Part shown: positions 1 through 64,000 of the stretch, one piece after another
Layout: the number at the start of each line of letters is the position of its first letter
How positions within the stretch are numbered: the stretch's first letter is position 1
Source of the DNA: Pirellula sp.
GTDB lineage: Bacteria > Planctomycetota > Planctomycetia > Pirellulales > Lacipirellulaceae
Length of the DNA: 64,000 nt
Direction: 5' to 3'
Assembly (NCBI GenBank): GCA_013822725.1
Contig: PNKX01000005.1
Span: 1-64,000, forward strand
Made by a program: the position numbers and the translations under genes
The notes under the pieces: model-generated
Database searches by the model: none
What the model saw: the letters and a program-made list of their open reading frames with translations, nothing else
What the model was told of the DNA's origin: nothing

Positions 1-2
1 TG

Positions 3-137
3 GCGTGGTTGGGCCATCGCGACAGCGAGATGGTGCGTCATTACTATCATCTGCATGACGACGTCGCGTGTCAAAAAATGAATAGCATCGATTTCCTCGG
101 CGGCGGTGCGGACGGTCCGCATCCAACTGCCGAGTAG
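3..137 (+). CDS. Tyrosine recombinase/integrase, C-terminal fragment (5' end outside window)
   Basis: Only the last 44 residues are in the window. They begin AWLGHRDSEMVRHYYHL, which fits the C-terminal box of tyrosine recombinases (LGH followed about ten residues later by the nucleophilic Tyr and a His, 'YxH'). The first Tyr of HYYH is the likely nucleophile. The frame runs unbroken from the window edge to a TAG. Such enzymes cut and rejoin DNA through a 3'-phosphotyrosine and drive integration and excision of islands and phages. The gene ends 150 bp from the 3' end of a tRNA-Ser, the usual place for an element that uses the tRNA as attB. The catalytic Arg and His/Lys residues upstream cannot be seen, so activity cannot be judged. 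Confidence 0.75.
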   Translation, partial: AWLGHRDSEMVRHYYHLHDDVACQKMNSIDFLGGGADGPHPTAE

Positions 138-287
138 TTGTTGAGAAAGGAACGCTGACCCGGAAGGATTGCAGCAATTGGAGATAGTGAATGACCCAGT
201 GATTGGCACAGTTAGCTAAGCCGATGCTGCTCATATTCAAAATCGCCGGGAATCCCAGCGATAAAACGAAGTGAGCAACGAAGAGAG

Positions 288-369
288 CGGAGGGCACGGG
301 ACTCGAACCCGCAACCGGTTGCCCGGCACCTGAATTCCAATCAGGACGCTAGCCATTCGCTTACCCTCC
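288..369 (-). tRNA. tRNA-Ser (GGA anticodon)
   Basis: On the minus strand an 82-nt cloverleaf can be folded. The acceptor stem is GGAGGGT against GCCCTCC (last pair T-G), followed by discriminator G73, as usual for Ser. The D arm is short. The anticodon stem is CCTGA/TCAGG with loop TTGGAAT, giving anticodon GGA. The variable arm is long (about 16 nt, CCGG-GCAA-CCGG), which marks a class II tRNA. The T arm is GCGGG-TTCGAGT-CCCGT. No CCA is encoded. Position 8 reads A rather than the usual T, so the D-arm register is slightly irregular. The 3' end faces the recombinase gene. Confidence 0.85.
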
Positions 370-425
370 AGAAATGGCGTGAACTTCTTATGATAGAACA
401 CTTTCGGGCGCGTGCAATCCGCGAT

Positions 426-1523
426 TCAGGTTGCGACGGTTCTGCCGGGACCGCCATGAGGCGCAACGCCTAAAACCAGCAAGAAATAGCGATGGAGCGG
501 ACGTTCAATCCAACGGTAGCTGGCGATCGCCGCGACGCCGCACGCGAATAAGGCGACTGGAGTCATCGCGGCTCTCCATGTTCCCTCAACACCGCTCACA
601 GTCGACGTCGGCCAAAGCTGGGCCACGCCCCATAGTACGTACATGTGCGTGAGGTAGAGCGAGTATGACGCATCGCCGGCAAGTTTGAGCGACCGCGGCA
701 CGCGCAGCCTTTGATCGCGTTCCAGCGCCATGCAACCGTACGTGATCAGTGCGGCGGCCGTTCCAAAGACCGCAACGCGAGCTACGCCGTAATGCAATTC
801 CAACGGGTAACGCATGCGCAGAGTGCCGCCGATCGCTGCAAACGTCACTAGTCCCGCGGCGAGCGCGGTGGCGCCGAGCGGCATTCGACCCGTTCGAGCG
901 CGCCAGCCGATGAAGCAGCCGGCGACGAACTCTAGCGCCAACGGCGAAGCGACCAGCGGCAATCTAAGGTGGCCTGCCAACGATTTGCGATATTCGGCCT
1001 GATCGAATAACGGAAACAGGCCGAGCGTGATCGCCGCCCAACCGGCAAGCGCCCATGGCAGCGCGCGGCGGGGGAGGGCGATCATCCCCGCGAACACCAG
1101 ATAGAAGTACATCTCAAATGTCAGCGTCCAGCCGACGGCGACTACCGGGTACTCGTTCTGCGGCCAAAGGAGGAATGACTTCAAAATGCCCAGCGTCGCG
1201 AACTTCTCGCGCGACGCGAGGTTCGGCGCCATCCACGCCAGGGCGAGCACTGCTGCCGTGCAAACCCAGTAGAGCGGATAGATCCGCGCAACGCGGCGTT
1301 TGATAAACGGAGCAACCTCGCGCGTTTTGCCGAGGCGATCGTAGCTGGAGTAAACCATCACGACGCCGCTGATCACGAAGAACAGATCGACGCCGGCGAA
1401 GCCGATCGCTTCGACGAATCTAGCTGCTCCGAAATGCCAAGCGCCTGGCGCGAGCCAGCCGTACGCAGCCGTCGTCGCGAGGTGATACAGCAGCACCATC
1501 GTCGCGGCGACGGCGCGGAGCAT
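426..1523 (-). CDS. Acyltransferase 3 family membrane protein (OafA-like)
   Basis: About 365 residues with roughly ten hydrophobic segments. The N-terminal block contains LRAVAAT...LYHLA with the family His, then GVDLFFVISG and the RRVARIYPLYW motif, all typical of acyltransferase 3 enzymes that move acyl groups onto cell-surface sugars or lipids across the inner membrane. C-terminal landmarks are YSLYLTHMYVLW and YRWIERP, also typical. The open frame extends far upstream through antisense-like rho sequence, so that part is not used. ATG at 1523 is the first ATG in the domain, but homology seems to begin a few residues earlier (LLSVQ), so a non-ATG start near 1535-1590 is possible. It lies 68 bp downstream of rho on the same strand and may be cotranscribed. 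The acceptor is unknown. Confidence 0.85.
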   Translation of the reverse strand: MLRAVAATMVLLYHLATTAAYGWLAPGAWHFGAARFVEAIGFAGVDLFFVISGVVMVYSSYDRLGKTREVAPFIKRRVARIYPLYWVCTAAVLALAWMAPNLASREKFATLGILKSFLLWPQNEYPVVAVGWTLTFEMYFYLVFAGMIALPRRALPWALAGWAAITLGLFPLFDQAEYRKSLAGHLRLPLVASPLALEFVAGCFIGWRARTGRMPLGATALAAGLVTFAAIGGTLRMRYPLELHYGVARVAVFGTAAALITYGCMALERDQRLRVPRSLKLAGDASYSLYLTHMYVLWGVAQLWPTSTVSGVEGTWRAAMTPVALFACGVAAIASYRWIERPLHRYFLLVLGVAPHGGPGRTVAT

Positions 1524-1591
1524 CTGGACGCTGAGCAGCGGATCGGGCCGGCGATTGTCGGGCGGATCGATCGTCGCTCGCCGTGCGTCGC

Positions 1592-2935
1592 TCAGTCGAC
1601 TCCCCCTTGAATGAGCGACACGAACTCGGCGTTCGACTTGAACTTGCCGAGCTTGCTCGTGAGTTGCTCCATCGCATCGACGTGATGCATCGACGATAGC
1701 GTGCGTCGCAGCATGGTCGTGGCATGCAGCATTTCCGGCGGCAGCAACTTCTCTTCGCGGCGAGTGCCCGATTGCTCGATGTCGATCGCCGGGTAGACGC
1801 GGCGGTCGGAGAGCTTGCGATCGAGGACCAGCTCCATGTTGCCGGTTCCTTTGAACTCCTGGAAAATGAGTTCGTCCATCCGGCTGCCGGTGTCGATCAG
1901 CGCGGTGCCGACGATCGTCAGCGAGCCTCCCTCTTCGAAGGCCCGCGCAGTGGCGAACAGCTTCTTGGGGATGTCCATCGCTTTGATGTTCACGCCGCCC
2001 GACATCGTGGCGCCGCTGTTGCCGACCCATTTGTTGAAGGCCCGCGCCAGCCGCGTGATCGAGTCGAGCAATAGGAAGACGTCTTTGCCCATTTCCGATA
2101 GCCGCTGAGCCCGGGCGATCGTGAGCTGTGCCAGACGGACATGGCTTTCCACGTCCTTATCGAGGCTGCTGGCGAAGACTTCGCCGTTGACGTTTCGCCG
2201 CATGTCGGTCACTTCTTCGGGGCGCTCGTCGATGAGCAGCACCATAACCGCGACTTCGGGATGATTGGTCGAGACCGCTTGGCTGATATGCTGCAATAGC
2301 ACCGTCTTGCCGGTGCGCGGCGGCGCGACGATCAACGCCCGTTGGCCTTTGCCCAGCGGCGTGAGGAGATCCATCACGCGCGTGCTGAGAGGCTGGGCTC
2401 CGGTTTCGAGCCGCAGCCACTCTTCCGGGTTGATCGGCGTCAGCTGGTCGAACGATTTGACGTTGAGGTATTCCTCGGGCGCCATGCCGTCGACGTCGAG
2501 GATCTCGCGGAGTCGCGGCCCTTGCTGTTTGCGATGGTGCTGGACCATGCCGGAAATCAGCACGCCCTCGCGGAGACCGAACTTTTCGATCATCGTCCCG
2601 GGGACGAAGGGATCGGTCCGCTCGCGATTGAAATTGGTCGACGGATCGCGGAGAAAGCCGTAGCCGTTGGGGTGCATCTCGAGGATGCCCGAGCCGGCCG
2701 TCAGCGGCAGATAATCGCCGTCGGGGCCGTCGAACTCGCGGCGTTGGTCTTGGAATTGAGGCCGCCGCCGCTGGCCGCCGCGGTTTTGGCCGCCCCCTTG
2801 ACCTTGGCCTTGGCCGCCGCCGCCACGGTGACGATTGCCTTGATAGCCGCCGCCGCCTTGGCCTCCGCCTTGGCCGCCACCGTTGTTGTTTTGCCGTCCG
2901 CGGAATCGACCGCCGGACCGTTGCTTCTTAGCCAT
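1592..2935 (-). CDS. rho: Transcription termination factor Rho
   Basis: 447 residues. The core is clearly Rho: the cold-shock-like RNA-binding domain starts near residue 75 (GSGILEMHPNGYGFLRD), Walker A is APPRTGKT around 204-211, then LLIDERPEEVTDMRR, Walker B VFLLLDSITRLARAFN, and the Q-loop/R-loop region DIPKKLFATARAFEEGGSLT. Rho is a homohexameric RNA helicase that ends transcription. Residues 7-60 are a Gly/Gln/Asn/Arg tract (GGGQGGG, RGGQRRR) in place of the helical Rho_N bundle of E. coli Rho. RG-rich N-terminal extensions occur in Rho of several high-GC phyla and can bind RNA. The ATG at 2935 begins MAKKQR. Upstream is a long gene-free stretch. Confidence 0.97.
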   Translation of the reverse strand: MAKKQRSGGRFRGRQNNNGGGQGGGQGGGGYQGNRHRGGGGQGQGQGGGQNRGGQRRRPQFQDQRREFDGPDGDYLPLTAGSGILEMHPNGYGFLRDPSTNFNRERTDPFVPGTMIEKFGLREGVLISGMVQHHRKQQGPRLREILDVDGMAPEEYLNVKSFDQLTPINPEEWLRLETGAQPLSTRVMDLLTPLGKGQRALIVAPPRTGKTVLLQHISQAVSTNHPEVAVMVLLIDERPEEVTDMRRNVNGEVFASSLDKDVESHVRLAQLTIARAQRLSEMGKDVFLLLDSITRLARAFNKWVGNSGATMSGGVNIKAMDIPKKLFATARAFEEGGSLTIVGTALIDTGSRMDELIFQEFKGTGNMELVLDRKLSDRRVYPAIDIEQSGTRREEKLLPPEMLHATTMLRRTLSSMHHVDAMEQLTSKLGKFKSNAEFVSLIQGGVD

Positions 2936-4157
2936 GCGCGAGAAAATCCTAAATCCTGATCAGAAATGCCCGAAGGTCGGGCGGCGCCTAATGCCACGTT
3001 TCTGTGGCGTGTGATGTCTCTTCGAAATACGCAACGTGCGCGACGAAGGAATTGGTGCGCGGAGAGCCCGCGACGTAAACTGTATGAACCGCTACTGCAC
3101 CTCTCCTCGTGCTCGCGATACCGAATCGAGTCGAACGACCCAAGCGCCTGTTCTCACTACAGCTATTCTTGCTGCAACGAGATTCCGATTGCCTCGCCGC
3201 CAGAGAAACGCCCGGCCGGCTACGTCCCGTGCAAGGGAACGCGTTACCGTCGGCTGGCAGCGCCGTTCTAGCAGCACCGTTCTGGCAGCGCAGCTAGCGC
3301 CGTCGATCATCGACCCCACGAATCGTTGACGTCTGACCCAAAGTCGCGGCGACGCTGGCCGACCGCTGGCTTGGCAAAAACGCCATTTAAACAACTGCAC
3401 CCCGCGACGACGTTCAACTTCAAGCCGCCGCAGATCGCCTCAATGCGAAGTCTGCTCGCCGTATCGAGCTGTGCGAATGAAACGCGTGCCAAATTTGGCT
3501 GGAGAGGGCTAACCAGCGTGCGACGACTCACATTCGCTCGCGGAAGTCTCTCAACGGCCGCTGAACTCGGCAGGGCCTCAAACCACGTGCCCAGGAGAAC
3601 AACGCCCCGTCCCCAAACCCCATCACGCCTAACAAGCCGGCGCTACGCGGGGGAGCCAAAACTGGCTTCAAGAGCCTGCAGCAAACTTGCCAGCAGGGTT
3701 CTGAACTACGCGCTAATATTAGCCACGCTAACCCCTTTGTCAAGCTGGCTTACGGTCGCCGGTCGCGTTCTCTGTGCGGCGATTTGCGCCACTGCCGGCA
3801 ATGCGAGCCATGCTGGCGAAAAGCAGCCCGAATTCCCGCCGTCAGAAGCTGGGCGACTGGGTGCTTAATCTGTCTTAAGTCATTTCACTAGAATGGTTTG
3901 AGTTATCGACAGCCAGCGGTCGTTTCTCCCTCGGCGCCTCCCCCGATCATGCCGTCGCTACGACCGGCAGTCTCCTCCCGTTTGGCAGAGTTTCCCAAAG
4001 TTCTCGCCGTAGCCGCGCCGATACCAAGAGAGAGCGAAAACCTCGGTCGAGCGTTTTGACCACTCCAACTATCGGAGTGCAACAAAGCACAGTCGCGCCG
4101 CGGCGTTTCGCTCACTCGTCGCTCATCGCCACCACCTCTGCAGCGGATGGATTCGCA
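2936..4157. other. Gene-free stretch between rho and the thioredoxin-like gene
   Basis: About 1.2 kb without a convincing gene. Several open frames exist on both strands (the longest about 180 codons, 3326-3868 plus), but they are Arg/Ser/Ala-rich, lack recognisable motifs or a ribosome site, and overlap one another. The stretch must hold the promoters of rho (minus) and of the gene at 4158 (plus). A diverged near-duplicate 'CCGTTCTRGCAGC' is seen around 3265-3295. No RNA family was recognised. Confidence 0.5.
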
Positions 4158-5369
4158 ATGTTCAGCCGACACGTCGCGCTTCGCGCGGGCGCCTTCGCCG
4201 CCGTCGCTTCGGTTTCTCTCTTGGCCCGCGCCCAGGCGCCGACCATCGGAGTGAATTGGCGAACCAACATCGACGCCGCCATGGTTGAGGCGGCCCAGTC
4301 GAATCGGCTGGTGCTGCTCCACTTCACCACTCGCACCTGCGGGCCGTGCAAGGCACTTGACCAGAGCGTCTTCAATCAGCCGCAGGTCGGCGTGGCGCTG
4401 GAACAAGACTACGTTCCGGTCCGCGTGGACGCTGACATCGCCAAGGCGTTGGTCGGCCGTTACCGCATCGAGCGCGTGCCGACGGAGATCATCGTCACGC
4501 CGGACGGCACCCCGATCGCCAGTCCCGAAATCCCGAATACTCCGCAGCCCTACGTCGAACAACTGAAGAACTTGGCGCAGCACTTTCGGCAAACAAACAC
4601 GCAGAACTCGGTGGGCACAAACCCGGCCTACGCGGGACTGTCGAAGGGGGTGATCCCCGCCGGCGCCGCTGCCATGCAGGAGACGAATCCGCCCGCCCCG
4701 CAAGCACAGGGCAATCCTTACCTGCAAACGGCGGCCAACCCGCAAGTTCACGGTCAAGCTCAAAGCGTTTACGGCGCCTCGCCTCAGCAAACTGCTCCCG
4801 CACAACAAGCCGGCGCTGCGATTCCCGCCGCGGCGCAACAACAAGTCGCTTCCTCAGCAGCGCCTGCCTCAGGCGTCAATGCCGCGCAAGCCGCCATGTC
4901 GCAAACTTCTGCCGCCGCTCAGCAGCATGTGGCCGCCGCTCAAGCTCCGCCGGTAAAGAAGCCGGAACAAACCGATTTGCCTACCGGTTCGCCGCCGCTC
5001 TGCTTCGACGGCTGCTGCCCGGTCACGCTGAAAACGCTGGGCCGTTGGGCCTATGGCAACCCGCAGTTCGGCGCCGTCCACCGCGGCCGGACCTATCTCT
5101 TTACTGGTGCGCAACAGCGTGAGCAGTTCCTCGCGGCTCCCGACTCCTACAGTCCCGTCTTCGCCGGCAAGGATCCGGTGCTGCTCCTCGACAATCAAGT
5201 CTCGCAAGACGGCTCGCGGTCGTTCGGCTTCAAGTACGGCGAAGAGTTCTATCTGTTCTCGTCGAAGGAGACGATGGAGAAGTTCAAGGCTTCGCCGCAA
5301 ACCTACGCCGCGGGCGTCCGCCAAGCGATGAGCCAGCTCAACACGACCGACGGCGTCATTCGTCGCTAA
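4158..5369 (+). CDS. Secreted thioredoxin-fold protein with C-terminal YHS-like domains
   Basis: 403 residues from the ATG at 4158. An upstream ATG in frame at 4056 would bury the signal peptide. Residues 1-27 look like a signal peptide (MFSRHVALRA...LLARAQA). A thioredoxin-like domain follows (about 30-150) with redox motif CGPC at 61-64, the usual hydrophobic strand LVLLHF before it, and a cis-Pro region RVPTEIIV. A Gln/Ala/Pro-rich linker spans roughly 170-275. The C-terminal part has CFDGCCPVTL and two YHS-like units (RGRTYLFTGAQQREQFLAAP and EFYLFSSKETMEKFKASP); YHS units often sit on metal-handling proteins. A periplasmic thiol-disulfide or metal-related role is inferred; the partner is unknown. 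The gene appears monocistronic. Confidence 0.8.
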   Translation: MFSRHVALRAGAFAAVASVSLLARAQAPTIGVNWRTNIDAAMVEAAQSNRLVLLHFTTRTCGPCKALDQSVFNQPQVGVALEQDYVPVRVDADIAKALVGRYRIERVPTEIIVTPDGTPIASPEIPNTPQPYVEQLKNLAQHFRQTNTQNSVGTNPAYAGLSKGVIPAGAAAMQETNPPAPQAQGNPYLQTAANPQVHGQAQSVYGASPQQTAPAQQAGAAIPAAAQQQVASSAAPASGVNAAQAAMSQTSAAAQQHVAAAQAPPVKKPEQTDLPTGSPPLCFDGCCPVTLKTLGRWAYGNPQFGAVHRGRTYLFTGAQQREQFLAAPDSYSPVFAGKDPVLLLDNQVSQDGSRSFGFKYGEEFYLFSSKETMEKFKASPQTYAAGVRQAMSQLNTTDGVIRR

Positions 5370-5449
5370 CGTTGTTCGAGCAGCGAAATCCGCGGCTGAA
5401 ACGAGAAGCTTTGACTGCGCCGGCCAATGTCATCTAGGCTCGACGCTTA

Positions 5450-5564
5450 GGAGCCCTTTCGGCATCAACTGCCGTCGGCTAACTGGACCAAAGACTCAGT
5501 CTGTTTGCGGTCGTGCGGCTCGAGCGCTCGACATTTCCCGTAGACTGCAGGACGAAAGGGCTCC
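5450..5564. repeat. 12-bp inverted repeat with about 90-nt spacer
   Basis: GGAGCCCTTTCG at 5450-5461 is the exact reverse complement of CGAAAGGGCTCC at 5553-5564. It lies between the convergent ends of the thioredoxin-like gene and the TPR gene. No T-run follows, so it is not a simple terminator. Confidence 0.6.
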
Positions 5565-5597
5565 CTTCTTTCGCCTCTACGTGGAGGGTCGCCGCGT

Positions 5598-6371
5598 CTA
5601 TTGATTCTTCAGCGCCCGCTGCAACTGAATCACCCGCGCCCGCACCTCTTCCATATTCGGGTTGAGCCGCAAGGCTCGGCGGAACGATTCCAGCGCGGCG
5701 ACGAGATTATGCTGCATCTCGTATGCTTCGCCCATGACGGCGGCCGCCTGGAAGTGATAGGGATTGATCTCGAGCGCCTGGTGGCAATCGCGGGTCGCCG
5801 CGTCGTATTGGGCCAGGTGAAAGTACGCCTTGCCGCGTTGAAACCAACTCTGGGCGATCCAGGGGGCGTCTTGAATGATCTTGCCCGCCAACATCGACGC
5901 CCGGTCGTAGTCGCCGTCGTCGAGTTGCTCGCCGACAGCGCTCAACCGCCGCTGGTGAATCGTGAGTCCCACGCGGTTCCAAACTAGCCCGATCGCATGT
6001 TCCGCCAGCGTTCGGACGCCGCGGTCCAAATCAACCATCGCCCGGCCCAGCACCGAATTTGACTGATAGTCGCTCAGCCGCCCGAGCGCCAGCACGGCGC
6101 CTCGCCGCGACATCCGCTCGCCGTTCAAAGCGAGTCGTTCGAGCGTACCGATAAAGTAACGCTCCGACGTCAGCCGGAGGAATTGGGCAATATCATGGTC
6201 GTCGAGGTACTGTTCGAAAAAATCGACCAGCAACGGACCCTGGCGAAAATCGTCACTCACGGTTATTTCCGCTGCAAAACTGAGGAGAAAGGATCGACCC
6301 CGCTCATTGGTCGCGGCGAACAGGCGAGCGATCAATCGAGGCGATATGGTCAGTGTAATTGCAATCTCCAT
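5598..6371 (-). CDS. HEAT-like/TPR repeat protein
   Basis: 257 residues from the ATG at 6371 (MEIAITLTISPRLIARLF). A longer in-frame start at 6440 is possible but adds a basic, poorly patterned stretch. The N-terminal half (about 40-140) resembles HEAT-type helical repeats (RRGAVLALGRLSDY, AEHAIGLVW). The C-terminal half has TPR units at about 165-250 (AQSWFQRGKAYFHLAQYDAA, AAVMGEAYEMQHNLVAALES), ending in LRLNPNMEEV. No signal peptide is evident, so a cytoplasmic scaffold is likely. It is divergent from the STN-domain gene with a 114-bp gap holding both promoters. Function unknown beyond protein-protein interaction. Confidence 0.8.
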   Translation of the reverse strand: MEIAITLTISPRLIARLFAATNERGRSFLLSFAAEITVSDDFRQGPLLVDFFEQYLDDHDIAQFLRLTSERYFIGTLERLALNGERMSRRGAVLALGRLSDYQSNSVLGRAMVDLDRGVRTLAEHAIGLVWNRVGLTIHQRRLSAVGEQLDDGDYDRASMLAGKIIQDAPWIAQSWFQRGKAYFHLAQYDAATRDCHQALEINPYHFQAAAVMGEAYEMQHNLVAALESFRRALRLNPNMEEVRARVIQLQRALKNQ

Positions 6372-6485
6372 TTGCTCAACGAGAATGTCAAAAAGGGGCA
6401 AATGCCCTCCAACCCTCACTTGACGCGGCGCCTGCGGCAATTACCCGGCCGGCCTCCTTCGCATTGTTCGCAGCGATCCGAATTG

Positions 6486-7673
6486 ATGAGCAGCCTCACC
6501 CGACCACGACTCTGTGCAACGCCGTGGATGCGGGCTGCAGCGACCATGCTGTGGGGCGTCGCCATCGTGCTCGCCTCCTCAGCGCACAGCTCCTCAGCGC
6601 ACAGTGCCGAATCGAAAGTGGTGCGGCAACTCGCGAAGTCTGCGTCGATCACTTGGCAGGAAGTTCCGTTGGGTACGGCGCTGGAGCGACTCGCCAAAAC
6701 GCAATCGCTCGCCATCTGGCGTGATCGGCGGATTGATCCCAACCTACTGATCACGCTGACGGTTGCCGATCAACCCTTGACCGACGTGTTCGCTGCGATT
6801 GGCCAGCAGGCTGGCGCGGCCACTGTGCCGTTTGAGGGCGTCATCTACATTGGACCGCAGCAAACGGCGGATGAACTTGCCACGCTCGCCGCTGTGGCGC
6901 GTCAGCCAATCGTCAAAGCGCCGGCCGCCGCGCGAGCCAAGTGGCTGAAGCCGCACACGTGGAGTTCTTCTCGGCTGAGCGAGCCGCGGCAGCTGCTCAA
7001 CGAACTCGCCGCCGCCGCCGACGCGAACGTGCAAAATGAGCAGAGCGTGCCGCACGATCTCTGGCCTGCGCGCGAATTGCCGGCGCTGGCCGCGATCGAT
7101 CGCGCCGTCTTATTGCTCGCCGGCTTCGACCTCACGTGTCGGCTCTCGCAGGATGGCAGCGAACTGCAAGTCATTCCGATCACCCGGCCAGTCGCCATCG
7201 CGCAGGAATACCGTGTCTCCAATTCGCGGTCAGGGGAGTTCAACGCCGCCGTCGCTGAATTGAACGGCGCGACATCGACGGGGGAGGCGAATCGCCCGAC
7301 GATCACGGCGCGCGTCGAAGACCATGAACGTCTGCGCGCCGCCCTATCTGGCCGCCCGACCGGCGCCGTGGCAGCGGCCGCGGCGATGAGAACCGCAGGC
7401 AAGAAAGCGGGTGGCAGCCCGCTTGAGGATCGCCGGTTCACGCTGACGATCGAAAACAAGCCGCTCGCGGCAGTTCTGAATCAATTGGCGGCGCAGCTCA
7501 ATCTGCAACTGGAATGGGACGCCGCCATTCCAGACACCGCCGCCGGCCGCAAGATGCTGGTGTCGTGCCGAGTTGAGAAGGCCGATCTGGATGGACTGTT
7601 CGAAGCGCTGCTGAAACCAGCCGGCCTCGTGAGCAAGCGACGAGACAGCCACGTTTCGATCCAGAAGCAGTAG
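6486..7673 (+). CDS. Secreted STN (secretin/TonB short N-terminal)-domain protein
   Basis: 395 residues from ATG 6486, with a signal peptide (MLWGVAIVLASSAHS region) that contains a small direct repeat (SAHSSSAHS). Two STN-like units of the beta-alpha-beta kind seen at the N-termini of secretins and TonB receptors are visible: about 45-110 (GTALERLAKTQSLAIW... ITLTVADQPLTDVFAAIGQQ) and about 315-390 (FTLTIENKPLAAVLNQLAAQ... LDGLFEALLKPAGL). No secretin pore domain follows. Such stand-alone proteins are common in planctomycetes and unassigned. Upstream frame continues to 6183 but without a signal-like start. Confidence 0.75.
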   Translation: MSSLTRPRLCATPWMRAAATMLWGVAIVLASSAHSSSAHSAESKVVRQLAKSASITWQEVPLGTALERLAKTQSLAIWRDRRIDPNLLITLTVADQPLTDVFAAIGQQAGAATVPFEGVIYIGPQQTADELATLAAVARQPIVKAPAAARAKWLKPHTWSSSRLSEPRQLLNELAAAADANVQNEQSVPHDLWPARELPALAAIDRAVLLLAGFDLTCRLSQDGSELQVIPITRPVAIAQEYRVSNSRSGEFNAAVAELNGATSTGEANRPTITARVEDHERLRAALSGRPTGAVAAAAAMRTAGKKAGGSPLEDRRFTLTIENKPLAAVLNQLAAQLNLQLEWDAAIPDTAAGRKMLVSCRVEKADLDGLFEALLKPAGLVSKRRDSHVSIQKQ

Positions 7674-7688
7674 CGGGTCTTTCCCGCC

Positions 7689-7994
7689 TCACGCCCGCAT
7701 CAATCGCGCGAGCTTCTCTTTCACTTCGCTCTCGATCTTCCCCTTGAACATCATCGCCGTGAACGGAATCTCGCCCGTCACGGCCAGCTTCTGTTCCAGC
7801 GCCTCGATGGCGCCGGCGATCTTGATGCCGAAGGTCTTGAAGCCGAAGTTCAGCGTATTGCCATTCCAGGCTTGTTCCAGATCGCTCACTTTGTCGCCGT
7901 ATTGCGCTTGCAGCGAGTCCACGAATCGCTCCAGCCGCGACTTCGCCTCTTCGGCGGTGAACGTGTGAGGAACTTCCAAGTGAAACTTCGGCAC
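7689..7994 (-). CDS. Polyhydroxyalkanoic acid system family protein (PHA_gran_rgn type)
   Basis: 101 residues, matching the small family annotated as polyhydroxyalkanoic acid system protein: MPKFHLEVPHTFTAEEAKSR at the start, a central GNTLNFGFKTFGIKIAG, then VTGEIPFTAMMFKGKIE and a basic helix at the end. The family resembles START/SRPBCC-like folds and sits in many genomes without PHA synthase, so the name should not be read as proof of PHA storage. No PHA synthase is in this window. It converges with the STN gene, 15 bp apart. Confidence 0.85.
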   Translation of the reverse strand: MPKFHLEVPHTFTAEEAKSRLERFVDSLQAQYGDKVSDLEQAWNGNTLNFGFKTFGIKIAGAIEALEQKLAVTGEIPFTAMMFKGKIESEVKEKLARLMRA

Positions 7995-8059
7995 GCCAGC
8001 GCTCCTGCATTGATCCCCTTCCCTCGAAGGGAGGGGCTGGGGGAGGGATTTCGAGAATT

Positions 8060-8139
8060 AAAGCCCCCGGCTCCGCCGGTGGACGAACTGAAGGTAGACT
8101 CGTTTCGCTAATCGTCCCCCGGCGGAGCCGAGGGCTTTT
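8060..8139. repeat. Palindromic repeat family 1, copy 1
   Basis: Left arm AAAGCCCCCGGCTCCGCCGG (from 8060) pairs imperfectly with CCGGCGGAGCCGAGGGCTTT (ending 8138), with about 30 nt between. The same design recurs at 14235, 34100 and 41798. It lies upstream of the PHA-system gene. Confidence 0.8.
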
Positions 8140-8250
8140 CCGGACAAGGAATCTTACGCCACGCGGCCCGCACAGGTTAGACCGCCGCGCTCGAAGTAAA
8201 CTCAGAATTCCCCACCCGCGACTGCTCTCAGGTAGAGAGCGGAGTCGCCG

Positions 8251-8469
8251 TCAGGCTTCGAGATCATCGAGATCGGTCCGATCATGGCCATGCCACAGTG
8301 GCAGGCCTGCGCGGACTCGGGCGGCGAGGACTTCCAACTTTTCATCGGTCCCCGGCATCGCCCGCGTCGCGTCAAATCGACGCTCTTCGATCGTTTCGGG
8401 TTCGAAATCCCATTGGCCTTGCTTGATCGCTTCCAACACCGACTTTGGCACGTCTTGATCTCCCCCCAC
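8251..8469 (-). CDS. Small conserved planctomycete protein, function unknown
   Basis: 72 residues, acidic, soluble and without signal or membrane segments. The pattern SVLEAIKQGQWDFEPE, then FDATRAMPGTDEKLEVL and ending in RAGLPLWHGHDRTDL, resembles short hypothetical proteins I recall from planctomycete genomes; this recall is not a database result. The frame is the only one here with normal residue balance; the overlapping 89-codon frame (8202-8471) is Ser/Arg/Cys-rich and rejected. The predicted start at 8469 lies in a weak context; an alternative is the Pro-Lys-Ser position a few codons later. Confidence 0.7.
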   Translation of the reverse strand: MGGDQDVPKSVLEAIKQGQWDFEPETIEERRFDATRAMPGTDEKLEVLAARVRAGLPLWHGHDRTDLDDLEA

Positions 8470-8624
8470 AAGAAATCCAGATGAGATCCACGACGGATGG
8501 TGACCGGCGTCCTCCGGGACGTCTGCCCGTCAATATGGCGGAACCGCGCGGGGTGTCAAGGAAAATGGTTAGCCGCCCAAAAACGGCGCGAATTGCGGAA
8601 AAAAAACGTCGCCAGCCGCCACGC

Positions 8625-8680
8625 CCATTTAGCCCCGCCGCTGGCGGCGGTCTCGCGGGGCAAGCCCCGCGGCTAAATGG
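8625..8680. repeat. Palindromic repeat family 2, complete copy
   Basis: CCATTTAGCC at 8625-8634 is the reverse complement of GGCTAAATGG at 8671-8680, and the interior is also self-complementary (CCCCGCCGC/GCGGCGG, CGCGGGGCAAGCCCCGCG). The right arm contains the stop codon of the mfnB gene (8673-8675). A partial copy is at 11807. Confidence 0.8.
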
Positions 8681-9377
8681 TTCCAACGGCTTGGAGTTGT
8701 TGTCGTAGCGCCGCCACATGCGATGCACAAACCATGCCGGCGCGATCGCCGCCGCAGGCCGCGCTCCGCACCGCGACGACGTCGACCGCTTCTAACGGCA
8801 ACTCGGCAATCGCAGCCGCAGTGAGTCGTCCCGCAGCTGCTGTGGTGACTCGGTGCTGTCTCAAACGCTGAAACATTGCACTCAGTTCCGCGGCAGCGAG
8901 GCATTCCAGGAGCGTCCCGCTCCGTTTGTCGAACGTGTCGATCAACAACCAACGGCACTGAGCGTCGATGGCCAGCGCGGCGACGTTCGCCGGGGCAGGG
9001 GAGTGTGCGGCGACGTCATCGGCGTAAATGACCGCCACCAGATCCTTGCCGGCCGCGGCGATCTCGCGCTGCGCCGCCAGCCAATCGTCGCGCCACTTCT
9101 GATCGCGACATTGAGCGAGCCCTAGCTTCAGTTGGCTGATGCCTTCGACCTGCAGCAACTCTCGAGCGCTCGAAGTTGGCCAATCGAGCAACTCGCCCGC
9201 CGCCGCTGAAACCTTCGCGCGTCCACTTAAGCGAGCGACGATTTCGTGCGCGACGCTGGCGTCGACCGCGCCCAGCGGCCCGTTGATCGGTTCCTTCAGG
9301 TCGATCCAGTCAGCGCCGCCGCGTAACGCCGCGTCCGCTTCCGCTACGTTACGCACGCTCACGAGCAATTGCGTCAC
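8673..9377 (-). CDS. mfnB: (5-formylfuran-3-yl)methyl phosphate synthase, MfnB family
   Basis: 234 residues. A TIM-barrel of the MfnB/DUF556 family, which condenses two glyceraldehyde-3-phosphate molecules in methanofuran-type cofactor synthesis. Landmarks: LLVSVRNVAEADAALRGGAD and WIDLKEPINGPLGAVD near the N-terminus (Schiff-base barrel with conserved Lys), KVSAAAGE, KLGLAQC, and LLIDTFDKRSGTLL. Planctomycetes carry tetrahydromethanopterin/methanofuran-linked C1 genes, so its presence is expected. The start is GTG at 9377 because it overlaps the TGA of the upstream gene by four bases (GTGA), suggesting translational coupling. A longer GTG start at 9470 would overlap that gene by 97 bp and is rejected. 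The stop codon lies inside palindrome family 2. Confidence 0.9.
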   Translation of the reverse strand: MTQLLVSVRNVAEADAALRGGADWIDLKEPINGPLGAVDASVAHEIVARLSGRAKVSAAAGELLDWPTSSARELLQVEGISQLKLGLAQCRDQKWRDDWLAAQREIAAAGKDLVAVIYADDVAAHSPAPANVAALAIDAQCRWLLIDTFDKRSGTLLECLAAAELSAMFQRLRQHRVTTAAAGRLTAAAIAELPLEAVDVVAVRSAACGGDRAGMVCASHVAALRQQLQAVGTI

Positions 9378-9940
9378 GACGCTTCCTCGACAGGAGCATG
9401 CGCCGCTTCGCGAATCTCGCGCAGCCGTCGATTCAAACGTCGGATCACTTCGCCAGTGAGGGGCTCGCACCAGGTCCCGCGAATCGTGACATATCCTTCA
9501 CACCAGGCGCCAAGCGCCGGCTTCACGTCGGTCTTCGCCCACTCCGGCGCTTTTTCCGACAGTCGCGCCACGAGGTTCACGCACTCGGGCGGTTCCGTGC
9601 GAATGGTCGGCAGATGTGCGGGGCCCTGCCCGAGAAAAAAGGCTTCGACCACTTCAGCCGGCACCGCCGCCGGGGCGCTGCCGCGCAGGTTGAACAGCAC
9701 ATGCCCGTCCTGGTAGGCGATGCGCGGCCGCCGTAGTTCGACCGTCGACGCCCCGACCATGAGAGCCGCCAAGAGGGCGACGATTCCGCAGACGATCCGC
9801 AAGATCATCGCTTCACACCACCAAGACGCGACGAGAGCGATCAGGCCGATCGCCGCAAACGTCAGCAGCGTCGTCCACAAAGCACGGCGGTTCGGTTGCA
9901 GCCAGACTTCCGTCATCGTCGTGAAAACCATTTCCCGCAC
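9374..9940 (-). CDS. Two-helix membrane protein, function unknown
   Basis: 188 residues. Two adjacent hydrophobic helices lie at about 20-42 (LWTTLLTFAAIGLIALVAS) and 45-66 (ILRIVCGIVALLAALMVGA), followed by a soluble domain with VELRRPRIAYQDGHVLFNLR and a conserved-looking C-terminal part (WCEGYVTIRGTWCEPLTGEV) ending in an Arg-rich helix. It resembles planctomycete proteins that precede mfnB; I do not recognise a family. It is translationally coupled to mfnB (GTGA overlap), so a shared role or shared regulation is plausible. ATG 9931 is an alternative start. Confidence 0.75.
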   Translation of the reverse strand: MREMVFTTMTEVWLQPNRRALWTTLLTFAAIGLIALVASWWCEAMILRIVCGIVALLAALMVGASTVELRRPRIAYQDGHVLFNLRGSAPAAVPAEVVEAFFLGQGPAHLPTIRTEPPECVNLVARLSEKAPEWAKTDVKPALGAWCEGYVTIRGTWCEPLTGEVIRRLNRRLREIREAAHAPVEEAS

Positions 9941-9969
9941 GTCGAACTACCAACACGTCCCCTCATGAG

Positions 9970-9990
9970 CCCCCGGTCAGTGACCGGGGG
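9970..9990. repeat. Short GC palindrome in intergenic DNA
   Basis: CCCCCGGTCA and TGACCGGGGG flank a single G, giving a near-perfect 21-bp palindrome. A comparable unit (GCGGGTC-AAC-GACCCGC) is found near 13208-13226, after the RNase D gene. Both look like members of the intergenic palindromes common in this genome. Confidence 0.5.
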
Positions 9991-10167
9991 TACCCTCGTC
10001 GCAGTGTACCGCAAACCCCACGACCAACGCAGGGCCCAAACAACTCAGCCGACGCCTCCAGCAGTTGCTCCGCTCCGTCCATAGACTTGTCGCTTGCTTC
10101 CCTTTACGCTGGCATCTTTCCCAGGCAGCATCGCTAGGCGGCGAGCTTCCCCGAGGATCGTGGAAAC

Positions 10168-11745
10168 ATGACGACGACCGTCGAAACGCCCGGCCATAGC
10201 AACAAAGCCCTCTGGGCCGTCTTGGCCGTCATCGCGCTCTATGGCGCCAGTTTCGCCGTGGGCCTGCCGCAACGCTGGACCGCGGCCGCCACCGGCCATG
10301 CTGCAGGCGAACATGCCGACGCAGCGCATGCCGAGGCCGAACACGCCGACGCAGCCGCTCCGGAGGCGCCTCCGCTCTGGACCATCATCCCTTTCATCTT
10401 GCTCCTGGCTGCCATCGCGACGTTCCCGCTGATCCATTTCACCGAGCACTGGTGGGAAAGCAATCTCAACCGTTTTATCGTCGCCGCTGGTCTCGGCGTC
10501 GTCGCGCTCGCGTACTACGCCTTGATGCACAGGGCGCCTATCGAATCGCATTGGCCTGGGCATAGCATCGTGACGCCGCAAGCAGGGGGCTTCCACCTCG
10601 GCTTCGTGAAGGCGATTCTCGGCAACGCGATGTTGCAGGAGTATTTGCCGTTCATTGTGCTGCTCTTCAGCCTCTACACGATCGCCGGCGGCATCCGTAT
10701 TACCGGTGATCTCGAAGCGACTCCCGGCACGAATACCAAGTTCATGCTGGTCGGCGGCTTGCTCGCCAGCTTGATCGGCACCACGGGCGCAGCGATGCTA
10801 CTCGTCCGCCCGTTGCTGGAAACCAACCGCGAACGAAAGCATGTCGCTCACACGGTCGTCTTCTTTATCTTTATCGTCTGCAACTGCGGCGGCTGCCTGC
10901 TGCCGATCGGCGATCCGCCCCTCTTTCTCGGCTACCTGCAGGGCGTCAGTTTTTTTTGGACGTTGAACCTGTGGCCCGAATGGCTCTTCGTGAACGTTTC
11001 GCTACTGACGATCTACTGGCTGATGGACCAGTACTATCATCACCCTCGTGAAACGGTTCGCGACGTTGTGCGCGACGTCACCCAAATCCGCCCACTTCAG
11101 TTCAGCGGTTTGGCAGTGAATGGCGCGCTGCTGCTCGGCATCGTCTTGGCCGTCGCGCTGCTCGACCCCAGCAAAGCGTTCCCGGGAACAGACTGGCATC
11201 CCTGGATCTACTTCCGTGAAGCCGTGCAGTTGGGGCTCGTGGCCTTGTCGTTACTATTCGGGCCGCGGAAGCCGCGCATCGAGAACAACTTCAATTACAG
11301 TGCGATCGTCGAAGTCGCCGCCCTATTCGTCGGCATCTTCATCTGCATGCAACCGGCGCTGCAGATCCTCAGTGCCAATGGCGCCTACCTCGTCGAACGG
11401 TTCGACATGGGCCCGGGCAAGTTCTTCTGGGCGTCGGGAATTTTGTCGTCGTTCCTCGACAACGCCCCCACCTACCTCGTTTTCTTCCAAACGGCGTTCG
11501 ATCCTAAGTTGGCCGGGGGACCGACCGGCGGCGTTCCCGAAGACATTCTGATTGCCATCAGCTTGGGCTCGGTGATGATGGGCGCCATGACCTACATCGG
11601 CAACGGCCCGAACTTCATGGTGAAAGCGATCGCCGAGAAGGCCGGCGTGAAGATGCCGAGCTTCTTCGGCTACATGGGCTATAGCCTGTTGATCCTGCTG
11701 CCGATCCTTGCGCTGATGGACTGGATCTTCATTCTGCGGCCGTGA
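10168..11745 (+). CDS. Sodium:proton antiporter-like permease (citrate transporter/ArsB superfamily)
   Basis: 525 residues with about twelve membrane segments. Features of the ion-transporter superfamily are GTTGAAMLLVRPLL, the CNCGGCLLPIGDPPLFLGY hairpin, and FFWASGILSSFLDNAPTYL followed by MMGAMTYIGNGPNFM; the paired 'GDPP' and 'DNAPT' boxes are the substrate/ion site in NhaD- and UIT-type antiporters. A loop of Ala/His/Glu (about 43-66, GEHADAAHAEAEHADAA) sits between the first and second hydrophobic segments and is outside the core family. ATG at 10168 follows a GAGGATCG context. It is monocistronic by spacing. The substrate (Na+/H+ or organic acid) cannot be decided from sequence. Confidence 0.85.
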   Translation: MTTTVETPGHSNKALWAVLAVIALYGASFAVGLPQRWTAAATGHAAGEHADAAHAEAEHADAAAPEAPPLWTIIPFILLLAAIATFPLIHFTEHWWESNLNRFIVAAGLGVVALAYYALMHRAPIESHWPGHSIVTPQAGGFHLGFVKAILGNAMLQEYLPFIVLLFSLYTIAGGIRITGDLEATPGTNTKFMLVGGLLASLIGTTGAAMLLVRPLLETNRERKHVAHTVVFFIFIVCNCGGCLLPIGDPPLFLGYLQGVSFFWTLNLWPEWLFVNVSLLTIYWLMDQYYHHPRETVRDVVRDVTQIRPLQFSGLAVNGALLLGIVLAVALLDPSKAFPGTDWHPWIYFREAVQLGLVALSLLFGPRKPRIENNFNYSAIVEVAALFVGIFICMQPALQILSANGAYLVERFDMGPGKFFWASGILSSFLDNAPTYLVFFQTAFDPKLAGGPTGGVPEDILIAISLGSVMMGAMTYIGNGPNFMVKAIAEKAGVKMPSFFGYMGYSLLILLPILALMDWIFILRP

Positions 11746-11806
11746 GCGCACTGCCGCCGCTGGATCTCGCTTTCCTCTGCAGCGCGCCCACGGCAACCAC
11801 GCCGCA

Positions 11807-11861
11807 ACGCCCATTTAGCCCCGCCGCTTGCGGCGGGGCCGCGGGGACAAGCCCCACGGCT
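11807..11861. repeat. Palindromic repeat family 2, partial copy
   Basis: CGCCCATTTAGCCCCGCCGC at 11807-11826 is identical to the left arm at 8622, but the right arm has decayed (GACAAGCCCCACGGCTCG, no TAAATGG). It lies between the antiporter and RNase D genes. Confidence 0.7.
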
Positions 11862-12009
11862 CGCTGCTGTTTTGCGCTGGTCGTGCGGAGATTGCGTCTC
11901 TTGGCATGTAATCCAAGCTTTTCGCCGTCCCTTGCCCCATCTAGAATGGCGGTTTCCCGCCGTTTCGCTCGTCGTCGGCCCCCTTCCGCCTTACCGAACT
12001 GCTCGCCAA

Positions 12010-13191
12010 GTGCCTTCGCCCACTATTATCAAGCAACGCGATCTCGACGAACTCTCCGAGCGGCTTGAAGCCGCGCCGATTATTGGTTTCGACACCGAAT
12101 TCGTCTCCGAGGACACGTTTCATCCTGAGCTGTGCCTGATCCAGGTCGTCACTCCCGACGAAATGGCAGTCATCGACCCGCAGGAAGTCGACGTGCTCCC
12201 CTTCTGGCGGGCCGTTGCCGCGCGTGAGAAGACCACCGTTTTCCACGCAGGCCGAGAGGAACTGAGCTTCATGCTGCGCGCCGTCGGCGCCATCCCGCAG
12301 CGCAGCTTCGACGTGCAGTACGCTGCCGGGTTTTGCTCGAACGAGTTCCCCGCCTCCTACGGCTCGGTTGTCGGCAAGTTCCTCGGCAAGCAGCCGATGA
12401 AGGGAGAGCAGCGCACCGACTGGCGGCGCCGTCCGCTGACCGATGCTCAGATCAACTACGCCCTGGAGGATGTTCGCTACCTGCTGCCGCTGTTCGATCG
12501 GCTCACCGAGATCCTCAACAAACGCGGCCGGCTGATGTGGCTCAAGGACGAACTCGCTCAATGGCAGCAGAGCATCGTCGACTCGCAAGACCGCAAGGAC
12601 TGGCGTCGCGTTTCGGGGATCGGCACGCTCAACGCCCGCAACCTGGCCGTCGTGCGCGAGCTGTGGCTCTGGCGGCAGGACGAAGCGCGCCGACTGAATC
12701 AACCGCCGAAGCGTCTCCTCCGCGACGACTTGCTCGTCGAAATCGCCAAACGCAAGACCGACCAGCCCGATCAGATCCTCGCCATCCGCGGCTTGCAGCG
12801 GAGCGACCTCCGCCGCAAGGCGGAAGAACTTGCCGCTTGCGTCCGTCGCGGGATGGAGGCGCCGCTAGAACGGGGCGAACGCCTCACTCACCGCGAACCG
12901 CCGCCGCAGCTCAATTTGCTGGGGCAGTTCCTGACGCCGGCGCTTACTTCGATTTGCCGGCAGGCCGAAGTCGCCGCCAGCATGGTCGGCACCGCCACCG
13001 ACGTCCGCGAGCTGATCGCCTTCCGTTACGGCTTCGGCGGCATCAACCCTAACGAAACGCCGACGCTGCTCCAAGGCTGGCGGGCCGATCTCGTCGGCAA
13101 CCTGCTCGACGATCTCCTCGGTGGCAAGAAGTCGATCCGCATCGCCGACCCGAAGCACGAAGACCCGCTGGCGTTTGACGACGTGAAGTAG
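12010..13191 (+). CDS. rnd: Ribonuclease D family 3'-5' exonuclease with HRDC domain
   Basis: 393 residues from GTG 12010; the frame continues upstream to 11872 but that part is not RNase D-like. The DEDDy exonuclease domain spans 1-175: Exo I FDTEF (D28, E30), Exo II HAGREEL (79-85), then FDVQYAAGF, and Exo III YALED (Y150, D154). An HRDC-like region follows near 195-290 (DEARRLNQPPKRLLRDD... AIRGL). RNase D trims 3' ends of tRNA precursors. In E. coli the Exo II acid is Asp (D85, as I recall); here the aligned residue is Glu (E84), giving a D-E-E-D set. Length is close to the family norm of about 375. Confidence 0.93.
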   Translation: MPSPTIIKQRDLDELSERLEAAPIIGFDTEFVSEDTFHPELCLIQVVTPDEMAVIDPQEVDVLPFWRAVAAREKTTVFHAGREELSFMLRAVGAIPQRSFDVQYAAGFCSNEFPASYGSVVGKFLGKQPMKGEQRTDWRRRPLTDAQINYALEDVRYLLPLFDRLTEILNKRGRLMWLKDELAQWQQSIVDSQDRKDWRRVSGIGTLNARNLAVVRELWLWRQDEARRLNQPPKRLLRDDLLVEIAKRKTDQPDQILAIRGLQRSDLRRKAEELAACVRRGMEAPLERGERLTHREPPPQLNLLGQFLTPALTSICRQAEVAASMVGTATDVRELIAFRYGFGGINPNETPTLLQGWRADLVGNLLDDLLGGKKSIRIADPKHEDPLAFDDVK

Positions 13192-13238
13192 CCGCGCCAC
13201 CCGGTAGCCGCGGGTCAACGACCCGCCCGCGCCGGATC

Positions 13239-14114
13239 TCACCCCGCCGTCGTCGCCGGATCTTCGTTTGCATCCGCCGGCTTCGGCGCCTCGGCGATCG
13301 GCCGTGCCGGCGGCGGCAAGACGGGCGGCCCGCCCGCGGCGTCAACCGGCATCTCCGCCGACGCCTGCACGACGTCGCTCTGTTGCTTCAACTTTGGCGG
13401 CGCCCCGACGAAGACCGCTTCTTCTTCGACTTCGATCGCGCTCAGCTTGGCGTCCTCTTCGTCCTTGCCATCCTTCTTCTTCACGATGCCGGCGAACCGC
13501 GTCTCGTCGTAGATCGTTCCCTTTTGGAACGGCCCGGCGCCGAACAGCCAGATATCGTTGGCCGTGCTCTTGTTCATCGCCATCCCTGACTGCCACACCG
13601 GCTCGCCCGTCTCGCGGCGGTAAGCGAATACGGCAATTTTCGCCACGCCCATCTGGTCGCGCCGCTTCGCGAATGCGATTTCCGGTACCGACGACGGCAG
13701 CACGCTCCCCGTCGCCACCTGCGGCACGCTGAACGCCGGGATGCCGAACATCAAGTCGTTGCTGTCGGTCCCCAAGACGCCGACGCGCGGTTCGATGACA
13801 AACGTCGCGTCCTCGCGCTTGTCTTTCATCACGCAGCCCGAGGCGAGCAAATGTTGCCGCATGCAGCTGATGAGGTAACTTTTGTCGACCACGTCGCCCA
13901 TTTGCGTGGTATCGAAGAACACCGCCTCGCCGGCCAGCACCTTGAAGTTGATTTGCTGCACCGTTCGATCGACGGCGTCTGAGATGAGCAATTGCTCGGT
14001 CGCCGTTCGCGCCGTGTTGCTTTGACGCGTCGTCCCGCACCCGACCGCTGCGCAGATCGCGAGGCAAGTTGTCGTCAGCCAGATCGAATTGCAGCGGAGC
14101 GTCCGCGCGTTCAT
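13239..14114 (-). CDS. Planctomycete lipoprotein of DUF6655-like type
   Basis: 291 residues from ATG 14114 (MNARTL); an upstream ATG at 14141 would place nine extra residues before the signal. A lipoprotein signal ends in AAVGC. The mature part begins TTRQSNTARTATEQLLISDA and continues with DYLIS-like helices, FVIEPRVGVLGTDSNDLMFG, and AFAYRR-type strands (VAKIAVFAYRRETGEPVWQS), matching a family I recall as DUF6655 in planctomycetes. The tail is charged then Pro/Ala-rich (VLPPPARP). It is probably anchored in a periplasm-facing membrane. Function unknown. It is in the same orientation as anmK, separated from it by a family 1 palindrome. Confidence 0.75.
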   Translation of the reverse strand: MNARTLRCNSIWLTTTCLAICAAVGCGTTRQSNTARTATEQLLISDAVDRTVQQINFKVLAGEAVFFDTTQMGDVVDKSYLISCMRQHLLASGCVMKDKREDATFVIEPRVGVLGTDSNDLMFGIPAFSVPQVATGSVLPSSVPEIAFAKRRDQMGVAKIAVFAYRRETGEPVWQSGMAMNKSTANDIWLFGAGPFQKGTIYDETRFAGIVKKKDGKDEEDAKLSAIEVEEEAVFVGAPPKLKQQSDVVQASAEMPVDAAGGPPVLPPPARPIAEAPKPADANEDPATTAG

Positions 14115-14234
14115 GGCGAAGCAAGGGGTTGGGACGAGCAAACTTCGGCCGGCCCAATGGCCGCCGAGCCTCAGCGAGGGGCGGGAACTATAGCGGCCCG
14201 CGGCGCCTCGCTAAACCCCAAAGCCGCTAGCATG

Positions 14235-14314
14235 AAAGCCACCCGGCTCCGCCGGTGGACCAATCGCTATATGACGCTCATTAAACATCGTCCACCGGCA
14301 GAGCCGGTGGCTTT
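14235..14314. repeat. Palindromic repeat family 1, copy 2
   Basis: Arms AAAGCCACCCGGCTCCGCCG... (from 14235) and ...CACCGGCAGAGCCGGTGGCTTT (to 14314), about 30 nt apart, are inverted copies with few mismatches. GCTAGC flanks each side (14226 and 14325 regions), extending the dyad loosely. It sits between anmK and the lipoprotein gene. Confidence 0.85.
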
Positions 14315-14334
14315 TATGCAGAGTGCTAGCAACG

Positions 14335-15408
14335 CTAACCAAACTTCACCATCGTCCCGCCGCTCAGCGGCGCCGCACAGCCGGTCGTTTCGGGAATCGT
14401 CAGCGGCAAGCCCCGCTGATGCCGCACCGCTAGCCACGCGAAGCACTCCGCTTCCAGGGTGTCGGGGTTCAGCCCGAATTTGCTAACGTTTTGGAGCTCG
14501 CCCAGACGTTCGCCCAGCAACTTCATCAGGAAGGGGTGATGCACGCCCCCGCCGGTGACCCAGGTCTTCTGCGGCATCGCCGGCAGGTTCTTCACCGCGC
14601 GGAACACCGCCTCCGCCGTCACCGCGCACAGCGTCGCGGCCCCATTCTCGACGCTTAGCGGCGAGACGTCGACGTGATCGAAATCAAACCGGTCCGCCGA
14701 CTTCGGCAGCGGCAATCCAAAGAAAGGCGAATCAAGCGCCTGCTCCACCGTCTCCCAATCGACTTTGCCGGCGAGCGCCAAATGCCCGTCGCGATCGTGC
14801 GGCAGGTCGGCCATCGTTTGAGCCCACTCGTCGATCAGTCCACAGCCCGGCCCCGTGTCGCCGGCGATGATCTCATCATTCTCGCCGAGCCAGGTGACGT
14901 TCGCCACGCCGCCGAGATTCAGCACCACCGTCGGCCGCGGCTCGCTGCTGAAGAGCGCCCGATGGAACATTCCCACCAGCGGCGCCCCTTGGCCCCCGCC
15001 GGCGATGTCGCAGCGGCGGAAGTCGCTCACGACGGGCAGCTTCAGATCTCGCGACAGAATCCAAGGGTTCCCGATCTGCATCGTGATCCCTTCGCTCGCC
15101 GAGTGCCGCACGGTGTGGCCGTGAAACCCGACCAGCTCCACTTTTTTCGCTAGCTTCGGGTGTTCAGCGAGAAGTCGGCGCACCGCCTCGACGTGATGCT
15201 CGGAGACTTCCTTCTCCACCCGCAACACTTCCGACAACGGCACGTCATGCTGCGACGTTTCCAGCAGCCGGCCGCGCAGGTCCTCGTCGTACGGCAGGGT
15301 CAGCCCGCCCAGGAACCCGATTTTGTTCTCACCGTCGGTATCGAGCAGCGCCGCGTCGACGCCATCGCCGCTCGTGCCGCTCATCAATCCCACCGCAACG
15401 GTCGCCAT
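14335..15408 (-). CDS. anmK: Anhydro-N-acetylmuramic acid kinase
   Basis: 357 residues, the normal length for AnmK (E. coli about 369). It uses ATP to open the 1,6-anhydro ring and phosphorylate anhydroMurNAc to MurNAc-6-phosphate in peptidoglycan recycling. The N-terminal phosphate loop is GLMSGTSGDGVDAALLD (from residue 7), followed by GFHGHTVRH, the central catalytic region RRCDIAGGGQGAPLVG (catalytic Asp) and FHRALF, then LNLGGVANVTWL and AGDTGPGCGLIDEW, and the C-terminal TGGGVHHPFLM. All family signatures are intact. It is cytoplasmic. The other recycling genes lie 8 kb away on the opposite strand. Confidence 0.96.
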   Translation of the reverse strand: MATVAVGLMSGTSGDGVDAALLDTDGENKIGFLGGLTLPYDEDLRGRLLETSQHDVPLSEVLRVEKEVSEHHVEAVRRLLAEHPKLAKKVELVGFHGHTVRHSASEGITMQIGNPWILSRDLKLPVVSDFRRCDIAGGGQGAPLVGMFHRALFSSEPRPTVVLNLGGVANVTWLGENDEIIAGDTGPGCGLIDEWAQTMADLPHDRDGHLALAGKVDWETVEQALDSPFFGLPLPKSADRFDFDHVDVSPLSVENGAATLCAVTAEAVFRAVKNLPAMPQKTWVTGGGVHHPFLMKLLGERLGELQNVSKFGLNPDTLEAECFAWLAVRHQRGLPLTIPETTGCAAPLSGGTMVKFG

Positions 15409-15781
15409 AGCGCCAAGTCCTTGCTGCGAGTGACGTTTAGTTCTCCCCGGCTCCCGCGATAGCCGGGCTAACCGCCCTCAAAATCGCGCGACGTGGGGTG
15501 GAGTACCGCCGAAAGCCGCGACCCGTGGCTCATCCGCGTTCTCCAAAATCAACCCCGACTGCACCGCCTAACAGCCCAGGGCCGGCCAGTTTAGCACTAG
15601 CTTAGCGGTTCGTCCGGCCCCCGACAGCGAACTGCACGCAGATTCCTCTCGAAAATGCGCAGATTTCTTGTCGGCGTCTGCCTAGAATAAAACCAACGCC
15701 AACGGCCGCAGTTTACTGGGCTGGCGCAGCGATCGCCCTGTTTGGCGAAGCCACCTTGCGCAATTGTAAGAATGCTTGCCC
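15409..15781. other. Divergent promoter region between anmK and the XylR-type regulator
   Basis: 373 bp without an open frame of note. It must hold the promoters of both divergent genes. AT-richer DNA near 15640-15710 (AATAAAACC) is the likely location of the regulator promoter. No riboswitch or clear operator dyad was recognised. Confidence 0.5.
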
Positions 15782-16948
15782 ATGGATTCCCGCCCTCAAA
15801 CTCGCCAAGTCGCGGTTCTCGTCGAAACCGATGATAGCTGGGGCTGCAGCGTCATCCGCGGCATCGCCGACTATTCTCAGAACCACGGCCACTGGAACTT
15901 GCTGCTCGATCCGCAAGATCACGACCAGCGCTCGGCGCTCCCCGATCTATGGAACGGCGACGGCGTGATCGTCCGCTTTGGCAATCGATTGCAGATCGAT
16001 CAGGTCCGCAAACGCAAAGTCCCCGTCGTTAACGTCGACACTCTCTTCGAAGGCCTCCCCGGCGTGTGCGACGTCATCACCGACGACGCCGAACGCGCCC
16101 AACTCGCGTTTCATCATCTGCGTGATCGCGGCTTCGAGAAATTTGCCTACTTTGCTCCCCCGAATCACCGCTACTCTTCCAAGCGGGGCGAGGAGTTCAT
16201 CCAACTCGTCCGCAGCGTCGGCCTCGAGTGCCACGAATACAAGCCTGGCTACCGCGTCGGCCGCAAGATCGGCTGGGAAGAACAGCAGCGTCGGGTGAGC
16301 CGCTGGCTCGCCTCGCTGCCGCGACCAATCGCTATTTTCACCGTCGACGCCCAGCGTGGCCGCCAACTTGCTGAAATCTGCTACATGGCCGGCATTCGCG
16401 TCCCGGACCAAGTCGCCATCCTGGCCGGCGACACCGACGACCTGATGTGCGAAGTCTGCACGCCCCCCCTCTCGAGCGTCGCCCTCGCCGGCCGCCGCAT
16501 TGGTTACGAAGCCGCCGCGGCTCTCGACCGCATGATGAACGGGGAACGCCCCCCCACGCAGCCGGTCAAGATCCCCCCCCACGGGGTGATCAGCCGCCAA
16601 TCGACCGACATTCTCGCGATCGACGACGACACCGTCGTCCGCGCCCTCCGCTTCATCCAGCAGCGGGCGTTTCAGGATATTGTGGTCAAGGATATCCTCC
16701 ACGAGGTCCCCGTCTCGCGTCGGAGCCTGGAAATCCAGTTCCGCCGCTACCTTGGCCGCAGCCCGGCCGAGGAAATCCGCCGCGTGCGCCTCGACAAAGG
16801 TCGGGAACTCTTAGCCCGCACCGACATGTCGATCGGAGAAATCGCCTCGGCGTGCGGCTTTGCCAACGGCACCCGCTTCGGCGTGGCGTTCCGCAAGCGC
16901 TTCGGCAAGACCCCGCTCGCGTATCGCAAGCAGCTAACGCGCAGCTAA
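15782..16948 (+). CDS. XylR/AraC-type transcriptional regulator with periplasmic-binding-like sensor domain
   Basis: 388 residues from ATG 15782; a TTG two codons upstream is possible. The N-terminal two thirds are a LacI/PBP-like sugar-sensing domain (RQVAVLVETDDSWGCSVIRG... FEKFAYFAPPNHRYSSKRGE... VAILAGDTDDLMCE... PPLSSVALAGRRIGYEAA). The C-terminal 100 residues are an AraC double helix-turn-helix (VSRRSLEIQFRRYLGRSPAE and MSIGEIASACGFANGTRFG). This layout is that of XylR, which activates sugar genes on ligand binding. No sugar catabolic operon adjoins it; the divergent neighbour is anmK, so an amino-sugar ligand is an open possibility. Confidence 0.9.
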   Translation: MDSRPQTRQVAVLVETDDSWGCSVIRGIADYSQNHGHWNLLLDPQDHDQRSALPDLWNGDGVIVRFGNRLQIDQVRKRKVPVVNVDTLFEGLPGVCDVITDDAERAQLAFHHLRDRGFEKFAYFAPPNHRYSSKRGEEFIQLVRSVGLECHEYKPGYRVGRKIGWEEQQRRVSRWLASLPRPIAIFTVDAQRGRQLAEICYMAGIRVPDQVAILAGDTDDLMCEVCTPPLSSVALAGRRIGYEAAAALDRMMNGERPPTQPVKIPPHGVISRQSTDILAIDDDTVVRALRFIQQRAFQDIVVKDILHEVPVSRRSLEIQFRRYLGRSPAEEIRRVRLDKGRELLARTDMSIGEIASACGFANGTRFGVAFRKRFGKTPLAYRKQLTRS

Positions 16949-17258
16949 ACGGTAGCCACTAGCGGCCTGCGTGCATTGCTATTCAGCTTTCGCTATTCAG
17001 CCTCCATGAGGTCTGAAGCTCCGGCGGATCGCTCTACCGCCGCTCTCATGCTAAATCGCACCGCTGAAACCGCTATCTGCGCTAAAGCGAGAAAAAAGAA
17101 CGCACCGTTGTTACCGAGTTTGGAACTTGATCGTTAATATAAAGCGTGTGTCATCACCCAGGAGGGTTAGGCTCGTTAGCTCATCGCCACCTAACGATTA
17201 CGCCTTCCCTTTTCCTAACGTCCTGACCCGGTTTATCTACTTCGAGGCATCACAGGCT
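16949..17258. other. Leader region before the autotransporter-repeat gene
   Basis: 310 bp with no gene. It contains a small direct repeat (CTATTCAGC at 16979 and 16994) and an AT-rich stretch around 17085-17145 that may carry the promoter of the gene at 17259. No terminator-like hairpin with a T-run was seen after the regulator gene. Confidence 0.45.
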
Positions 17259-19232
17259 ATGAAATTCACGTCTCTATTCGTTTGCGCGGCAATTGCATGT
17301 GCGTTAACAACCGGGTCAGCCGGTGCGGCCGTGCGCTATTGGGACATCGACGGCGCTAATCCCGGCCCTGGGTTTGACCCCATCGACGGCAGCTGGGACC
17401 TCGAATCATTCAACTGGAGCCCCAACGCCGCGGGCGATGCGGATACCGTGGCATGGGCGCCTGGCGATGAAGCCGTCTTCTCGGGTGGAGCGACGCCATT
17501 TGACGGGACGGTCACCCTGTACGGCGGCCTGGATCCCGCCGGAATGACTGTGGAAAACGGTCGCGTCATTCTCGCGCTCAGCGGCACGTCGGCGACGACT
17601 TCGCTGGCCATCGGCGCTAATCCGATTCGGGTTAATCAAGGCGGCGTTCTCCAGATTCCCACCTTGAGCGTGATCACGCCAACCGCGGGACACGTGCTCA
17701 CCCTCGACGGCGGGACGCTGCGAAACACAATTATCGGCGTCGGTAGCGGCATCTATTCCAGCCCGAACGGGGCTCCGACGAGAATTGAACTCACTGCCAA
17801 CGGCGGAACGCTTGATACTCCCAATGGCGGAACCGCCGATGACGACGTCAACGGCGGCTACAGCATTATGGTGTACGGCTCGGGGACCAGCGCCGCCGTC
17901 GTGGGGATGGCGCCGAGCGTTACGTCCGCCACGCTGCGGAAGACTGGCCACGGCGAATTCCGCGCCTTGAACAACTGGACGTTCACCCAGCTTGACGTCG
18001 AAGAGGGGCTCTATCGCATCAACGGCACCGGCGGCGGCGAGACTGGCTTCGGAGCTGCTACTGGGACCGTCCGCACGTTCGGCGGGGCGGTCGAGAACAC
18101 GACCAATGGTTCAGCCATCGGAACGAGCATTGGGTTGACCGGCGCCAACGCGTCCCCCGCGACGCGCAGCTTTGTTCTGGGCGGAACGGGGGACACCATG
18201 GTCGTCTTGAACGCGAGTTGGACGATCAATGGCCCCATCAGCGGCGTGGGCGGTTTGATGCTCAACGGCTGGGCCCGTAATGACGGCGGCGGAGCGACGA
18301 CAAGCATCATCGGCGGGCAGGGCAACCTACTAACGCTGGGCGGCACGAACACTTACGCCGGCCCCACCACCATCAACTTCGGCACGCTCGTGGCGACTGG
18401 CGGCAACGCTATCCCGAACGGGTCTCCGGTGGCATTTTCCACCCGTTCTGACTGGGGCGGTAATAACGGCGGCCTGACCAGCACGTTTAATACCGCCATC
18501 CTCCGCATCGACGCCAGTGAAACGATCGGGTCGTTGTCCGGCGGCAATGCGGTTCGCGGCGTCGTGAATATCAACGGCGCCGCCGTCGAACTCACCACCG
18601 GCAACGCCACGTCGTCGACCTTCGACGGCGTCATTTCCGGAACGGGCAGTCTGCGGAAGGTTGGCTCTGGGACGTTCACTATGTCGGGCGCTAATACCTA
18701 TGCGGGCGACACCCGCGTCGAAGGTGGCGTGCTCAGCACGTCGACGTTGTCGCTTGCCGACGCGGCGGACGTGTTTCTCTCAACGGGCTCGATGTTCAAT
18801 CTCAACTTCGCCGGCTCGGACGTCATTGATTCGCTGTTCATTAATGGAGTGTCCCAAGCCGTTGGGACGTGGGGTGCAATCGGCTCAGGAGCGGCTAACA
18901 CGACGTCGCTGCTGACTGGAACCGGACTTCTGCAGGTGTCGACGTCGGCAGTCCCGGCCAACAACGCCGATTTCAACGGCGACAATACCGTCGACGGCGC
19001 CGACTTCTTGATCTGGCAGCGCGGCTTCGGGCTGACCGGCCAACCAAACAAGTCCACCGGCGACGCCAATGGCGATGGCAACGTCAATGGGCTTGATCTC
19101 GATCTCTGGAAGACGAAGTTCGGCGGAGCTCCTGCAGCGGCAGCCGTAGGCGCCGTTCCCGAACCGGCGTCGATGGCGATGGCCGCCGTCGCGTTGGTCG
19201 CCGGATTCGCCGCCGCTCGCCGTCGGAGCTAG
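17259..19232 (+). CDS. Autotransporter-associated beta-strand repeat protein with dockerin-like repeat and PEP-CTERM anchor
   Basis: 657 residues from ATG 17259 (MKFTSLFVCAAIACALTTGS, a signal peptide ending SAGAA). The body is rich in Gly/Thr/Asn beta repeats, including passenger-associated PATR units (LTLGGTNTYAGPTTINFGTL and FTMSGANTYAGDTRVEGGVL). Then comes a dockerin-like calcium pair (ADFNGDNTVDGADFLIWQRG and GDANGDGNVNGLDLDLWKTK) and a PEP-CTERM tail (VPEPASMAMAAVALVAGF, RRRS). PEP-CTERM proteins are sorted to the cell surface by an exosortase. The dockerin-like pair binds Ca2+ and may dock to a cohesin-like partner. A strong terminator follows at 19279. Frame extends upstream to 17127 but without a signal. 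Confidence 0.88.
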   Translation: MKFTSLFVCAAIACALTTGSAGAAVRYWDIDGANPGPGFDPIDGSWDLESFNWSPNAAGDADTVAWAPGDEAVFSGGATPFDGTVTLYGGLDPAGMTVENGRVILALSGTSATTSLAIGANPIRVNQGGVLQIPTLSVITPTAGHVLTLDGGTLRNTIIGVGSGIYSSPNGAPTRIELTANGGTLDTPNGGTADDDVNGGYSIMVYGSGTSAAVVGMAPSVTSATLRKTGHGEFRALNNWTFTQLDVEEGLYRINGTGGGETGFGAATGTVRTFGGAVENTTNGSAIGTSIGLTGANASPATRSFVLGGTGDTMVVLNASWTINGPISGVGGLMLNGWARNDGGGATTSIIGGQGNLLTLGGTNTYAGPTTINFGTLVATGGNAIPNGSPVAFSTRSDWGGNNGGLTSTFNTAILRIDASETIGSLSGGNAVRGVVNINGAAVELTTGNATSSTFDGVISGTGSLRKVGSGTFTMSGANTYAGDTRVEGGVLSTSTLSLADAADVFLSTGSMFNLNFAGSDVIDSLFINGVSQAVGTWGAIGSGAANTTSLLTGTGLLQVSTSAVPANNADFNGDNTVDGADFLIWQRGFGLTGQPNKSTGDANGDGNVNGLDLDLWKTKFGGAPAAAAVGAVPEPASMAMAAVALVAGFAAARRRS

Positions 19233-19278
19233 GCTCGGCTGTTGATTGCCGCTAAGCGGTCATCGCAACGACAATTCA

Positions 19279-19321
19279 CGGAGCCGAAGCTTGCAACCGC
19301 AAGTTTCGGCTCCGTTTTTTT
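19279..19321 (+). terminator. Rho-independent terminator after the PEP-CTERM gene
   Basis: Stem CGGAGCCGAAGCTTGC (19279-19294), loop AACC, stem GCAAGTTTCGGCTCCG (19299-19314), one G-T wobble, followed by seven T. It lies 47 bp after the stop codon at 19232. Confidence 0.92.
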
Positions 19322-19668
19322 ACGAGCGAAGATCGCTGCCTCTCAACATTGGCCGTTCCAGCGATGCGCTGGATGGTCTAAGGGCGGAATCGCGATTGTA
19401 TCGGAGCGAGTCAACCGCGATGGGCAATCTTGCGCCGCGCGGCGCATCACGCTGCAGCGTTGCTTCGCGATGTTGCTCCGCATTCCGACTGGGAGGAGAC
19501 GTTAGCCGTTGTATGCGCTAAACCGTGTAATAACTGCGCATATTTTTTATTGTTCGTTTCGGACGGTTGCCTAAGATTGAACATAGAGTGTCAGCGATTT
19601 CGCGTCATTCATCCGATTTGTCGCCTTTCTTTGTTCGCTGGCCAATCCGCTTCTGAGGAATCGCGATC
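19322..19668. other. Intergenic leader of the first DUF1559 gene
   Basis: 347 bp with no gene. The AT-rich segment around 19530-19600 (CGCATATTTTTTATTGTTCG) probably contains the promoter. Two overlapping plus-strand frames of about 90 codons (19242-19521) start inside or before the terminator and lack any family features, so they are not called. Confidence 0.45.
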
Positions 19669-20730
19669 ATGCCTCGTTGCCGTCCCCATGCCGCTCGCAG
19701 CGCATTCACGTTAGTGGAGTTGTTGGTTGTCATCGCCATTATTGGCGTCTTGGTCGCGCTGCTATTGCCAGCCGTCCAGGCTGCACGAGAGGCGGCGCGG
19801 CGGAGCCAGTGCGTCAATCAGGAAAAGCAGATTGCGCTGGCCTGCTTGAACTACGAATCAGCTCAAGGAGCCCTGCCTCCCGGAAGCATGAATACGTACG
19901 TCCAGCAGGGGAGCGGTTTGGGTTGGGCCGTCCTGATCCTGCCGTATGTCGAACAGTCCGGCGTCAGTCAGGATGCTATTGATAAATACAAGAAATCGCC
20001 CGACGCCTACGGCAGCGCGCTAGACGGCCTCAACAAGCTGATGCTGCCGTCGTATCTCTGTCCCAGCGATCCCGACCTGCGCTCCCAGGCGGAAAAATAC
20101 GGCAATGCCGATCGCAAAGGCATGAGCTACGCTGGCGTGAGCGGCTCCTACCAGGCGCGCACCGGCCAGTGCCCGTCAACGCGTACCGGCGCTCACTACT
20201 GCGTTTGGGCCGCCAGCGGAAACAACAACGACCTCCTCGGCCCGAATAACTACGACGGCCTCCTCATCCAGGACTGGGCCGTCCCCTTCAAGCAGATTAC
20301 CGACGGCGCCAGCAACACGTTCTTACTTGGCGAGCGGGCCTACCAAATCCGGACCTGGATGATCGGAGCCTACTGGAACGGCACGCCTACTGCGGAGTGG
20401 TCTCAAGCGAAGAAGACTCCCCCTAAAGGGCCTCAAGCCTCCACCGCCTTCTTCGGCTGTAAGAATATCAACGAGAAAGGCCTGGTAAACCATGATCCGT
20501 TCACCGGCCAGTACATCGGCCATGACAACTCCCTCGGCGATCGGCCCGCCGTGCCCTCGTCCACGCCGCGCACGCTGTCGGTCAACAACCTCCCGTTCGG
20601 CAGCTACCATACGGGCGGCGCGAATTTCGCCTTGGGCGACGGTAGCGTCCGGTTCATCAATGAAGGCATCGACGTCAATACTTACTTAGCCTATGGATCG
20701 CGAAACGGCGATGAAATCATCCCCCAATGA
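19669..20730 (+). CDS. DUF1559 family pseudopilin-like protein
   Basis: 353 residues. The N-terminus is a type IV pilin-like methylation segment ([20 protein letters not shown] followed by [17 protein letters not shown]), cleaved before the Phe-Thr by a prepilin peptidase. The DUF1559 domain follows, with the planctomycete C-terminal H-X9-DG box (YHTGGANFALGDGSVRFINE). These proteins exist in large numbers in Planctomycetes and are thought to form or decorate surface or periplasmic pseudopili; the role is not established. The stop overlaps the next gene, so the two are a probable operon. Confidence 0.93.
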   Translation: MPRCRPHAARSAFTLVELLVVIAIIGVLVALLLPAVQAAREAARRSQCVNQEKQIALACLNYESAQGALPPGSMNTYVQQGSGLGWAVLILPYVEQSGVSQDAIDKYKKSPDAYGSALDGLNKLMLPSYLCPSDPDLRSQAEKYGNADRKGMSYAGVSGSYQARTGQCPSTRTGAHYCVWAASGNNNDLLGPNNYDGLLIQDWAVPFKQITDGASNTFLLGERAYQIRTWMIGAYWNGTPTAEWSQAKKTPPKGPQASTAFFGCKNINEKGLVNHDPFTGQYIGHDNSLGDRPAVPSSTPRTLSVNNLPFGSYHTGGANFALGDGSVRFINEGIDVNTYLAYGSRNGDEIIPQ

Positions 20731-21157
20731 CGGCAGTTCGCGTCGTTTCCGGAAAGCGCCGTCGAAGTCTCCGGCCGGGGGGCTGGCGTGGACATGCTTG
20801 ATCCTCGCCCTGGCGATCGGTTGCGGCGGGGAGTCTAACGTCGCCTCGCTTTCAGGGCGGGTCCTCTACGAAGGAGCGCCGCTTTCTAACGCCTCGCTGA
20901 TGTTCTACCCAGTTGAAGGGCGGCCGATGATCGCGCCGCTGTCCGATGGCGATTATTCGGTTGAACTGGCTCCCGGCGAGTACCGCGTGACTGTCAACCT
21001 CGGCGCGGAGTTGCCGCCTGGATGGAAGGAGGGCGATCCTGTCCCGCCGACGACCCGCAAGCTCCCCAACCAGTTTACTTCTCGGCTGGACACGCCGCTG
21101 ACGGCAACCGTCAGTGCGGGAGGTGAAGGTCAGACGGTCGATTTCAACGTGCCCTAG
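20711..21157 (+). CDS. Small lipoprotein with carboxypeptidase-regulatory (transthyretin-like) domain
   Basis: 148 residues from ATG 20711, overlapping the DUF1559 stop by 20 bp; ATG 20693 is an alternative that adds six residues. The basic N-region (RRFRKAPSKSPAG) precedes a hydrophobic stretch ending in the lipobox AIGC. The mature domain is a small beta-sandwich of the transthyretin/CarboxypepD-reg kind: SLSGRVLYEGAPLSNASLMF, then DGDYSVELAPGEYRVTVNL, ending GQTVDFNVP. This kind of lipoprotein is a frequent partner of DUF1559 genes in planctomycetes, and the overlap supports a joint role at the membrane. Confidence 0.8.
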   Translation: MKSSPNDGSSRRFRKAPSKSPAGGLAWTCLILALAIGCGGESNVASLSGRVLYEGAPLSNASLMFYPVEGRPMIAPLSDGDYSVELAPGEYRVTVNLGAELPPGWKEGDPVPPTTRKLPNQFTSRLDTPLTATVSAGGEGQTVDFNVP

Positions 21158-21590
21158 CCGCCCCGGGCAAAGGTTAGGCGGCGATCTCCCGGACCCTCGA
21201 CCCTCGTTTGCGATCGCCGTTTCGTGATCGCTCGCCGCCTAAGACGCTTCTGGTTCTAAGAAGTCTTGAGTCCTGAACGCTGCGATGGCTGGCCAGTTAC
21301 TGTGCAGCTCAAATTCAGGCTCCCTGAAACTACTTGGTTCGTCTGGTTGGAGCTGCGCTTCCTCGCGGCGCTGCAGCTTCATCGTCTCACAAAGCGACGC
21401 AAACCCTCATTGCTGATGCGTTCTCTATCCCTGCGCATTTGCGCGAAAGACCTGCGCGTAAATTCTTGAGACGGCGGTAGTCCCTAAATAGACTGCAAGT
21501 GGCGGAGACCGTTGAGAGGCATCTTCGTACTTACTCGTCCTATGTCGGTTATTGCATCGCTGAGCCACGCATCAGCAGGAGGGAAGTCTA
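21158..21590. other. Intergenic stretch before the second PEP-CTERM gene
   Basis: 433 bp. A 67-codon frame at 21266-21469 has no family features. No terminator with a T-run is evident. A good ribosome site (CAGGAGGGAAG) lies just before the ATG at 21591. Confidence 0.5.
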
Positions 21591-22424
21591 ATGAGAGTTA
21601 CCGAGTTCGTGAGATTCTTCGCGCTCGCCGCGTTGGCGACGGCGTCGCTGAGTTGCGGCCGAGCCTCGGCCGCAATAATCTTTTCCGATGATTTTGAGTC
21701 GGGCAGCATGGCCAACTGGACCCAAACGACTGCTACAGCGGGAACCAGCTTGGTCATTAGCAATGCCCAAAACATCGTCCCGGCCGGTGGGTCGAACTCC
21801 GCCTCAATGGATAACTCGGCTGATCGCATGCACCGCAACATCATCGCGGACAACGCCGGCAGCGAAGTTACCGGCTACAGCCGCTTCGTTTCGTGGATCT
21901 ACGACGACGGGCAAACCGGTTCCGGCGGCGCCAATCGCGTTTGGAACGAAGTGCGTGGCTATTCGGGAGGAACCGGATTGCCGAACGGCGGCATCGCCGC
22001 CAGCGGGGCGCTGTCGCAGCTGTTTGCCATTGGCAAGCACAACAGCGTCACCGCTCCGGGCGAAGTTCACACGAACACGAAGTACCAGGCGAGATCGCTG
22101 TCGGGGAGCTTGGTAGGCTTCTTCAATTTGAACGGGCCTGGCTCGCCGAATCGTTCCATCGGTTGGCACAAGTTCACCGTCGAACGGTTGGCCGACAATA
22201 CGACGATTAACTTTTTTGTTGACGACCTCCTAAGCCGCACGGTCACCGGAACGACCGCCCAATCCTGGGACACGATCGTGATAGGTCCCGGAACGGGCAC
22301 TCAGGCAGGCACCACCTGGATCGATGGCGTTCAGGTTGAGATCGTTCCCGAGCCCGCGACGCTGGCCCTCGCCGGCATCGGGCTGATCGGCGTCTGCAGC
22401 GTCGCCCGTCGCAAGAACGCCTAG
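21591..22424 (+). CDS. PEP-CTERM sorted secreted protein (LamG-like beta-sandwich)
   Basis: 277 residues preceded by a strong ribosome site (GGAGGG, nine bases before ATG). A signal peptide (FFALAALATASLSC...ASAA) leads into a beta-rich body (IIFSDDFESGSMANWTQT, then TINFFVDDLLSRTVTGTTAQ and WIDGVQVEIVPEP) reminiscent of secreted concanavalin-like sandwiches. It ends with VPEPATLALAGIGLIGVCSV and RRKNA, the PEP-CTERM anchor. No catalytic signature is recognised. A terminator follows at 22474. It is probably a surface or extracellular matrix protein. Confidence 0.88.
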   Translation: MRVTEFVRFFALAALATASLSCGRASAAIIFSDDFESGSMANWTQTTATAGTSLVISNAQNIVPAGGSNSASMDNSADRMHRNIIADNAGSEVTGYSRFVSWIYDDGQTGSGGANRVWNEVRGYSGGTGLPNGGIAASGALSQLFAIGKHNSVTAPGEVHTNTKYQARSLSGSLVGFFNLNGPGSPNRSIGWHKFTVERLADNTTINFFVDDLLSRTVTGTTAQSWDTIVIGPGTGTQAGTTWIDGVQVEIVPEPATLALAGIGLIGVCSVARRKNA

Positions 22425-22473
22425 TTCAGCGACTGACGAACGACGTTTGTTCGCATAATTTGAAACCTCACGC

Positions 22474-22508
22474 CAGCCGCTCGGGCTCCAAACTCGAGCG
22501 GCTGTTTT
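22474..22508 (+). terminator. Rho-independent terminator after the PEP-CTERM gene at 21591
   Basis: CAGCCGCTCG (22474-22483) pairs with CGAGCGGCTG (22495-22504), loop of 11 nt, followed by TTTT. It separates the secreted-protein genes from the murein-related run. Confidence 0.85.
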
Positions 22509-22715
22509 CATTGCCGTGACATGTGCGTCTTGTCGTCTCGCCTCCGGCAGACCGATCCTCCCTGCCGCCGTATGAGTTTTTGTTTTGGAAGCGTTCGCAA
22601 AAACGCGACTAACATGCGCAGACATTGCGTCGCTGACCGTCGGGAGTCGAACGTGTATGATGGCAGTTCTGCAATTCGTGCAGCGGTTGCCGAGGATGAC
22701 GGAATAAATAGGGAG

Positions 22716-24479
22716 ATGATGGTCGTGATTGATCGAAGAGCAACTTGGTTGGCTGGAGCGTTGGTCGCGATGGCGGCGGCGTGCATCGGCGCCTTGCCGA
22801 CGTCCGCTCAAGAAGTTCCCACGCCCCAACGTGAGTTCCGTGCGGCGTGGATCGCCACCGTCGCCAACATCGACTGGCCCTCGAAGAAGGGACTCTCGAC
22901 CGAACAGCAGAAGGCGGAGCTGATCGCGCTCCTCGACAAGTCGGTCGCGCTCAATCTCAACGCGGTGGTCCTCCAGATCCGCCCCTCGGCCGACGCTCTC
23001 TACGCGTCGCGCATCGAACCCTGGTCGGAATACCTCACCGGCACGATGGGCGTCCCGCCGAAGCCGTTCTATGACCCGCTGAAGTTCGCCGTCGACGAAG
23101 CTCACCAGCGGGGGCTGCAACTCCATGTCTGGCTCAACCCTTACCGCGTGCGACACAACGACGCGAAGACGCCTCCCGCCCCGGCCCATGTCAGCAGTTC
23201 GTTCCCAGAAATCGTTCGCGAGTACGGCAACTTTCTCTGGTTCGACCCGGGCGAGCCGGAGTCGCTGCAGCGGTTCATCGACGTGGTCACCGACGTCGTC
23301 CAGCGCTACGACATCGACGGCGTCCATATCGACGATTACTTCTACCCGTACCCGATCAACGACAAGGACGGCAAGCCGGTGCCGTTCCCCGACGACGAGA
23401 GCTACGCCCGCGCGATGGCGGCGCTGGAGGCCGCAGACGAAGCCGGCGGGCATGGCGAAGCCGCCGGCCATGGCGAGGAAGCGGCCCACGGCGAAGAGGC
23501 CGAGCACGCCGAAGAGCCTGCGCATGCGGAAGAAGCCCCGGCCCACGAGGAAGAGGCTGCGCACGGCGAAGATGCGGAGCATGCTGCAGCCGAGGAGCAT
23601 GGCGAGGAAGCGGCGCACGGCGAGGAGGACGCCCATGGCAAGCCGGCTGCGAAGCCGAAGATGTCGAAGAACGATTGGCGTCGCCAGAACTGCGATCGGC
23701 TCGTCGAAGAGATGTACAAAGCGGTGAAGAAGGAGAAGCCGTGGGTGCTCGTCGGCATCAGTCCCTTCGGCATCTGGCGGCCGGGACATCCGGAAGGGAT
23801 TCAGGGTCTCGACCAGTACGACACGCTCTACGCCGATGCGAAGAAGTGGCTCAATGAAGGTTGGGTCGACTATTTCACCCCGCAACTCTACTGGCAGATC
23901 GAAGGCCCGCAGAGCTACCCGAAGCTTCTCGCGTGGTGGAGTCAGGAGAACACGAAGCAGCGCCACCTGTGGCCCGGCAACGGCGCTCACAGCGTCCGCA
24001 AGTCGGCCGACGTGCCAGCGGCTCGCAATGCCTGGCCGGCGGAGGAGGTGATCAAGCAAATTGAGCTGACGCGCGAGATCGTGAAGAACGGTCCCGGCAA
24101 CGTCTTCTTCAGCATCAAGTGCATCTTTGACAACCGCGACGGGCTGACCGACAAGCTGAAGGCGGGCGTCTATAAGGAACCCGCCTTAGTTCCTGCATCA
24201 CCCTGGCTCGGGGAGGAGACGCCCGCCAAGCCGGAAGTTTCCGCGCAGCAGAACAGCCAAGGCGTGGCGCTGAACCTGAAAACGGCCGACGGTAAGCCGC
24301 CCTGGCTCTGGGTCGTCCGCTCGCGCAGCGGCGATCAATGGAACACCGAGATTGTGCCAGGTCGTGAACAGCAGAAGCTGCTGAAGCTGGCAGGCGGCGC
24401 CACTCTCGACGAGGTCGCCGTCTCCGCGGTGACTCGCCTGGGCCGCGAAGGCGAAGTCGTGAAAGTGAAGGTGGAATAG
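22716..24479 (+). CDS. GHL10-family glycoside hydrolase (DigH-like) with Ala/Glu/His insertion
   Basis: 587 residues from ATG 22716 (site AGGGAG just upstream; ATG 22719 also possible). A signal peptide ends near TSAQE. The GHL10/DUF187 TIM-barrel follows: REFRAAWIATVANIDWPSKK, LNAVVLQIRPSADALYAS, QLHVWLNPYRVRH, then YDIDGVHIDDYFYPYP with the acidic pair expected at the active site, and the second half VLVGISPFGIWRPGHPEG and DYFTPQLYWQ. The best studied relative, E. coli DigH (YddW), cleaves peptide-free glycan strands of peptidoglycan at the septum. Residues about 245-309 are a tract of HGEEAA/HAEE units inserted in a loop of the barrel. The next gene, an AmpG-like permease, starts five bases after the stop, which points to one transcript. 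Confidence 0.9.
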   Translation: MMVVIDRRATWLAGALVAMAAACIGALPTSAQEVPTPQREFRAAWIATVANIDWPSKKGLSTEQQKAELIALLDKSVALNLNAVVLQIRPSADALYASRIEPWSEYLTGTMGVPPKPFYDPLKFAVDEAHQRGLQLHVWLNPYRVRHNDAKTPPAPAHVSSSFPEIVREYGNFLWFDPGEPESLQRFIDVVTDVVQRYDIDGVHIDDYFYPYPINDKDGKPVPFPDDESYARAMAALEAADEAGGHGEAAGHGEEAAHGEEAEHAEEPAHAEEAPAHEEEAAHGEDAEHAAAEEHGEEAAHGEEDAHGKPAAKPKMSKNDWRRQNCDRLVEEMYKAVKKEKPWVLVGISPFGIWRPGHPEGIQGLDQYDTLYADAKKWLNEGWVDYFTPQLYWQIEGPQSYPKLLAWWSQENTKQRHLWPGNGAHSVRKSADVPAARNAWPAEEVIKQIELTREIVKNGPGNVFFSIKCIFDNRDGLTDKLKAGVYKEPALVPASPWLGEETPAKPEVSAQQNSQGVALNLKTADGKPPWLWVVRSRSGDQWNTEIVPGREQQKLLKLAGGATLDEVAVSAVTRLGREGEVVKVKVE

Positions 24480-24484
24480 CACTC

Positions 24485-26356
24485 GTGGAGCCAAGCTCAC
24501 CCACCGCCGAACGATCACGGAGCCCCTGGGCGTGGGTGCCGAGCCTCTACTTCGCGCAGGGGATTCCCTACGTCGTCGTGATGACGGTTGCCGTCATCAT
24601 GTTCAAGCGGCTCGGGGTGAGCAACAGCCAGATCGCGTTCTACACGAGCGTTCTCTACCTGCCGTGGGTGATCAAACCGTTGTGGAGTCCGCTGGTGCAG
24701 CGGATCGGCACGCGGCGCGGTTGGGTGATCGTGATGCAGCTGCTCGTCGGCGCCGGGCTGGGGGCGGCGGCGCTGGCGATTCCGGCGGCCGACTTCGTGC
24801 GCTACACGCTGGCGGCGTTTGCGTTCGTCGCGGTGGCGTCGGCGACGCACGACGTCGCGGCGGACGGTTTCTATCTGCTGGCGCTGTCGAGTCACGAGCA
24901 GGCGTGGTTCGTTGGCATTCGCAGCACGGCCTACCGGCTGGCGATGATCGCCGGCCAGGGGCTGTTGGTGATGCTCGCCGGGCAGTTGGAAATCTCCACC
25001 GGCTTACCGTTGGTAAGGATCAACGTCGCGGCAACGACCGAAGCGCCGCAGCCATTAACGGCGGATCCCGCCTCCTTCGCCGCCAACGACGGCGACGGTC
25101 CACAACACGTCATCGCGAGCAGCGACCAACTGCAGCTGAGCATCGACGATCGATCGAAGGCAGACGGCGAGGCGCTGGTCGCTCAAGTCAGGAAGTGGAA
25201 CGTCGACCACGGCTATTATCCAGCGCCGGAGGAGACGAAACCGAAAGGCGACAAGGACGCGCCCGGCTGGTTGGCGCGGCTTGAAGATTGGATTCGCACG
25301 AGTTTCGGACCGCGACAGTCCGGCGACCAAGCGGCGAGCGATCAGGTCGGCGATCTGGCGATCGTCTATTTACGACTCGCCGAACCAGTCCCGGCGGGCG
25401 AAGAGCAAGTCGTCCAGTTCGGCCTCGGCGGCGGCGATCCAAGTTTCAAGGTCGTTGAAGGGGAACGCTTCGTCGTTACTGAGCAGAACTGGAGCGCGCC
25501 GTTCGCGTCGCTTGTCCAGGTCGAGTCGAAGCTCGAAGAACCTTCGACGGCGACATTCGAAGTCCGTTCAGGCAACCTCACGCTCGCCTGGTCGGCGACC
25601 TTCTTCATCCTCGCGGGCTTGTTCGGGCTCGTTTGCCTCTATCACTTCTTCGCCTTGCCTCGGCCCGCGGCCGACGGTCAGCCGACGACGGCCGCGTCGA
25701 ATCCGCTCGGCGGTTTCTTCGAACCGTTCGTCGAGTTCTTCCGCAAGCCGCGCATCCTTGCGCTGCTCGCGTTCTTGCTGCTCTATCGGCTGCCTGAGTC
25801 GCAGTTGGTCAAGCTCGCCACGCCGTTCCTGATCGACCCGCGCGAGAAGGGGGGCCTGGCCCTCACCACCGGCGAGGTCGGCTTCGTCTACGGCACCGTC
25901 GGCGTGATCATGCTCACCATCGGCGGCATCATCGGCGGGTTCGTCGCCGCGAAGCATGGACTGAAACGCTGGCTCTGGCCGATGGCGCTCATCATTCATT
26001 TGCCGAACGCGGCGTTCCTGTTCCTCGCGATGATGCAGCCCGACGATTTGTGGGTGATTACCGCCGCGGTCGGCGTCGAGCAGTTCGGTTACGGCTTCGG
26101 GTTTACCGCCTACATGCTGTATTGCATCTACATCGCCCGCGGCGAACACCAAACCGTTCACTACGCCCTCTGCACCGGCGCCATGGCCCTCGGGATGATG
26201 ATCCCCGGCATGTGGAGCGGCTGGCTGCAGCAGCTCATCGGTTATGAACATTTTTTCATCTGGGTGATGATCTGCACGATCCCGAGCTTTGCGACCGTGG
26301 CGTTCATTCCGCTTGACGGCGATTTTGGCAGGAAGACAACGGAGGAAGCGGCGTGA
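24485..26356 (+). CDS. AmpG-like MFS permease with large periplasmic insertion
   Basis: 623 residues from GTG 24485, compared with about 490 for E. coli AmpG. The N-terminal half has the AmpG/PAT-family pattern: WVPSLYFAQGIPYVVVMTVA, YLPWVIKPLWSPLVQRIGTR, ASATHDVAADGFYLLAL and GIRSTAYRLAMIAGQGL. The second half restarts at LTLAWSATFFILAGLFGLVC and runs through six or more helices (RLPESQLVKLATPFLID). AmpG imports GlcNAc-anhydroMurNAc peptides. Between them (about 171-362) is a soluble insertion of roughly 190 residues, with an acidic helical part (VAQVRKWNVDHGYY) and a beta-rich part (IVYLRLAEPVPAGEEQVVQF). It overlaps the next gene by four bases (GTGA). Confidence 0.88.
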   Translation: MEPSSPTAERSRSPWAWVPSLYFAQGIPYVVVMTVAVIMFKRLGVSNSQIAFYTSVLYLPWVIKPLWSPLVQRIGTRRGWVIVMQLLVGAGLGAAALAIPAADFVRYTLAAFAFVAVASATHDVAADGFYLLALSSHEQAWFVGIRSTAYRLAMIAGQGLLVMLAGQLEISTGLPLVRINVAATTEAPQPLTADPASFAANDGDGPQHVIASSDQLQLSIDDRSKADGEALVAQVRKWNVDHGYYPAPEETKPKGDKDAPGWLARLEDWIRTSFGPRQSGDQAASDQVGDLAIVYLRLAEPVPAGEEQVVQFGLGGGDPSFKVVEGERFVVTEQNWSAPFASLVQVESKLEEPSTATFEVRSGNLTLAWSATFFILAGLFGLVCLYHFFALPRPAADGQPTTAASNPLGGFFEPFVEFFRKPRILALLAFLLLYRLPESQLVKLATPFLIDPREKGGLALTTGEVGFVYGTVGVIMLTIGGIIGGFVAAKHGLKRWLWPMALIIHLPNAAFLFLAMMQPDDLWVITAAVGVEQFGYGFGFTAYMLYCIYIARGEHQTVHYALCTGAMALGMMIPGMWSGWLQQLIGYEHFFIWVMICTIPSFATVAFIPLDGDFGRKTTEEAA

Positions 26357-27921
26357 CCGCCAGCGAGCAATCATTTCAGTTTCCAGCAGACGCCCCGCTG
26401 CGCGAGAAGATCGCGCAGTTAATGTTCGTTCGCATCGGTTCAAACCTCCCGCCGGTGAAGACGGTGGAAGAGGACGAGGCGCGCGTCGCGCAGCTGCTGA
26501 AGGAGTGTCCGATCGGCGGCTTGATCGTCTTCAACGGCAGCTACGCCGACACGCCAGCCACGCTCGCGCGGCTGCAGCGGCAGAGCCAATACCCGCTGCT
26601 GGTGTCGTCCGACCTGGAACGTGGCGCCGGTCAGCAACTGCGCGGCTATCCGCTCTTCCCGCATGCCATGGCGTTCGACGCCCTCGGCGACGGGGCAGGG
26701 GAGGCGGTCTTCAAGTTTGCGGAACTAACGGGGCAAACCTCGCGGGCCGCGGGGGTCCACATCACGTTTGGACCGGTCGCCGACGTAAACTCCGACCCGA
26801 GAAATCCGATTATCTCGACGCGAGCGTTCGCCGCCGACTCGCAACGGGCTGCCGAACTTGCCGCCGAATTCGTCCGCGGTTGCAACGCTGCCGGGTTCCT
26901 GTCGACCGCGAAGCACTTTCCCGGCCACGGCAACACGCACGAAGATTCGCATCACGCGCTGCCGACGGTCGACGCCACGCGCGAGGAGATGGCGGCCCGC
27001 GAGTTCCCGCCGTTCCAGTCGTCGATCGCCGCCGGCGTGCCGCTGGTGATGTCGGCCCACGTCCGCTACCCGGCGCTCGATGCGGCCGGATCGGCGGCGA
27101 CGCTCTCGAAGCCGATCCTCACCGACCTGCTGCGTGGTGAGCTTGGTTTCCAAGGGGCCGTCGTGAGCGACAGCCTCTTGATGGAAGGAGTGAAGGTCGG
27201 CTGCGCGAACGAAGGAGAGCTGGCGCTGAAGGCCCTCAACGCCGGCATCGACATTCTGCTAGACGTCGCCGATCCCATTGGCACGCTCGGTGCGCTGGAG
27301 CAGGCGGTAGCGGCGGGCAAGCTGAGCAACGCCCGCGTCGATGAAGCGCTTGGCCGCGTGCTGAAGCTGAAGGCGGCGGCGTTTAGCGCCCAACCAAGTA
27401 CTGGATTCAACGAAACGGAGAACCGTCGCCAGACCGAAGCGATGGCCCTCGACATTGCCCGGCGGGCGACCGTCGTCCCGCAGCAGACTGGCGGCTTGCT
27501 GCCGTTCTCGCCGGAGCGATCGCTGTGCGCCGTGCTGGTGAACCCGTTCCCGCTGCCATCGAACGCCGAGCCGCCGCCGCTGGGGAAGATGCTGGCGGAG
27601 AAGTTCCCGCGGCTCGATTATTTCGAACTTGGCGCTGAGCCGAGCGACGCCGACCTCGCGAGAATCGCTGAGCTGGCGGCCAATGCCGACCAACTGCTGG
27701 CGGCCTTCGTGGTGAAGCCGGCGGCCTGGCACCGCTTTGGCCTGCCGCCGCGGCTCCGGGACTGGCTGCAGGGGCTGGTCGCCCGGCGACCAACGGTCAT
27801 CGCCTGTCTGGGAGCCCCCCAGGGGTTGGACCCGCTCGCTGAGGCCCCCGTCCAGATTTGCACGTTCAGCGACGTGCCGGTTTCGCAGGCGGCTTTGGTG
27901 GAACGATTGCTAAAGAGTTAA
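26353..27921 (+). CDS. Glycoside hydrolase family 3, NagZ-like beta-N-acetylhexosaminidase
   Basis: 522 residues from GTG 26353, overlapping the permease stop by four bases. The GH3 barrel holds the NagZ set: KHFPGHG at 187-193 and EDSH at 197-200, with the Asp/His general acid-base dyad in this loop, and the nucleophile Asp273 in GAVVSDSLLMEGV. SDLERGAGQQL lines the substrate pocket. NagZ removes GlcNAc from anhydro-muropeptides in the cytoplasm, consistent with the coupled permease and with no signal peptide here. About 150 C-terminal residues (LLPFSPERSLCAVLVNPF onward) form an extra domain as in longer GH3 enzymes. E. coli NagZ is only about 340 residues, so this belongs to the longer form. 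Confidence 0.93.
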   Translation: MTASEQSFQFPADAPLREKIAQLMFVRIGSNLPPVKTVEEDEARVAQLLKECPIGGLIVFNGSYADTPATLARLQRQSQYPLLVSSDLERGAGQQLRGYPLFPHAMAFDALGDGAGEAVFKFAELTGQTSRAAGVHITFGPVADVNSDPRNPIISTRAFAADSQRAAELAAEFVRGCNAAGFLSTAKHFPGHGNTHEDSHHALPTVDATREEMAAREFPPFQSSIAAGVPLVMSAHVRYPALDAAGSAATLSKPILTDLLRGELGFQGAVVSDSLLMEGVKVGCANEGELALKALNAGIDILLDVADPIGTLGALEQAVAAGKLSNARVDEALGRVLKLKAAAFSAQPSTGFNETENRRQTEAMALDIARRATVVPQQTGGLLPFSPERSLCAVLVNPFPLPSNAEPPPLGKMLAEKFPRLDYFELGAEPSDADLARIAELAANADQLLAAFVVKPAAWHRFGLPPRLRDWLQGLVARRPTVIACLGAPQGLDPLAEAPVQICTFSDVPVSQAALVERLLKS

Positions 27922-28107
27922 CGAAGGTTGCGAATCGGGAGTTCATCGCTGCGCGAAAACCGAGAAGACCCTGCGCAGCGTGAGTCTTTCCCCCGGGTGG
28001 ACGCCCTACTAAACTCAAACAGACTGGCGCAAATGAGCGAGTGATCGCTCCGCTTCGCGCAGAGACGTTGTTGCTGAAATTGGTCGTTTTAAGAGAGTGA
28101 GGCCTTC

Positions 28108-29163
28108 GTGGCAGTGGAACAGAGTGAACGTCGTTTGGCGATTCTAACCGAGGGGCATACGGAGCCGGTCACCGGCAAAACGGCCTCCAGCGTTCTGCGT
28201 TATCGTCCCGAAGAGGTCGTCGCCCTGATCGACGGCACGCAAGTCGGACGGACGACCGACGAACTGCTCGGCGTGGGCGGCAATACGCCCATCGTCGCGA
28301 AGCTCGCCGACTGCAAGGGCGCCAACACGCTGATGATCGGCATCGCTCCCTCGGGCGGCCGCATTCCGCCGGCGTGGAAGGCGATTATTCTCGACGCCCT
28401 CAACCAAGGGATGGACGTCGTCTCGGGATTGCACGAATTCATTTCCAGCGATCCCGCCTTCGTGGCGGCCGCCGCCAAAACCGGCGCGACGATCAGCGAC
28501 GTCCGCAAAAACGACGAGCATGAAGTCGCCCACCGCCTCAACATTCGTGAAGAGTGCCTTCGCATCCACACCGTGGGCCAAGACTGCTGCGTCGGCAAGA
28601 TGCTGGCGGCGATCGAACTCACGAACGCGATGAAGGCCCGCGGCCACGACGCGAAGTTCGTCGCCAGCGGCCAGACCGGCATCATGATCGAAGGCGACGG
28701 CGTGCCGATCGACTGCGTGGTGGCCGACTTCGTCAATGGCGCCATCGAGAAGCAGATCCTCGCCCACCAACATCACGACATGCTCTTCATTGAAGGGCAG
28801 GGGAGCCTGGCCCATCCGAAGTACTCGGCCGTCACGATGGGGCTGCTTCACGGTTGTGCTCCGCACGGCATGGTGATGTGCTACGAAGCGGCACGCCCGG
28901 CGACCCACGGCATGGAATACGTTCCGCTGACGCCGCTGGCGAAGTTGGTGGAAGTTTACGAGATGATGGCCAACCTGATGGGCCCGTCGAAGGTGATCGG
29001 CGTCGCAATGAACAGCCGCCGACTCAATGACGAGCAGGCTGAGGAAGAACGCGAGAAGGTTCGCGCGGAGCTGGGCATGCCCGTGTGCGACGTCATTCGG
29101 CACGGATCGGATGATTTGGTCGAAGCGATCCTCGCAATGCGGCCGCAGTTGGTGGCCCGCTAA
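28108..29163 (+). CDS. DUF1611 (DgcN-like) P-loop protein
   Basis: 351 residues from GTG 28108. It matches DUF1611: RRLAILTEGHTEPVTGKTAS at the start, GIAPSGGRIPPAWK, VSGLHEFISSDP, an ATP-type loop VGQDCCVGK (157-165), FVASGQTGIMIEGDGVPIDC, and HHDMLFIEGQGSLAHPKYSAVT. In some bacteria and haloarchaea the DUF1611 protein DgcN is reported to act on D-glutamate as an N-acetyltransferase, working with the enolase-superfamily DgcA. The next gene here is an enolase-superfamily epimerase, so the same pairing is present. D-Glu is a product of murein breakdown, which fits the neighbourhood. Function by transfer only; no CoA-binding motif can be pointed to by eye. Confidence 0.82.
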   Translation: MAVEQSERRLAILTEGHTEPVTGKTASSVLRYRPEEVVALIDGTQVGRTTDELLGVGGNTPIVAKLADCKGANTLMIGIAPSGGRIPPAWKAIILDALNQGMDVVSGLHEFISSDPAFVAAAAKTGATISDVRKNDEHEVAHRLNIREECLRIHTVGQDCCVGKMLAAIELTNAMKARGHDAKFVASGQTGIMIEGDGVPIDCVVADFVNGAIEKQILAHQHHDMLFIEGQGSLAHPKYSAVTMGLLHGCAPHGMVMCYEAARPATHGMEYVPLTPLAKLVEVYEMMANLMGPSKVIGVAMNSRRLNDEQAEEEREKVRAELGMPVCDVIRHGSDDLVEAILAMRPQLVAR

Positions 29164-29167
29164 AAAA

Positions 29168-29345
29168 GAGTAGCCCGCGAATCACGCGAATAGACGCGAA
29201 TAAGAAACAGGCAAGGGAATACCGCTAATTCATAAGAGTCTTGAAAGCATTCATTACATGAATTGATCGAGATTCTTTTTCGTGTCCTAATGCCTTGTTG
29301 TTTTGTGTTTTCATTCGCGTCCATTCGCGTGATTCGCGGGCACTC
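29168..29345. repeat. Long near-perfect inverted repeat between the DgcN-like and epimerase genes
   Basis: The left arm (29168-29201) GAGTAGCCCGCGAATCACGC... and right arm (29313-29345) ...GTGATTCGCGGGCACTC are inverted copies of about 33 bp with one indel and one mismatch, around an AT-richer spacer of 111 bp. The arms contain the unit ACGCGAATAGACGCGAAT. No open frame lies in the spacer, so this looks like a mobile-element-derived or MITE-like repeat. Confidence 0.8.
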
Positions 29346-29365
29346 CTCACTTGAATAAATCAAGC

Positions 29366-30388
29366 ATGATCAATCTGAGTACCCACGATTTCCAACTGCC
29401 GCTGCGGCATGTTTTTTCGATTTCACGCGAATCGACGAGCGTGCAGCCGACGCTGATCGTGGAACTGACCGACGGAGTCCACCGCGGCTTCGGCGAAGCG
29501 ACGACGAACAAGTACTATGGCGCCACGCTCGAATTGATGCGCGAGTCGCTGGAATCGGTTCGAGCGATTGTCGAGTCGGCCGAACCGCTCGATCCCGAGA
29601 AGCTCTGGGACCAGACGTGGCCGATCCTCAAGGGAAACCCGTTCGCCCAGTGCGCTCTCGATCAGGCGGCGAACGATCTGTGGGGTAAGCAGCAAGGCGC
29701 CCCTGTCTACAAGTTGTGGGGCCTCTCGACCGATCGCATCCCGCAGTCGAACTTCACCATCGGCATCGACACGGTCGAGGTGATGGTGCAGAAGCTGCTC
29801 GAAATGCCGGGCTGGCCGATCTACAAGATCAAGCTCGGCACGAAATACGATCTCGACATCGTCCGCGAACTGCGCAAACACACCGACGCCATCTTCCGCG
29901 TCGACGCCAACTGCGGCTGGAACGCCGATCAGGCGATCGAGTACTCGCATGAACTCGCCAAGCTCAATGTCGAATTCATCGAGCAACCGTTGCCGGCAGA
30001 CCAATGGAGCGAAGTGAAGCGCGTCTACGAGAAGTCGGCCCTGCCGATCGTCGCCGACGAAAGCTGCATTTACGAAGCCGACGTGGAACGCTGCGTCGGT
30101 CATTTCCACGGCGTGAACGTCAAGCTCACCAAATGCGGCGGCCTGACTCCCGGACGGCGGATGGTGATCAAAGCCCGCAAGCTGGGGCTGAAGACGATGG
30201 TCGGCTGCATGACTGAGTCGACGGTCGGCATCTCGGCAATCGGACAGTTGTTGCCGCTGCTCGATTACGTTGACATGGACGGGGCCGCCCTCTTGGCGAG
30301 CGACATTGCGACAGGCGTCGTCGTCGATCGCGGCACATGCATCTATCCGGCGGCGAACGGCACGGGCGCCCAGTTAATCGAGGCGTAA
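29366..30388 (+). CDS. Dipeptide (L-Ala-D/L-Glu type) epimerase, enolase superfamily
   Basis: 340 residues from ATG 29366; TTG 29351 is possible. It shows the muconate-lactonizing subgroup pattern: KIKLG with catalytic lysines K154 and K156, metal ligands D180 (FRVDANCGW), E206 (FIEQPLP) and D231 (VADESC), second-side lysine K253 (NVKLTKCGG), and a DMD motif at 303-305. The Asp-X-Asp motif binds the amino group of the dipeptide in known L-Ala-D/L-Glu epimerases, which favours that substrate. Such enzymes convert murein-derived L-Ala-D-Glu into L-Ala-L-Glu for dipeptidases. The alternative is a DgcA-type N-acetyl-glutamate racemase, because of the DUF1611 neighbour. Cytoplasmic. Confidence 0.88.
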   Translation: MINLSTHDFQLPLRHVFSISRESTSVQPTLIVELTDGVHRGFGEATTNKYYGATLELMRESLESVRAIVESAEPLDPEKLWDQTWPILKGNPFAQCALDQAANDLWGKQQGAPVYKLWGLSTDRIPQSNFTIGIDTVEVMVQKLLEMPGWPIYKIKLGTKYDLDIVRELRKHTDAIFRVDANCGWNADQAIEYSHELAKLNVEFIEQPLPADQWSEVKRVYEKSALPIVADESCIYEADVERCVGHFHGVNVKLTKCGGLTPGRRMVIKARKLGLKTMVGCMTESTVGISAIGQLLPLLDYVDMDGAALLASDIATGVVVDRGTCIYPAANGTGAQLIEA

Positions 30389-30511
30389 GGACGCGCTGCG
30401 GCACTAGTACAATTCGAGTTTACGTCGGCGGCACGACGGGCGCGGCAGCGAGCAGGGAGAATGCTCAAGCGGCGGATCGTCGTTGATCCTTTGTCTTAGC
30501 GAGGAACTCCG

Positions 30512-32539
30512 ATGCGATACGTCTTGAGCGTGTGGACGCTGCTACTCCTCTTTTCTGCCTCGCCGGCGCTGTCTGATGAACTAGCCGATCTGGTCCAGCC
30601 GCTCATCGACGCCCATGAGGGTGACGTCGCGGTCGCAATTAAGGATCTCAACACGGGGCAGACGTTCGAGTATCAGGCCGAAAAGGCGATGCCGACGGCG
30701 AGCCTGATCAAGTTCCCGCTCATGATCGCCGCCTACCAGGCGATCGAGGATGGCAAGGCCGACCCCGACACGATGATTGAGTTGGAGGAGTCGGACAAGG
30801 TTCCCGGTTCCGGGATTTTGACGACTCACTTCTCCGACGGCGCGAAGATCTCGCTGCGCGATGCGATTCAATTAATGATCGTCTACTCCGACAATACCGC
30901 GACGAATCTGGTCGCCGGAGAAGTTGGCCTCGACAAGACGGCGGCGCTGATGGAGAAGCTCGGCTACCCCGAGACGAAGCTCCATTCGTTCGTCTTCAAA
31001 CGCGAGACGTCCCTCTTTCCGGAGCGGAGCAAAGAGTTTGGGCTTGGCAGCACGACGCCGGCCGACATGATCTCGCTGCTGGAGAAGCTGCAGAAGAAGG
31101 AACTTGTCAGCAAAGAGGCTAGCGAAAAGATGCTCGCCCATCTCTACGCAAACGCCGACAAATCGACGTTTCCGCGCTACTTGCCCGACGTGAAGATCGC
31201 TCACAAGACGGGCGCCGTTAACGAAGTGCGGACCGATGCGGGAATCATCGACGGGCCCAAAGGTCCGATCGCCATCTGCGTGATGACGAACAAGAACAAG
31301 GACCAGAGTTGGGGGGGCGAGAATGCCGGCGACGTTCTCTGCAGCAAGATTGCCCAGGTAGCTTATCGGCACTTCAGCGACGATGCTGAGGCGAAGGTTG
31401 AGCCCGATTCGGGCCTATTGAAAATGGGCTCCGCCGGCCCGCTCGTGGCGATGCTGCAACGAACCCTCAACGCCCGCGTCACGCCGTCGCCCGAATTGAC
31501 CGACGACGGCGACTTCGGGCCGATGACCGAGACAGCCGTGATCGCTTTCCAGAAGGCGAAGAGTCTCGAGCCGAATGGGATCGTCGGCCCCGAGACTTGG
31601 GAAGCCCTCGGCCCGCTCGTTGAAGCGGGGCCCGAAGCGCCGGCGCCGGAAGTCGCCAATGCCGAAGTCTTCGCCAAGGAATCGGCCGACCCGCTCGACG
31701 GGCCCCCATACGTCTCCTGCAAAGTGTGGGCGATCGCCGACGGCAAAACGGGCGAAGTCCTCTGGGGTTTGGATGAGAACAAGCCGGTCGACATCGCCAG
31801 CACGACGAAGATGATGACGGCCTATCTCGTCGGGAAGTATGCCGAAGCGCACCCTGAAGTCCTTGAAGAGAAAGTCACTTTCTCGAAGCGCGCCGACGAA
31901 ACGATCGGTTCGACCGCGGATTTGCGGGCGGGCGAAGTCGTGAGCGTGGAAGAACTGTTGTATGGCCTGATGCTCCCCTCAGGGAACGACGCCTCGGTAG
32001 CGTTCGGCGAGCATTTCGGCTCGCGGCTGGCGGCCGGCGGCGATGAGGAGCAGGGCGAGAAAGACTCGCCGAAGAAGTCGTACGACAAATTCATCGAAGC
32101 GATGAACGCCGGCGCGAAAGAGTTGGGCATGGAGAACAGCCACTTCGACAACACGCACGGCTTGACCGAGGAAACGCATAAGGCGAGCGCGGCCGATATG
32201 GCGAAGCTCGCGCACGCGGTGAAGCAGATTCCGCTCCTGCAAAAGGTGGTCTCCACCCCGCAGCGGGGCGCCACCGTTTCCGGGCCCGGCGGTTACGAGC
32301 GCAACGTCCTGTGGAAGAACACGAACAACCTGCTGAAGATCGAAGGCTACGACGGCGTGAAGACCGGCACCACCTCGGCCGCCGGGGCGTGCCTCGTCTC
32401 CAGTGCGAAGCGCGGCGACGATTCGCTGATCGTCGTCGTCCTGGGGGCGCCTTCGAGCGATTCGCGCTACGTCGATTCGCGAAATCTCTATCGCTGGGGT
32501 TGGACGCAGCTGGAGAAGCGGAAAGTTGAAGAGAAATGA
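30512..32539 (+). CDS. Dual serine hydrolase: class A beta-lactamase-like, peptidoglycan-binding and S11 carboxypeptidase domains
   Basis: 675 residues with a signal peptide (LLLLFSASPALS). Domain 1 (about 25-288) is class A beta-lactamase-like with S64-L-I-K67, S126-D-N128 and K232-T-G234; E165 near RETSLFP lies roughly where the deacylating Glu166 of lactamases would be. Domain 2 (about 300-368) is a peptidoglycan-binding repeat (MGSAGPLVAMLQRTLNAR, DGDFGPMTETAVIAFQ, GIVGPETWEAL). Domain 3 (about 400-665) is a D-Ala-D-Ala carboxypeptidase of peptidase S11 type with S430-T-T-K433, S490-G-N492 and K617-T-G619. All three motif triads are intact in both catalytic domains. It probably acts on cell-wall peptides in the periplasm. 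The order relative to the epimerase and the M19 dipeptidase fits murein processing. Confidence 0.88.
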   Translation: MRYVLSVWTLLLLFSASPALSDELADLVQPLIDAHEGDVAVAIKDLNTGQTFEYQAEKAMPTASLIKFPLMIAAYQAIEDGKADPDTMIELEESDKVPGSGILTTHFSDGAKISLRDAIQLMIVYSDNTATNLVAGEVGLDKTAALMEKLGYPETKLHSFVFKRETSLFPERSKEFGLGSTTPADMISLLEKLQKKELVSKEASEKMLAHLYANADKSTFPRYLPDVKIAHKTGAVNEVRTDAGIIDGPKGPIAICVMTNKNKDQSWGGENAGDVLCSKIAQVAYRHFSDDAEAKVEPDSGLLKMGSAGPLVAMLQRTLNARVTPSPELTDDGDFGPMTETAVIAFQKAKSLEPNGIVGPETWEALGPLVEAGPEAPAPEVANAEVFAKESADPLDGPPYVSCKVWAIADGKTGEVLWGLDENKPVDIASTTKMMTAYLVGKYAEAHPEVLEEKVTFSKRADETIGSTADLRAGEVVSVEELLYGLMLPSGNDASVAFGEHFGSRLAAGGDEEQGEKDSPKKSYDKFIEAMNAGAKELGMENSHFDNTHGLTEETHKASAADMAKLAHAVKQIPLLQKVVSTPQRGATVSGPGGYERNVLWKNTNNLLKIEGYDGVKTGTTSAAGACLVSSAKRGDDSLIVVVLGAPSSDSRYVDSRNLYRWGWTQLEKRKVEEK

Positions 32540-32593
32540 GACTGCCGTCCCTTCGGAAGCCAGCGTTGTTCGTGATTCAGAATACGGGGAGAT

Positions 32594-32731
32594 TTACCAC
32601 GAAACACACGAAAACTACGAAAAGTAAATGCGGGATGGAATGAGACTGAACCTGGCGTTCCTAATCCAGTGTGGTTTACTCCAATTCTTTTCTCTTTCCC
32701 TTTCGTCTTTTTCGTGTGTTTCGTGGTTAAA
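32594..32731. repeat. Inverted repeat of the 'CCACGAAACACACGAAA' type, copy 1
   Basis: ACCACGAAACACACGAAAA (from 32596) is inverted at TTTTCGTGTGTTTCGTGGT (to 32727), with flanking TTACC/GGTTAA. The spacer is about 75-100 bp. The same arm occurs in the nested element at 55061-55236. Confidence 0.8.
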
Positions 32732-32799
32732 AATGCATTTCAATTCGGCATGAGCCCACATCAGCTCTCCCTGCCGAATACTTACCGCAAGAGGCCCGC

Positions 32800-34038
32800 A
32801 TGACGTTGCTTCGCAAATCTTCCGAAAGACTGGCCCTCGTGGTTTCGATGGCCATCGCGTCAGCAACGGCGGCGTCGGGGCAAGAGACCGCCGCCCGTCC
32901 GCCAGTGGTGCTGTCCGACGAAGCGCGCAAGCTCCACGCCGAGACATTGCTGATCGACGGTCACAACGACTTGCCGTGGGAACTCCGCCAACAAGCCCGC
33001 GGGCAGTTCGACAAGCTCGATATTTCGAAGGTGCAGAAGTCGTTGCAGACTGACATACCTCGTCTGCGCGAGGGAGGCGTCGGCGCCCAGTTCTGGTCGG
33101 TCTGGGTTCCCGGCGAAACGTCGAAGCGCGGCGCTGCGCTGTCAACGACGATCGAGCAGATCGAACTCGTCAAAGCGATGATCGCCCAGTATCCCGAGAC
33201 GTTTGAACTTGCCCTAACGGCCGACGACATCGAACGGATCGCGAAGACCGGCAAAATCGCTTCGCTGATCGGCATGGAAGGGGGCTACTCGATCGAAGGC
33301 TCGATCCCCGTCCTCCGCCAGCTCTACGAGATGGGCGCCCGCTACATGACGCTCACCCACTCCGATTCGCTCGACTGGGCCGATTCGGGGACCGACGTCC
33401 CGCGCAGCGGCGGCCTCTCGCCGTTCGGCGAAGAAGTCGTCCGCGAGATGAATCGCCTCGGCATGATGGTCGACATTTCGCACGTCTCGCCCGACGCGAT
33501 GAAAGCGGCTCTCAAAGTGACGAAGGCGCCGGTCATTTTTTCGCACTCCTCCGCGCGCGGCGTCGCCGATCATCCGCGCAACGTCCCCGACGACGTGTTG
33601 AAGCTCACTGCCGAAAACGGCGGCGTCGTGATGGTCAACTTCTTCTCGGCCTTTATTGTGCCGGATTCAGCCGAGCGCGACGTCAAGCGAATGGCCTACC
33701 GCCGCGAAATCGACAAGACAATCACGGACGAAGGCGAAATCGAGCAAGCGATGAAGCGCTGGGACGCCGAGAATGGCCGCGGCGGGCGCGGCACGATCCA
33801 TACGCTGGTCGACCACATCGATCACATCGTCAAGGTGGCCGGCGTCGATCACGTGGGCATCGGTTCCGACTACGACGGCGTCACGATGTTGCCGGAGCAA
33901 TTGGAAGACGTCAGCACGTATCCCTACATCACCCAGGCGCTGCTCGATCGCGGTTACAGCCACGACGATATTAAGAAGATCAACGGCGGCAACCTGCTCC
34001 GCGTGATGCGCGCCACCGAAGCGGCTGCTGAAAAGTAA
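32800..34038 (+). CDS. Membrane dipeptidase family (peptidase M19)
   Basis: 412 residues with a signal peptide (VVSMAIASATAASGQE). M19 zinc-site features are IDGHNDLP (H55, D57), IGMEGGYSIEG (bridging Glu), MVDISHVSPDAM and PVIFSHSSARGVADHPRNV for the two His, and VDHVGIGSDYDGVT with the Asp. M19 enzymes split dipeptides, including D-amino-acid and dehydropeptide substrates, using two Zn ions. Exported by its signal, so it would act in the periplasm on wall-derived or dietary dipeptides. It closes the co-directional run that begins at 22716. ATG 32800 is preceded by AGAGGCCC, a modest ribosome site. Confidence 0.93.
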   Translation: MTLLRKSSERLALVVSMAIASATAASGQETAARPPVVLSDEARKLHAETLLIDGHNDLPWELRQQARGQFDKLDISKVQKSLQTDIPRLREGGVGAQFWSVWVPGETSKRGAALSTTIEQIELVKAMIAQYPETFELALTADDIERIAKTGKIASLIGMEGGYSIEGSIPVLRQLYEMGARYMTLTHSDSLDWADSGTDVPRSGGLSPFGEEVVREMNRLGMMVDISHVSPDAMKAALKVTKAPVIFSHSSARGVADHPRNVPDDVLKLTAENGGVVMVNFFSAFIVPDSAERDVKRMAYRREIDKTITDEGEIEQAMKRWDAENGRGGRGTIHTLVDHIDHIVKVAGVDHVGIGSDYDGVTMLPEQLEDVSTYPYITQALLDRGYSHDDIKKINGGNLLRVMRATEAAAEK

Positions 34039-34099
34039 CGGCTCTTCGTTCGTTTATGGCGACATAGAGCGCTGCTCGAATCCTCGTAGCGTGTCTTGC

Positions 34100-34183
34100 A
34101 GCCCCGGGCTCCGCCCGGGGGTCGGTCTCCATTCCGGTAGACATCGTCGCGCGTGACGCTACCCCCCGGCGGAGTCGGGGGCT
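34100..34183. repeat. Palindromic repeat family 1, diverged copy 3
   Basis: AGCCCCGGGCTCCGCCCGGG (34100-34119) is inverted with CCCCCCGGCGGAGTCGGGGGCT (34162-34183 region). It has the same spacing and layout as copies 1, 2 and 4 but with different stem bases. It lies between the convergent M19 and universal stress genes. Confidence 0.65.
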
Positions 34184-34318
34184 GAAAACTCTACAACGAT
34201 TTGCGATACGCTCTAGTTCGCGTCCGCTGCCTCGGGCTGCTGCTCGTGGGGGAGCAGGGCCGTCGGCAGTCGGGCGCGAAACGTGGCTTGTCGTATAACG
34301 TATTGAAAAGGCGAGTTA

Positions 34319-34906
34319 CTACGCGACCGATTCGATCGCCGATGGCTCGACGCACGTCTGTCCCGATGGATAGGCGACCAGCACCTGGCAGGACGCCGTT
34401 TGAATGACGCGCCGCGCGACTCCGCGGCTCAGTCGCCATGGGCGCGAACGTTCATTCTTACCGAGAATGATCACGTCGATGGCGTGTTCTTTGGCGTAGG
34501 CGACGATCTCGTCTGGCGCCTCGCCAACCCGCCAGGCGAACGTGAACGCGACTTTGTCGAGCAAATACTGCGGCACGTCGTTCTTCATCCGGCGAATGGC
34601 CGTCTGTTCCAGTCGACGCAGCTGCAGTTCGTGGTCGCTGAACGACGCCGCTGGGCCGGCCGGCGTTCGCAAGGCGGTATGCAGCAGGCCGATGGCGTCG
34701 AGTCCCGTCGGTTGCGGGACCACCAACGGCGCGCATTGCGACACGTGCAGCAGCGTCACCTCGGCGCCCCACTGGGCGGCGAGCTCGATGGCCGTCAACC
34801 GGGAACGCCGCGATTCGTCGTGGAAGTTGATCGGCGCGAGGACTCGTCTCACTCGGGAGCCGGCGTCGCGAGCTTTCCGTTCCGTTAAATCAATTGAGCG
34901 GGTCAT
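34319..34906 (-). CDS. Universal stress protein family
   Basis: 195 residues. UspA-fold signatures are VRRVLAPINFHDESRRSRLT at the N-terminus, WGAEVTLLHVSQ, IVAYAKEHAIDVIILGKNER, and the C-terminal ATP-binding-like region RGVARRVIQTASCQVLVAYP. The usual GxGGS loop is altered (GKNERSRPWRLSRGVA), so nucleotide binding is uncertain. It starts at ATG 34906 with AGGAG nine bases upstream. It follows a bestrophin-like gene on the same strand. Confidence 0.88.
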   Translation of the reverse strand: MTRSIDLTERKARDAGSRVRRVLAPINFHDESRRSRLTAIELAAQWGAEVTLLHVSQCAPLVVPQPTGLDAIGLLHTALRTPAGPAASFSDHELQLRRLEQTAIRRMKNDVPQYLLDKVAFTFAWRVGEAPDEIVAYAKEHAIDVIILGKNERSRPWRLSRGVARRVIQTASCQVLVAYPSGQTCVEPSAIESVA

Positions 34907-34989
34907 CGAAGTTTCTCCTATGCGTCTTCCTAAAGCGGCGAGTCGTCATTCTTCGCTTCGCTCAGTATGATCGGCAGCCGCCGTGAGCG

Positions 34990-35967
34990 TCAGTTCGTGG
35001 CGGCCGCCAACCGTTGCGGCGTTCCATTGACAGAGCCAGCTGCCGCTCGGCTTCCGCCTTCCATCGACACGATGGCGTCGTTCACGTCGTCTTCGAGCAT
35101 CGAGTCGTACGCCGAGTCGAGCGCCATCACGTTGCCCTGAATCTTGTGGCTGATTTCGTCCAACGGCAGGTGGCTCAAGCGAAGGACCGAGAAGGGGTTT
35201 TCCAGCTCGATGCCGATCTGGTCGAGCGCCAACAGCGGGAAGGCGATCAACATTGTCAGGAACGGCGTGAGCATCCCCGACTTGTCGACGATCGCCAGCG
35301 GCAGCAGAGCGAGGTACAGGAAAATGAAGTGACGCACTTTGATCGACACGACCTTCGCCAGCGGCGTCGCGAGGATTCGCTCGCAGGCGCCGATGTGATC
35401 GATCAGCTGCGCGCGTTGATCGTCGGCCCGCATGAACGCGAAGCCGTCCATCGCCTCGTTCCGGCGAGCCGACTGCAGCAGCCGCGCGATTTGCAGTGAA
35501 CTGAAAAGCGGAGGGTGCTCCGCGCGTTCCAGTTGATCGATCTCATCTGAAGTCAGCAGTTCGTTAAGGTCGGAAAAGTCGCGTTCCCCGCGCAGCTTGT
35601 GACGCGCTAAGTGCGGGAACGCCGCCGTCCACCGCAGGAACGCGCTACGCCAGCCCGCGTCTTCAGGGCCGTAAGCGGTGCCGACGACCGCGAGATTGCG
35701 CGACTGGTTGACGATGCCGCCCCACAGCTTGCGGCCTTCGTACCACCGGTCGTAGCCAGAGTTGGTGCGCAGCACGAGCACCAGCGTCAGGATGACGCCG
35801 ATGATTTCGTAGGGAGCGACGCCCAGGCCGGTCTGCACATGGGTGAAGTTGGCCACCCACCAGACCAAGGCGCCGTACAGGCCGAAGACCCAAATGCGCT
35901 TCATCACAAACGGCGTCACCGAGCCGCTGAGAGAGGCCACTTCGCGCCAAAAATCTCGTCGTTCCAT
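34990..35967 (-). CDS. Bestrophin family anion channel
   Basis: 325 residues. The bacterial bestrophin (UPF0187) pattern is clear: MERRDFWREVASLSGSVTPF, IGVILTLVLVLRTNSGYDRW followed by YEGRKLWGGIVNQSRNLAVV, then SIKVRHFIFLYLALLPLAIV, FLTMLIAFPLLALDQIGIEL and ENPFSVLRLSHLPLDEISHK. Bacterial members form pentameric pores conducting anions or, in some, cations. Four hydrophobic segments are visible. It lies downstream of the two-component pair, separated by a repeat region, so it may have its own promoter. C-terminus is variable and hydrophilic. Confidence 0.92.
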   Translation of the reverse strand: MERRDFWREVASLSGSVTPFVMKRIWVFGLYGALVWWVANFTHVQTGLGVAPYEIIGVILTLVLVLRTNSGYDRWYEGRKLWGGIVNQSRNLAVVGTAYGPEDAGWRSAFLRWTAAFPHLARHKLRGERDFSDLNELLTSDEIDQLERAEHPPLFSSLQIARLLQSARRNEAMDGFAFMRADDQRAQLIDHIGACERILATPLAKVVSIKVRHFIFLYLALLPLAIVDKSGMLTPFLTMLIAFPLLALDQIGIELENPFSVLRLSHLPLDEISHKIQGNVMALDSAYDSMLEDDVNDAIVSMEGGSRAAAGSVNGTPQRLAAATN

Positions 35968-36193
35968 CTTAAACTTCTTTGCGACTTTCGATGTGGTTCA
36001 CGGTTGAACAGAGAACGATCACCTCGACTGTCTGCTATCGCCGACGCCGAACTGACGTGACAGACTTAAGCATGAAGCGTGCCACGATCGCCGCATGTGG
36101 CGAAATTTTCGGAAACTCGCGAGATGCGTCGCAGGGAATGACGCCAGCAGCAACTCGCAGAGCGTCGTCGCCTCGATGGCGGCGGTCACGCTT

Positions 36194-36276
36194 TGTACAG
36201 CGGCGCGTTCCGCTGTACAGAATCTGCACGACGTTGACGCGCTGTGCAGATTCTGGTCACCGCTGTGCAGCTTCTG
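36194..36276. repeat. Overlapping hairpins and triple direct repeat at the 3' end of the response regulator gene
   Basis: TGTACAGCGG/CCGCTGTACA (36194-36203, 36210-36219) and CAGAATCTGCAC/GTGCAGATTCTG (36218-36229, 36244-36255) are perfect inverted repeats that overlap by two bases. A direct repeat CGCTGTRCAGMWTCTG occurs at 36211, 36240 and 36261, the last inside the coding end of the regulator gene. A transcript end or binding sites are possible; there is no T-run. Confidence 0.7.
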
Positions 36277-37699
36277 AACTGACGGCGTCGCCGTTCATTT
36301 CGAGCTCGCTCAGCCGATTACGCAGCGTCGTGCGTGAGATTCCCAGCACCTGCGCTGCTTGCACCTGGTTGCCGTCGACATGCTCTAAGACTTCTTCCAG
36401 CAGCACGCGATCAACGGCGGAGTGAACGTCGCGGTAGAGATTGCGGTCCGTGCGCGAGAGCTGTTGACGGACCATGGCGGCGATAGCGGCGTTGCCGTCG
36501 GCGATCTCCGCGGCAGAACTTTCTCCGCCATGGTCTCCGCGAACGGCAGGGGGGAGTGAGCCGGAGGTTACCGTATCGCCGACCGCGTGGAGGAGGGCGT
36601 ACCGCACCACCGTCTGCAATTCGCGAACATTGCCGGGCCATGAATGCATTTCGAGCCGCCGCATCGCTTCGGGAGTGACGACGCGCACCTGCCGGCCGAG
36701 TTCTCGGTTAAAAGTCGCCACAAAGTGCGCCACCAACGGCTCCAAATCGTCGATCCGGTCTCGCAGCGGCGGCGCCTCGATGACGAACTCGCGCAGCCGA
36801 TAGTAGAGGTCCTCGCGAAACGTCCCCTCGGCGACCATCTCGTCGAGATTGCGGTTGGTCGCCGCAATGACACGCACATTGGCGCGCAGCGTTTCGTTGC
36901 CGCCGACGCGTTGGAAGCTACCGTCCTGCAGCAGTCGCAGCACTTTGGCTTGGCTGGCGGCCGACATGTCGCCGATTTCATCGAGAAACAGCGTGCCGCC
37001 GGCTACTTGCTCGAACTTGCCGATCCGTTGACGCTCGGCCCCGGTAAAGGCCCCCCGTTCGTGACCGAACAGTTCGCTTTCCAAAATCGTCTCGGGAATC
37101 GCGGCGCAGTTGATCGTCAGAAACGGCCCCTCGGCTCGGGCGCTATGCTCGCGGATGGCTTCGGCAATGAGCTCCTTGCCGCTGCCGCTCTCGCCCTGGA
37201 TGAGCACGGTAATGTCCTGCAGCGCGACGCGGCCGATCGCTTTGAACACCTCTTGAATCGCCGGCGAATGACCGACGATGCGCTGTCCCGTGCGCGGCTC
37301 GGCGCCGTCGAGAACGTTGGCTTCGTCGCGCGCATGACTGATTTCCAAGGCGCGTGCGACGTGCTCCTGCAGGCGATCAAGCTCAATCGGCTTCAGCAGA
37401 TACTCGTACGCGCCGCGCTTCATCGCCTCGACGGCGGTTTCCATACTGGCGAAGGCGGTGATGATGATCACCGGCATGCTGGCGTTGATCGCCCGGATCT
37501 CGTTGAAGACGTCCAACCCGTACTGGTCGGGCAGCCGTACGTCGAGGATGACGGCGTGAGGCCGTTCGGAGCGGACCAGGCGAATCCCCTCAGCGGCCGT
37601 CTCCGCGCTCAGGATGGACAACGACTCGCGACCGAGGGCTTTGGTCATCGAGTAGAGCAGATTCGGCTCGTCGTCGATGATCAGGAGCTTATGCTTCAT
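36257..37699 (-). CDS. Sigma-54-dependent response regulator (NtrC/ZraR type)
   Basis: 480 residues. The receiver domain (1-120) has IIDDEPN and phospho-acceptor D53 (ILDVRLPD), with K103 (YLLKPIE). The AAA+ domain has GESGSGKE (169-176), GAFTGA (216-221) for sigma-54 contact, FLDEIGDM and the R-finger region (FREDLYYRL). The C-terminus has a FIS-type helix-turn-helix (NQVQAAQVLGISRTTLRNRL). It activates sigma-54 promoters on phosphorylation. It starts two bases after the stop of the histidine kinase, so the two form one operon. Its last codons lie in a direct repeat. Target genes are not visible; no clear -24/-12 element was found by eye nearby. Confidence 0.96.
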   Translation of the reverse strand: MKHKLLIIDDEPNLLYSMTKALGRESLSILSAETAAEGIRLVRSERPHAVILDVRLPDQYGLDVFNEIRAINASMPVIIITAFASMETAVEAMKRGAYEYLLKPIELDRLQEHVARALEISHARDEANVLDGAEPRTGQRIVGHSPAIQEVFKAIGRVALQDITVLIQGESGSGKELIAEAIREHSARAEGPFLTINCAAIPETILESELFGHERGAFTGAERQRIGKFEQVAGGTLFLDEIGDMSAASQAKVLRLLQDGSFQRVGGNETLRANVRVIAATNRNLDEMVAEGTFREDLYYRLREFVIEAPPLRDRIDDLEPLVAHFVATFNRELGRQVRVVTPEAMRRLEMHSWPGNVRELQTVVRYALLHAVGDTVTSGSLPPAVRGDHGGESSAAEIADGNAAIAAMVRQQLSRTDRNLYRDVHSAVDRVLLEEVLEHVDGNQVQAAQVLGISRTTLRNRLSELEMNGDAVSSEAAQR

Positions 37700-37701
37700 T
37701 G

Positions 37702-39282
37702 TTATGGGTGGGCTGTTCCGCCAGCGATAGCCGCCAGGCCGCTGGATAATTCTTCTTCAGGTGGGAGCGGCAATTCGACCACGAAGATCGCGCCGCTGTA
37801 ATCGCCCCGCTCTAGGGCCAGTTCGCCGCCGTGGGAGCGGCAGATTCGCTGACTTACAGCAAGTCCCAGGCCAAGACCTGTTTCCTTGGTGCTGTAGAAG
37901 GGCTCGAAGACCCGCGTCGCCTGCCGCGGGCCAATGCCGGGGCCGTCGTCGCTGACTTTCAGACGGCACATCTCTCGATCGTTAATCTTCGCCATTTCAA
38001 TGGCGACCCGGACATTTCCGCCCGCCGGCGCCGCTTGGATGGCATTCAACAGCAGATTGAGCAACACCTGCCGAATCCGCGGAGCGTCGATCTGCAGCAT
38101 TAACGGCTCGGCCGGCAGATCGCAGTGGAGCGTCACCTGGCGGGCGTCGGCTTGCCGCTGGACGAAGTCGACGGTGTGTTCCACAACGCTGCGCAGATCA
38201 ATCATTTCTTGCTTCAACGGCGTCGGACGGGCGAAGTCGAGGAACTCGGTGAGGAGCGTCTCGAGTCGGCGAATCTCGTCGTCGATGATCTGCAGGTCGC
38301 GACCGTCGAGTCCGGGCGACCCTTCTTGTTGGGCCGTCTGCACCAGCATCTTCATCGCCATCAGCGGATTGCGTATCTCATGGGCCAGCCCCGCAGCGAG
38401 TTGGCCCAGGCTGGCCAACTGATCGGCCCGCACCATGTCTTGATGCCGGGCGTGCAACTGTTCGACGACCGAAGTGACTTCCGCGGAAACTCGCTGCAGC
38501 GCGGGCCCGAGGTCGTCAAAGTCGAGTTGCGTCGAAACGACGACGTCGCCGGCGACTTCGCTGAGCTTACCCGCGACGTCGCGCATGGGGATATGGAGTT
38601 GGACCAGCGACTTGCTGATCCTCCGCGCCAGTCCGTAGCCGGCGAACATAGCCAGGATCGATCCGGCGAGCCCGAGGAACATCAGCATTCGCGCCAAGCG
38701 GCGCGATTGCGTCGCCGCGGCGGCCCGGCTTGCTTCCAGCAACCCTTCGTCGGCGCTCAAGAATTGTTGCGCCGGCGCCAGGACGTCATCATTCAAAATC
38801 GCTTCGGCCTGCTCCGCCAAAACGACCTTCTCGGCCGCGAGATCTTCGGTCTCGGCGATCCGATCCATATGGGCGTAAAACTTCGCCAAGCCGGCGCGCA
38901 TTTGAGCGATCAGCCGCCTCTCCTTGGCAGTGTGGGCCGCCGCATCGGCGCGCTGCAACCAGAGATCGATGTCAGCCCGCTCCGATTTTGTTGCACGCAG
39001 GTCGGTAAAGTCGGTCTTCTCCAGGTCGGCCAAGTTGTGCCGCCACAAGTAGAGATCGAGGTCGTGGCGCAGCTCCTGGATATGCAGCTCCAACTCCGCC
39101 GCCGCGCGCAGACTATCAACGCTGCGCGACAAGATCGCCTCGGACCGCTCCTGCTGGCTCTTCACATGCCAAGCGCCATAGCTCGCGACGGCAAGCAGCA
39201 GCAGGCTCACGATCACAATCAACACCGCGACTCGATCGGCCGTCCCGACGCGTTTGCCAAACGGTAACTTGAAGAGCTTCAT
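37702..39282 (-). CDS. Sensor histidine kinase of NtrB/ZraS type
   Basis: 526 residues. Two membrane helices (about 17-38 and 198-219) frame a periplasmic helical sensor of roughly 155 residues (four-helix-bundle-like, with many charged heptads such as LHIQELRHDLDLYLW). The HAMP-like linker leads to HisKA with H301 in LAAGLAHEIRNPLMAMK, then the ATPase domain with N box (LLNLLLNAIQAAP), G1 (SDDGPGIG) and G2 (GLGLGLAVSQRI). It phosphorylates the response regulator encoded two bases downstream. The ligand is unknown. The gene follows the gamma-glutamyltransferase gene on the same strand after 55 bp. Confidence 0.95.
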   Translation of the reverse strand: MKLFKLPFGKRVGTADRVAVLIVIVSLLLLAVASYGAWHVKSQQERSEAILSRSVDSLRAAAELELHIQELRHDLDLYLWRHNLADLEKTDFTDLRATKSERADIDLWLQRADAAAHTAKERRLIAQMRAGLAKFYAHMDRIAETEDLAAEKVVLAEQAEAILNDDVLAPAQQFLSADEGLLEASRAAAATQSRRLARMLMFLGLAGSILAMFAGYGLARRISKSLVQLHIPMRDVAGKLSEVAGDVVVSTQLDFDDLGPALQRVSAEVTSVVEQLHARHQDMVRADQLASLGQLAAGLAHEIRNPLMAMKMLVQTAQQEGSPGLDGRDLQIIDDEIRRLETLLTEFLDFARPTPLKQEMIDLRSVVEHTVDFVQRQADARQVTLHCDLPAEPLMLQIDAPRIRQVLLNLLLNAIQAAPAGGNVRVAIEMAKINDREMCRLKVSDDGPGIGPRQATRVFEPFYSTKETGLGLGLAVSQRICRSHGGELALERGDYSGAIFVVELPLPPEEELSSGLAAIAGGTAHP

Positions 39283-39337
39283 CGTCGATTGTCCAAGCTT
39301 CTAGTCATTGGCAAATCACTTTCGCGATCAACTCGAG

Positions 39338-41083
39338 CTATTTCTGCGGTCGGGAGCCGCTGGCCGCCTTGCCCGGCACGCGGGGATCATGCACGCCGAT
39401 GAACTGCCCTTTCTCATCGATCTCAATCGCCTGAGCGACGGCCCCCGAGTCGATCTCGTCGATTTTGTGCCCCTTCGCGGCAAGCTGCTCGACGATTTCC
39501 TTCGGCATCTTTTTCTCGACGGTCAGCACGTCGGGCATCCATTGCTGATGGATCCGCGGCGAGCCGACCGCATCGGCCAGCGATTGATCGAAATCGAGCC
39601 GCCGCAAGATCGCCAGCAGCACCGACGTGATAATCTTCGGCCCGCCGGCGGCGCCGACGGTCATCACTGGCTTGCCGTCCTTGAGCACGATCGTTGGCGT
39701 CATACTTGACAGCGGCCGCTTCCCGGGGGCGACGGCGTTGTTCTCGGCGCCGACCAGGCCGAAAGCATTCGGCTTGCCTGGCTGAGCCGAGAAGTCGTCC
39801 ATCTCGTTGTTCAGCACAATGCCGGTGCCGGGGACGATCACCTTCGAGCCGAAGGTCGTGTTCACCGTGGCGGTGATGGCGACCCAATTCCCGTCGCTGT
39901 CGGCGGCGGTGATATGCGTGGTGTGCTTCTTGCCGAACACGTCCTCGGCGGCCGCCGGCGGTTCGCCGTGGCTGGGAACCTCTGTCGCCTTCTCGGGGTT
40001 GATCCGTTCAGCCAACGCCACGGCGTAACCCTTGTCGATCAATCCGCGCGGCACGCCGACCGCATCGGGGTCGCCGAGCCAGAACGCCCGATCGGCGAAC
40101 GCCAGCTTCATCGCTTCGGCGATGAGATGCAGGGCCTGCGCGGGATTCTCCTGATACGTCTTCTGCAGATCGAACGTTTCCAACATGTTGAGCATCTGCG
40201 CCACATGCACTCCGCCCGAACTCGGCGGCGGGAAGCCGACGATCGTCCAATCGCGATACGTCGTTTCCAGCGGCTCACGCTCGACGGGAAGATAGCTCGC
40301 GAAATCGGCCTCGGTGATGATGCCGCCATTGTCTTTCATCCACCTCGCCACTTTGTCGGCGAACGGTCCGCCGTAGAACCAATCGGTCCCTTCCTCGGCC
40401 ATCGCCCGATAGGATTTCGCGAGGTCGGGCTGTTTGAGGACGTCTCCTTCCTCGTAGGCGCTGCCGTCGGATTTCAGCAGCGCGTCGCGACTGCCGGCGA
40501 ACTTGTCGAGCGTCTTCGCCGACGACGACAGCTTGCCGGCGTAGACGCGATCGATCGGAAAACCCTCTTCGGCGATCTTCGCGGCTGGCAGCAGCAGGTC
40601 CTTGAGCGGCAGCTTGCCGTATTTCGACACGGCTAAGTCGTAGGCTGCCAGCGCGCCAGGAATGCCGACCGCCAGCGGCCCCGTCTGGCTCAGTTCCGGG
40701 ACTGCTTCGCCGTCGCGAATGAACATGTCGTGCGTTGCCGCGGCAGGGGCTTCCTCGCGTCCGTCGATCGCGACCAGCGTGCCGTCAGCGCGGCGGATAA
40801 GAATAAAACAGCCGCCGCCGAGCCCCGAGTTGTGGTTGTCGACGACGCCGAGCGTCACCGCCGCGGCGACGGCGGCGTCGATCGCGTTGCCGCCCGCTTC
40901 GAACGCAGCGACGCCCGCCTCGGTGGCCAATGGCTGCACCGAGGCGACCATGCAGACGGCGGTCTGTTCCGCCGGCGCTGCCTTCGCTTCTTTCTTCGGC
41001 GGCGTCGCAGTTTGCGAGCAACCGACCAGCAGAACGAGGGCCAGGGCGTAGCGAAGGGGCGACTTGGCTGCGAATTTCATCAT
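39338..41083 (-). CDS. ggt: Gamma-glutamyltransferase, lipoprotein form
   Basis: 581 residues from ATG 41083 (MMKFAAKS); the frame extends upstream through 41224 without support. The signal has a lipobox, LVLLVGC (C22). The N-terminal subunit shows AFEAGGNAIDAAVAAAVTLG and NSGLGGGCFILIRR. The autocatalytic Thr388 is the first Thr of KKHTTHITAADSDGN, and the small subunit continues with GIVLNNEMDDF and RPLSSMTPTIVLKDG. GGT transfers or hydrolyses gamma-glutamyl bonds of glutathione and gamma-glutamyl peptides; the proenzyme cuts itself before Thr388. It is divergent from an NlpC/P60-like gene and upstream of a two-component pair. Confidence 0.95.
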   Translation of the reverse strand: MMKFAAKSPLRYALALVLLVGCSQTATPPKKEAKAAPAEQTAVCMVASVQPLATEAGVAAFEAGGNAIDAAVAAAVTLGVVDNHNSGLGGGCFILIRRADGTLVAIDGREEAPAAATHDMFIRDGEAVPELSQTGPLAVGIPGALAAYDLAVSKYGKLPLKDLLLPAAKIAEEGFPIDRVYAGKLSSSAKTLDKFAGSRDALLKSDGSAYEEGDVLKQPDLAKSYRAMAEEGTDWFYGGPFADKVARWMKDNGGIITEADFASYLPVEREPLETTYRDWTIVGFPPPSSGGVHVAQMLNMLETFDLQKTYQENPAQALHLIAEAMKLAFADRAFWLGDPDAVGVPRGLIDKGYAVALAERINPEKATEVPSHGEPPAAAEDVFGKKHTTHITAADSDGNWVAITATVNTTFGSKVIVPGTGIVLNNEMDDFSAQPGKPNAFGLVGAENNAVAPGKRPLSSMTPTIVLKDGKPVMTVGAAGGPKIITSVLLAILRRLDFDQSLADAVGSPRIHQQWMPDVLTVEKKMPKEIVEQLAAKGHKIDEIDSGAVAQAIEIDEKGQFIGVHDPRVPGKAASGSRPQK

Positions 41084-41154
41084 GACGTACAATGGGGACC
41101 TGCTGGGGTGACCGACAGACCTGCGATTGTAGGCGATACTGGGTGAGGCTGAAA

Positions 41155-41799
41155 ATGACGAGAATCTGGGCAATTGCCGCATTGACGCTCCTGACCATCG
41201 CCAATCAGGCGACGCTTCACGCACAAGAACCGGCCAAAGACATCCTCGCCGCCGCTCAGGCGATTCCCGACGGCGGCTCTTACGTTTGGACCAACGGCAG
41301 CGGCGTCCCGCGCGACATTCATCACGACGGTGAGTTGATTCTCAAGGCCCAGGAGCAGGGAACCTACTGCAGCGGCTTCACCTTCTGCGTCGCCATGGAG
41401 GCGGCCCAAGAACGCGGCCTGCTCAAAGGAAAAACCGCTGACGCCGTCCGCCAGTTCCAAAAAGAGTGGTACGGCTCGACCAAAGAAGCCGCCGAACGGC
41501 AATGCGCCCTCGCGGTCGAACAACTCGGTATCGGCCGCGAAGTGAAGTCGCTTGCCGACGCTCAGCCGGGCGACTTCATGCAGATCTGGCGGACGAACAA
41601 GTCGGGGCACAGCGTTCTCTTCCTCGATTGGGTCCGCGAGGGAGAGCAAGTCGTCGGCATCAAGTACCGCAGTTCGCAGAAGTCGACCGACGGCGTCGGC
41701 GATCGCGTCGAGTACTTCGCCGACGCCCCGGGGCATGACGGCAAGGTCGATCGTCAGCGGACCTACGTCGCGCGTCTTGACGCATCGCCCGCCCCATAA
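41155..41799 (+). CDS. Secreted NlpC/P60-like cysteine hydrolase
   Basis: 214 residues from ATG 41155 with GGTGAGG upstream; the frame extends back to 41092 without a signal. A signal peptide (IAALTLLTIANQATLHAQ) leads to a small papain-like domain. GTYCSGFTFCVAMEAA carries the likely nucleophile Cys, AQPGDFMQIWR matches the strand before the active His, and KSGHSVLFLDWV has the His. This order is that of NlpC/P60 and CHAP peptidases, which cut peptidoglycan stem peptides or related amides. The match is by motif only. The stop codon overlaps a family 1 palindrome. Confidence 0.7.
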   Translation: MTRIWAIAALTLLTIANQATLHAQEPAKDILAAAQAIPDGGSYVWTNGSGVPRDIHHDGELILKAQEQGTYCSGFTFCVAMEAAQERGLLKGKTADAVRQFQKEWYGSTKEAAERQCALAVEQLGIGREVKSLADAQPGDFMQIWRTNKSGHSVLFLDWVREGEQVVGIKYRSSQKSTDGVGDRVEYFADAPGHDGKVDRQRTYVARLDASPAP

Positions 41800-41880
41800 A
41801 AGCCACCGGCTCCGCCGGTGGACGACATGGTGATCGGCCGGCCCTCTTCGGTATTCGTCCACCGGCAGAGCCGGTGGCTT
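41798..41880. repeat. Palindromic repeat family 1, copy 4
   Basis: AAAGCCACCGGCTCCGCCGG... (from 41798) and ...CCACCGGCAGAGCCGGTGGCTT (to 41880) are inverted with a spacer of about 34 nt. It is nearly identical to the copy at 14235. Its first bases are the last two of the preceding TAA stop. Confidence 0.88.
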
Positions 41881-42090
41881 CTAGATGCGATCGGCGGCCA
41901 GTCGGCGAATAGCAGTTCGTTACGCCCTTCAAATGCGCACGCCTTTCTTGGCCCTGCGCAGAAGCGAGTAAAGAACGGCGTTCTTTTGTTTCCCGATCGG
42001 GCCCGGCGATTACAATGCGCAGTGGGCCGTTGTGCAGCCGTGCGGCGGTCCCTCTCGTTTCCGGAACAGACAGAGGAAGGCCCCAACGGC

Positions 42091-45087
42091 ATGGCTCGCG
42101 CGCTCGATATTTTCCATTCCGTTGCCCAGCGACTCCGCCCGGGGCTCCGTCGCAAGCGGCGCTCCGCTGAAAAGCAGCGCAGCTATCGCTTCGAGTCGTT
42201 GGAACCGCGCATCGCGCTCTCCGCCGCCGGCCTGATTCCGATTGGCGCCCAACCGACTGGAGCGTTGACCGGCAAGATCGTCTACACCTCCGGCGGACAT
42301 GGCATCGAGTACGAGGGGGGATCCACCAACGGCGGTTGGCTGACTGATCGCCCCGACTACAGCGAGATCGTCGAAGATTTCGGCAATCAGGATCAACTCA
42401 CCTACTTTGCCGACTACCTCCTGCGCGCCGGCGCCACGGTTGTGCCGATGCGCCCCGTCGGCCATCAACTCAACGAAGTCGTCGTCGACAACGACTCGGC
42501 CGGCGTCACCTACTCCGGCGCCTGGAGCGACAGCACGTCGGGCACCCGCTGGTACGACGAAGACTACGGCGCCGTCGCTGATACGGTCCGCTATCGCTCC
42601 GCCAGCACCTCGGCTGGCTCCGAAACCGCGGTCGCGACCTATACGCCGACCATCCCCGCGGAAGGCTTCTATCCCGTTTACGTCTGGGCGTCGGCGGGGA
42701 CGAATCGGACCTCGCAGCTTTACAAGGTGAATCACACCGGCGGCCAGACGCAGATTCGCGTTGATCACAGCATGGTCGGCAACGGCTGGGTGTACCTCGG
42801 CACGTACCATTTCGACGGCGGCAGTTCGAGCGTCGCCGGCTCGGTGCAGATCAGCAACGAAGGCGCCGCCGGTAAGGTCGTCATCGCCGACGCCGTGCGC
42901 TTCGGCAACGGTATGGGCGACTTGAAGGAAGGGCCGGACGGCGTTTTCGGTTCGGGAACGGTTTCCGGCTACCCGCGCGAGGATGAAAGCTCGTTCTACT
43001 GGCTGTATCGCGGCATCGGGCTCGGCGTGACGCCGACCTCGGTCCTAGGATCTGGCAATGTGTCGGCGCCGTCGAATATGGCGCAGCACATGAACCAGAA
43101 CACGAACCCGTTCGGCACGAGCGTCTACATCGGGTTCCACTCGAACGGCACCACCGGCGACCCCGCCACCGCGACCGCGCGCGGCGCCATCGGCCTCATC
43201 GATTCCGACGCCGCGACGCCTCACCAGAGCGATCTCGCGCTCTTCACCGGCCGGCAGATCAATCAGGACATGCAGGCGCTCAACGGCACGTTCGAGCACA
43301 ACTGGAGCACGCGGACCTCGCATTCGAGCTCCGGCGGCTTCGGCGAAATCGATCTGGGCGCCTCCGCCGAGATGGACGCCACGATCATTGAGGTTGGCTT
43401 CCACGACAACACGCAAGATTCGCAGCTGTTGCGCGATCCAAAAGTTCGCGATCAAATCGGCCGCTCGACCTACGAAGCCGTGCTGGAGTACTTCGACGCC
43501 TGGGGCGGCCTTACCAGCCCGACCACCGTCGCCTCGGCTCCCAAAATCACGAGCGCCGTCAGTAACGCCGCTGGCGAAGTCACGCTCACTTGGTCGGCAG
43601 GTCTCTCGGGCGGCGTCCGCGGCGCCGCCGCCACCGGCTACCGCATCTACGCCTCGGTCGATGGTTACGGCTTCGACGGCGGCACGTTGGTCGCTGGCGT
43701 TGGCACGACTTCAGCGACGCTCGCCGGCTACGACCCGACGATTCCCTACTATTTCAAAATCGTCGCCGTCAACGCCGGCGGCGAATCGAAGAGTTCGGAA
43801 GTGCTGAACGTCCTTCCCAGCGGCGGCCCCAAGCAAGTGCTGGTCGTCAGCGGGTTCGATCGCTTCGAGCGGACCCAGAACGTCCGCTATCCGTTCTACT
43901 CTCCCGCGGGCAACTTGGTGGACCGCGTGTGGGCCCGCTCGAACAACAGCTTCGACTACGTCGTGCAAGTCGCCGCCGCGATTCACGCTGCGGAGCCCGG
44001 CGTTCACGTCGCCAGCGCCAGCAACAAAGCGATCATCAGCGGCGCCGTCAGCCTGTCCGATTACGACGCCGTGATCTGGATCCTCGGCGAGGAATCGACT
44101 GCTGACGACACGTTCAACGCCACGGAACAAACGAAAGTCGAGCAGTACATTGCCGGCGGCGGTCACTTGTTCACGTCGGGTTCGGAAATCGCCTGGGATC
44201 TCGATCAATCGAACAACGGCCGCACGTTTTTTGAGACCTCGCTGCAAGGGAACTACGTCAGCGACGATGCGGGCACGTACAACGTCACCGCGACCGCCGG
44301 CGGCATCTTTGAAGGAATCGCCTTTTCGTTCGACAACGGCGCCCAGTTTTATAACGTCGACTTTCCTGACGTAATCGCACCGCAGGCCGGCGCCGCTCAG
44401 GCGCTGACGTATAGCGGCGGGACGGGCGGCAGCGCGGGGATTCAGGTCCCCGGCACTGGGGGCCGCGGCAGCGTCGTCGTCTTCGGCTTCCCGTTTGAAA
44501 CGATCACCACCGCCGCCAACCGCGCTGCGGCGATGGATCGCGTCCTCAATTTCTTTGGCGTGGCGCCGATTGTCCCCACCGGCGACTTTGACGACGACGG
44601 CCTCGTCGACGGCGCCGACTTCCTCGCTTGGCAGCGTGGCTTTGGCGCCGCCAGTCCCACGCTAGCCGACGGCGACGCCGACCAGAACGGCGTCGTCGAC
44701 GGCGCCGACCTGGCGACTTGGATAGCGCAATTCGATGCCAGCGAGTCGGTCGCCGCCACGTCGGTCGCGACGATTGCCGCGCTCCAGTCTGCAGAGGAAC
44801 TGGCGTTTACGCCCTCTTCGGCGGATCAATTCGGCTGGCTCGCGCAACGGGCCTCTCAGCATGTCCGCCCCGACGAGGACCAAGCGTTGGTTGGTTTGCT
44901 CAAACAAGCGAGCTTGCGGCGCTCTGACGCGCTGCAACGTTCCGCACCAAGCGACCAAAACCCGGCTCGGCGGCGCCAGCTGTCAGATTCGAGCCAAGGG
45001 CACGGCCAGACCAACGACGTCGACGCGCTCGATCTGGCCTTCGATGAACGTGCGCTTAGCGGCAGCGCTTGGGACTCGCTGCGATAA
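42091..45087 (+). CDS. Multidomain N-acetylmuramoyl-L-alanine amidase with golvesin-like insertion, first copy
   Basis: 998 residues from ATG 42091 (AGAGGAAGG upstream). The N-terminus is Arg-rich with the motif LEPRIALSA (38-46), a planctomycete LEPR-XLL export signal. The Amidase_3 domain begins at GKIVYTSGGHG (Zn ligand H70) with a conserved Glu in VEDFGNQ (E95). It is interrupted at about 130-275 by a golvesin/xanthan-lyase-like beta domain (EGFYPVYVWASAGTNRT, LGTYHF). It resumes with FHSNG (H350) and IIEVGFHDN (catalytic E434). Then an FN3 domain (about 482-567), a class I glutamine-amidotransferase-like domain (about 572-835, KQVLVVSGFDRFERTQN), and a dockerin-like Ca2+ pair (VDGADFLAWQRG, VVDGADLATW). 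It probably splits MurNAc-L-Ala bonds outside the cell membrane. Its paralogue follows. Confidence 0.85.
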   Translation: MARALDIFHSVAQRLRPGLRRKRRSAEKQRSYRFESLEPRIALSAAGLIPIGAQPTGALTGKIVYTSGGHGIEYEGGSTNGGWLTDRPDYSEIVEDFGNQDQLTYFADYLLRAGATVVPMRPVGHQLNEVVVDNDSAGVTYSGAWSDSTSGTRWYDEDYGAVADTVRYRSASTSAGSETAVATYTPTIPAEGFYPVYVWASAGTNRTSQLYKVNHTGGQTQIRVDHSMVGNGWVYLGTYHFDGGSSSVAGSVQISNEGAAGKVVIADAVRFGNGMGDLKEGPDGVFGSGTVSGYPREDESSFYWLYRGIGLGVTPTSVLGSGNVSAPSNMAQHMNQNTNPFGTSVYIGFHSNGTTGDPATATARGAIGLIDSDAATPHQSDLALFTGRQINQDMQALNGTFEHNWSTRTSHSSSGGFGEIDLGASAEMDATIIEVGFHDNTQDSQLLRDPKVRDQIGRSTYEAVLEYFDAWGGLTSPTTVASAPKITSAVSNAAGEVTLTWSAGLSGGVRGAAATGYRIYASVDGYGFDGGTLVAGVGTTSATLAGYDPTIPYYFKIVAVNAGGESKSSEVLNVLPSGGPKQVLVVSGFDRFERTQNVRYPFYSPAGNLVDRVWARSNNSFDYVVQVAAAIHAAEPGVHVASASNKAIISGAVSLSDYDAVIWILGEESTADDTFNATEQTKVEQYIAGGGHLFTSGSEIAWDLDQSNNGRTFFETSLQGNYVSDDAGTYNVTATAGGIFEGIAFSFDNGAQFYNVDFPDVIAPQAGAAQALTYSGGTGGSAGIQVPGTGGRGSVVVFGFPFETITTAANRAAAMDRVLNFFGVAPIVPTGDFDDDGLVDGADFLAWQRGFGAASPTLADGDADQNGVVDGADLATWIAQFDASESVAATSVATIAALQSAEELAFTPSSADQFGWLAQRASQHVRPDEDQALVGLLKQASLRRSDALQRSAPSDQNPARRRQLSDSSQGHGQTNDVDALDLAFDERALSGSAWDSLR

Positions 45088-45180
45088 GCCTGCCTAGCGC
45101 AACACGGCAAACGCCCGCTGGCCGTCGGCGTCGCCAGATGACTCGCCGACCAAATACTCGCTGATCAACCAGGAGATGAG

Positions 45181-48114
45181 ATGGGTAGGAAGAGCAACGC
45201 CGGAACTCGCGCACGCCGCCTTTCGATCGAACCGTTGGAGTCGCGCGTCGCTCTCTCGGCCGCGGGCCTCGTCGATGTCGGCGCGCAGCCAGACGGCGGT
45301 CTCTCCGGAAAAATTACCTACATCATGGGGGGGCACGGTTACACGACCTACATGGGGCCGAGCCCCGATTTTTGGAGCTTTCAGCGCGGCGCCACCAATG
45401 GCATGGTGGAGGATCTCGGCAATCAGGAGCAAATGACCGCGCTCGCGGATTATCTCTTCCGCGCCGGCGCCACCGTCGTGCCGATGCGGCCGATCGGTTA
45501 CCAGCCGGCGGAGTACGTCCTCGACAACGACGACATCGGCGTCACGTTCAGCGGCGCTTGGAGCAACAGCACGTCCGGGACGTACTTTGGCAGCGCGGGC
45601 GACGTTCCCTACCGCTACGCGTCGACCTCGCTGACGGAAACCGCGTACGCTCGCTACCGCCCCACGATCACGACGGCCGGCTTTTACCCCGTCTACGCCT
45701 GGACACTCGCCGGCAGCGACCGCGCCGGCGATCAGCTCTATCGGGTCAATCATTCGGGCGGCATCACCGAGGTGACGATCAATCACCGCCGCGTCGGCGG
45801 CGGGCTCGTGTATCTTGGCACGTACCATTTTGAAGCCGGCGACAGCGGCTACGTCGATATTAGCAATCGATCGAGCGAAGCGGGCCGCGTCGCCATCGCC
45901 GACATGATTCGCTTCGGCAACGGCATGGGCGACATCGATCGCGGCCAAGGGATTTCCGGAAAAACTCGCGAAGACGAGCCCGCGCTCTATTGGATCAAGT
46001 GGCACGTCGACCGCTCGCAGGGCATCGCGACTTCGGAGTACAGTTCCGGCGGCGATGACGAAGACGCCACGGTCGCCGCGTCGCCCAAATATGCGGAATA
46101 CATGAACCGCCAGCAGGACGGAGCTCTTTCCGACCGCCTGCTGATCAGCTTCCATTCCAACGCCGGCGGCGGCCGCGGCGTCACGGTGTTGCATAATACG
46201 AATGCTGGTGGGACGACCCCCAACCAACTGATGTTGGCGCAAACGCTGGGGACCGAAATCAACGCCGACATGGTCGCGCAGAACGGCCAGTTTGAAAACA
46301 CTTGGAACAATCGCGGCTCTAACATCACCTACCAGGCCGCCTTCAACTACGGCGAGCTCAACAACGCCTACATCAACAACGAGTTCGACGCCACGATCGT
46401 CGAAGTGGCGTTCCACGACAATCTGCAAGATGCGCAATTGATGCGCGACCCGAAGGTCCGCGACGCGCTGGCGCGATCGACCTACCAAGGCATGGTGAAG
46501 TACTTCCGCGCCGTCGACGGCAATACGACCCCCCTCACGATGCTGCCTGGCAAGGTGACTCAAGTCAGTGCCGAAGCCGTGGCCGACGGCAGCGCGAAGA
46601 TCACTTGGAACGTCCCGGCCGCCAATTCCTACAACGGCGACGCCCCCACGGGCTACCGCATTTACGGATCGACCAACGGCTACGGGTTCGACGGCGGCAT
46701 GTACGTCGCCGGCGGCGGGACGACGACGTTTACCATGACCGGCCTCGATCTCGCTGAAGGCGCCTACTTCTTCAAAGTCGTCGCCGTCAACGCCGGCGGC
46801 GAAGGGGCGGCCTCCGAGGTCGTCGCGGTCAATCCGAAAGCGGCGCCCAACGGCAAGAAGGTCCTCGTCGTCAACGGCTTCGATCGCTTCGATCGCACGG
46901 GCAATCCAACGCAGACCTACAACGGTTCGACCATCGATCGCGTTCGACCCCGCTACAACAACTCGTTTGACTACTCCGTTCAAGTCGCGGCAGCGCTCGA
47001 GGCCGGCGCCCCTGGCGTCGCCGTCGCCACGACGTCGAACGAGTTCGTCGTCTCCGGCGCCGTTAATCTCGCCGACTACGACGCCGTGTTTTGGATCCTC
47101 GGCGAAGAATCGACCGGGAACAAAACCTTCGACGCGACCGAGCAAACCAAAGTCTCGGCCTATTTAGCCGCCGGCGGCAAACTGTTCCTCTCCGGCTCGG
47201 AAATCGGTTGGGATCTCGACGCTTCCGGCAACGGCGCCTCGTTTTACAACAGCGTGCTGAAAGCGGACTACGTCGCCGACGACGCCAATACCTACAGCGC
47301 CACAGGCGCAGCGGGATCGATCTTCGCTGGCTTGTCGGTGACGTTCGACAACGGCGCCCAGTTCTACAACGTTGACTACCCCGATCGAATCGCTCCGCTC
47401 GGCGGCGCCACGTCAGCCCTCACCTACGGCACTGGCGGTTCCGCTGGCATTCAACACACCGACGCCGGCACCGGCGCGCAGGTGGTGATGCTCGCGTTCC
47501 CCTTCGAAACGATCACCTCCGCCGCGACGCGCAGTTCGGTCATGGCGCGCGTCATCGACTATTTCTCGCTCCTCGTTCCGCCAGAACCGAACGCCGACTT
47601 CGACGGCGACGGCATGGTCGACGGCGCCGACTTCCTCGCCTGGCAGCGCGGCTTTGGCGCCGCGACTCCCGCCCTCGCCGACGGCGACGCGAATAGCGAT
47701 GGAGCCGTCGACGGTACGGATCTCGCCGCGTGGCAAACGCAGTTCGGCGGCCCGAGCCCCGGCGTCGCAGCCACGACGAGCGCCGCGATCGCCGAGTTGC
47801 TGGCGTCCGAAGAATCGCCGTCAGCGTCGCTCTCCACGACCGATCTCAACGCCCTCGCCGGCTACCGGGCCTACGCCGCCGACCATCAAACGACCCGCCC
47901 ATCCGATCGCTCACGGAGCGAAGCGCGGCGTCGTTCGCCCGACGCCCACAGCGACCGCACGACGTCGCCAGGCGATCACGGCCTGCCCCTGTCGGCCCGC
48001 CGCATCGGCGTGTCCTGGGGCGAGTTAGCTGCCGGCAACGAGGAGGGCGAGGCAGCGGCGTCAGCGGCCGCGTTCGAGCAATGGGGCGACGAGTTTGCAA
48101 CGTCGCTTCAGTAG
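45181..48114 (+). CDS. Multidomain N-acetylmuramoyl-L-alanine amidase with golvesin-like insertion, second copy
   Basis: 977 residues, preceded by AGGAG. The architecture is the same as the gene 94 bp upstream: Arg-rich N-terminus with LESRVALSA, KITYIMGGHG (H52), VEDLGNQ (E77), golvesin-like insertion (about 118-248, FYPVYAWTLAGSDRAG), FHSNAGG (H325), IVEVAFHDN (E408), FN3, amidotransferase-like domain (VLVVNGFDRFDRTGN) and dockerin-like pair (FDGDGMVDGADFLAWQ). Metal and catalytic residues are kept. Divergence is substantial throughout but conserved blocks align one to one, so this is an old tandem duplication. The C-terminal 90 residues (Ser/Arg/Ala-rich) differ from the first copy. Confidence 0.87.
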   Translation: MGRKSNAGTRARRLSIEPLESRVALSAAGLVDVGAQPDGGLSGKITYIMGGHGYTTYMGPSPDFWSFQRGATNGMVEDLGNQEQMTALADYLFRAGATVVPMRPIGYQPAEYVLDNDDIGVTFSGAWSNSTSGTYFGSAGDVPYRYASTSLTETAYARYRPTITTAGFYPVYAWTLAGSDRAGDQLYRVNHSGGITEVTINHRRVGGGLVYLGTYHFEAGDSGYVDISNRSSEAGRVAIADMIRFGNGMGDIDRGQGISGKTREDEPALYWIKWHVDRSQGIATSEYSSGGDDEDATVAASPKYAEYMNRQQDGALSDRLLISFHSNAGGGRGVTVLHNTNAGGTTPNQLMLAQTLGTEINADMVAQNGQFENTWNNRGSNITYQAAFNYGELNNAYINNEFDATIVEVAFHDNLQDAQLMRDPKVRDALARSTYQGMVKYFRAVDGNTTPLTMLPGKVTQVSAEAVADGSAKITWNVPAANSYNGDAPTGYRIYGSTNGYGFDGGMYVAGGGTTTFTMTGLDLAEGAYFFKVVAVNAGGEGAASEVVAVNPKAAPNGKKVLVVNGFDRFDRTGNPTQTYNGSTIDRVRPRYNNSFDYSVQVAAALEAGAPGVAVATTSNEFVVSGAVNLADYDAVFWILGEESTGNKTFDATEQTKVSAYLAAGGKLFLSGSEIGWDLDASGNGASFYNSVLKADYVADDANTYSATGAAGSIFAGLSVTFDNGAQFYNVDYPDRIAPLGGATSALTYGTGGSAGIQHTDAGTGAQVVMLAFPFETITSAATRSSVMARVIDYFSLLVPPEPNADFDGDGMVDGADFLAWQRGFGAATPALADGDANSDGAVDGTDLAAWQTQFGGPSPGVAATTSAAIAELLASEESPSASLSTTDLNALAGYRAYAADHQTTRPSDRSRSEARRRSPDAHSDRTTSPGDHGLPLSARRIGVSWGELAAGNEEGEAAASAAAFEQWGDEFATSLQ

Positions 48115-48573
48115 AGTCGTCGCTTTGGTGCTGAACTCGCAAGAGGCGGCGGAAATGGGCGTTTTTGCCGCAATTTCGTGAGTTGACGGTTGCGCAATTC
48201 AGAGGAAAAACTGCGCACCAAAGTTTCGTCGTTTCGCTGCTCACGGGTTATTATAAGACCCGTAGGCGGCTTGTCGGGTCTTGCGGGGGCAGTGACCTGA
48301 CAACGCGGCCGCACCAGCGGCTTCCTCAGCAATGAGGAAGCCGCCGGCGGCTTGCCGCCCCCTTTTCGACGTGCCTGCTGTGGCGGCCGGCGCGGCAGTC
48401 GAATTTGCATGGTGCAAGCGATGCGTCGCGCGAGTGATCCGCCCATGTGTATTGCGATTGGCATTTGTACGGTGGTTGGTCCAGCGAGCGCCAAGAGTTT
48501 CTGTCGAGGCATTTTTCGTGCTGCAAATGGTCCAGTGCGGCTTCTAGCACCCAGCAACAGGAGCAACGACTGA
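48115..48573. other. Gene-free stretch with stem-loops after the amidase pair
   Basis: About 460 bp without a credible gene. It carries an 8-bp stem AAGACCCG/CGGGTCTT (48255-48282) and a perfect 12-bp stem with a GCAA loop at 48317. A 73-codon plus-strand frame at 48352 is Arg/Cys-rich and unsupported. Confidence 0.5.
48317..48344. other. Perfect 12-bp hairpin with GCAA tetraloop
   Basis: GCGGCTTCCTCA (48317-48328), GCAA, TGAGGAAGCCGC (48333-48344). GNRA tetraloops are a hallmark of structured RNA, but there is no T-run, so terminator function is doubtful. It is 200 bp downstream of the second amidase gene. Confidence 0.6.
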
Positions 48574-48732
48574 TCTGCATCGCCGCCAGGCGACGCTGAC
48601 GGAAATGAGCAGATTAACGCCGCCGACCTGACAATTTGGAAAGTTCAATACGACGCCTTGCCCATCACAGGGGCGGCTGCAGCGACCGAGCAGGCCAGCT
48701 GGCGTTCGCAGGGGGAAGGGCATCAGCGGTAA
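48574..48732 (+). pseudogene. Relic of a dockerin-like C-terminus
   Basis: An in-frame run starting just after a TGA at 48571 encodes GDADGNEQINAADLTIWK followed by VQYDALPITGAAAATEQA and a stop TAA at 48730-48732. This is the second calcium loop and helix of the planctomycete dockerin-like pair (compare GDADQNGVVDGADLATW in the amidase at 42091). No start, no first loop and no body of a protein precede it. It is therefore best read as the 3' remnant of a lost secreted-protein gene. Confidence 0.7.
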
Positions 48733-48963
48733 GGCGTAAGAATCCCGCGAATGCGTTGTAGGACGGGGTATTTGCAATTAGGTTGAACTGGTGTCGCCAA
48801 CAGCGACAGAATGGACAGTAGCGATCTGAGGGGGCGATGGAGCGATCCTGAATCTGCCTCAGCTGAGCCCATAAGCCTGAAAATTTTTACAGTGACGTGG
48901 TCCTTCGGATTTGTTCGAGCGTTAGGCCAATCCCGCCGGATCTGAGTTTTTAAGGAGACTTCT

Positions 48964-50703
48964 ATGAGTTATTACCGCTATGGTTTCGCCATGGCCCTGG
49001 CCATGGGCGCCATGTCGGCAACGTCGTCGCGGGCACTGGCCGTGTCTTACGCTACGAACGTGACCAAGACCGGCACGACGGTTAACTTCATCCTCAATTC
49101 GCCCGCCGACATCCTCAGCTACAGCATCAACGGCGGTGCGCCGATCCTGCTCGACGGCACGACCAAAGGCGCCAAGACGTTCAACCTCACGTCGGCCGGC
49201 GATACCTTCTCGATCGTCGCCGATCGCACCGACGCGGCGGGCTTCACGATCCCCACCGGCGGTGCGCCGATTCCTGGCGGTGGCAACGCGCTGTTCACCG
49301 AATCGCCGGAGGCTGGCCTTACGACCCTTAGCGACGACACCAGCGTCCTCAATCGTTTTTCGAATCCCCGCGGCGTCAGCGTCAGCATGAATCCGAACGC
49401 CCCGAACTTCGGGACGGCCTACGTTGCCAATAGCGCCGGCACCGTGACCCCTGGCACTCAAACCATCCCCGCCTCCGGGATCTATCCTACGCGTACCGTC
49501 ACGGGCAGCGGTCTCTACGCGCTCCGTTCGGACGGCGCCGATGCCTATGGTTACGGCGACGCGGCGAAGAATCCGCTCATCGACGGCTTCGCCACCTGGC
49601 TTGACTCCAGCAACAACAGTCCGTTCCGCAACTACGTCGCCCAAGACGGCAGCATCTACGTCGCGGACTTCTCGGACGCCAACGGCAGCGTCGTTCAGGT
49701 AACTCCTGATCTGAACACCGCCATCAACGTCCTCCCCGGCTTCGGCGGAAACCCGACGCTGCCTATTGATGCAAACCACGGCAGCACGACGGCCGTTCAC
49801 GTCGAAGGCTCGCTCGCCGGCGGCGACTTGAAGGTCTACACGATCGACGAAGACCTCACGAGCGCCCAATTCGGCGGCGCCTCGACTACCGACCAGAACA
49901 GCCTCTGGGAATACAACATCGGCTCGGGTCCGTTCCCCTCGGCCGTCATTCCCACGAAGATTGCCGAACCGTTGATTCCGCTCGCCACGACCGATATGCA
50001 GCGCGGCGCCGACGGTAAGTGGTACCTGATGCAGGTCCGTAACGGAGCCCTCAATTCGCCGACGCTGTTCGTCGTCTCCGAAGACGGCTCAACCGTGCTG
50101 TTCAACTCGTTGGAAGCGACCCGCACGCTGACTGCCAATCCGACGGCCGATCGCGACATCCTGCAGTACTGCAACGGCGTCGCCGTTTCGCCCGATCAGA
50201 AGTGGATTGCGATGATTCTCAACATCGGCGACGTCGCCGTGATGCCGCTCATCGACGGCATTCCGGATCTCGCCAATAAGATGGTCGTCAACACCGACCC
50301 GAGCGTCATCTCCGGTCGCGACATCGCCTTCGACGCCGCTGGCAATATTCACTACGTCAGCAGCGGTCAGGCCTTGTATCGTGTTCTCGCTCCGGGCGGA
50401 CACTCGGTCGCCACCACAACGTGGAACGGGACTGAGTACGTCTTCGGCGTCGTGACTGTTCCCGGCGGCGGCGGCTTGGACGGCGACTTCAATGACGACG
50501 ACGTCGTCGATGGCGCCGACTTCCTGGTTTGGCAACGAGGCGGATCGCCGAATCCCCTCAGCGCCGGCGATCTTAATCTCTGGAAGACTAACTTCGGGCA
50601 GACGGCCGCGACCTCGGCCGTCGGATCCGTGCCCGAACCGGCCTCGCTGGGCCTTGCGGTCATGGGAATCGCCGCCTTGGCGGCGGCTCGCCGTCGTCGC
50701 TAG
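48964..50703 (+). CDS. Secreted beta-propeller-like protein with dockerin-like loop and PEP-CTERM anchor
   Basis: 579 residues with a strong ribosome site (AAGGAGAC). A signal peptide (FAMALAMGAMSATSSRALA) leads to a beta-rich body with repeats of the NHL/quinoprotein kind (GSIYVADFSDANGSVVQVTP, MQRGADGKWYLMQVRNGA, CNGVAVSPDQKWIAMILN, DIAFDAAGNIHYVSSGQALY). Then GDFNDDDVVDGADFLVWQRG, a shortened second loop (LNLWKTNFGQ), and PEP-CTERM VPEPASLGLAVMGIAALA with an RRR tail. It is probably a surface protein. A terminator follows at 50824. Confidence 0.87.
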   Translation: MSYYRYGFAMALAMGAMSATSSRALAVSYATNVTKTGTTVNFILNSPADILSYSINGGAPILLDGTTKGAKTFNLTSAGDTFSIVADRTDAAGFTIPTGGAPIPGGGNALFTESPEAGLTTLSDDTSVLNRFSNPRGVSVSMNPNAPNFGTAYVANSAGTVTPGTQTIPASGIYPTRTVTGSGLYALRSDGADAYGYGDAAKNPLIDGFATWLDSSNNSPFRNYVAQDGSIYVADFSDANGSVVQVTPDLNTAINVLPGFGGNPTLPIDANHGSTTAVHVEGSLAGGDLKVYTIDEDLTSAQFGGASTTDQNSLWEYNIGSGPFPSAVIPTKIAEPLIPLATTDMQRGADGKWYLMQVRNGALNSPTLFVVSEDGSTVLFNSLEATRTLTANPTADRDILQYCNGVAVSPDQKWIAMILNIGDVAVMPLIDGIPDLANKMVVNTDPSVISGRDIAFDAAGNIHYVSSGQALYRVLAPGGHSVATTTWNGTEYVFGVVTVPGGGGLDGDFNDDDVVDGADFLVWQRGGSPNPLSAGDLNLWKTNFGQTAATSAVGSVPEPASLGLAVMGIAALAAARRRR

Positions 50704-50737
50704 TCGATGCTCGGTGACCTAAAGAGTTTGCGGCAAT

Positions 50738-50770
50738 CGTTCCGGCCTCCCGCGTCTGGGGGCCGGAACG
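50738..50770 (+). other. Hairpin downstream of the PEP-CTERM gene
   Basis: CGTTCCGGCC (50738-50747) pairs with GGCCGGAACG (50761-50770), loop TCCCGCGTCTGGG (which can pair further). No T-run follows, so it probably acts as an RNA 3'-end structure, with the true terminator at 50824. Confidence 0.6.
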
Positions 50771-50823
50771 TGTCCTTCGCGGCAAATTCGATTCAGCAAA
50801 GTAGCGTAGACGAAGTCTCCATT

Positions 50824-50864
50824 CGGCGCCCTTTCGCCTCTGTGCGGAAGGGCGCCGTTTTTTT
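50824..50864 (+). terminator. Rho-independent terminator
   Basis: CGGCGCCCTT (50824-50833) pairs with AAGGGCGCCG (50848-50857), followed by seven T. It ends the transcript of the PEP-CTERM gene at 48964. The 247 bp from here to the DUF1559 ATG at 51112 hold no other structure I can point to. Confidence 0.9.
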
Positions 50865-51111
50865 ATCCCAGCGGAATCACTCCGAATGACTCCGCAACTT
50901 GGAGCCGCATCAGCGGTGCGGTAGGGGCCCTGGGTCCGGTGGTTCCGCACAGTTTCCCTCCATCTGCGCACAACCGCGAAAAAATGCCGTTCTTGCGTGT
51001 TGCCTTTCGGCGCGACGGCTTTGAGAATGGGGAGAGCTGAATGCGTATGCGCGCACGGCGGCGGCCGGCTGGTGTTTCGAGGCGATTGAGAACAAGTTGG
51101 AGAGCTGGAAG

Positions 51112-52263
51112 ATGAGCATTGCAGGACCGGGCCAACGCCAAGGAATTTCTTCGGCGAGGAAGCCGAACGCAGGCGGTTTCACCCTAGTGGAACTTCTTGT
51201 GGTGATCGCCATCATCGGCGTCCTGGTCGCGCTGCTGCTTCCCGCCGTCCAGGCCGCTCGCGAAGCGGCTCGGCGAGCGCAGTGCCAGAACAATCTCAAG
51301 CAAATGGGCTTGGCGACGCTCAATCACCTCAGCGCCCAAAAGTCATTTCCGTCAGGCGGTTGGGGGAGCAACTGGACGGCTGATCCCAACGAGGGCTACG
51401 GAGAAGACCAGCCCGGTTCCTGGCAGTACAACTTGCTCGAATACATGGAGCTGGGCGCTCTTCGGAAGCTTGGTCTCGGAGCTACCGGACCTGCGCTGGA
51501 AGCGGCAAGCACGCAATTGCATACGACTCCAGTACCTGCATTCAGCTGCCCCTCGCGACGTCCGTCAGGTCCAATTATTGCCGGAGGCATGGGCGCAGTC
51601 AGATATCAGACTTGGCTGGGCGCTGTGGCCACGACGACGGGCGTGGTAAAAAGCGATTATGCGGCTAGCTCTGGAGACAGCAAATGTTTCGCCGCTGAAA
51701 GCACAACGACGTACGGCGGCAACATGTATCAGCCGAGTGATTATGCAACCAAGGATACGCCCGGAAAAAACGGCGGCCCTTGGACGGACACGGAAGATCC
51801 CAGGACAACCTATTACCAGACGGGCGTGATGTACTATCACAGCGAGTTGTCTGAAGCTCGCATCGAGGACGGTACTAGCAATACTTATCTTGTCGGCGAG
51901 AAGTACGTGCCGATGGAGGCTTATGCCGGCGCTGGTCCTTTAACAGGCGGCGGCTTGCCGTCGTATGGCGAAAACCAATCGTTGTACGGCGGTTACGAAT
52001 GGGACAATCAGCGGGTGGCGTGGTCGGAGCGGGCTTGGCCTGGTACGACGAACGATGCGATCACGAAAGAAGATTTTCAACCGAAGCAAGATCGAGCTGG
52101 CACGACGTCACAAATCGATCGGGCATTTGGCAGCGCCCACTCGGCCGTCTTCAATATGGTCTATTGCGACGGTTCTGTTCATTCGCTCAGTTACGAAATT
52201 GATCCAATCACTCACGGATCTCTTGCTAGTCGCCTGGATGGCAACCCCGTCACGACTCCCTAG
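51112..52263 (+). CDS. DUF1559 family pseudopilin-like protein, second copy in the window
   Basis: 383 residues from ATG 51112 (GGAGAG upstream). The pilin-like segment [20 protein letters not shown] is nearly identical to that of the DUF1559 gene at 19669, followed by [20 protein letters not shown]. The DUF1559 domain has [19 protein letters not shown], and the C-terminus has [20 protein letters not shown], a diverged form of the usual H-X9-DG box (here [12 protein letters not shown], one residue shorter than in the other copy). A terminator follows at 52298. A convergent EF-hand lipoprotein gene lies beyond it. Confidence 0.93.
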
Positions 52264-52297
52264 CTCCTAAACGTTCGATTTGTTAAAGACAAAAAAT

Positions 52298-52329
52298 AAC
52301 CGCGTCGGCTTTGCCGACGCGGTTTTTTT
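52298..52329. terminator. Bidirectional Rho-independent terminator between convergent genes
   Basis: AACCGCGTCGGC (52298-52309), loop TTT, GCCGACGCGGTT (52313-52324) and T to 52329. On the other strand the hairpin is followed by TTATTTTTTG, so it can also end transcription of the minus-strand gene that stops at 52381. Confidence 0.93.
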
Positions 52330-52380
52330 GTTAACGAGCTGATAACCGCCGAGGAGTTCTCAAGGAACTAACTGCAACGA

Positions 52381-53061
52381 CTATTTGCTCTTCAATTCAA
52401 ACCGCATGGCTTGAGCTTCGATTGCCGGGTCATCGGTAGAAACCTGCTGCCCCAGAATGGTTTCAGTGTTGTATTTGGCGGGGATGGTTTCAGCTCCATT
52501 CACTTGCTTGGAAATCTTGACCTTATAAAGGCCAAATTGGAGGCCTGGCGGGTAATCTGCCGAAGGGCGGTTTTCCTTCAGAATGGAAGTCGTCGCCATG
52601 CCGCCGCCGCTGGTGAAGCCTTGGCCCGGCTTCACGTTCGTTCCAAGAAAGGGCTCCGGCTCGAAAACGACGGTGGCGCCGTCGAGCCCTTTACCGTCCA
52701 TGGTCACGCGGCAGGTGACGGACATGAGCCCCAGGCCCTTCTCCTGCCAAGCTTCGATCCGTTGTTCAATCTCTGCTTCCGACACCTTGCCGTCACTATC
52801 GGCGTCGAGCGTCGCCATAGCCGCTTTCAAGGCCGGGGCTGCATCGAGTTCCGCGCCCGCAATGAAGCCGTCGCTATCCTTGTCGTAGGCCGTCATCGCT
52901 TCCGACGCGGCGCCAGAGGCGCTGATGCTCGGCGGCTGCACTCGCGACGGGCCGCCGCTGCAGCCCGCCAGCGCCGCCAGCAGGCTCGCTCCCAGGGCCC
53001 CGGTCGTCGGCACGGCGACCGTCCAGCGACGGAAGAAGTTCGCATGGTTCAAACGTGACAT
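52381..53061 (-). CDS. EF-hand lipoprotein with transthyretin-like domain
   Basis: 226 residues from ATG 53061; a GTG one codon earlier is also possible, with AAGGAG upstream. The lipobox is AALAGC. Two EF-hand calcium loops follow, YDKDSDGFIAGAEL and LDADSDGKVSEAEI, at about 58-100. A small beta-sandwich of the CarboxypepD-reg/transthyretin kind closes the protein (SVTCRVTMDGKGLDGATVVF, YPPGLQFGLYKVKISKQVNG). The same beta domain occurs in the lipoprotein partner of the DUF1559 gene at 20711, but here fused to EF-hands and convergent to a DUF1559 gene. Probably a membrane-anchored calcium-sensitive partner of the pseudopilin; this is inference. Confidence 0.85.
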   Translation of the reverse strand: MSRLNHANFFRRWTVAVPTTGALGASLLAALAGCSGGPSRVQPPSISASGAASEAMTAYDKDSDGFIAGAELDAAPALKAAMATLDADSDGKVSEAEIEQRIEAWQEKGLGLMSVTCRVTMDGKGLDGATVVFEPEPFLGTNVKPGQGFTSGGGMATTSILKENRPSADYPPGLQFGLYKVKISKQVNGAETIPAKYNTETILGQQVSTDDPAIEAQAMRFELKSK

Positions 53062-53064
53062 CAC

Positions 53065-53669
53065 TCAAAGACTCCTTGTGCGACCGCACGTCGCGTCGAG
53101 AGGGGGCCGCCGCCAGGCGTGAAACATGAACGGTGCTAGAGCGCTGCTGTAACGAGCGCCCGCGTCTTTTCGTTGTACACCGCTTCGCCCGGTCGTTCTA
53201 CTCGCTGGCCGCGTGAAAACTGCGCACTAGCTTATCGTTCTCGCGCGAAGCGTGCCCGCCTCGCCCTCTCCCCGGGTGGCCAAAAATAGTTGCAGAAATC
53301 GGCCGCGCAACCTGCTAGGTTCAACCGTGCGGGAGAGGCTCCCGCCGGCAGGCGGAGGGTTGCGGGTTACCTCCGTCGCCCCGCCCGCGGGGGGGGGGTT
53401 TGTCCATTTTGTCCCATGTCGGCCAAAAACTGTTTGGCCGACACGGCCGACATGGCAGACTCGCAAAAACCAGACGTTTTTCACGCCCGCCGATCAAGCC
53501 CCAGGCAGTTTTCCTCGAGTTTTCCCTAGTCTGCCAACATTCGCCGCCGTTGGCCGACATGCAACGCATGGCGTTCGTTAAATCTGAGATCTCAGATCTC
53601 AGATCTCAAATCACCGTATTTATAGGGTGCCACTCGCCGCGGCGAGTGAGCAGCGGGTACACGCCTGAC
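53065..53669. other. Structured intergenic leader of the DUF5690 gene
   Basis: About 600 bp without a gene. Visible elements are GCGGGAG-AGG-CTCCCGC (53329-53345), a run of ten G near 53388-53398, a pair of competing 11-bp stems at 53414-53455, and a self-complementary AGATCTC repeat at 53583-53610. Long open frames across it are an artefact of these repeats. The DUF5690 gene begins at 53670. Confidence 0.6.
53414..53455. promoter_or_regulatory. Competing 11-bp stem-loops (possible RNA switch or repeat)
   Basis: CCATGTCGGCC (53414-53424) can pair with GGCCGACATGG (53445-53455). TGTCGGCCAAA (53417-53427) can instead pair with TTTGGCCGACA (53433-53443) around a 5-nt loop. The two pairings share bases and exclude each other. 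It lies about 215 bp before the DUF5690 start codon. Confidence 0.5.
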
Positions 53670-55058
53670 ATGACCGAAGCCGTTCCAACCGCCGAGCGCC
53701 CCATCACCCGCTGGCTTGCCGCCGCCCCGCCCGCGGTCCTGGCCGCGTACGCGATCGCCTGCTCGTTCGCGACCTACTTCGCGATGTTCGCCTTCCGCAA
53801 ACCGTTCGCCGCCGCCAGCTACGACCGGGTCGCCTCGGCAGGAAGTTCGCTTGGCCTGAAGAGCGCCTTAGTCATCGGTCAGGTCGTCGGCTACGGACTC
53901 GCGAAATGGATCGGCGTGAAGTTCATTTCCGAAACCAGCCGCTCCCGCCGGGCGCCACTCTTGGTGCTGATGATCGTCGCCGCCGAGGCGGCGCTGGGCC
54001 TGTTCGCGATTCTCCCCGACGCTTGGCGGCCGCTCGCCATGTTCCTCAATGGCCTGCCGCTCGGCATGGTCTGGGGGCTGGTGGTTTGGTACCTCGAAGG
54101 TCGCCGCACGTCGGAGGTGCTGCTCGCAGGGCTGAGCTGTTCGTTCATCGTCGCCAGCGGAGCGGTGCAGGACGTCGGCCGCGCCGTGCTGGCCGGCGAT
54201 TCGCTGCCGCTCTTAGGCGCGACGTTGCCCAACCCCATCGGCCAGCCAGTCGACGAGCTCTGGATGCCGTTCGCCGTTGGCGCGTTGTTCTTGATCCCGT
54301 TCGTCCTCTCCGTCTGGCTGCTCGATCAACTCCCCGAGCCGACGGCAGCCGACGTTGCCGCGCGATCGGTCCGCGAGCCGATGGACCGCCGCCAGCGATT
54401 GGAGTTTTTGCGGCGGTTCTTGCCGGGGCTGTTGGGTTTGTTCGCAGTCTACTTCTTCGTCACGGCGTTTCGTGACTTCCGCGACAACTTCAGCGTCGAC
54501 CTCTTCACCGAACTCAACTATCCCTACGAGCAGAATAAGTCGATCGTTACTCGCTCGGGGCTCTGGATCGGGCTGGGCGTCGCCGCCGCGATGGGACTTA
54601 TCTACTTCGTACGTGACAACCGGCGGGGTCTCATGGCGGTCTTCGGCGTGATCGCCGGCGGCCTGCTGCTGGTCGGCGGCGCTACCTGGCTCCATGCCCG
54701 CGGGCAGATCGACGGCTTCTGGTGGATGACCCTCATCGGCCTTGGTTCGTACCTAGCCTACGTCCCCTACAACTCCGTGCTGTTCGAACGGCTGATCGCC
54801 TCAACCCGCGTCGCCGGCACCGCCGTCTTTGCGATCTACGTCGCCGACTCCATCGGCTACGTCGGCACGGTCTCGATGCTCCTTTACAAGGACTTTGGCG
54901 CCGCCGCCAGCTCGCGCACCGAGTTTCTAGCCGGCTTCTCCTACGCGATCTCGATCGCAGGAGCCCTGGGACTACTGCTGATTGCCGCCTATTTCCGCCG
55001 GGTTACCCGCGAGAACCCGTCCGATTCGTCCAACGCCGCAAGCAATTCACTGATTTAA
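53670..55058 (+). CDS. DUF5690 family MFS-like transporter
   Basis: 462 residues from ATG 53670; a longer in-frame start at 53400 runs through the leader repeats and is rejected. Twelve hydrophobic segments are visible. The family pattern AYAIACSFATYFAMFAFRKP, then GLKSALVIGQVVGYGLAKWI, GVKFISE and MVWGLVVWYLEGRRTSE matches DUF5690 proteins, which resemble glycerol-3-phosphate:phosphate-type carriers. Later landmarks are FFVTAFRDFRDNF and GSYLAYVPYNSVLFERLIAS. The substrate is unknown. It is monocistronic by spacing, flanked by repeat-rich DNA on both sides. Confidence 0.88.
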   Translation: MTEAVPTAERPITRWLAAAPPAVLAAYAIACSFATYFAMFAFRKPFAAASYDRVASAGSSLGLKSALVIGQVVGYGLAKWIGVKFISETSRSRRAPLLVLMIVAAEAALGLFAILPDAWRPLAMFLNGLPLGMVWGLVVWYLEGRRTSEVLLAGLSCSFIVASGAVQDVGRAVLAGDSLPLLGATLPNPIGQPVDELWMPFAVGALFLIPFVLSVWLLDQLPEPTAADVAARSVREPMDRRQRLEFLRRFLPGLLGLFAVYFFVTAFRDFRDNFSVDLFTELNYPYEQNKSIVTRSGLWIGLGVAAAMGLIYFVRDNRRGLMAVFGVIAGGLLLVGGATWLHARGQIDGFWWMTLIGLGSYLAYVPYNSVLFERLIASTRVAGTAVFAIYVADSIGYVGTVSMLLYKDFGAAASSRTEFLAGFSYAISIAGALGLLLIAAYFRRVTRENPSDSSNAASNSLI

Positions 55059-55060
55059 AC

Positions 55061-55236
55061 GAACCGCCAAGGACGCCAAGGAAATACGAGAAATTAACCA
55101 CGAAACACACAAAAGTGAGAAAACGTAGGAGCCTTCATTTCATTCCTTTGGTGTGCTTCGTGTGCTTCGTGTGCTTCGTGTGTTTCGTGGTAAAAGGCAT
55201 TTCCCCCCTTGGCGCTCTTGGCGTCCTTGGCGGTTC
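55061..55236. repeat. Nested inverted-repeat element between DUF5690 and metH
   Basis: The outer arms GAACCGCCAAGGACGCCAAG (55061-55080) and its exact reverse complement (55217-55236) enclose inner arms ACCACGAAACACAC (55097-55110) and GTGTGTTTCGTGGT (55178-55191). Next to the inner right arm are three tandem copies of GTGTGCTTC. The inner arms match the element at 32594. Confidence 0.88.
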
Positions 55237-55353
55237 AATTCTTAACTAGAGGAGCTGCGAACGAACCTGACCACGACCTGTTAGGTCCTGCCCTCAAGGG
55301 ATAAGATGTAGGTTTGACCACTTCTTCAGCTTCAGCCGCCAGCCAAAGCCGCC

Positions 55354-58300
55354 ATGCCGACTTCCGCCGTCGACGACAAAACTGACCAACTCGAAACGCT
55401 CCTCGATGAACGGATTCTGATCCTCGACGGCGCCATGGGGACGCAGATCCAGGATCTGCGGCTGGACGAGGCTGCCGTGCGCGGCGAGCGCTTCGCCGAT
55501 CACGACAAAGATCTCAAAAACTTCGCCGACATCCTCTGCATCACCCGCCCCGACGACATCACGGCGATTCACCGTCGCTACCTGGAGGCGGGCGCCGACA
55601 TCATCGAGACGAACACCTTCGGCGCCAGTCCCGTCGGCATGGAGGAGTTCGGCCTGCCGCTCGATTTGGTCGCCGAGATCAACGCCGCCGCCGTCGCCTG
55701 CGCCCGCGTCGCCGTCGAGGAGATGAACGCGAAGACGCCCGACCGCCCCCGGTTCATTGCCGGCTCGATCGGTCCGACGACGAAGCAGACCGCTATCAGC
55801 ACGAAGGTCGACGACCCCTCCTACCGCGGGACGACCTTCGACGAAATGTCGGAGTCGTACTACGCCCAGGTCGCGTCGCTGATCGAAGCGGGCGTCGATA
55901 TCTTGCTGCCGGAAACGTTCATCGACACGCTCAATCTGAAGGCCTGCCTCTTCGCGATCCAACGCTACTTCGACGAGACCGGCTGCCGCGTCCCGGTGAT
56001 GGCTTCCGGCACGTTCGACAAAGGCGGGGCGACGTTCGTTTCCGGCCAGTCGATCGAGGCGTTCTGGAACGCGATCTCGCACTTCCCGCTACTGTCGGTC
56101 GGCATGAACTGCGCCCTCGGCCCCGACGTGATGCGGCCCCACATCGAAGCCCTCTCTGGCGTCGCTACGACGCGGATCAGCTGCCACTCGAACGCCGGCT
56201 TGCCGAACGAGATGGGCCTGTTTGATCTCGGTCCCGACGCGATGGCCAAAATGGTCGGCGAGTACGCCGACAACGGTTGGGTGAACATCCTCGGCGGCTG
56301 CTGCGGCACGACGCCCCATCACATCGCGGCGATCGCCCGCCGCGTTGGCCGGCTCGGCCCGCATAAACGAACGACGGCCGCCCCGTGGCTCCGCCTCAGC
56401 GGCACGCTGCCGATGACGCTTCGCCCCGAGAGCAACTTCTTGATGATCGGCGAGCGGACCAACGTCACGGGTTCGAAGAAGTTCGCCAAGCTGATCAAGA
56501 ACGAGCAGTACGAAGACGCGATCGAAGTCGCCCGCCAGCAGGTCGAGGGGGGCGCCAACGTCATCGACGTCAACATGGACGAGGGTCTGCTCGACGGTGA
56601 AGCGGTGATGACGAAGTTCCTCCGGCTGATAGCCGGCGAGAACGACATCGCGGCCGTGCCGGTGATGATCGACAGTAGCAAGTGGACGGTGCTGGAAGCG
56701 GGGCTGAAGGCTGTCCAAGGCAAGGCGATCGTCAATTCGATCAGCATGAAGGATGGCGAGGCTGAATTCCTACGTCGCGCGCGCCTCTGCCGGCAGTATG
56801 GCGCCGCGGTCGTCGTAATGGCCTTTGACGAAGAGGGGCAAGCCGCCACCGAGGACGACAAGGTTCGCATCTGCAAGCGGGCTTACGATCTGCTCGTCGG
56901 CGAGATTGGCTTCCCGCCGCAGGACATTATCTTCGACCCAAACATTCTCACCGTCGCCACCGGCATCGAGGAGCACAACAACTACGCCGTCGACTTCATC
57001 AACGCCACGCGGCGAATCAAGGCCGAGTGCCCCGGCGTCCATATCTCTGGCGGCGTGTCGAACGTCTCGTTCTCGTTCCGCGGCAACGACGCCGTGCGCG
57101 AGGCGATTCACTCGGCGTTCCTCTACCACGCGATCAAAGCCGGCCTCGACATGGGGATCGTCAACGCCGGCCAGCTGGCAGTGTACGAAGACATCGAGCC
57201 GACGTTGAAGGAATTAGTCGAGGACGTAATCCTGAATCGTCGTCCCGACGCCACGGAACGGCTCGTCGACTTCGCCGAAACGATCAAAGGGCAGGGGGCC
57301 GGCGCCAGCTCCGCGACCGCCGACGACGAATGGCGTAACGGACCGGTCGAAGAACGGCTCAAGCACGCCCTGCTCAAGGGAGTCGTGAAGCATATCGACG
57401 AAGACGTCGAAGAGGCGCGACAAAAATACCCGTCGGGACTCGCCATCATCGAAGGCCCGCTGATGGACGCCATGAGCATCGTGGGCGACCTCTTCGGCCA
57501 AGGCAAGATGTTCCTGCCGCAGGTGGTGAAGTCGGCCCGCGTGATGAAAAAGGCGGTCGCTTACCTCACCCCGTTCATGGAAGAGGAGAAGGTCGCCGCC
57601 GGCACCGTGGGCCAACCACGCGCTCGCGTGCTGCTCGCCACCGTGAAGGGTGACGTCCACGACATCGGCAAGAACATTGTCGGCGTCGTCCTTGGCTGCA
57701 ACAATTTTGAAGCCATCGACATGGGGGTGATGGTCTCCTGCGAGAAAATTCTCGAGAAGGCTCTCGAAGAGAACGTCGACCTCATCGGCCTGTCGGGTCT
57801 CATCACGCCGAGCCTGGATGAAATGGTTCACGTCGCCCGCGAGATGAAGCGGACCGGCATGCACATGCCGCTGCTGATCGGCGGCGCCACCACCAGCGCT
57901 AAGCACACGGCCGTGAAGATCGCCCCCGCTTACGACGGTTGCGTCGCGCATGTGCTCGACGCCTCGCGCTCGGTCGGCGTCGTCGAAAAGCTGATCAATC
58001 CCGAAGCTCGCGAGAAGTTCTTCTCCGACAACATTGAGCTGCAGAAGCAACTCGTCGCCTCGTACTCCCAGCGGCAAGCCGTCGAACTCGCCCCCTACGC
58101 TGAAGCGAAGGCGAAGCGATTCGCCACCGATTGGAAGACAGTCGACGTGCCGCGCCCCTCGTTCATCGGCGGCCGCGTCCTCTCGTCCAAATCCGCTCCC
58201 GCCGACGCGGCCGGAACGAATGGCGATGAGGCAGCTGCGGTGAAGACGATCGACCTGCGCGAGCTCCGCAAGTACATCGACTGGTCTCCCTTCTTCCTCA

Positions 58301-59142
58301 CCTGGGAAATGAAGGGGAAGTACCCAAAAATATTCAAAGACCCGAATCTTGGCAAGGAAGCGAAGAAGCTCTTCGACGACGCCAACGCGTTGCTCGACCG
58401 GATCATCGACGAGCAGTTGCTCGAAGCCCGCGGCGTCTACGGCTTCTGGCCAGCGGCCGCTGACGGCGAGGACATCATCGTCTACGCCGACAACACCCGC
58501 AAAGCCGAGCAGACTCGCTTCCACGGGCTCCGCCAGCAATGGCGTCGCAAGGGACAGGAGACGTTTTACTCACTCGCCGACTTCATCGCTCCCGTTGGCG
58601 CCGTCGATGCGAATAGGCGGCCGATCGAAGATTTCATCGGGGCCTTCGCCGTGACCGCCGGCCTCGGTTGCGATGAACTCGCGAAGCAGTTCGACGCCGA
58701 CCATGACGACTACAACTCGATCATGACAAAGGCGCTTGCCGATCGATTGGCCGAGGCGTTCGCCGAATGGCTCCACCAACGCGCCCGTCGCGATTGGGGT
58801 TACGGCGTGAACGAGCAGTTCAGCGAAGAACAGCTGATTGAAGAGAATTATCGCGGCATCCGCCCGGCGCCGGGCTACCCGGCCCAGCCCGACCACACCG
58901 AGAAGCCAATCATCTTCGACCTGCTTGATGCAACCACGAAGACGGGGATGATCCTCACCGAATCGCTCGCCATGCACCCCGCGGCGAGCGTTAGCGGCCT
59001 CTACTTCGCCCATCCGCAGTCGCGTTACTTCGCCGTCGATCGGATCGATCGCGAGCAGGTAGAAGACTACGCCCGCCGTAAGGGGATGACCGTCCCAGAG
59101 ATCGAACGCTGGCTGTCGCCGAACCTCGGTTACGAGCCGTGA
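55354..59142 (+). CDS. metH: Cobalamin-dependent methionine synthase
   Basis: 1262 residues, full length (E. coli 1227). It transfers a methyl group from methyltetrahydrofolate via cobalamin to homocysteine. Modules in order: homocysteine-binding barrel from residue 10 ([13 protein letters not shown]) with Zn cysteines in GMNCALG and GGCCGTTP; folate barrel ([32 protein letters not shown]); cobalamin cap and Rossmann domain with GDVHDIGKN (His near 768) and the SGLITPSL loop; and the SAM-reactivation domain ([52 protein letters not shown]). No B12 riboswitch box was seen in the 118 bp leader after the nested repeat. Confidence 0.98.
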
Positions 59143-59252
59143 GCCTCGCATATTCGTTGCAATCGCGCTGAAGCGACTGCGTGCGAATGAGCTATCCTTT
59201 CGCGATTTAGTCGGCGAGGTCCGGCTCAGCGTGAACGGTAGGGCGACAAGCG

Positions 59253-60056
59253 ATGCTCGATTCCTTTTTGAGCTATGTGTTCAGCAGCCAGTGGCGCGTG
59301 CTGCCGGTCTGTCTCGTATTGCTCATTGCGGCGACGGAACTGAGCTACCACTGCGGCTTGCGGCTCCATCTCTCGAAGGACGAAGCCCGCAAGGGGCAGA
59401 TCGGCGGGATCCAGGGGGCGATCCTCGGCCTGCTCGCGCTGTTGTTGGGCTTTACCTTCGCCCTGGCGGTGCAGCGATACGAAACGCGACGCACCCTGGT
59501 CGTGGAAGAGGCGAACGCCATTGGTACGACGTACCTTCGCGCCGCGTTGCTTCCGCCATCGCATCAGTCGGCTGTTGAAGACCTTTGTCGTCGCTACGTC
59601 GAGATGCGGCTCAATTACTACGACGCCGGCCAGGATCCCGAGAAGTTGGACGCCGCCGAGGAGGGAGGGGCGCTGATTCAGCGCGATCTCTGGACCCACG
59701 CCGTAGCCGCGGCCGGCGAGGCGCCGAATCCGATCACGGCGACGTTCATCACCACGCTGAATGAATTGATTGATCTCGATGCGACGCGGCTGAATGCCCT
59801 CCGCACGCATGTGCCGGGCGCGGTGTGGATCATCCTGCTGGCCGTGGCGGCGAGCGGTTGTTACGTGAGCGGTTACGCGTCGGGCGCCAGCGGCGCGCGG
59901 AGCACGTTTTCCAGCTTCGTCTTGCCAGTGCTGATTGCCCTGGTGATTTCGCTGATTTCCGACATCGACCGACCGCGCGGCGGGCTGATCAGCATCAAGC
60001 AGCAGCCGATGATTGATCTTCAGAATTCAATCGCGCCAGCTGCCCCGCAATCGTGA
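59253..60056 (+). CDS. DUF4239 (bestrophin-like domain) membrane protein
   Basis: 267 residues. Hydrophobic segments are about 15-32 (VLPVCLVLLIAATELSY), 52-70 (IQGAILGLLALLLGFTFALA), 190-212 (AVWIILLAVAASGCYVSGYA) and 220-240 (FVLPVLIALVISLISDID). The conserved text GLLALLLGFTFALAVQRYET and VVEEANAIGTTYLRAALLPP is that of DUF4239 proteins, listed as bestrophin-like. The middle part is helical and probably periplasmic. Function unknown. Spacing suggests its own promoter, 110 bp after metH. Confidence 0.87.
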   Translation: MLDSFLSYVFSSQWRVLPVCLVLLIAATELSYHCGLRLHLSKDEARKGQIGGIQGAILGLLALLLGFTFALAVQRYETRRTLVVEEANAIGTTYLRAALLPPSHQSAVEDLCRRYVEMRLNYYDAGQDPEKLDAAEEGGALIQRDLWTHAVAAAGEAPNPITATFITTLNELIDLDATRLNALRTHVPGAVWIILLAVAASGCYVSGYASGASGARSTFSSFVLPVLIALVISLISDIDRPRGGLISIKQQPMIDLQNSIAPAAPQS

Positions 60057-60241
60057 ACTAGCGGCTCTGCCGTTCGCCTCAGCTTGAGACCGGGCCAGAA
60101 ACCGTTCAAGTTCGAACGATTTACCGCCGAATGATTTAGAGGCGAAGCGTCGCCGCTGCGGACTGACTCCGCGCGCTCCGACGCATCGCGAAGCTTATCT
60201 AGCCTCTTCTCACCCTTCGCTCGCGGCGGTGGAGCGTTTGC

Positions 60242-60685
60242 ATGTCGTTTTCCGGCAATTCTGCCGCTCGCGGCTACCGGCCGTTCGCTGCTAGCGATGC
60301 GCACTCAGCCGAGCGAATCGACGCGGCGTGCCGATTGGCTGCGGAGGGAAAGCTAGCGGCCCGCCGGATTGCGGGTTGGTTGGGAGGTTCAGGGATTAAC
60401 GAGCCGGAGTTCCGCCTCCTGTGGTTGCTGGCCGGCGCCGCCAGTTCGGGCGATGCCGCCGTCTCGCTCGATCAAGCCGACCTCGCTGAACAACTCATCG
60501 TTTCGCCAGCTCAAGTGAGCGGAGCCGTCGAACGCCTGCGAAGTCTGGGGATGTTGGAACGCGTCGACAGCCAGCGCGATCGTCGCCGCCAGCTATGGCA
60601 AGTGACCGGCGCCGGCAAAGCGTTGTTGGGCCGCATCGTGGATCACGTTGCCGACGCTTCCATTCACCAGGAGGTCGCGGCATGA
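60242..60685 (+). CDS. MarR-family transcriptional regulator
   Basis: 147 residues. The winged helix is seen in INEPEFRLLWLLAGAASSGD (helix 1-2), LDQADLAEQLIVSPAQVSGA (recognition helix) and VERLRSLGMLERVDSQRDRR (wing), followed by the dimerisation helix. MarR proteins repress efflux genes and release DNA on binding small aromatic ligands. Its stop overlaps the start of the TolC-like gene by four bases (ATGA), so it is the first gene of the efflux operon and probably controls it. The N-terminal part is basic and slightly longer than usual. Confidence 0.9.
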   Translation: MSFSGNSAARGYRPFAASDAHSAERIDAACRLAAEGKLAARRIAGWLGGSGINEPEFRLLWLLAGAASSGDAAVSLDQADLAEQLIVSPAQVSGAVERLRSLGMLERVDSQRDRRRQLWQVTGAGKALLGRIVDHVADASIHQEVAA

Positions 60686-63669
60686 ACGCTAGTCTTCGCT
60701 GCCTCCTGGTCGTCGCTTTGCTGCTTGCCAACGGCTGCAGTCGTCCCTTCTATCGCAAACAAGCCGACGCCGACGCCTATTGCCTCACCGATCAGAAGGC
60801 GGCCGTCATCGGCGCCGATCCGTTGGAACTGCGGATCGACGTCGATCCGCGTTCGCGCATGTACGATCCGAACAATCCCGACGTCGAGCCAATGCCGCCC
60901 GACGATCCGGCGTCGCATCGCTACATGGAGTGCGTCGACTGCAAGAAGGGTTCGAAGTGCTGGAAGTGCCTGCCGAAAACGGCGTACGTCGACAACCCGA
61001 ACTGGCAGGAGTATCTGCCGCGCGACGACTCGGGACGCGTGCTGCTCGACTTGCGCGGGGCGGTGGAAGTGGCCCTGCGCGATTCGCCGGAGTATCAGTC
61101 ACAGCTGGAAGATCTCTATCTTTCGGCGCTCGACGTTAGCTTCGAGCGGTTCCGGTTTGATACGCAGTTCTTCGGCGGGTCGTCGATGTTCCTCACTTCT
61201 GAGGGACGCGCCGTAGGCAATCGCGGGTTGACTCCGAGGAGCTCGTCGACAGAGTTCGTCGTTTCGCCAATGAGTCCGGGCAATGATCGCCTGCGAGCCA
61301 CGCGCCTCACCGCTACCGGCGGCGAACTGGTGACGGGCGTCGCCAATTCGCTCGTCTGGCAGTTTGCGGGGCCGAACGATTACACCAGCACGACGCTGAT
61401 GGACTTTTCGTTGGTGCAGCCGCTCCTGCGTTTCGGCGGTCGCACGCGTGTGCTGGAACGCCTCACCATTTCTGAACGGACGCTCCTGGCGAACGTGCGG
61501 CAGATGGAACGTTATCGCGGCGGCTTCTATCTAAACGTTGCCACGGGTCGCGACGCCGGCGGCGGACCGTCGCGACGCGGCGGGTTCTTCGGCGGCAGTG
61601 GCTTGGATGGCTTTGCTGGCGTCGGCGGCGGCGGCTTCGGCGCCGTCGGCAACTTTGGCTTCGGCGGCGGGTTCGGCGGATTCGGCTTCAACCAGGGCGT
61701 CGGCGGCGGTTTCACCGGCGGCGCTGGCGCGGCCGGCGCGGGCGGCTTCATGGGCCTCTTGCAGAATCAGCAAACCATTCGCAACCAGCGCTCCAACGTC
61801 AGCTCGCTGCGAGACAGCTACGAACAGCTCCAAGCCTCCTACGACGCCGGCCGCATCGACTTGTTCCAGGTCGATCTGGCCCGCCAGGCGCTTTATAACG
61901 CCCAGAGCCAGCTTCTCACCGCCGAAGCGGGATACGAGACGACCCTCGACAACTTCAAGATCACGCTCGGCCTGCCGCCGGAACTCGACGTGCGGATCAA
62001 GGATCCGCTGCTCGATCGGTTCAACCTGCTCGATCCGCAGCTGGAAGTCGTGCAGGAGAGAGTCACCGATGCGCTAGTCGGTCTCCGCGAGCTGCGGCAG
62101 CGCAGCCAAGAAGAGCAGAATCCGCTTGATCCGCAGTCGCCGGAGTTCGCGCAGCAGTTCGAACGCTGGCTCGACGAGTGTACGGCGCTCGAATCGTTGG
62201 CGAACGAGCGGCTCGATGCGGTCGAAGCGGACATGAAGGCGGTCGAAGCGGCCCTGCCGATGCGGCGCGAATACCTGAACGACCTTGCCGGCCGCGAGGA
62301 AGTCCAGCAGGCGCAGATCGACCCGCGGTTGTTCAGCGTCGAAGAGCTTGATCGGCGCGTCGCGCGCCGTCGCGAAGAGTATGAGATGCTCAAGCAGAAT
62401 CTCGCGCAGGTGTGGGCTCAGCTCGACAAACTTGAGCAAGCAGGCGAGGCCGACGCGGAGAAGTTGCTGCCGGCCGTGATCGATTCCATGGCGAACCTCT
62501 CAGGTCGTCTGCTGGAGCTATCGCTGGTGCAGGCGGCGGCGCGTCTCGATGCGATTGCCTTCGCGCCGGTTGAATTGACGGACGAAGAAGCGCTGCTGAT
62601 CGCCAGCGCCTATCGCCGGGACTGGCAGAACGCGCGGGCCGCCCTGGTCGACTCGTGGCGACTGATCTACTTCAACGCCAACGCGTTGTTAAGCGATTTG
62701 AACTTCCTGTTCAGCGGCGACATCGGCAATGTGGGCGATAATCCGTTCCGGATTCGCGACACGACCGGTCGCCTGCGCGTTGGCCTGCAATGGGATCCGC
62801 CGATGACGCGGCTGGCCGAACGGAATATTTATCGACAATCGCTCATCGAGTACCAACAGGCGCGCCGCAACTACTATCAATACCGCGACCGCGTTTCGCA
62901 GAGCCTGCGGGCCAACCTACGGCAGACGCGGCTCAACGAAATCAACTTCGAGCTCCGCCGCGCCGCCGTGCTCGTCGCCATTTCTCAAGTTGACTTGACG
63001 CAGTTGCGACTCTCGCAACCGCCGCAGGTGGGGGTGGAGACGCAGTTCGGCGATACGACTGCCCGCGACTTGGTACAGTCGCTGTCCGACTTACTGAACG
63101 TGCAGAATGACTTCCTCAGCGTGTGGGTAAACTATGAAGTCCAGCGACAGGCGCTTGACTTTGACCTGGGGATCCTGGAACTCGACGCCGCCGGCATCCG
63201 TCGCGAGCACGAGGCGCCGCTGACTGCCTACATTGCCGGCGCCGAGGCAATTCGGGCCCAGCTTTGCAGCGCGTCGGACATTGTGCCGACGCTGGCCGAG
63301 CCGCCGAGAAAACCGCAGGCCGAACCGATTCAGCCGCTGCCGCTCGATTTCCCTGATTCGCTGCTGCCGGGCGAGGATGGACCGCCGGACAGTCCGCTGC
63401 CGCCGGGCGAACTGCCGGCGCCGTTGCGGAATCCCGCGGCTGGCTTCAAGGAAGTCGACCCAGAGGCTAGCGAGCGGATGTCGCACGACCGAATTTCCGC
63501 CAGCGACGGCCGAATTGCCATGGCGCTCGCGGAAATGCCGGGATTTGCGACGGCCGAGGAGGCGCGGGCGGCCCAAGCGGAGCAGGGCGGGGTTTCATCA
63601 GTGAAGACGGCCGGAAAGACGGTTCGCGATGACGCCGTCCAGCCAGCCTCGTATAATGAACGGAAGTGA
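60682..63669 (+). CDS. TolC-family outer membrane efflux lipoprotein, enlarged
   Basis: 995 residues, about double the usual TolC length. The start ATG 60682 overlaps the regulator stop; the frame extends upstream inside the regulator gene but is rejected. The lipobox is LLANGC (C19). A Cys pair of pairs, C84-x-x-C87 and C93-x-x-C96, follows. The TolC helices run through LLDLRGAVEVALRDSPEYQS, NVRQMERYRGGFYLNVATGR and SLRDSYEQLQASYDAGRIDL, and again near the end (YQQARRNYYQYRDRVSQSLR). A Gly/Phe-rich insertion sits at about 290-359. The tail is Pro-rich. It forms the outer membrane exit duct with the HlyD-like adaptor that follows. Confidence 0.85.
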   Translation: MNASLRCLLVVALLLANGCSRPFYRKQADADAYCLTDQKAAVIGADPLELRIDVDPRSRMYDPNNPDVEPMPPDDPASHRYMECVDCKKGSKCWKCLPKTAYVDNPNWQEYLPRDDSGRVLLDLRGAVEVALRDSPEYQSQLEDLYLSALDVSFERFRFDTQFFGGSSMFLTSEGRAVGNRGLTPRSSSTEFVVSPMSPGNDRLRATRLTATGGELVTGVANSLVWQFAGPNDYTSTTLMDFSLVQPLLRFGGRTRVLERLTISERTLLANVRQMERYRGGFYLNVATGRDAGGGPSRRGGFFGGSGLDGFAGVGGGGFGAVGNFGFGGGFGGFGFNQGVGGGFTGGAGAAGAGGFMGLLQNQQTIRNQRSNVSSLRDSYEQLQASYDAGRIDLFQVDLARQALYNAQSQLLTAEAGYETTLDNFKITLGLPPELDVRIKDPLLDRFNLLDPQLEVVQERVTDALVGLRELRQRSQEEQNPLDPQSPEFAQQFERWLDECTALESLANERLDAVEADMKAVEAALPMRREYLNDLAGREEVQQAQIDPRLFSVEELDRRVARRREEYEMLKQNLAQVWAQLDKLEQAGEADAEKLLPAVIDSMANLSGRLLELSLVQAAARLDAIAFAPVELTDEEALLIASAYRRDWQNARAALVDSWRLIYFNANALLSDLNFLFSGDIGNVGDNPFRIRDTTGRLRVGLQWDPPMTRLAERNIYRQSLIEYQQARRNYYQYRDRVSQSLRANLRQTRLNEINFELRRAAVLVAISQVDLTQLRLSQPPQVGVETQFGDTTARDLVQSLSDLLNVQNDFLSVWVNYEVQRQALDFDLGILELDAAGIRREHEAPLTAYIAGAEAIRAQLCSASDIVPTLAEPPRKPQAEPIQPLPLDFPDSLLPGEDGPPDSPLPPGELPAPLRNPAAGFKEVDPEASERMSHDRISASDGRIAMALAEMPGFATAEEARAAQAEQGGVSSVKTAGKTVRDDAVQPASYNERK

Positions 63670-63740
63670 CAGGGCGGCCTGTCAATGTCGCTTCGTTCGG
63701 ATGCCAGTGGCACCCGTAGCCAACGCTTACGCAACGAATT

Positions 63741-64000
63741 ATGAAGCAGTCACCGGCGGCCAAACTACTCTCCACTAACCGTGCTGCGGCAACGAGCCCG
63801 TCGCGCGACGGCTACACGTTGTGGATCGTTCTTGCGCTCGTCGTGTTAGTCGGCGTCGCCGGTTGGTCGTTCTGGGCGGGCGGCGATCGTCGGCCGAAGG
63901 ACTACAACATCGTCCTTCACAATGTGGAGCGAGACGACTTCACGCTCACGGTCACCGAGCGCGGCGAAGTCGAGTCGGCCGGCGTCACGGAAGTCATCTC
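63741..64000 (+). CDS. HlyD/RND-type membrane fusion (periplasmic adaptor) protein, 3' end outside window
   Basis: The first 86 residues are in the window. A cytoplasmic tail (MKQSPAAKLLSTNRAAATS) leads into one membrane helix (LWIVLALVVLVGVAGWSFWA), then the start of the beta/lipoyl part (VERDDFTLTVTERGEVESAG). The pattern LTVTERGEVES is that of ABC- or RND-linked adaptors, which bridge inner-membrane pumps and TolC ducts. It follows the TolC gene by 71 bp and completes the first three genes of an efflux operon (regulator, duct, adaptor). The pump genes lie beyond the window. Confidence 0.88.
   Translation, partial: MKQSPAAKLLSTNRAAATSPSRDGYTLWIVLALVVLVGVAGWSFWAGGDRRPKDYNIVLHNVERDDFTLTVTERGEVESAGVTEVI

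Follow-up and report, generated by a model that had tools for sequence, protein, structure and literature searches.

A conserved gene set for putative murein salvage in Lacipirellulaceae, a planctomycete family without recognisable MraY, MurC and SEDS

The cluster and its products

The window, the whole 64,000-nucleotide stretch of Pirellula sp. DNA analysed here, carries seven genes placed head to tail between 22.7 and 34.0 kb, running from a GHL10 glycosidase to an M19 dipeptidase (Pfam and NCBIfam assignments). The features of this run and of its two flanks are:

14335..15408, minus strand: AnmK, anhydro-N-acetylmuramic acid kinase (NCBIfam 397 bits, cut-off 352; Pfam AnmK 281 bits)
15776..16948, plus strand: XylR-like AraC regulator with a periplasmic-binding-type sensor domain (Pfam)
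22716..24479, plus strand: GHL10 glycosidase with a signal-like N-terminus (Pfam GHL10 198 bits, over cut-off)
24485..26356, plus strand: AmpG-like muropeptide permease with an insertion of ~190 residues between TM5 and TM6 (NCBIfam AmpG 187 bits, cut-off 350)
26353..27921, plus strand: NagZ-like GH3 beta-N-acetylglucosaminidase without a signal-like N-terminus (Pfam 253 bits)
28108..29163, plus strand: DUF1611 protein (N and C domains), DgcN-like (Pfam; NCBIfam DgcN 279 bits, equivalog cut-off 480)
29351..30388, plus strand: enolase-superfamily (MR_MLE) epimerase/racemase, L-Ala-D/L-Glu epimerase or DgcA-like (Pfam, NCBIfam, PDB)
30512..32539, plus strand: fusion of Beta-lactamase2 (class-A-like), PG_binding_1 and Peptidase_S11 D,D-carboxypeptidase (Bla/S11), with a signal-like N-terminus (Pfam)
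32800..34038, plus strand: M19 membrane-type dipeptidase with a signal-like N-terminus (Pfam 391 bits)
39338..41224, minus strand: gamma-glutamyltransferase, GGT (NCBIfam 513 bits, cut-off 358)
41818..45087, plus strand: Golvesin_C / Amidase_3-like / fn3 protein (Pfam; Amidase_3 26.4 bits, just under the gathering score of 27)
45181..48114, plus strand: Golvesin_C / Amidase_3 / fn3 / dockerin protein (Pfam; Amidase_3 29.2 bits, over the gathering score of 27)

An earlier note on this DNA had counted ten or more murein genes in 25 kb of the window. Ten of them are supported by Pfam or NCBIfam, and the NlpC/P60 protein that it had included drops out, with no NlpC/P60 match among the 20 selected ORFs scanned with Pfam between 21.6 and 48.6 kb. 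The window yielded no identifiable lytic transglycosylase; SpoIID is present inside the cluster of one family locus, L043. The note had rightly placed anmK at 14.3 kb, and it had read a GTGA overlap between the AmpG and NagZ genes, which is exact. Its start for GHL10 also agrees with ours: the ORF opens at 22521, and the likely start is the methionine at 22716 that precedes the signal-like stretch.

AnmK, the substrate of which is anhydro-MurNAc, is divergent from the XylR-like gene, both lying within 14.3-16.9 kb, and it holds the same position in three other loci (L050, L055, and L083). The XylR-like gene is found upstream and on the same strand in five (L031, L034, L040, L050, and L055), and it may be the regulator of the cluster.

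The GHL10 protein combines a predicted GHL10 domain with the signal-like stretch, and no match to it was found among the NCBIfam models. The NagZ-like GH3 appears to join the KHFPGHG plus DSH catalytic loop to the lack of an export signal: it scored 168 bits, under the PRK05337 cut-off of 207, its N-terminal hydropathy is low, and the KHFPGHG..DSH motif was found in 29/31 copies, one miss being a fragment. Of the 17 copies of the Bla/S11 fusion, all have KTG, 16 have SxxK, and 15 each have S[DN]N and SGN.

The DUF1611 and epimerase genes resemble the DgcN-DgcA pathway, as they are adjacent members of the DUF1611 and enolase superfamilies with DgcN and DgcA as best NCBIfam matches. They differ from it in that both proteins are well under the equivalog cut-offs (279/480 and 211/400 bits, respectively) and that the nearest PDB entry to the epimerase is 3iji, a Bacteroides enzyme (216 bits) which we take to be an L-Ala-D/L-Glu epimerase. 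The NCBIfam model of the latter activity gave 138 bits, also under cut-off. The P-loop of the DgcN-like protein is intact in 18/18 copies, and the KxK lysines and DxD of the epimerase are present in 16/16; DxD also occurs in 4gfi, so it does not separate the protein from DgcA-like enzymes. Enzymes of D-glutamate catabolism are described in PMC11747546.

The permease did not reach the curated TIGR00901 (AmpG) cut-off, yet this was its best-scoring NCBIfam model, and a PDB AmpG was found by sequence search. In an AF2 model (56 aligned sequences, mean pLDDT 85, pTM 0.84), the protein has a predicted MFS fold closest to that of solved AmpG, with five AmpG cryo-EM entries at the top of 860 Foldseek matches.

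By a simple hydropathy measure, signal-like N-termini were found in GHL10, Bla/S11, M19, GGT, LdcA, and both Amidase_2 proteins, and none in NagZ, DgcN, the epimerase, and AnmK; the same measure gave no clear signal peptide in the two golvesin/Amidase_3 proteins. This distribution suggests that the removal and trimming of peptides would sit outside the inner membrane and the processing of sugars inside.

Conservation of the set and murein-synthesis genes

The order survey covered 33 AmpG loci from 32 other Lacipirellulaceae genomes. The earlier note had proposed the adjacency GHL10-AmpG-NagZ-DUF1611-epimerase as a check, and the adjacency is there: the gene next upstream of AmpG is GHL10 in 31/33 loci, and NagZ lies no more than 3 kb downstream of AmpG in 30/33 (21/33 within 500 bp), followed on the same strand by DgcN in 16/33 and by the epimerase, Bla/S11, and M19 in 14/33 each. 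All seven genes occur together in 11/33 loci, and in some relatives M19 is fused to the preceding Bla/S11 gene. The three loci without NagZ are L041, at a contig end, L043, with other genes in its place, and L062, the second AmpG copy of genome G027. A tandem GNAT acetyltransferase gene comes right after AmpG in 10/33 loci. Farther downstream, GGT is on the opposite strand past the cluster in 6/33, and the second golvesin/Amidase_3 protein is also found in L040 and L050; in L050, from genome G019 of another genus, the whole run from AnmK to the golvesin/amidase genes fits inside 18 kb. The order of the cluster is beyond chance, and it is a conserved unit across genera.

The block, in the note a concentrated neighbourhood, is conserved in order, but it is not pure: four other genes (Usp, bestrophin, sigma-54 response regulator, and histidine kinase) stand between M19 and GGT. 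They are likely a local insertion, since GGT comes directly after M19 in two loci of the window's own genus (L032 and L033), from which we infer the direction of the change.

Among the 43 Lacipirellulaceae genomes, AmpG was found in 33, and Peptidase_S66 (LdcA) in the same 33. Under an even draw, this coincidence would occur once in 1.9 billion, a figure that kinship among the genomes makes too strong. MurQ matches were strong in 32 of the 33 AmpG genomes (31 over cut-off and one fragment just under), the exception being the window's own genome, a draft of 49 contigs that is 86% complete; Amidase_2 was present in 28/33. Thus, AmpG and a putative MurQ reside in the same genome, as exogenous muropeptide use of the Tannerella forsythia type requires. 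The ten remaining genomes (G004, G005, G013, G014, G017, G021, G023, G024, G032, and G033) gave no AmpG, S66 or Amidase_2 match and no MurQ over cut-off; MurQ matches in seven of these genomes are weak, at E 3e-7 or weaker except for G021 (4e-8), and we labelled them as GlmS-looking. Five of these ten set-less genomes are among the 28 with a completeness of 90% or more and a contamination of 5% or less. The set is present and absent within single genera, with two set-less and two set-bearing genomes in one (g3) and six and eight in another (g5). On the contig that carries AmpG, MurQ or S66 is found no more than 60 kb away in 15/33, and in some closed genomes neither is so close. In general, these patterns point to the salvage genes behaving as one set across the 43 genomes, and the ten set-less genomes are natural controls.

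The survey of murein synthesis comprised MraY, MurC, SEDS (FtsW/RodA), GT51, and MurG; the MraY, MurC, SEDS, and GT51 models each passed their cut-offs in 10/14 control genomes. In the family, neither MraY nor MurC was over cut-off in any of the 43 genomes (best scores 87 bits for both, against cut-offs of 192 and 335, respectively), SEDS gave no match at E 0.001 in the 43 genomes, and the GT51 polymerase was found in one (G019). MurG matches were strong in 37/43, five of them over cut-off, and include 7/10 set-less genomes. By these gene counts, production of its own murein appears unsupported in the family.

Two candidates in the window's own genome were rejected. A 523-residue match to MraY reads RGHLHHRLM and has its highest score as WecA (117 vs 69 bits for MraY), and its phmmer PDB matches are MraY entries, up to 60 bits; the two matches to MurC are a MurE-like protein and, in our reading, a putative FolC. 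The loss of synthesis is not complete, since a MurE-like gene (239 bits, cut-off 257) and a MurG-like gene (230 bits, cut-off 250) remain close together on contig C9 of this genome. The P-loop of the MurE-like protein is GDQGKA here and GSLGKS in G039, and because of this difference we do not claim that the MurE-like proteins of the family are dead.

SEDS is detectable in the phylum, being found in 374/392 genomes. The 18 without it are the window's own genome, 10 of the 11 others of the order (G399 is the sole SEDS-bearing one), one genome of the class (G419), and six drafts that are 59-82% complete. With the window's permease as query, we scanned 44 selected genomes, namely 27 class relatives (f5), the 11 of the order, G419, and five more distant ones. 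The 27 class relatives, all SEDS-bearing, yielded six matches, all of them marginal (E 1e-4 to 3e-10); the 11 of the order yielded a single match (3.5e-5), and G419 had no match. Matches were clear, with 25-34% identity and E values from 8e-14 to 3e-35, in three of the five genomes that lie farther off in the phylum. Within the class sample, the permease is thus a feature of the family, with room for quite different permeases in these relatives. Furthermore, the other SEDS-less families of the order are without it, so loss of synthesis alone leaves the salvage set unexplained.

Which murein the set may act on

The cluster is probably a catabolic pathway for the murein of other bacteria, kept by a family without recognisable MraY, MurC, and SEDS. 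Amidase_3, Amidase_2, LdcA, the S11 carboxypeptidase, and M19 would strip and trim the stem peptides in a large periplasm or outside the cell, and GHL10 would cleave the peptide-free glycan. AmpG would carry GlcNAc-(anhydro)MurNAc into the cytoplasm, where NagZ would split the imported disaccharide, and AnmK and MurQ would lead its MurNAc part through GlcNAc-6-phosphate into central metabolism. DgcN and the epimerase would convert the stem D-glutamate (or L-Ala-D-Glu) to the L form. Family membership and N-terminal sequence are the basis of every step. A foreign substrate is also suggested by the fusion of the S11 carboxypeptidase to a murein-binding domain, in a cell without recognisable synthesis of its own murein.

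E. coli DigH is presumably a member of the GHL10 family. It hydrolyses peptide-free (denuded) glycan (PMC12288456), which fits a GHL10 enzyme acting after amidases. Planctomycetes can have a much expanded periplasm, which most likely serves to digest internalised polysaccharides (PMC7717034). T. forsythia imports foreign muropeptides through AmpG, uses MurQ, and grows on foreign murein fragments (PMC5388701). Its AmpG-MurTKQ operon is similar to the predicted set described here in having AmpG for foreign muropeptides and MurQ for the conversion of MurNAc-6-P to GlcNAc-6-P. T. forsythia is a MurNAc auxotroph in which the imported sugar can enter its own murein, whereas MraY, MurC, and SEDS were not found in Lacipirellulaceae; the neighbours also differ, with GHL10, NagZ, DgcN, the epimerase, Bla/S11, and M19 present in the window. 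The recycling pathway of E. coli (AmpG, NagZ, AmpD, LdcA, AnmK, and MurQ) has the same enzyme families in the sugar branch, but it serves the cell's own wall, and the window's family has no recognisable synthesis pathway that could take up the recycled parts. The AmpD and LdcA of E. coli work in the cytoplasm, unlike the LdcA and Amidase_2 proteins here, which have signal-like N-termini.

We give about an even chance to the wider proposal that a family without murein synthesis partly eats murein, with a dedicated, syntenic set that is retained or lost as a whole and has a permease found only here in the class sample; the set would lead foreign walls into central metabolism and be a mark of bacterivory or necrotrophy rather than of a wall. 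Caution on feeding is due because the MurE/MurG pair remains, because of the chemistry of Rhodopirellula baltica, and because the survey was limited to the synthesis genes named above.

The earlier note had seen one recycling route, and by order and co-occurrence the genes are indeed one set. That this set would turn over the cell's own wall, a reduced or non-canonical murein made by unrecognised enzymes, we consider rather unlikely: MraY, MurC, and SEDS at 0/43 and GT51 at 1/43 argue against it, MurG-like genes kept in 7/10 set-less genomes indicate that MurG and the salvage set do not go together, and LdcA and Amidase_2 look exported, in contrast to their cytoplasmic E. coli counterparts. 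What the note had found remarkable, a walled planctomycete recycling its murein, is turned around, as it is a family without recognisable synthesis that keeps the salvage set. In favour of own murein are the MurE-like and MurG-like genes still present, and a 2026 paper on the family that puts murein in planctomycete walls (PMC13315336). R. baltica, which belongs to a different family of the order, adds the chemical detection of murein, with signals of DAP and of MurNAc/GlcNAc and with effects of lysozyme (Jeske 2015, PMC4432640). The permease and GH3 might also handle another GlcNAc oligosaccharide, such as chitin or fragments of algal or host glycans, with the peptide genes as neighbours having other jobs. 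The AmpG, NagZ, and epimerase scores, all under NCBIfam equivalog or subfamily cut-offs, and the GHL10 protein without an NCBIfam match leave some room for this, but AmpG structures come first by fold, AnmK is over its cut-off, and AmpG co-occurs with S66, MurQ, and Amidase_2, all annotated as specific to murein, so that we regard it as improbable. Even more improbable in our view is a set that senses or detoxifies murein fragments of neighbours, or beta-lactams, and does not feed. Foreign murein fragments are a danger signal in some bacteria (PMC11726461), and the Beta-lactamase2 domain carries SxxK, SDN, and KTG; still, MurQ, AnmK, DgcN, and the epimerase form a catabolic complement, and a cell without SEDS and MraY would be without the usual targets of beta-lactams.

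Murein in the Pirellulales has long been disputed, and the present finding bears on this dispute. Mahajan 2020 is said to have found peptidoglycan genes lost in many Planctomycetales. Titles of 1986 called related budding bacteria "peptidoglycan-free", and Jeske 2015 reported essential murein-synthesis genes in all planctomycetes analysed (PMC4432640). MraY was considered likely in all PVC genomes by Rivas-Marin 2016 (PMC5147048), a statement that could arise from WecA-like matches such as those seen here. In Planctopirus the mur genes are dispensable, and a pattern of losses was described (Rivas-Marin 2023, PMC10632474). In the open-licence literature, we found no earlier description of such a salvage set, or of feeding on murein, in Lacipirellulaceae. 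If foreign murein is what the set works on, a wall cannot be read from AmpG, NagZ, LdcA, or S11 here, DAP or MurNAc traces in cells need isotope proof of their origin, and these planctomycetes gain a defined role in the turnover of dead bacterial biomass.

The permease insertion

The insertion between TM5 and TM6 has no Pfam match; it is present in 14 relatives and missing at 19 loci. It is not a planctomycete novelty, as the same form is found in records of other phyla: among the best 80 of 581 matches, named genomes with the insert-bearing form belong to Bacteroidota, Ignavibacteria, Neomarinimicrobiota, KSB1, Calditrichota, Verrucomicrobia, and Lentisphaerae. A tree of 63 permease sequences, including 29 of the 80 far loci and rooted at midpoint, with many weak nodes, suggests that the insertion is old and was lost several times within the family. 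A tie between its loss and the tandem GNAT gene was rejected, since GNAT also adjoins the insert-bearing permeases of L038, L041, and L043.

In the FCB loci (L085-L162, from the best 80 of 581 matches), the insert-bearing permease is 36-56% identical to that of the window, and golvesin/Amidase_3-like matches occur in 21/80. The other neighbours are different: beside AmpG, GT2 is found in 32, DUF4922 in 29, and SpoIID in 39 of these 80, whereas GHL10 is found in 7, NagZ in 12, DgcN in 2, and the epimerase in 4, with the family's own L083 and L084 counted. Among the same best 80 of 581, the closest named relative is Lacipirellula limnantheis I41 (Lacipirellulaceae, Pirellulales in the NCBI taxonomy), the permease of which is 91% identical.

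Insertion in the permease and its setting in FCB genomes

The AmpG-like permease of the window carries an insertion, which had no match in the Pfam search:

24998-25579, insertion that follows TM5 and precedes TM6, roughly 190 residues long

This insertion is also present in FCB bacteria, among the best 80 of 581 matches, and within the family it was seemingly lost several times. In the FCB genomes, the genes accompanying the insert-bearing AmpG include SpoIID (39/80 loci), GT2 (32/80), and DUF4922 (29/80), again among the best 80 of 581 matches, as seen in loci L103, L113, L118, L124-L127, L132, L143, and others of L085-L162. A golvesin/Amidase_3-like match, found in 21 of these 80 loci, often precedes the GT2/DUF4922/SpoIID block, parts of which also occur in the planctomycete loci L039 and L043.

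Variable elements of the salvage cluster

Two further features of the window were compared among relatives:

about 23.4-23.7 kb, His/Glu/Ala-rich (HGEEA-like) repeat interrupting the GHL10 protein
36257-39282, histidine kinase and sigma-54 response regulator (minus strand) inside the salvage cluster

The repeat was found only in three of the 32 compared GHL10 copies (the window genome, G034, and G035). The response regulator occupies the same position in the G034 locus (L031) and is not there in L050, a locus of another genus. Directly downstream of AmpG, 10 of the 33 family loci (L038, L041, L043, L044, L047-L049, and L055-L057) encode a tandem GNAT acetyltransferase, a protein some 305 residues long. 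In some relatives, the M19 dipeptidase is joined to the beta-lactamase/S11 protein as one polypeptide of about 1050-1120 residues (proteins P0194, P0207, P0227, and P0228, and ORFs in L037 and L040).

MurE-like and MurG-like genes

The window's own genome (G000) keeps one gene of each kind, close together at locus L077, while MraY and MurC over the cut-off and any SEDS match are absent there:

G000:C9:188635-191643, MurE-like and MurG-like genes

Strong MurG matches were obtained in 37/43 family genomes, including seven of the ten without the salvage set.

Two genomes are exceptions to the lack of synthesis genes: one SEDS match was observed in G399, a member of the same order, and one GT51 match in G019, a genome of the same family whose assembly comprises 370 contigs with 4% contamination.
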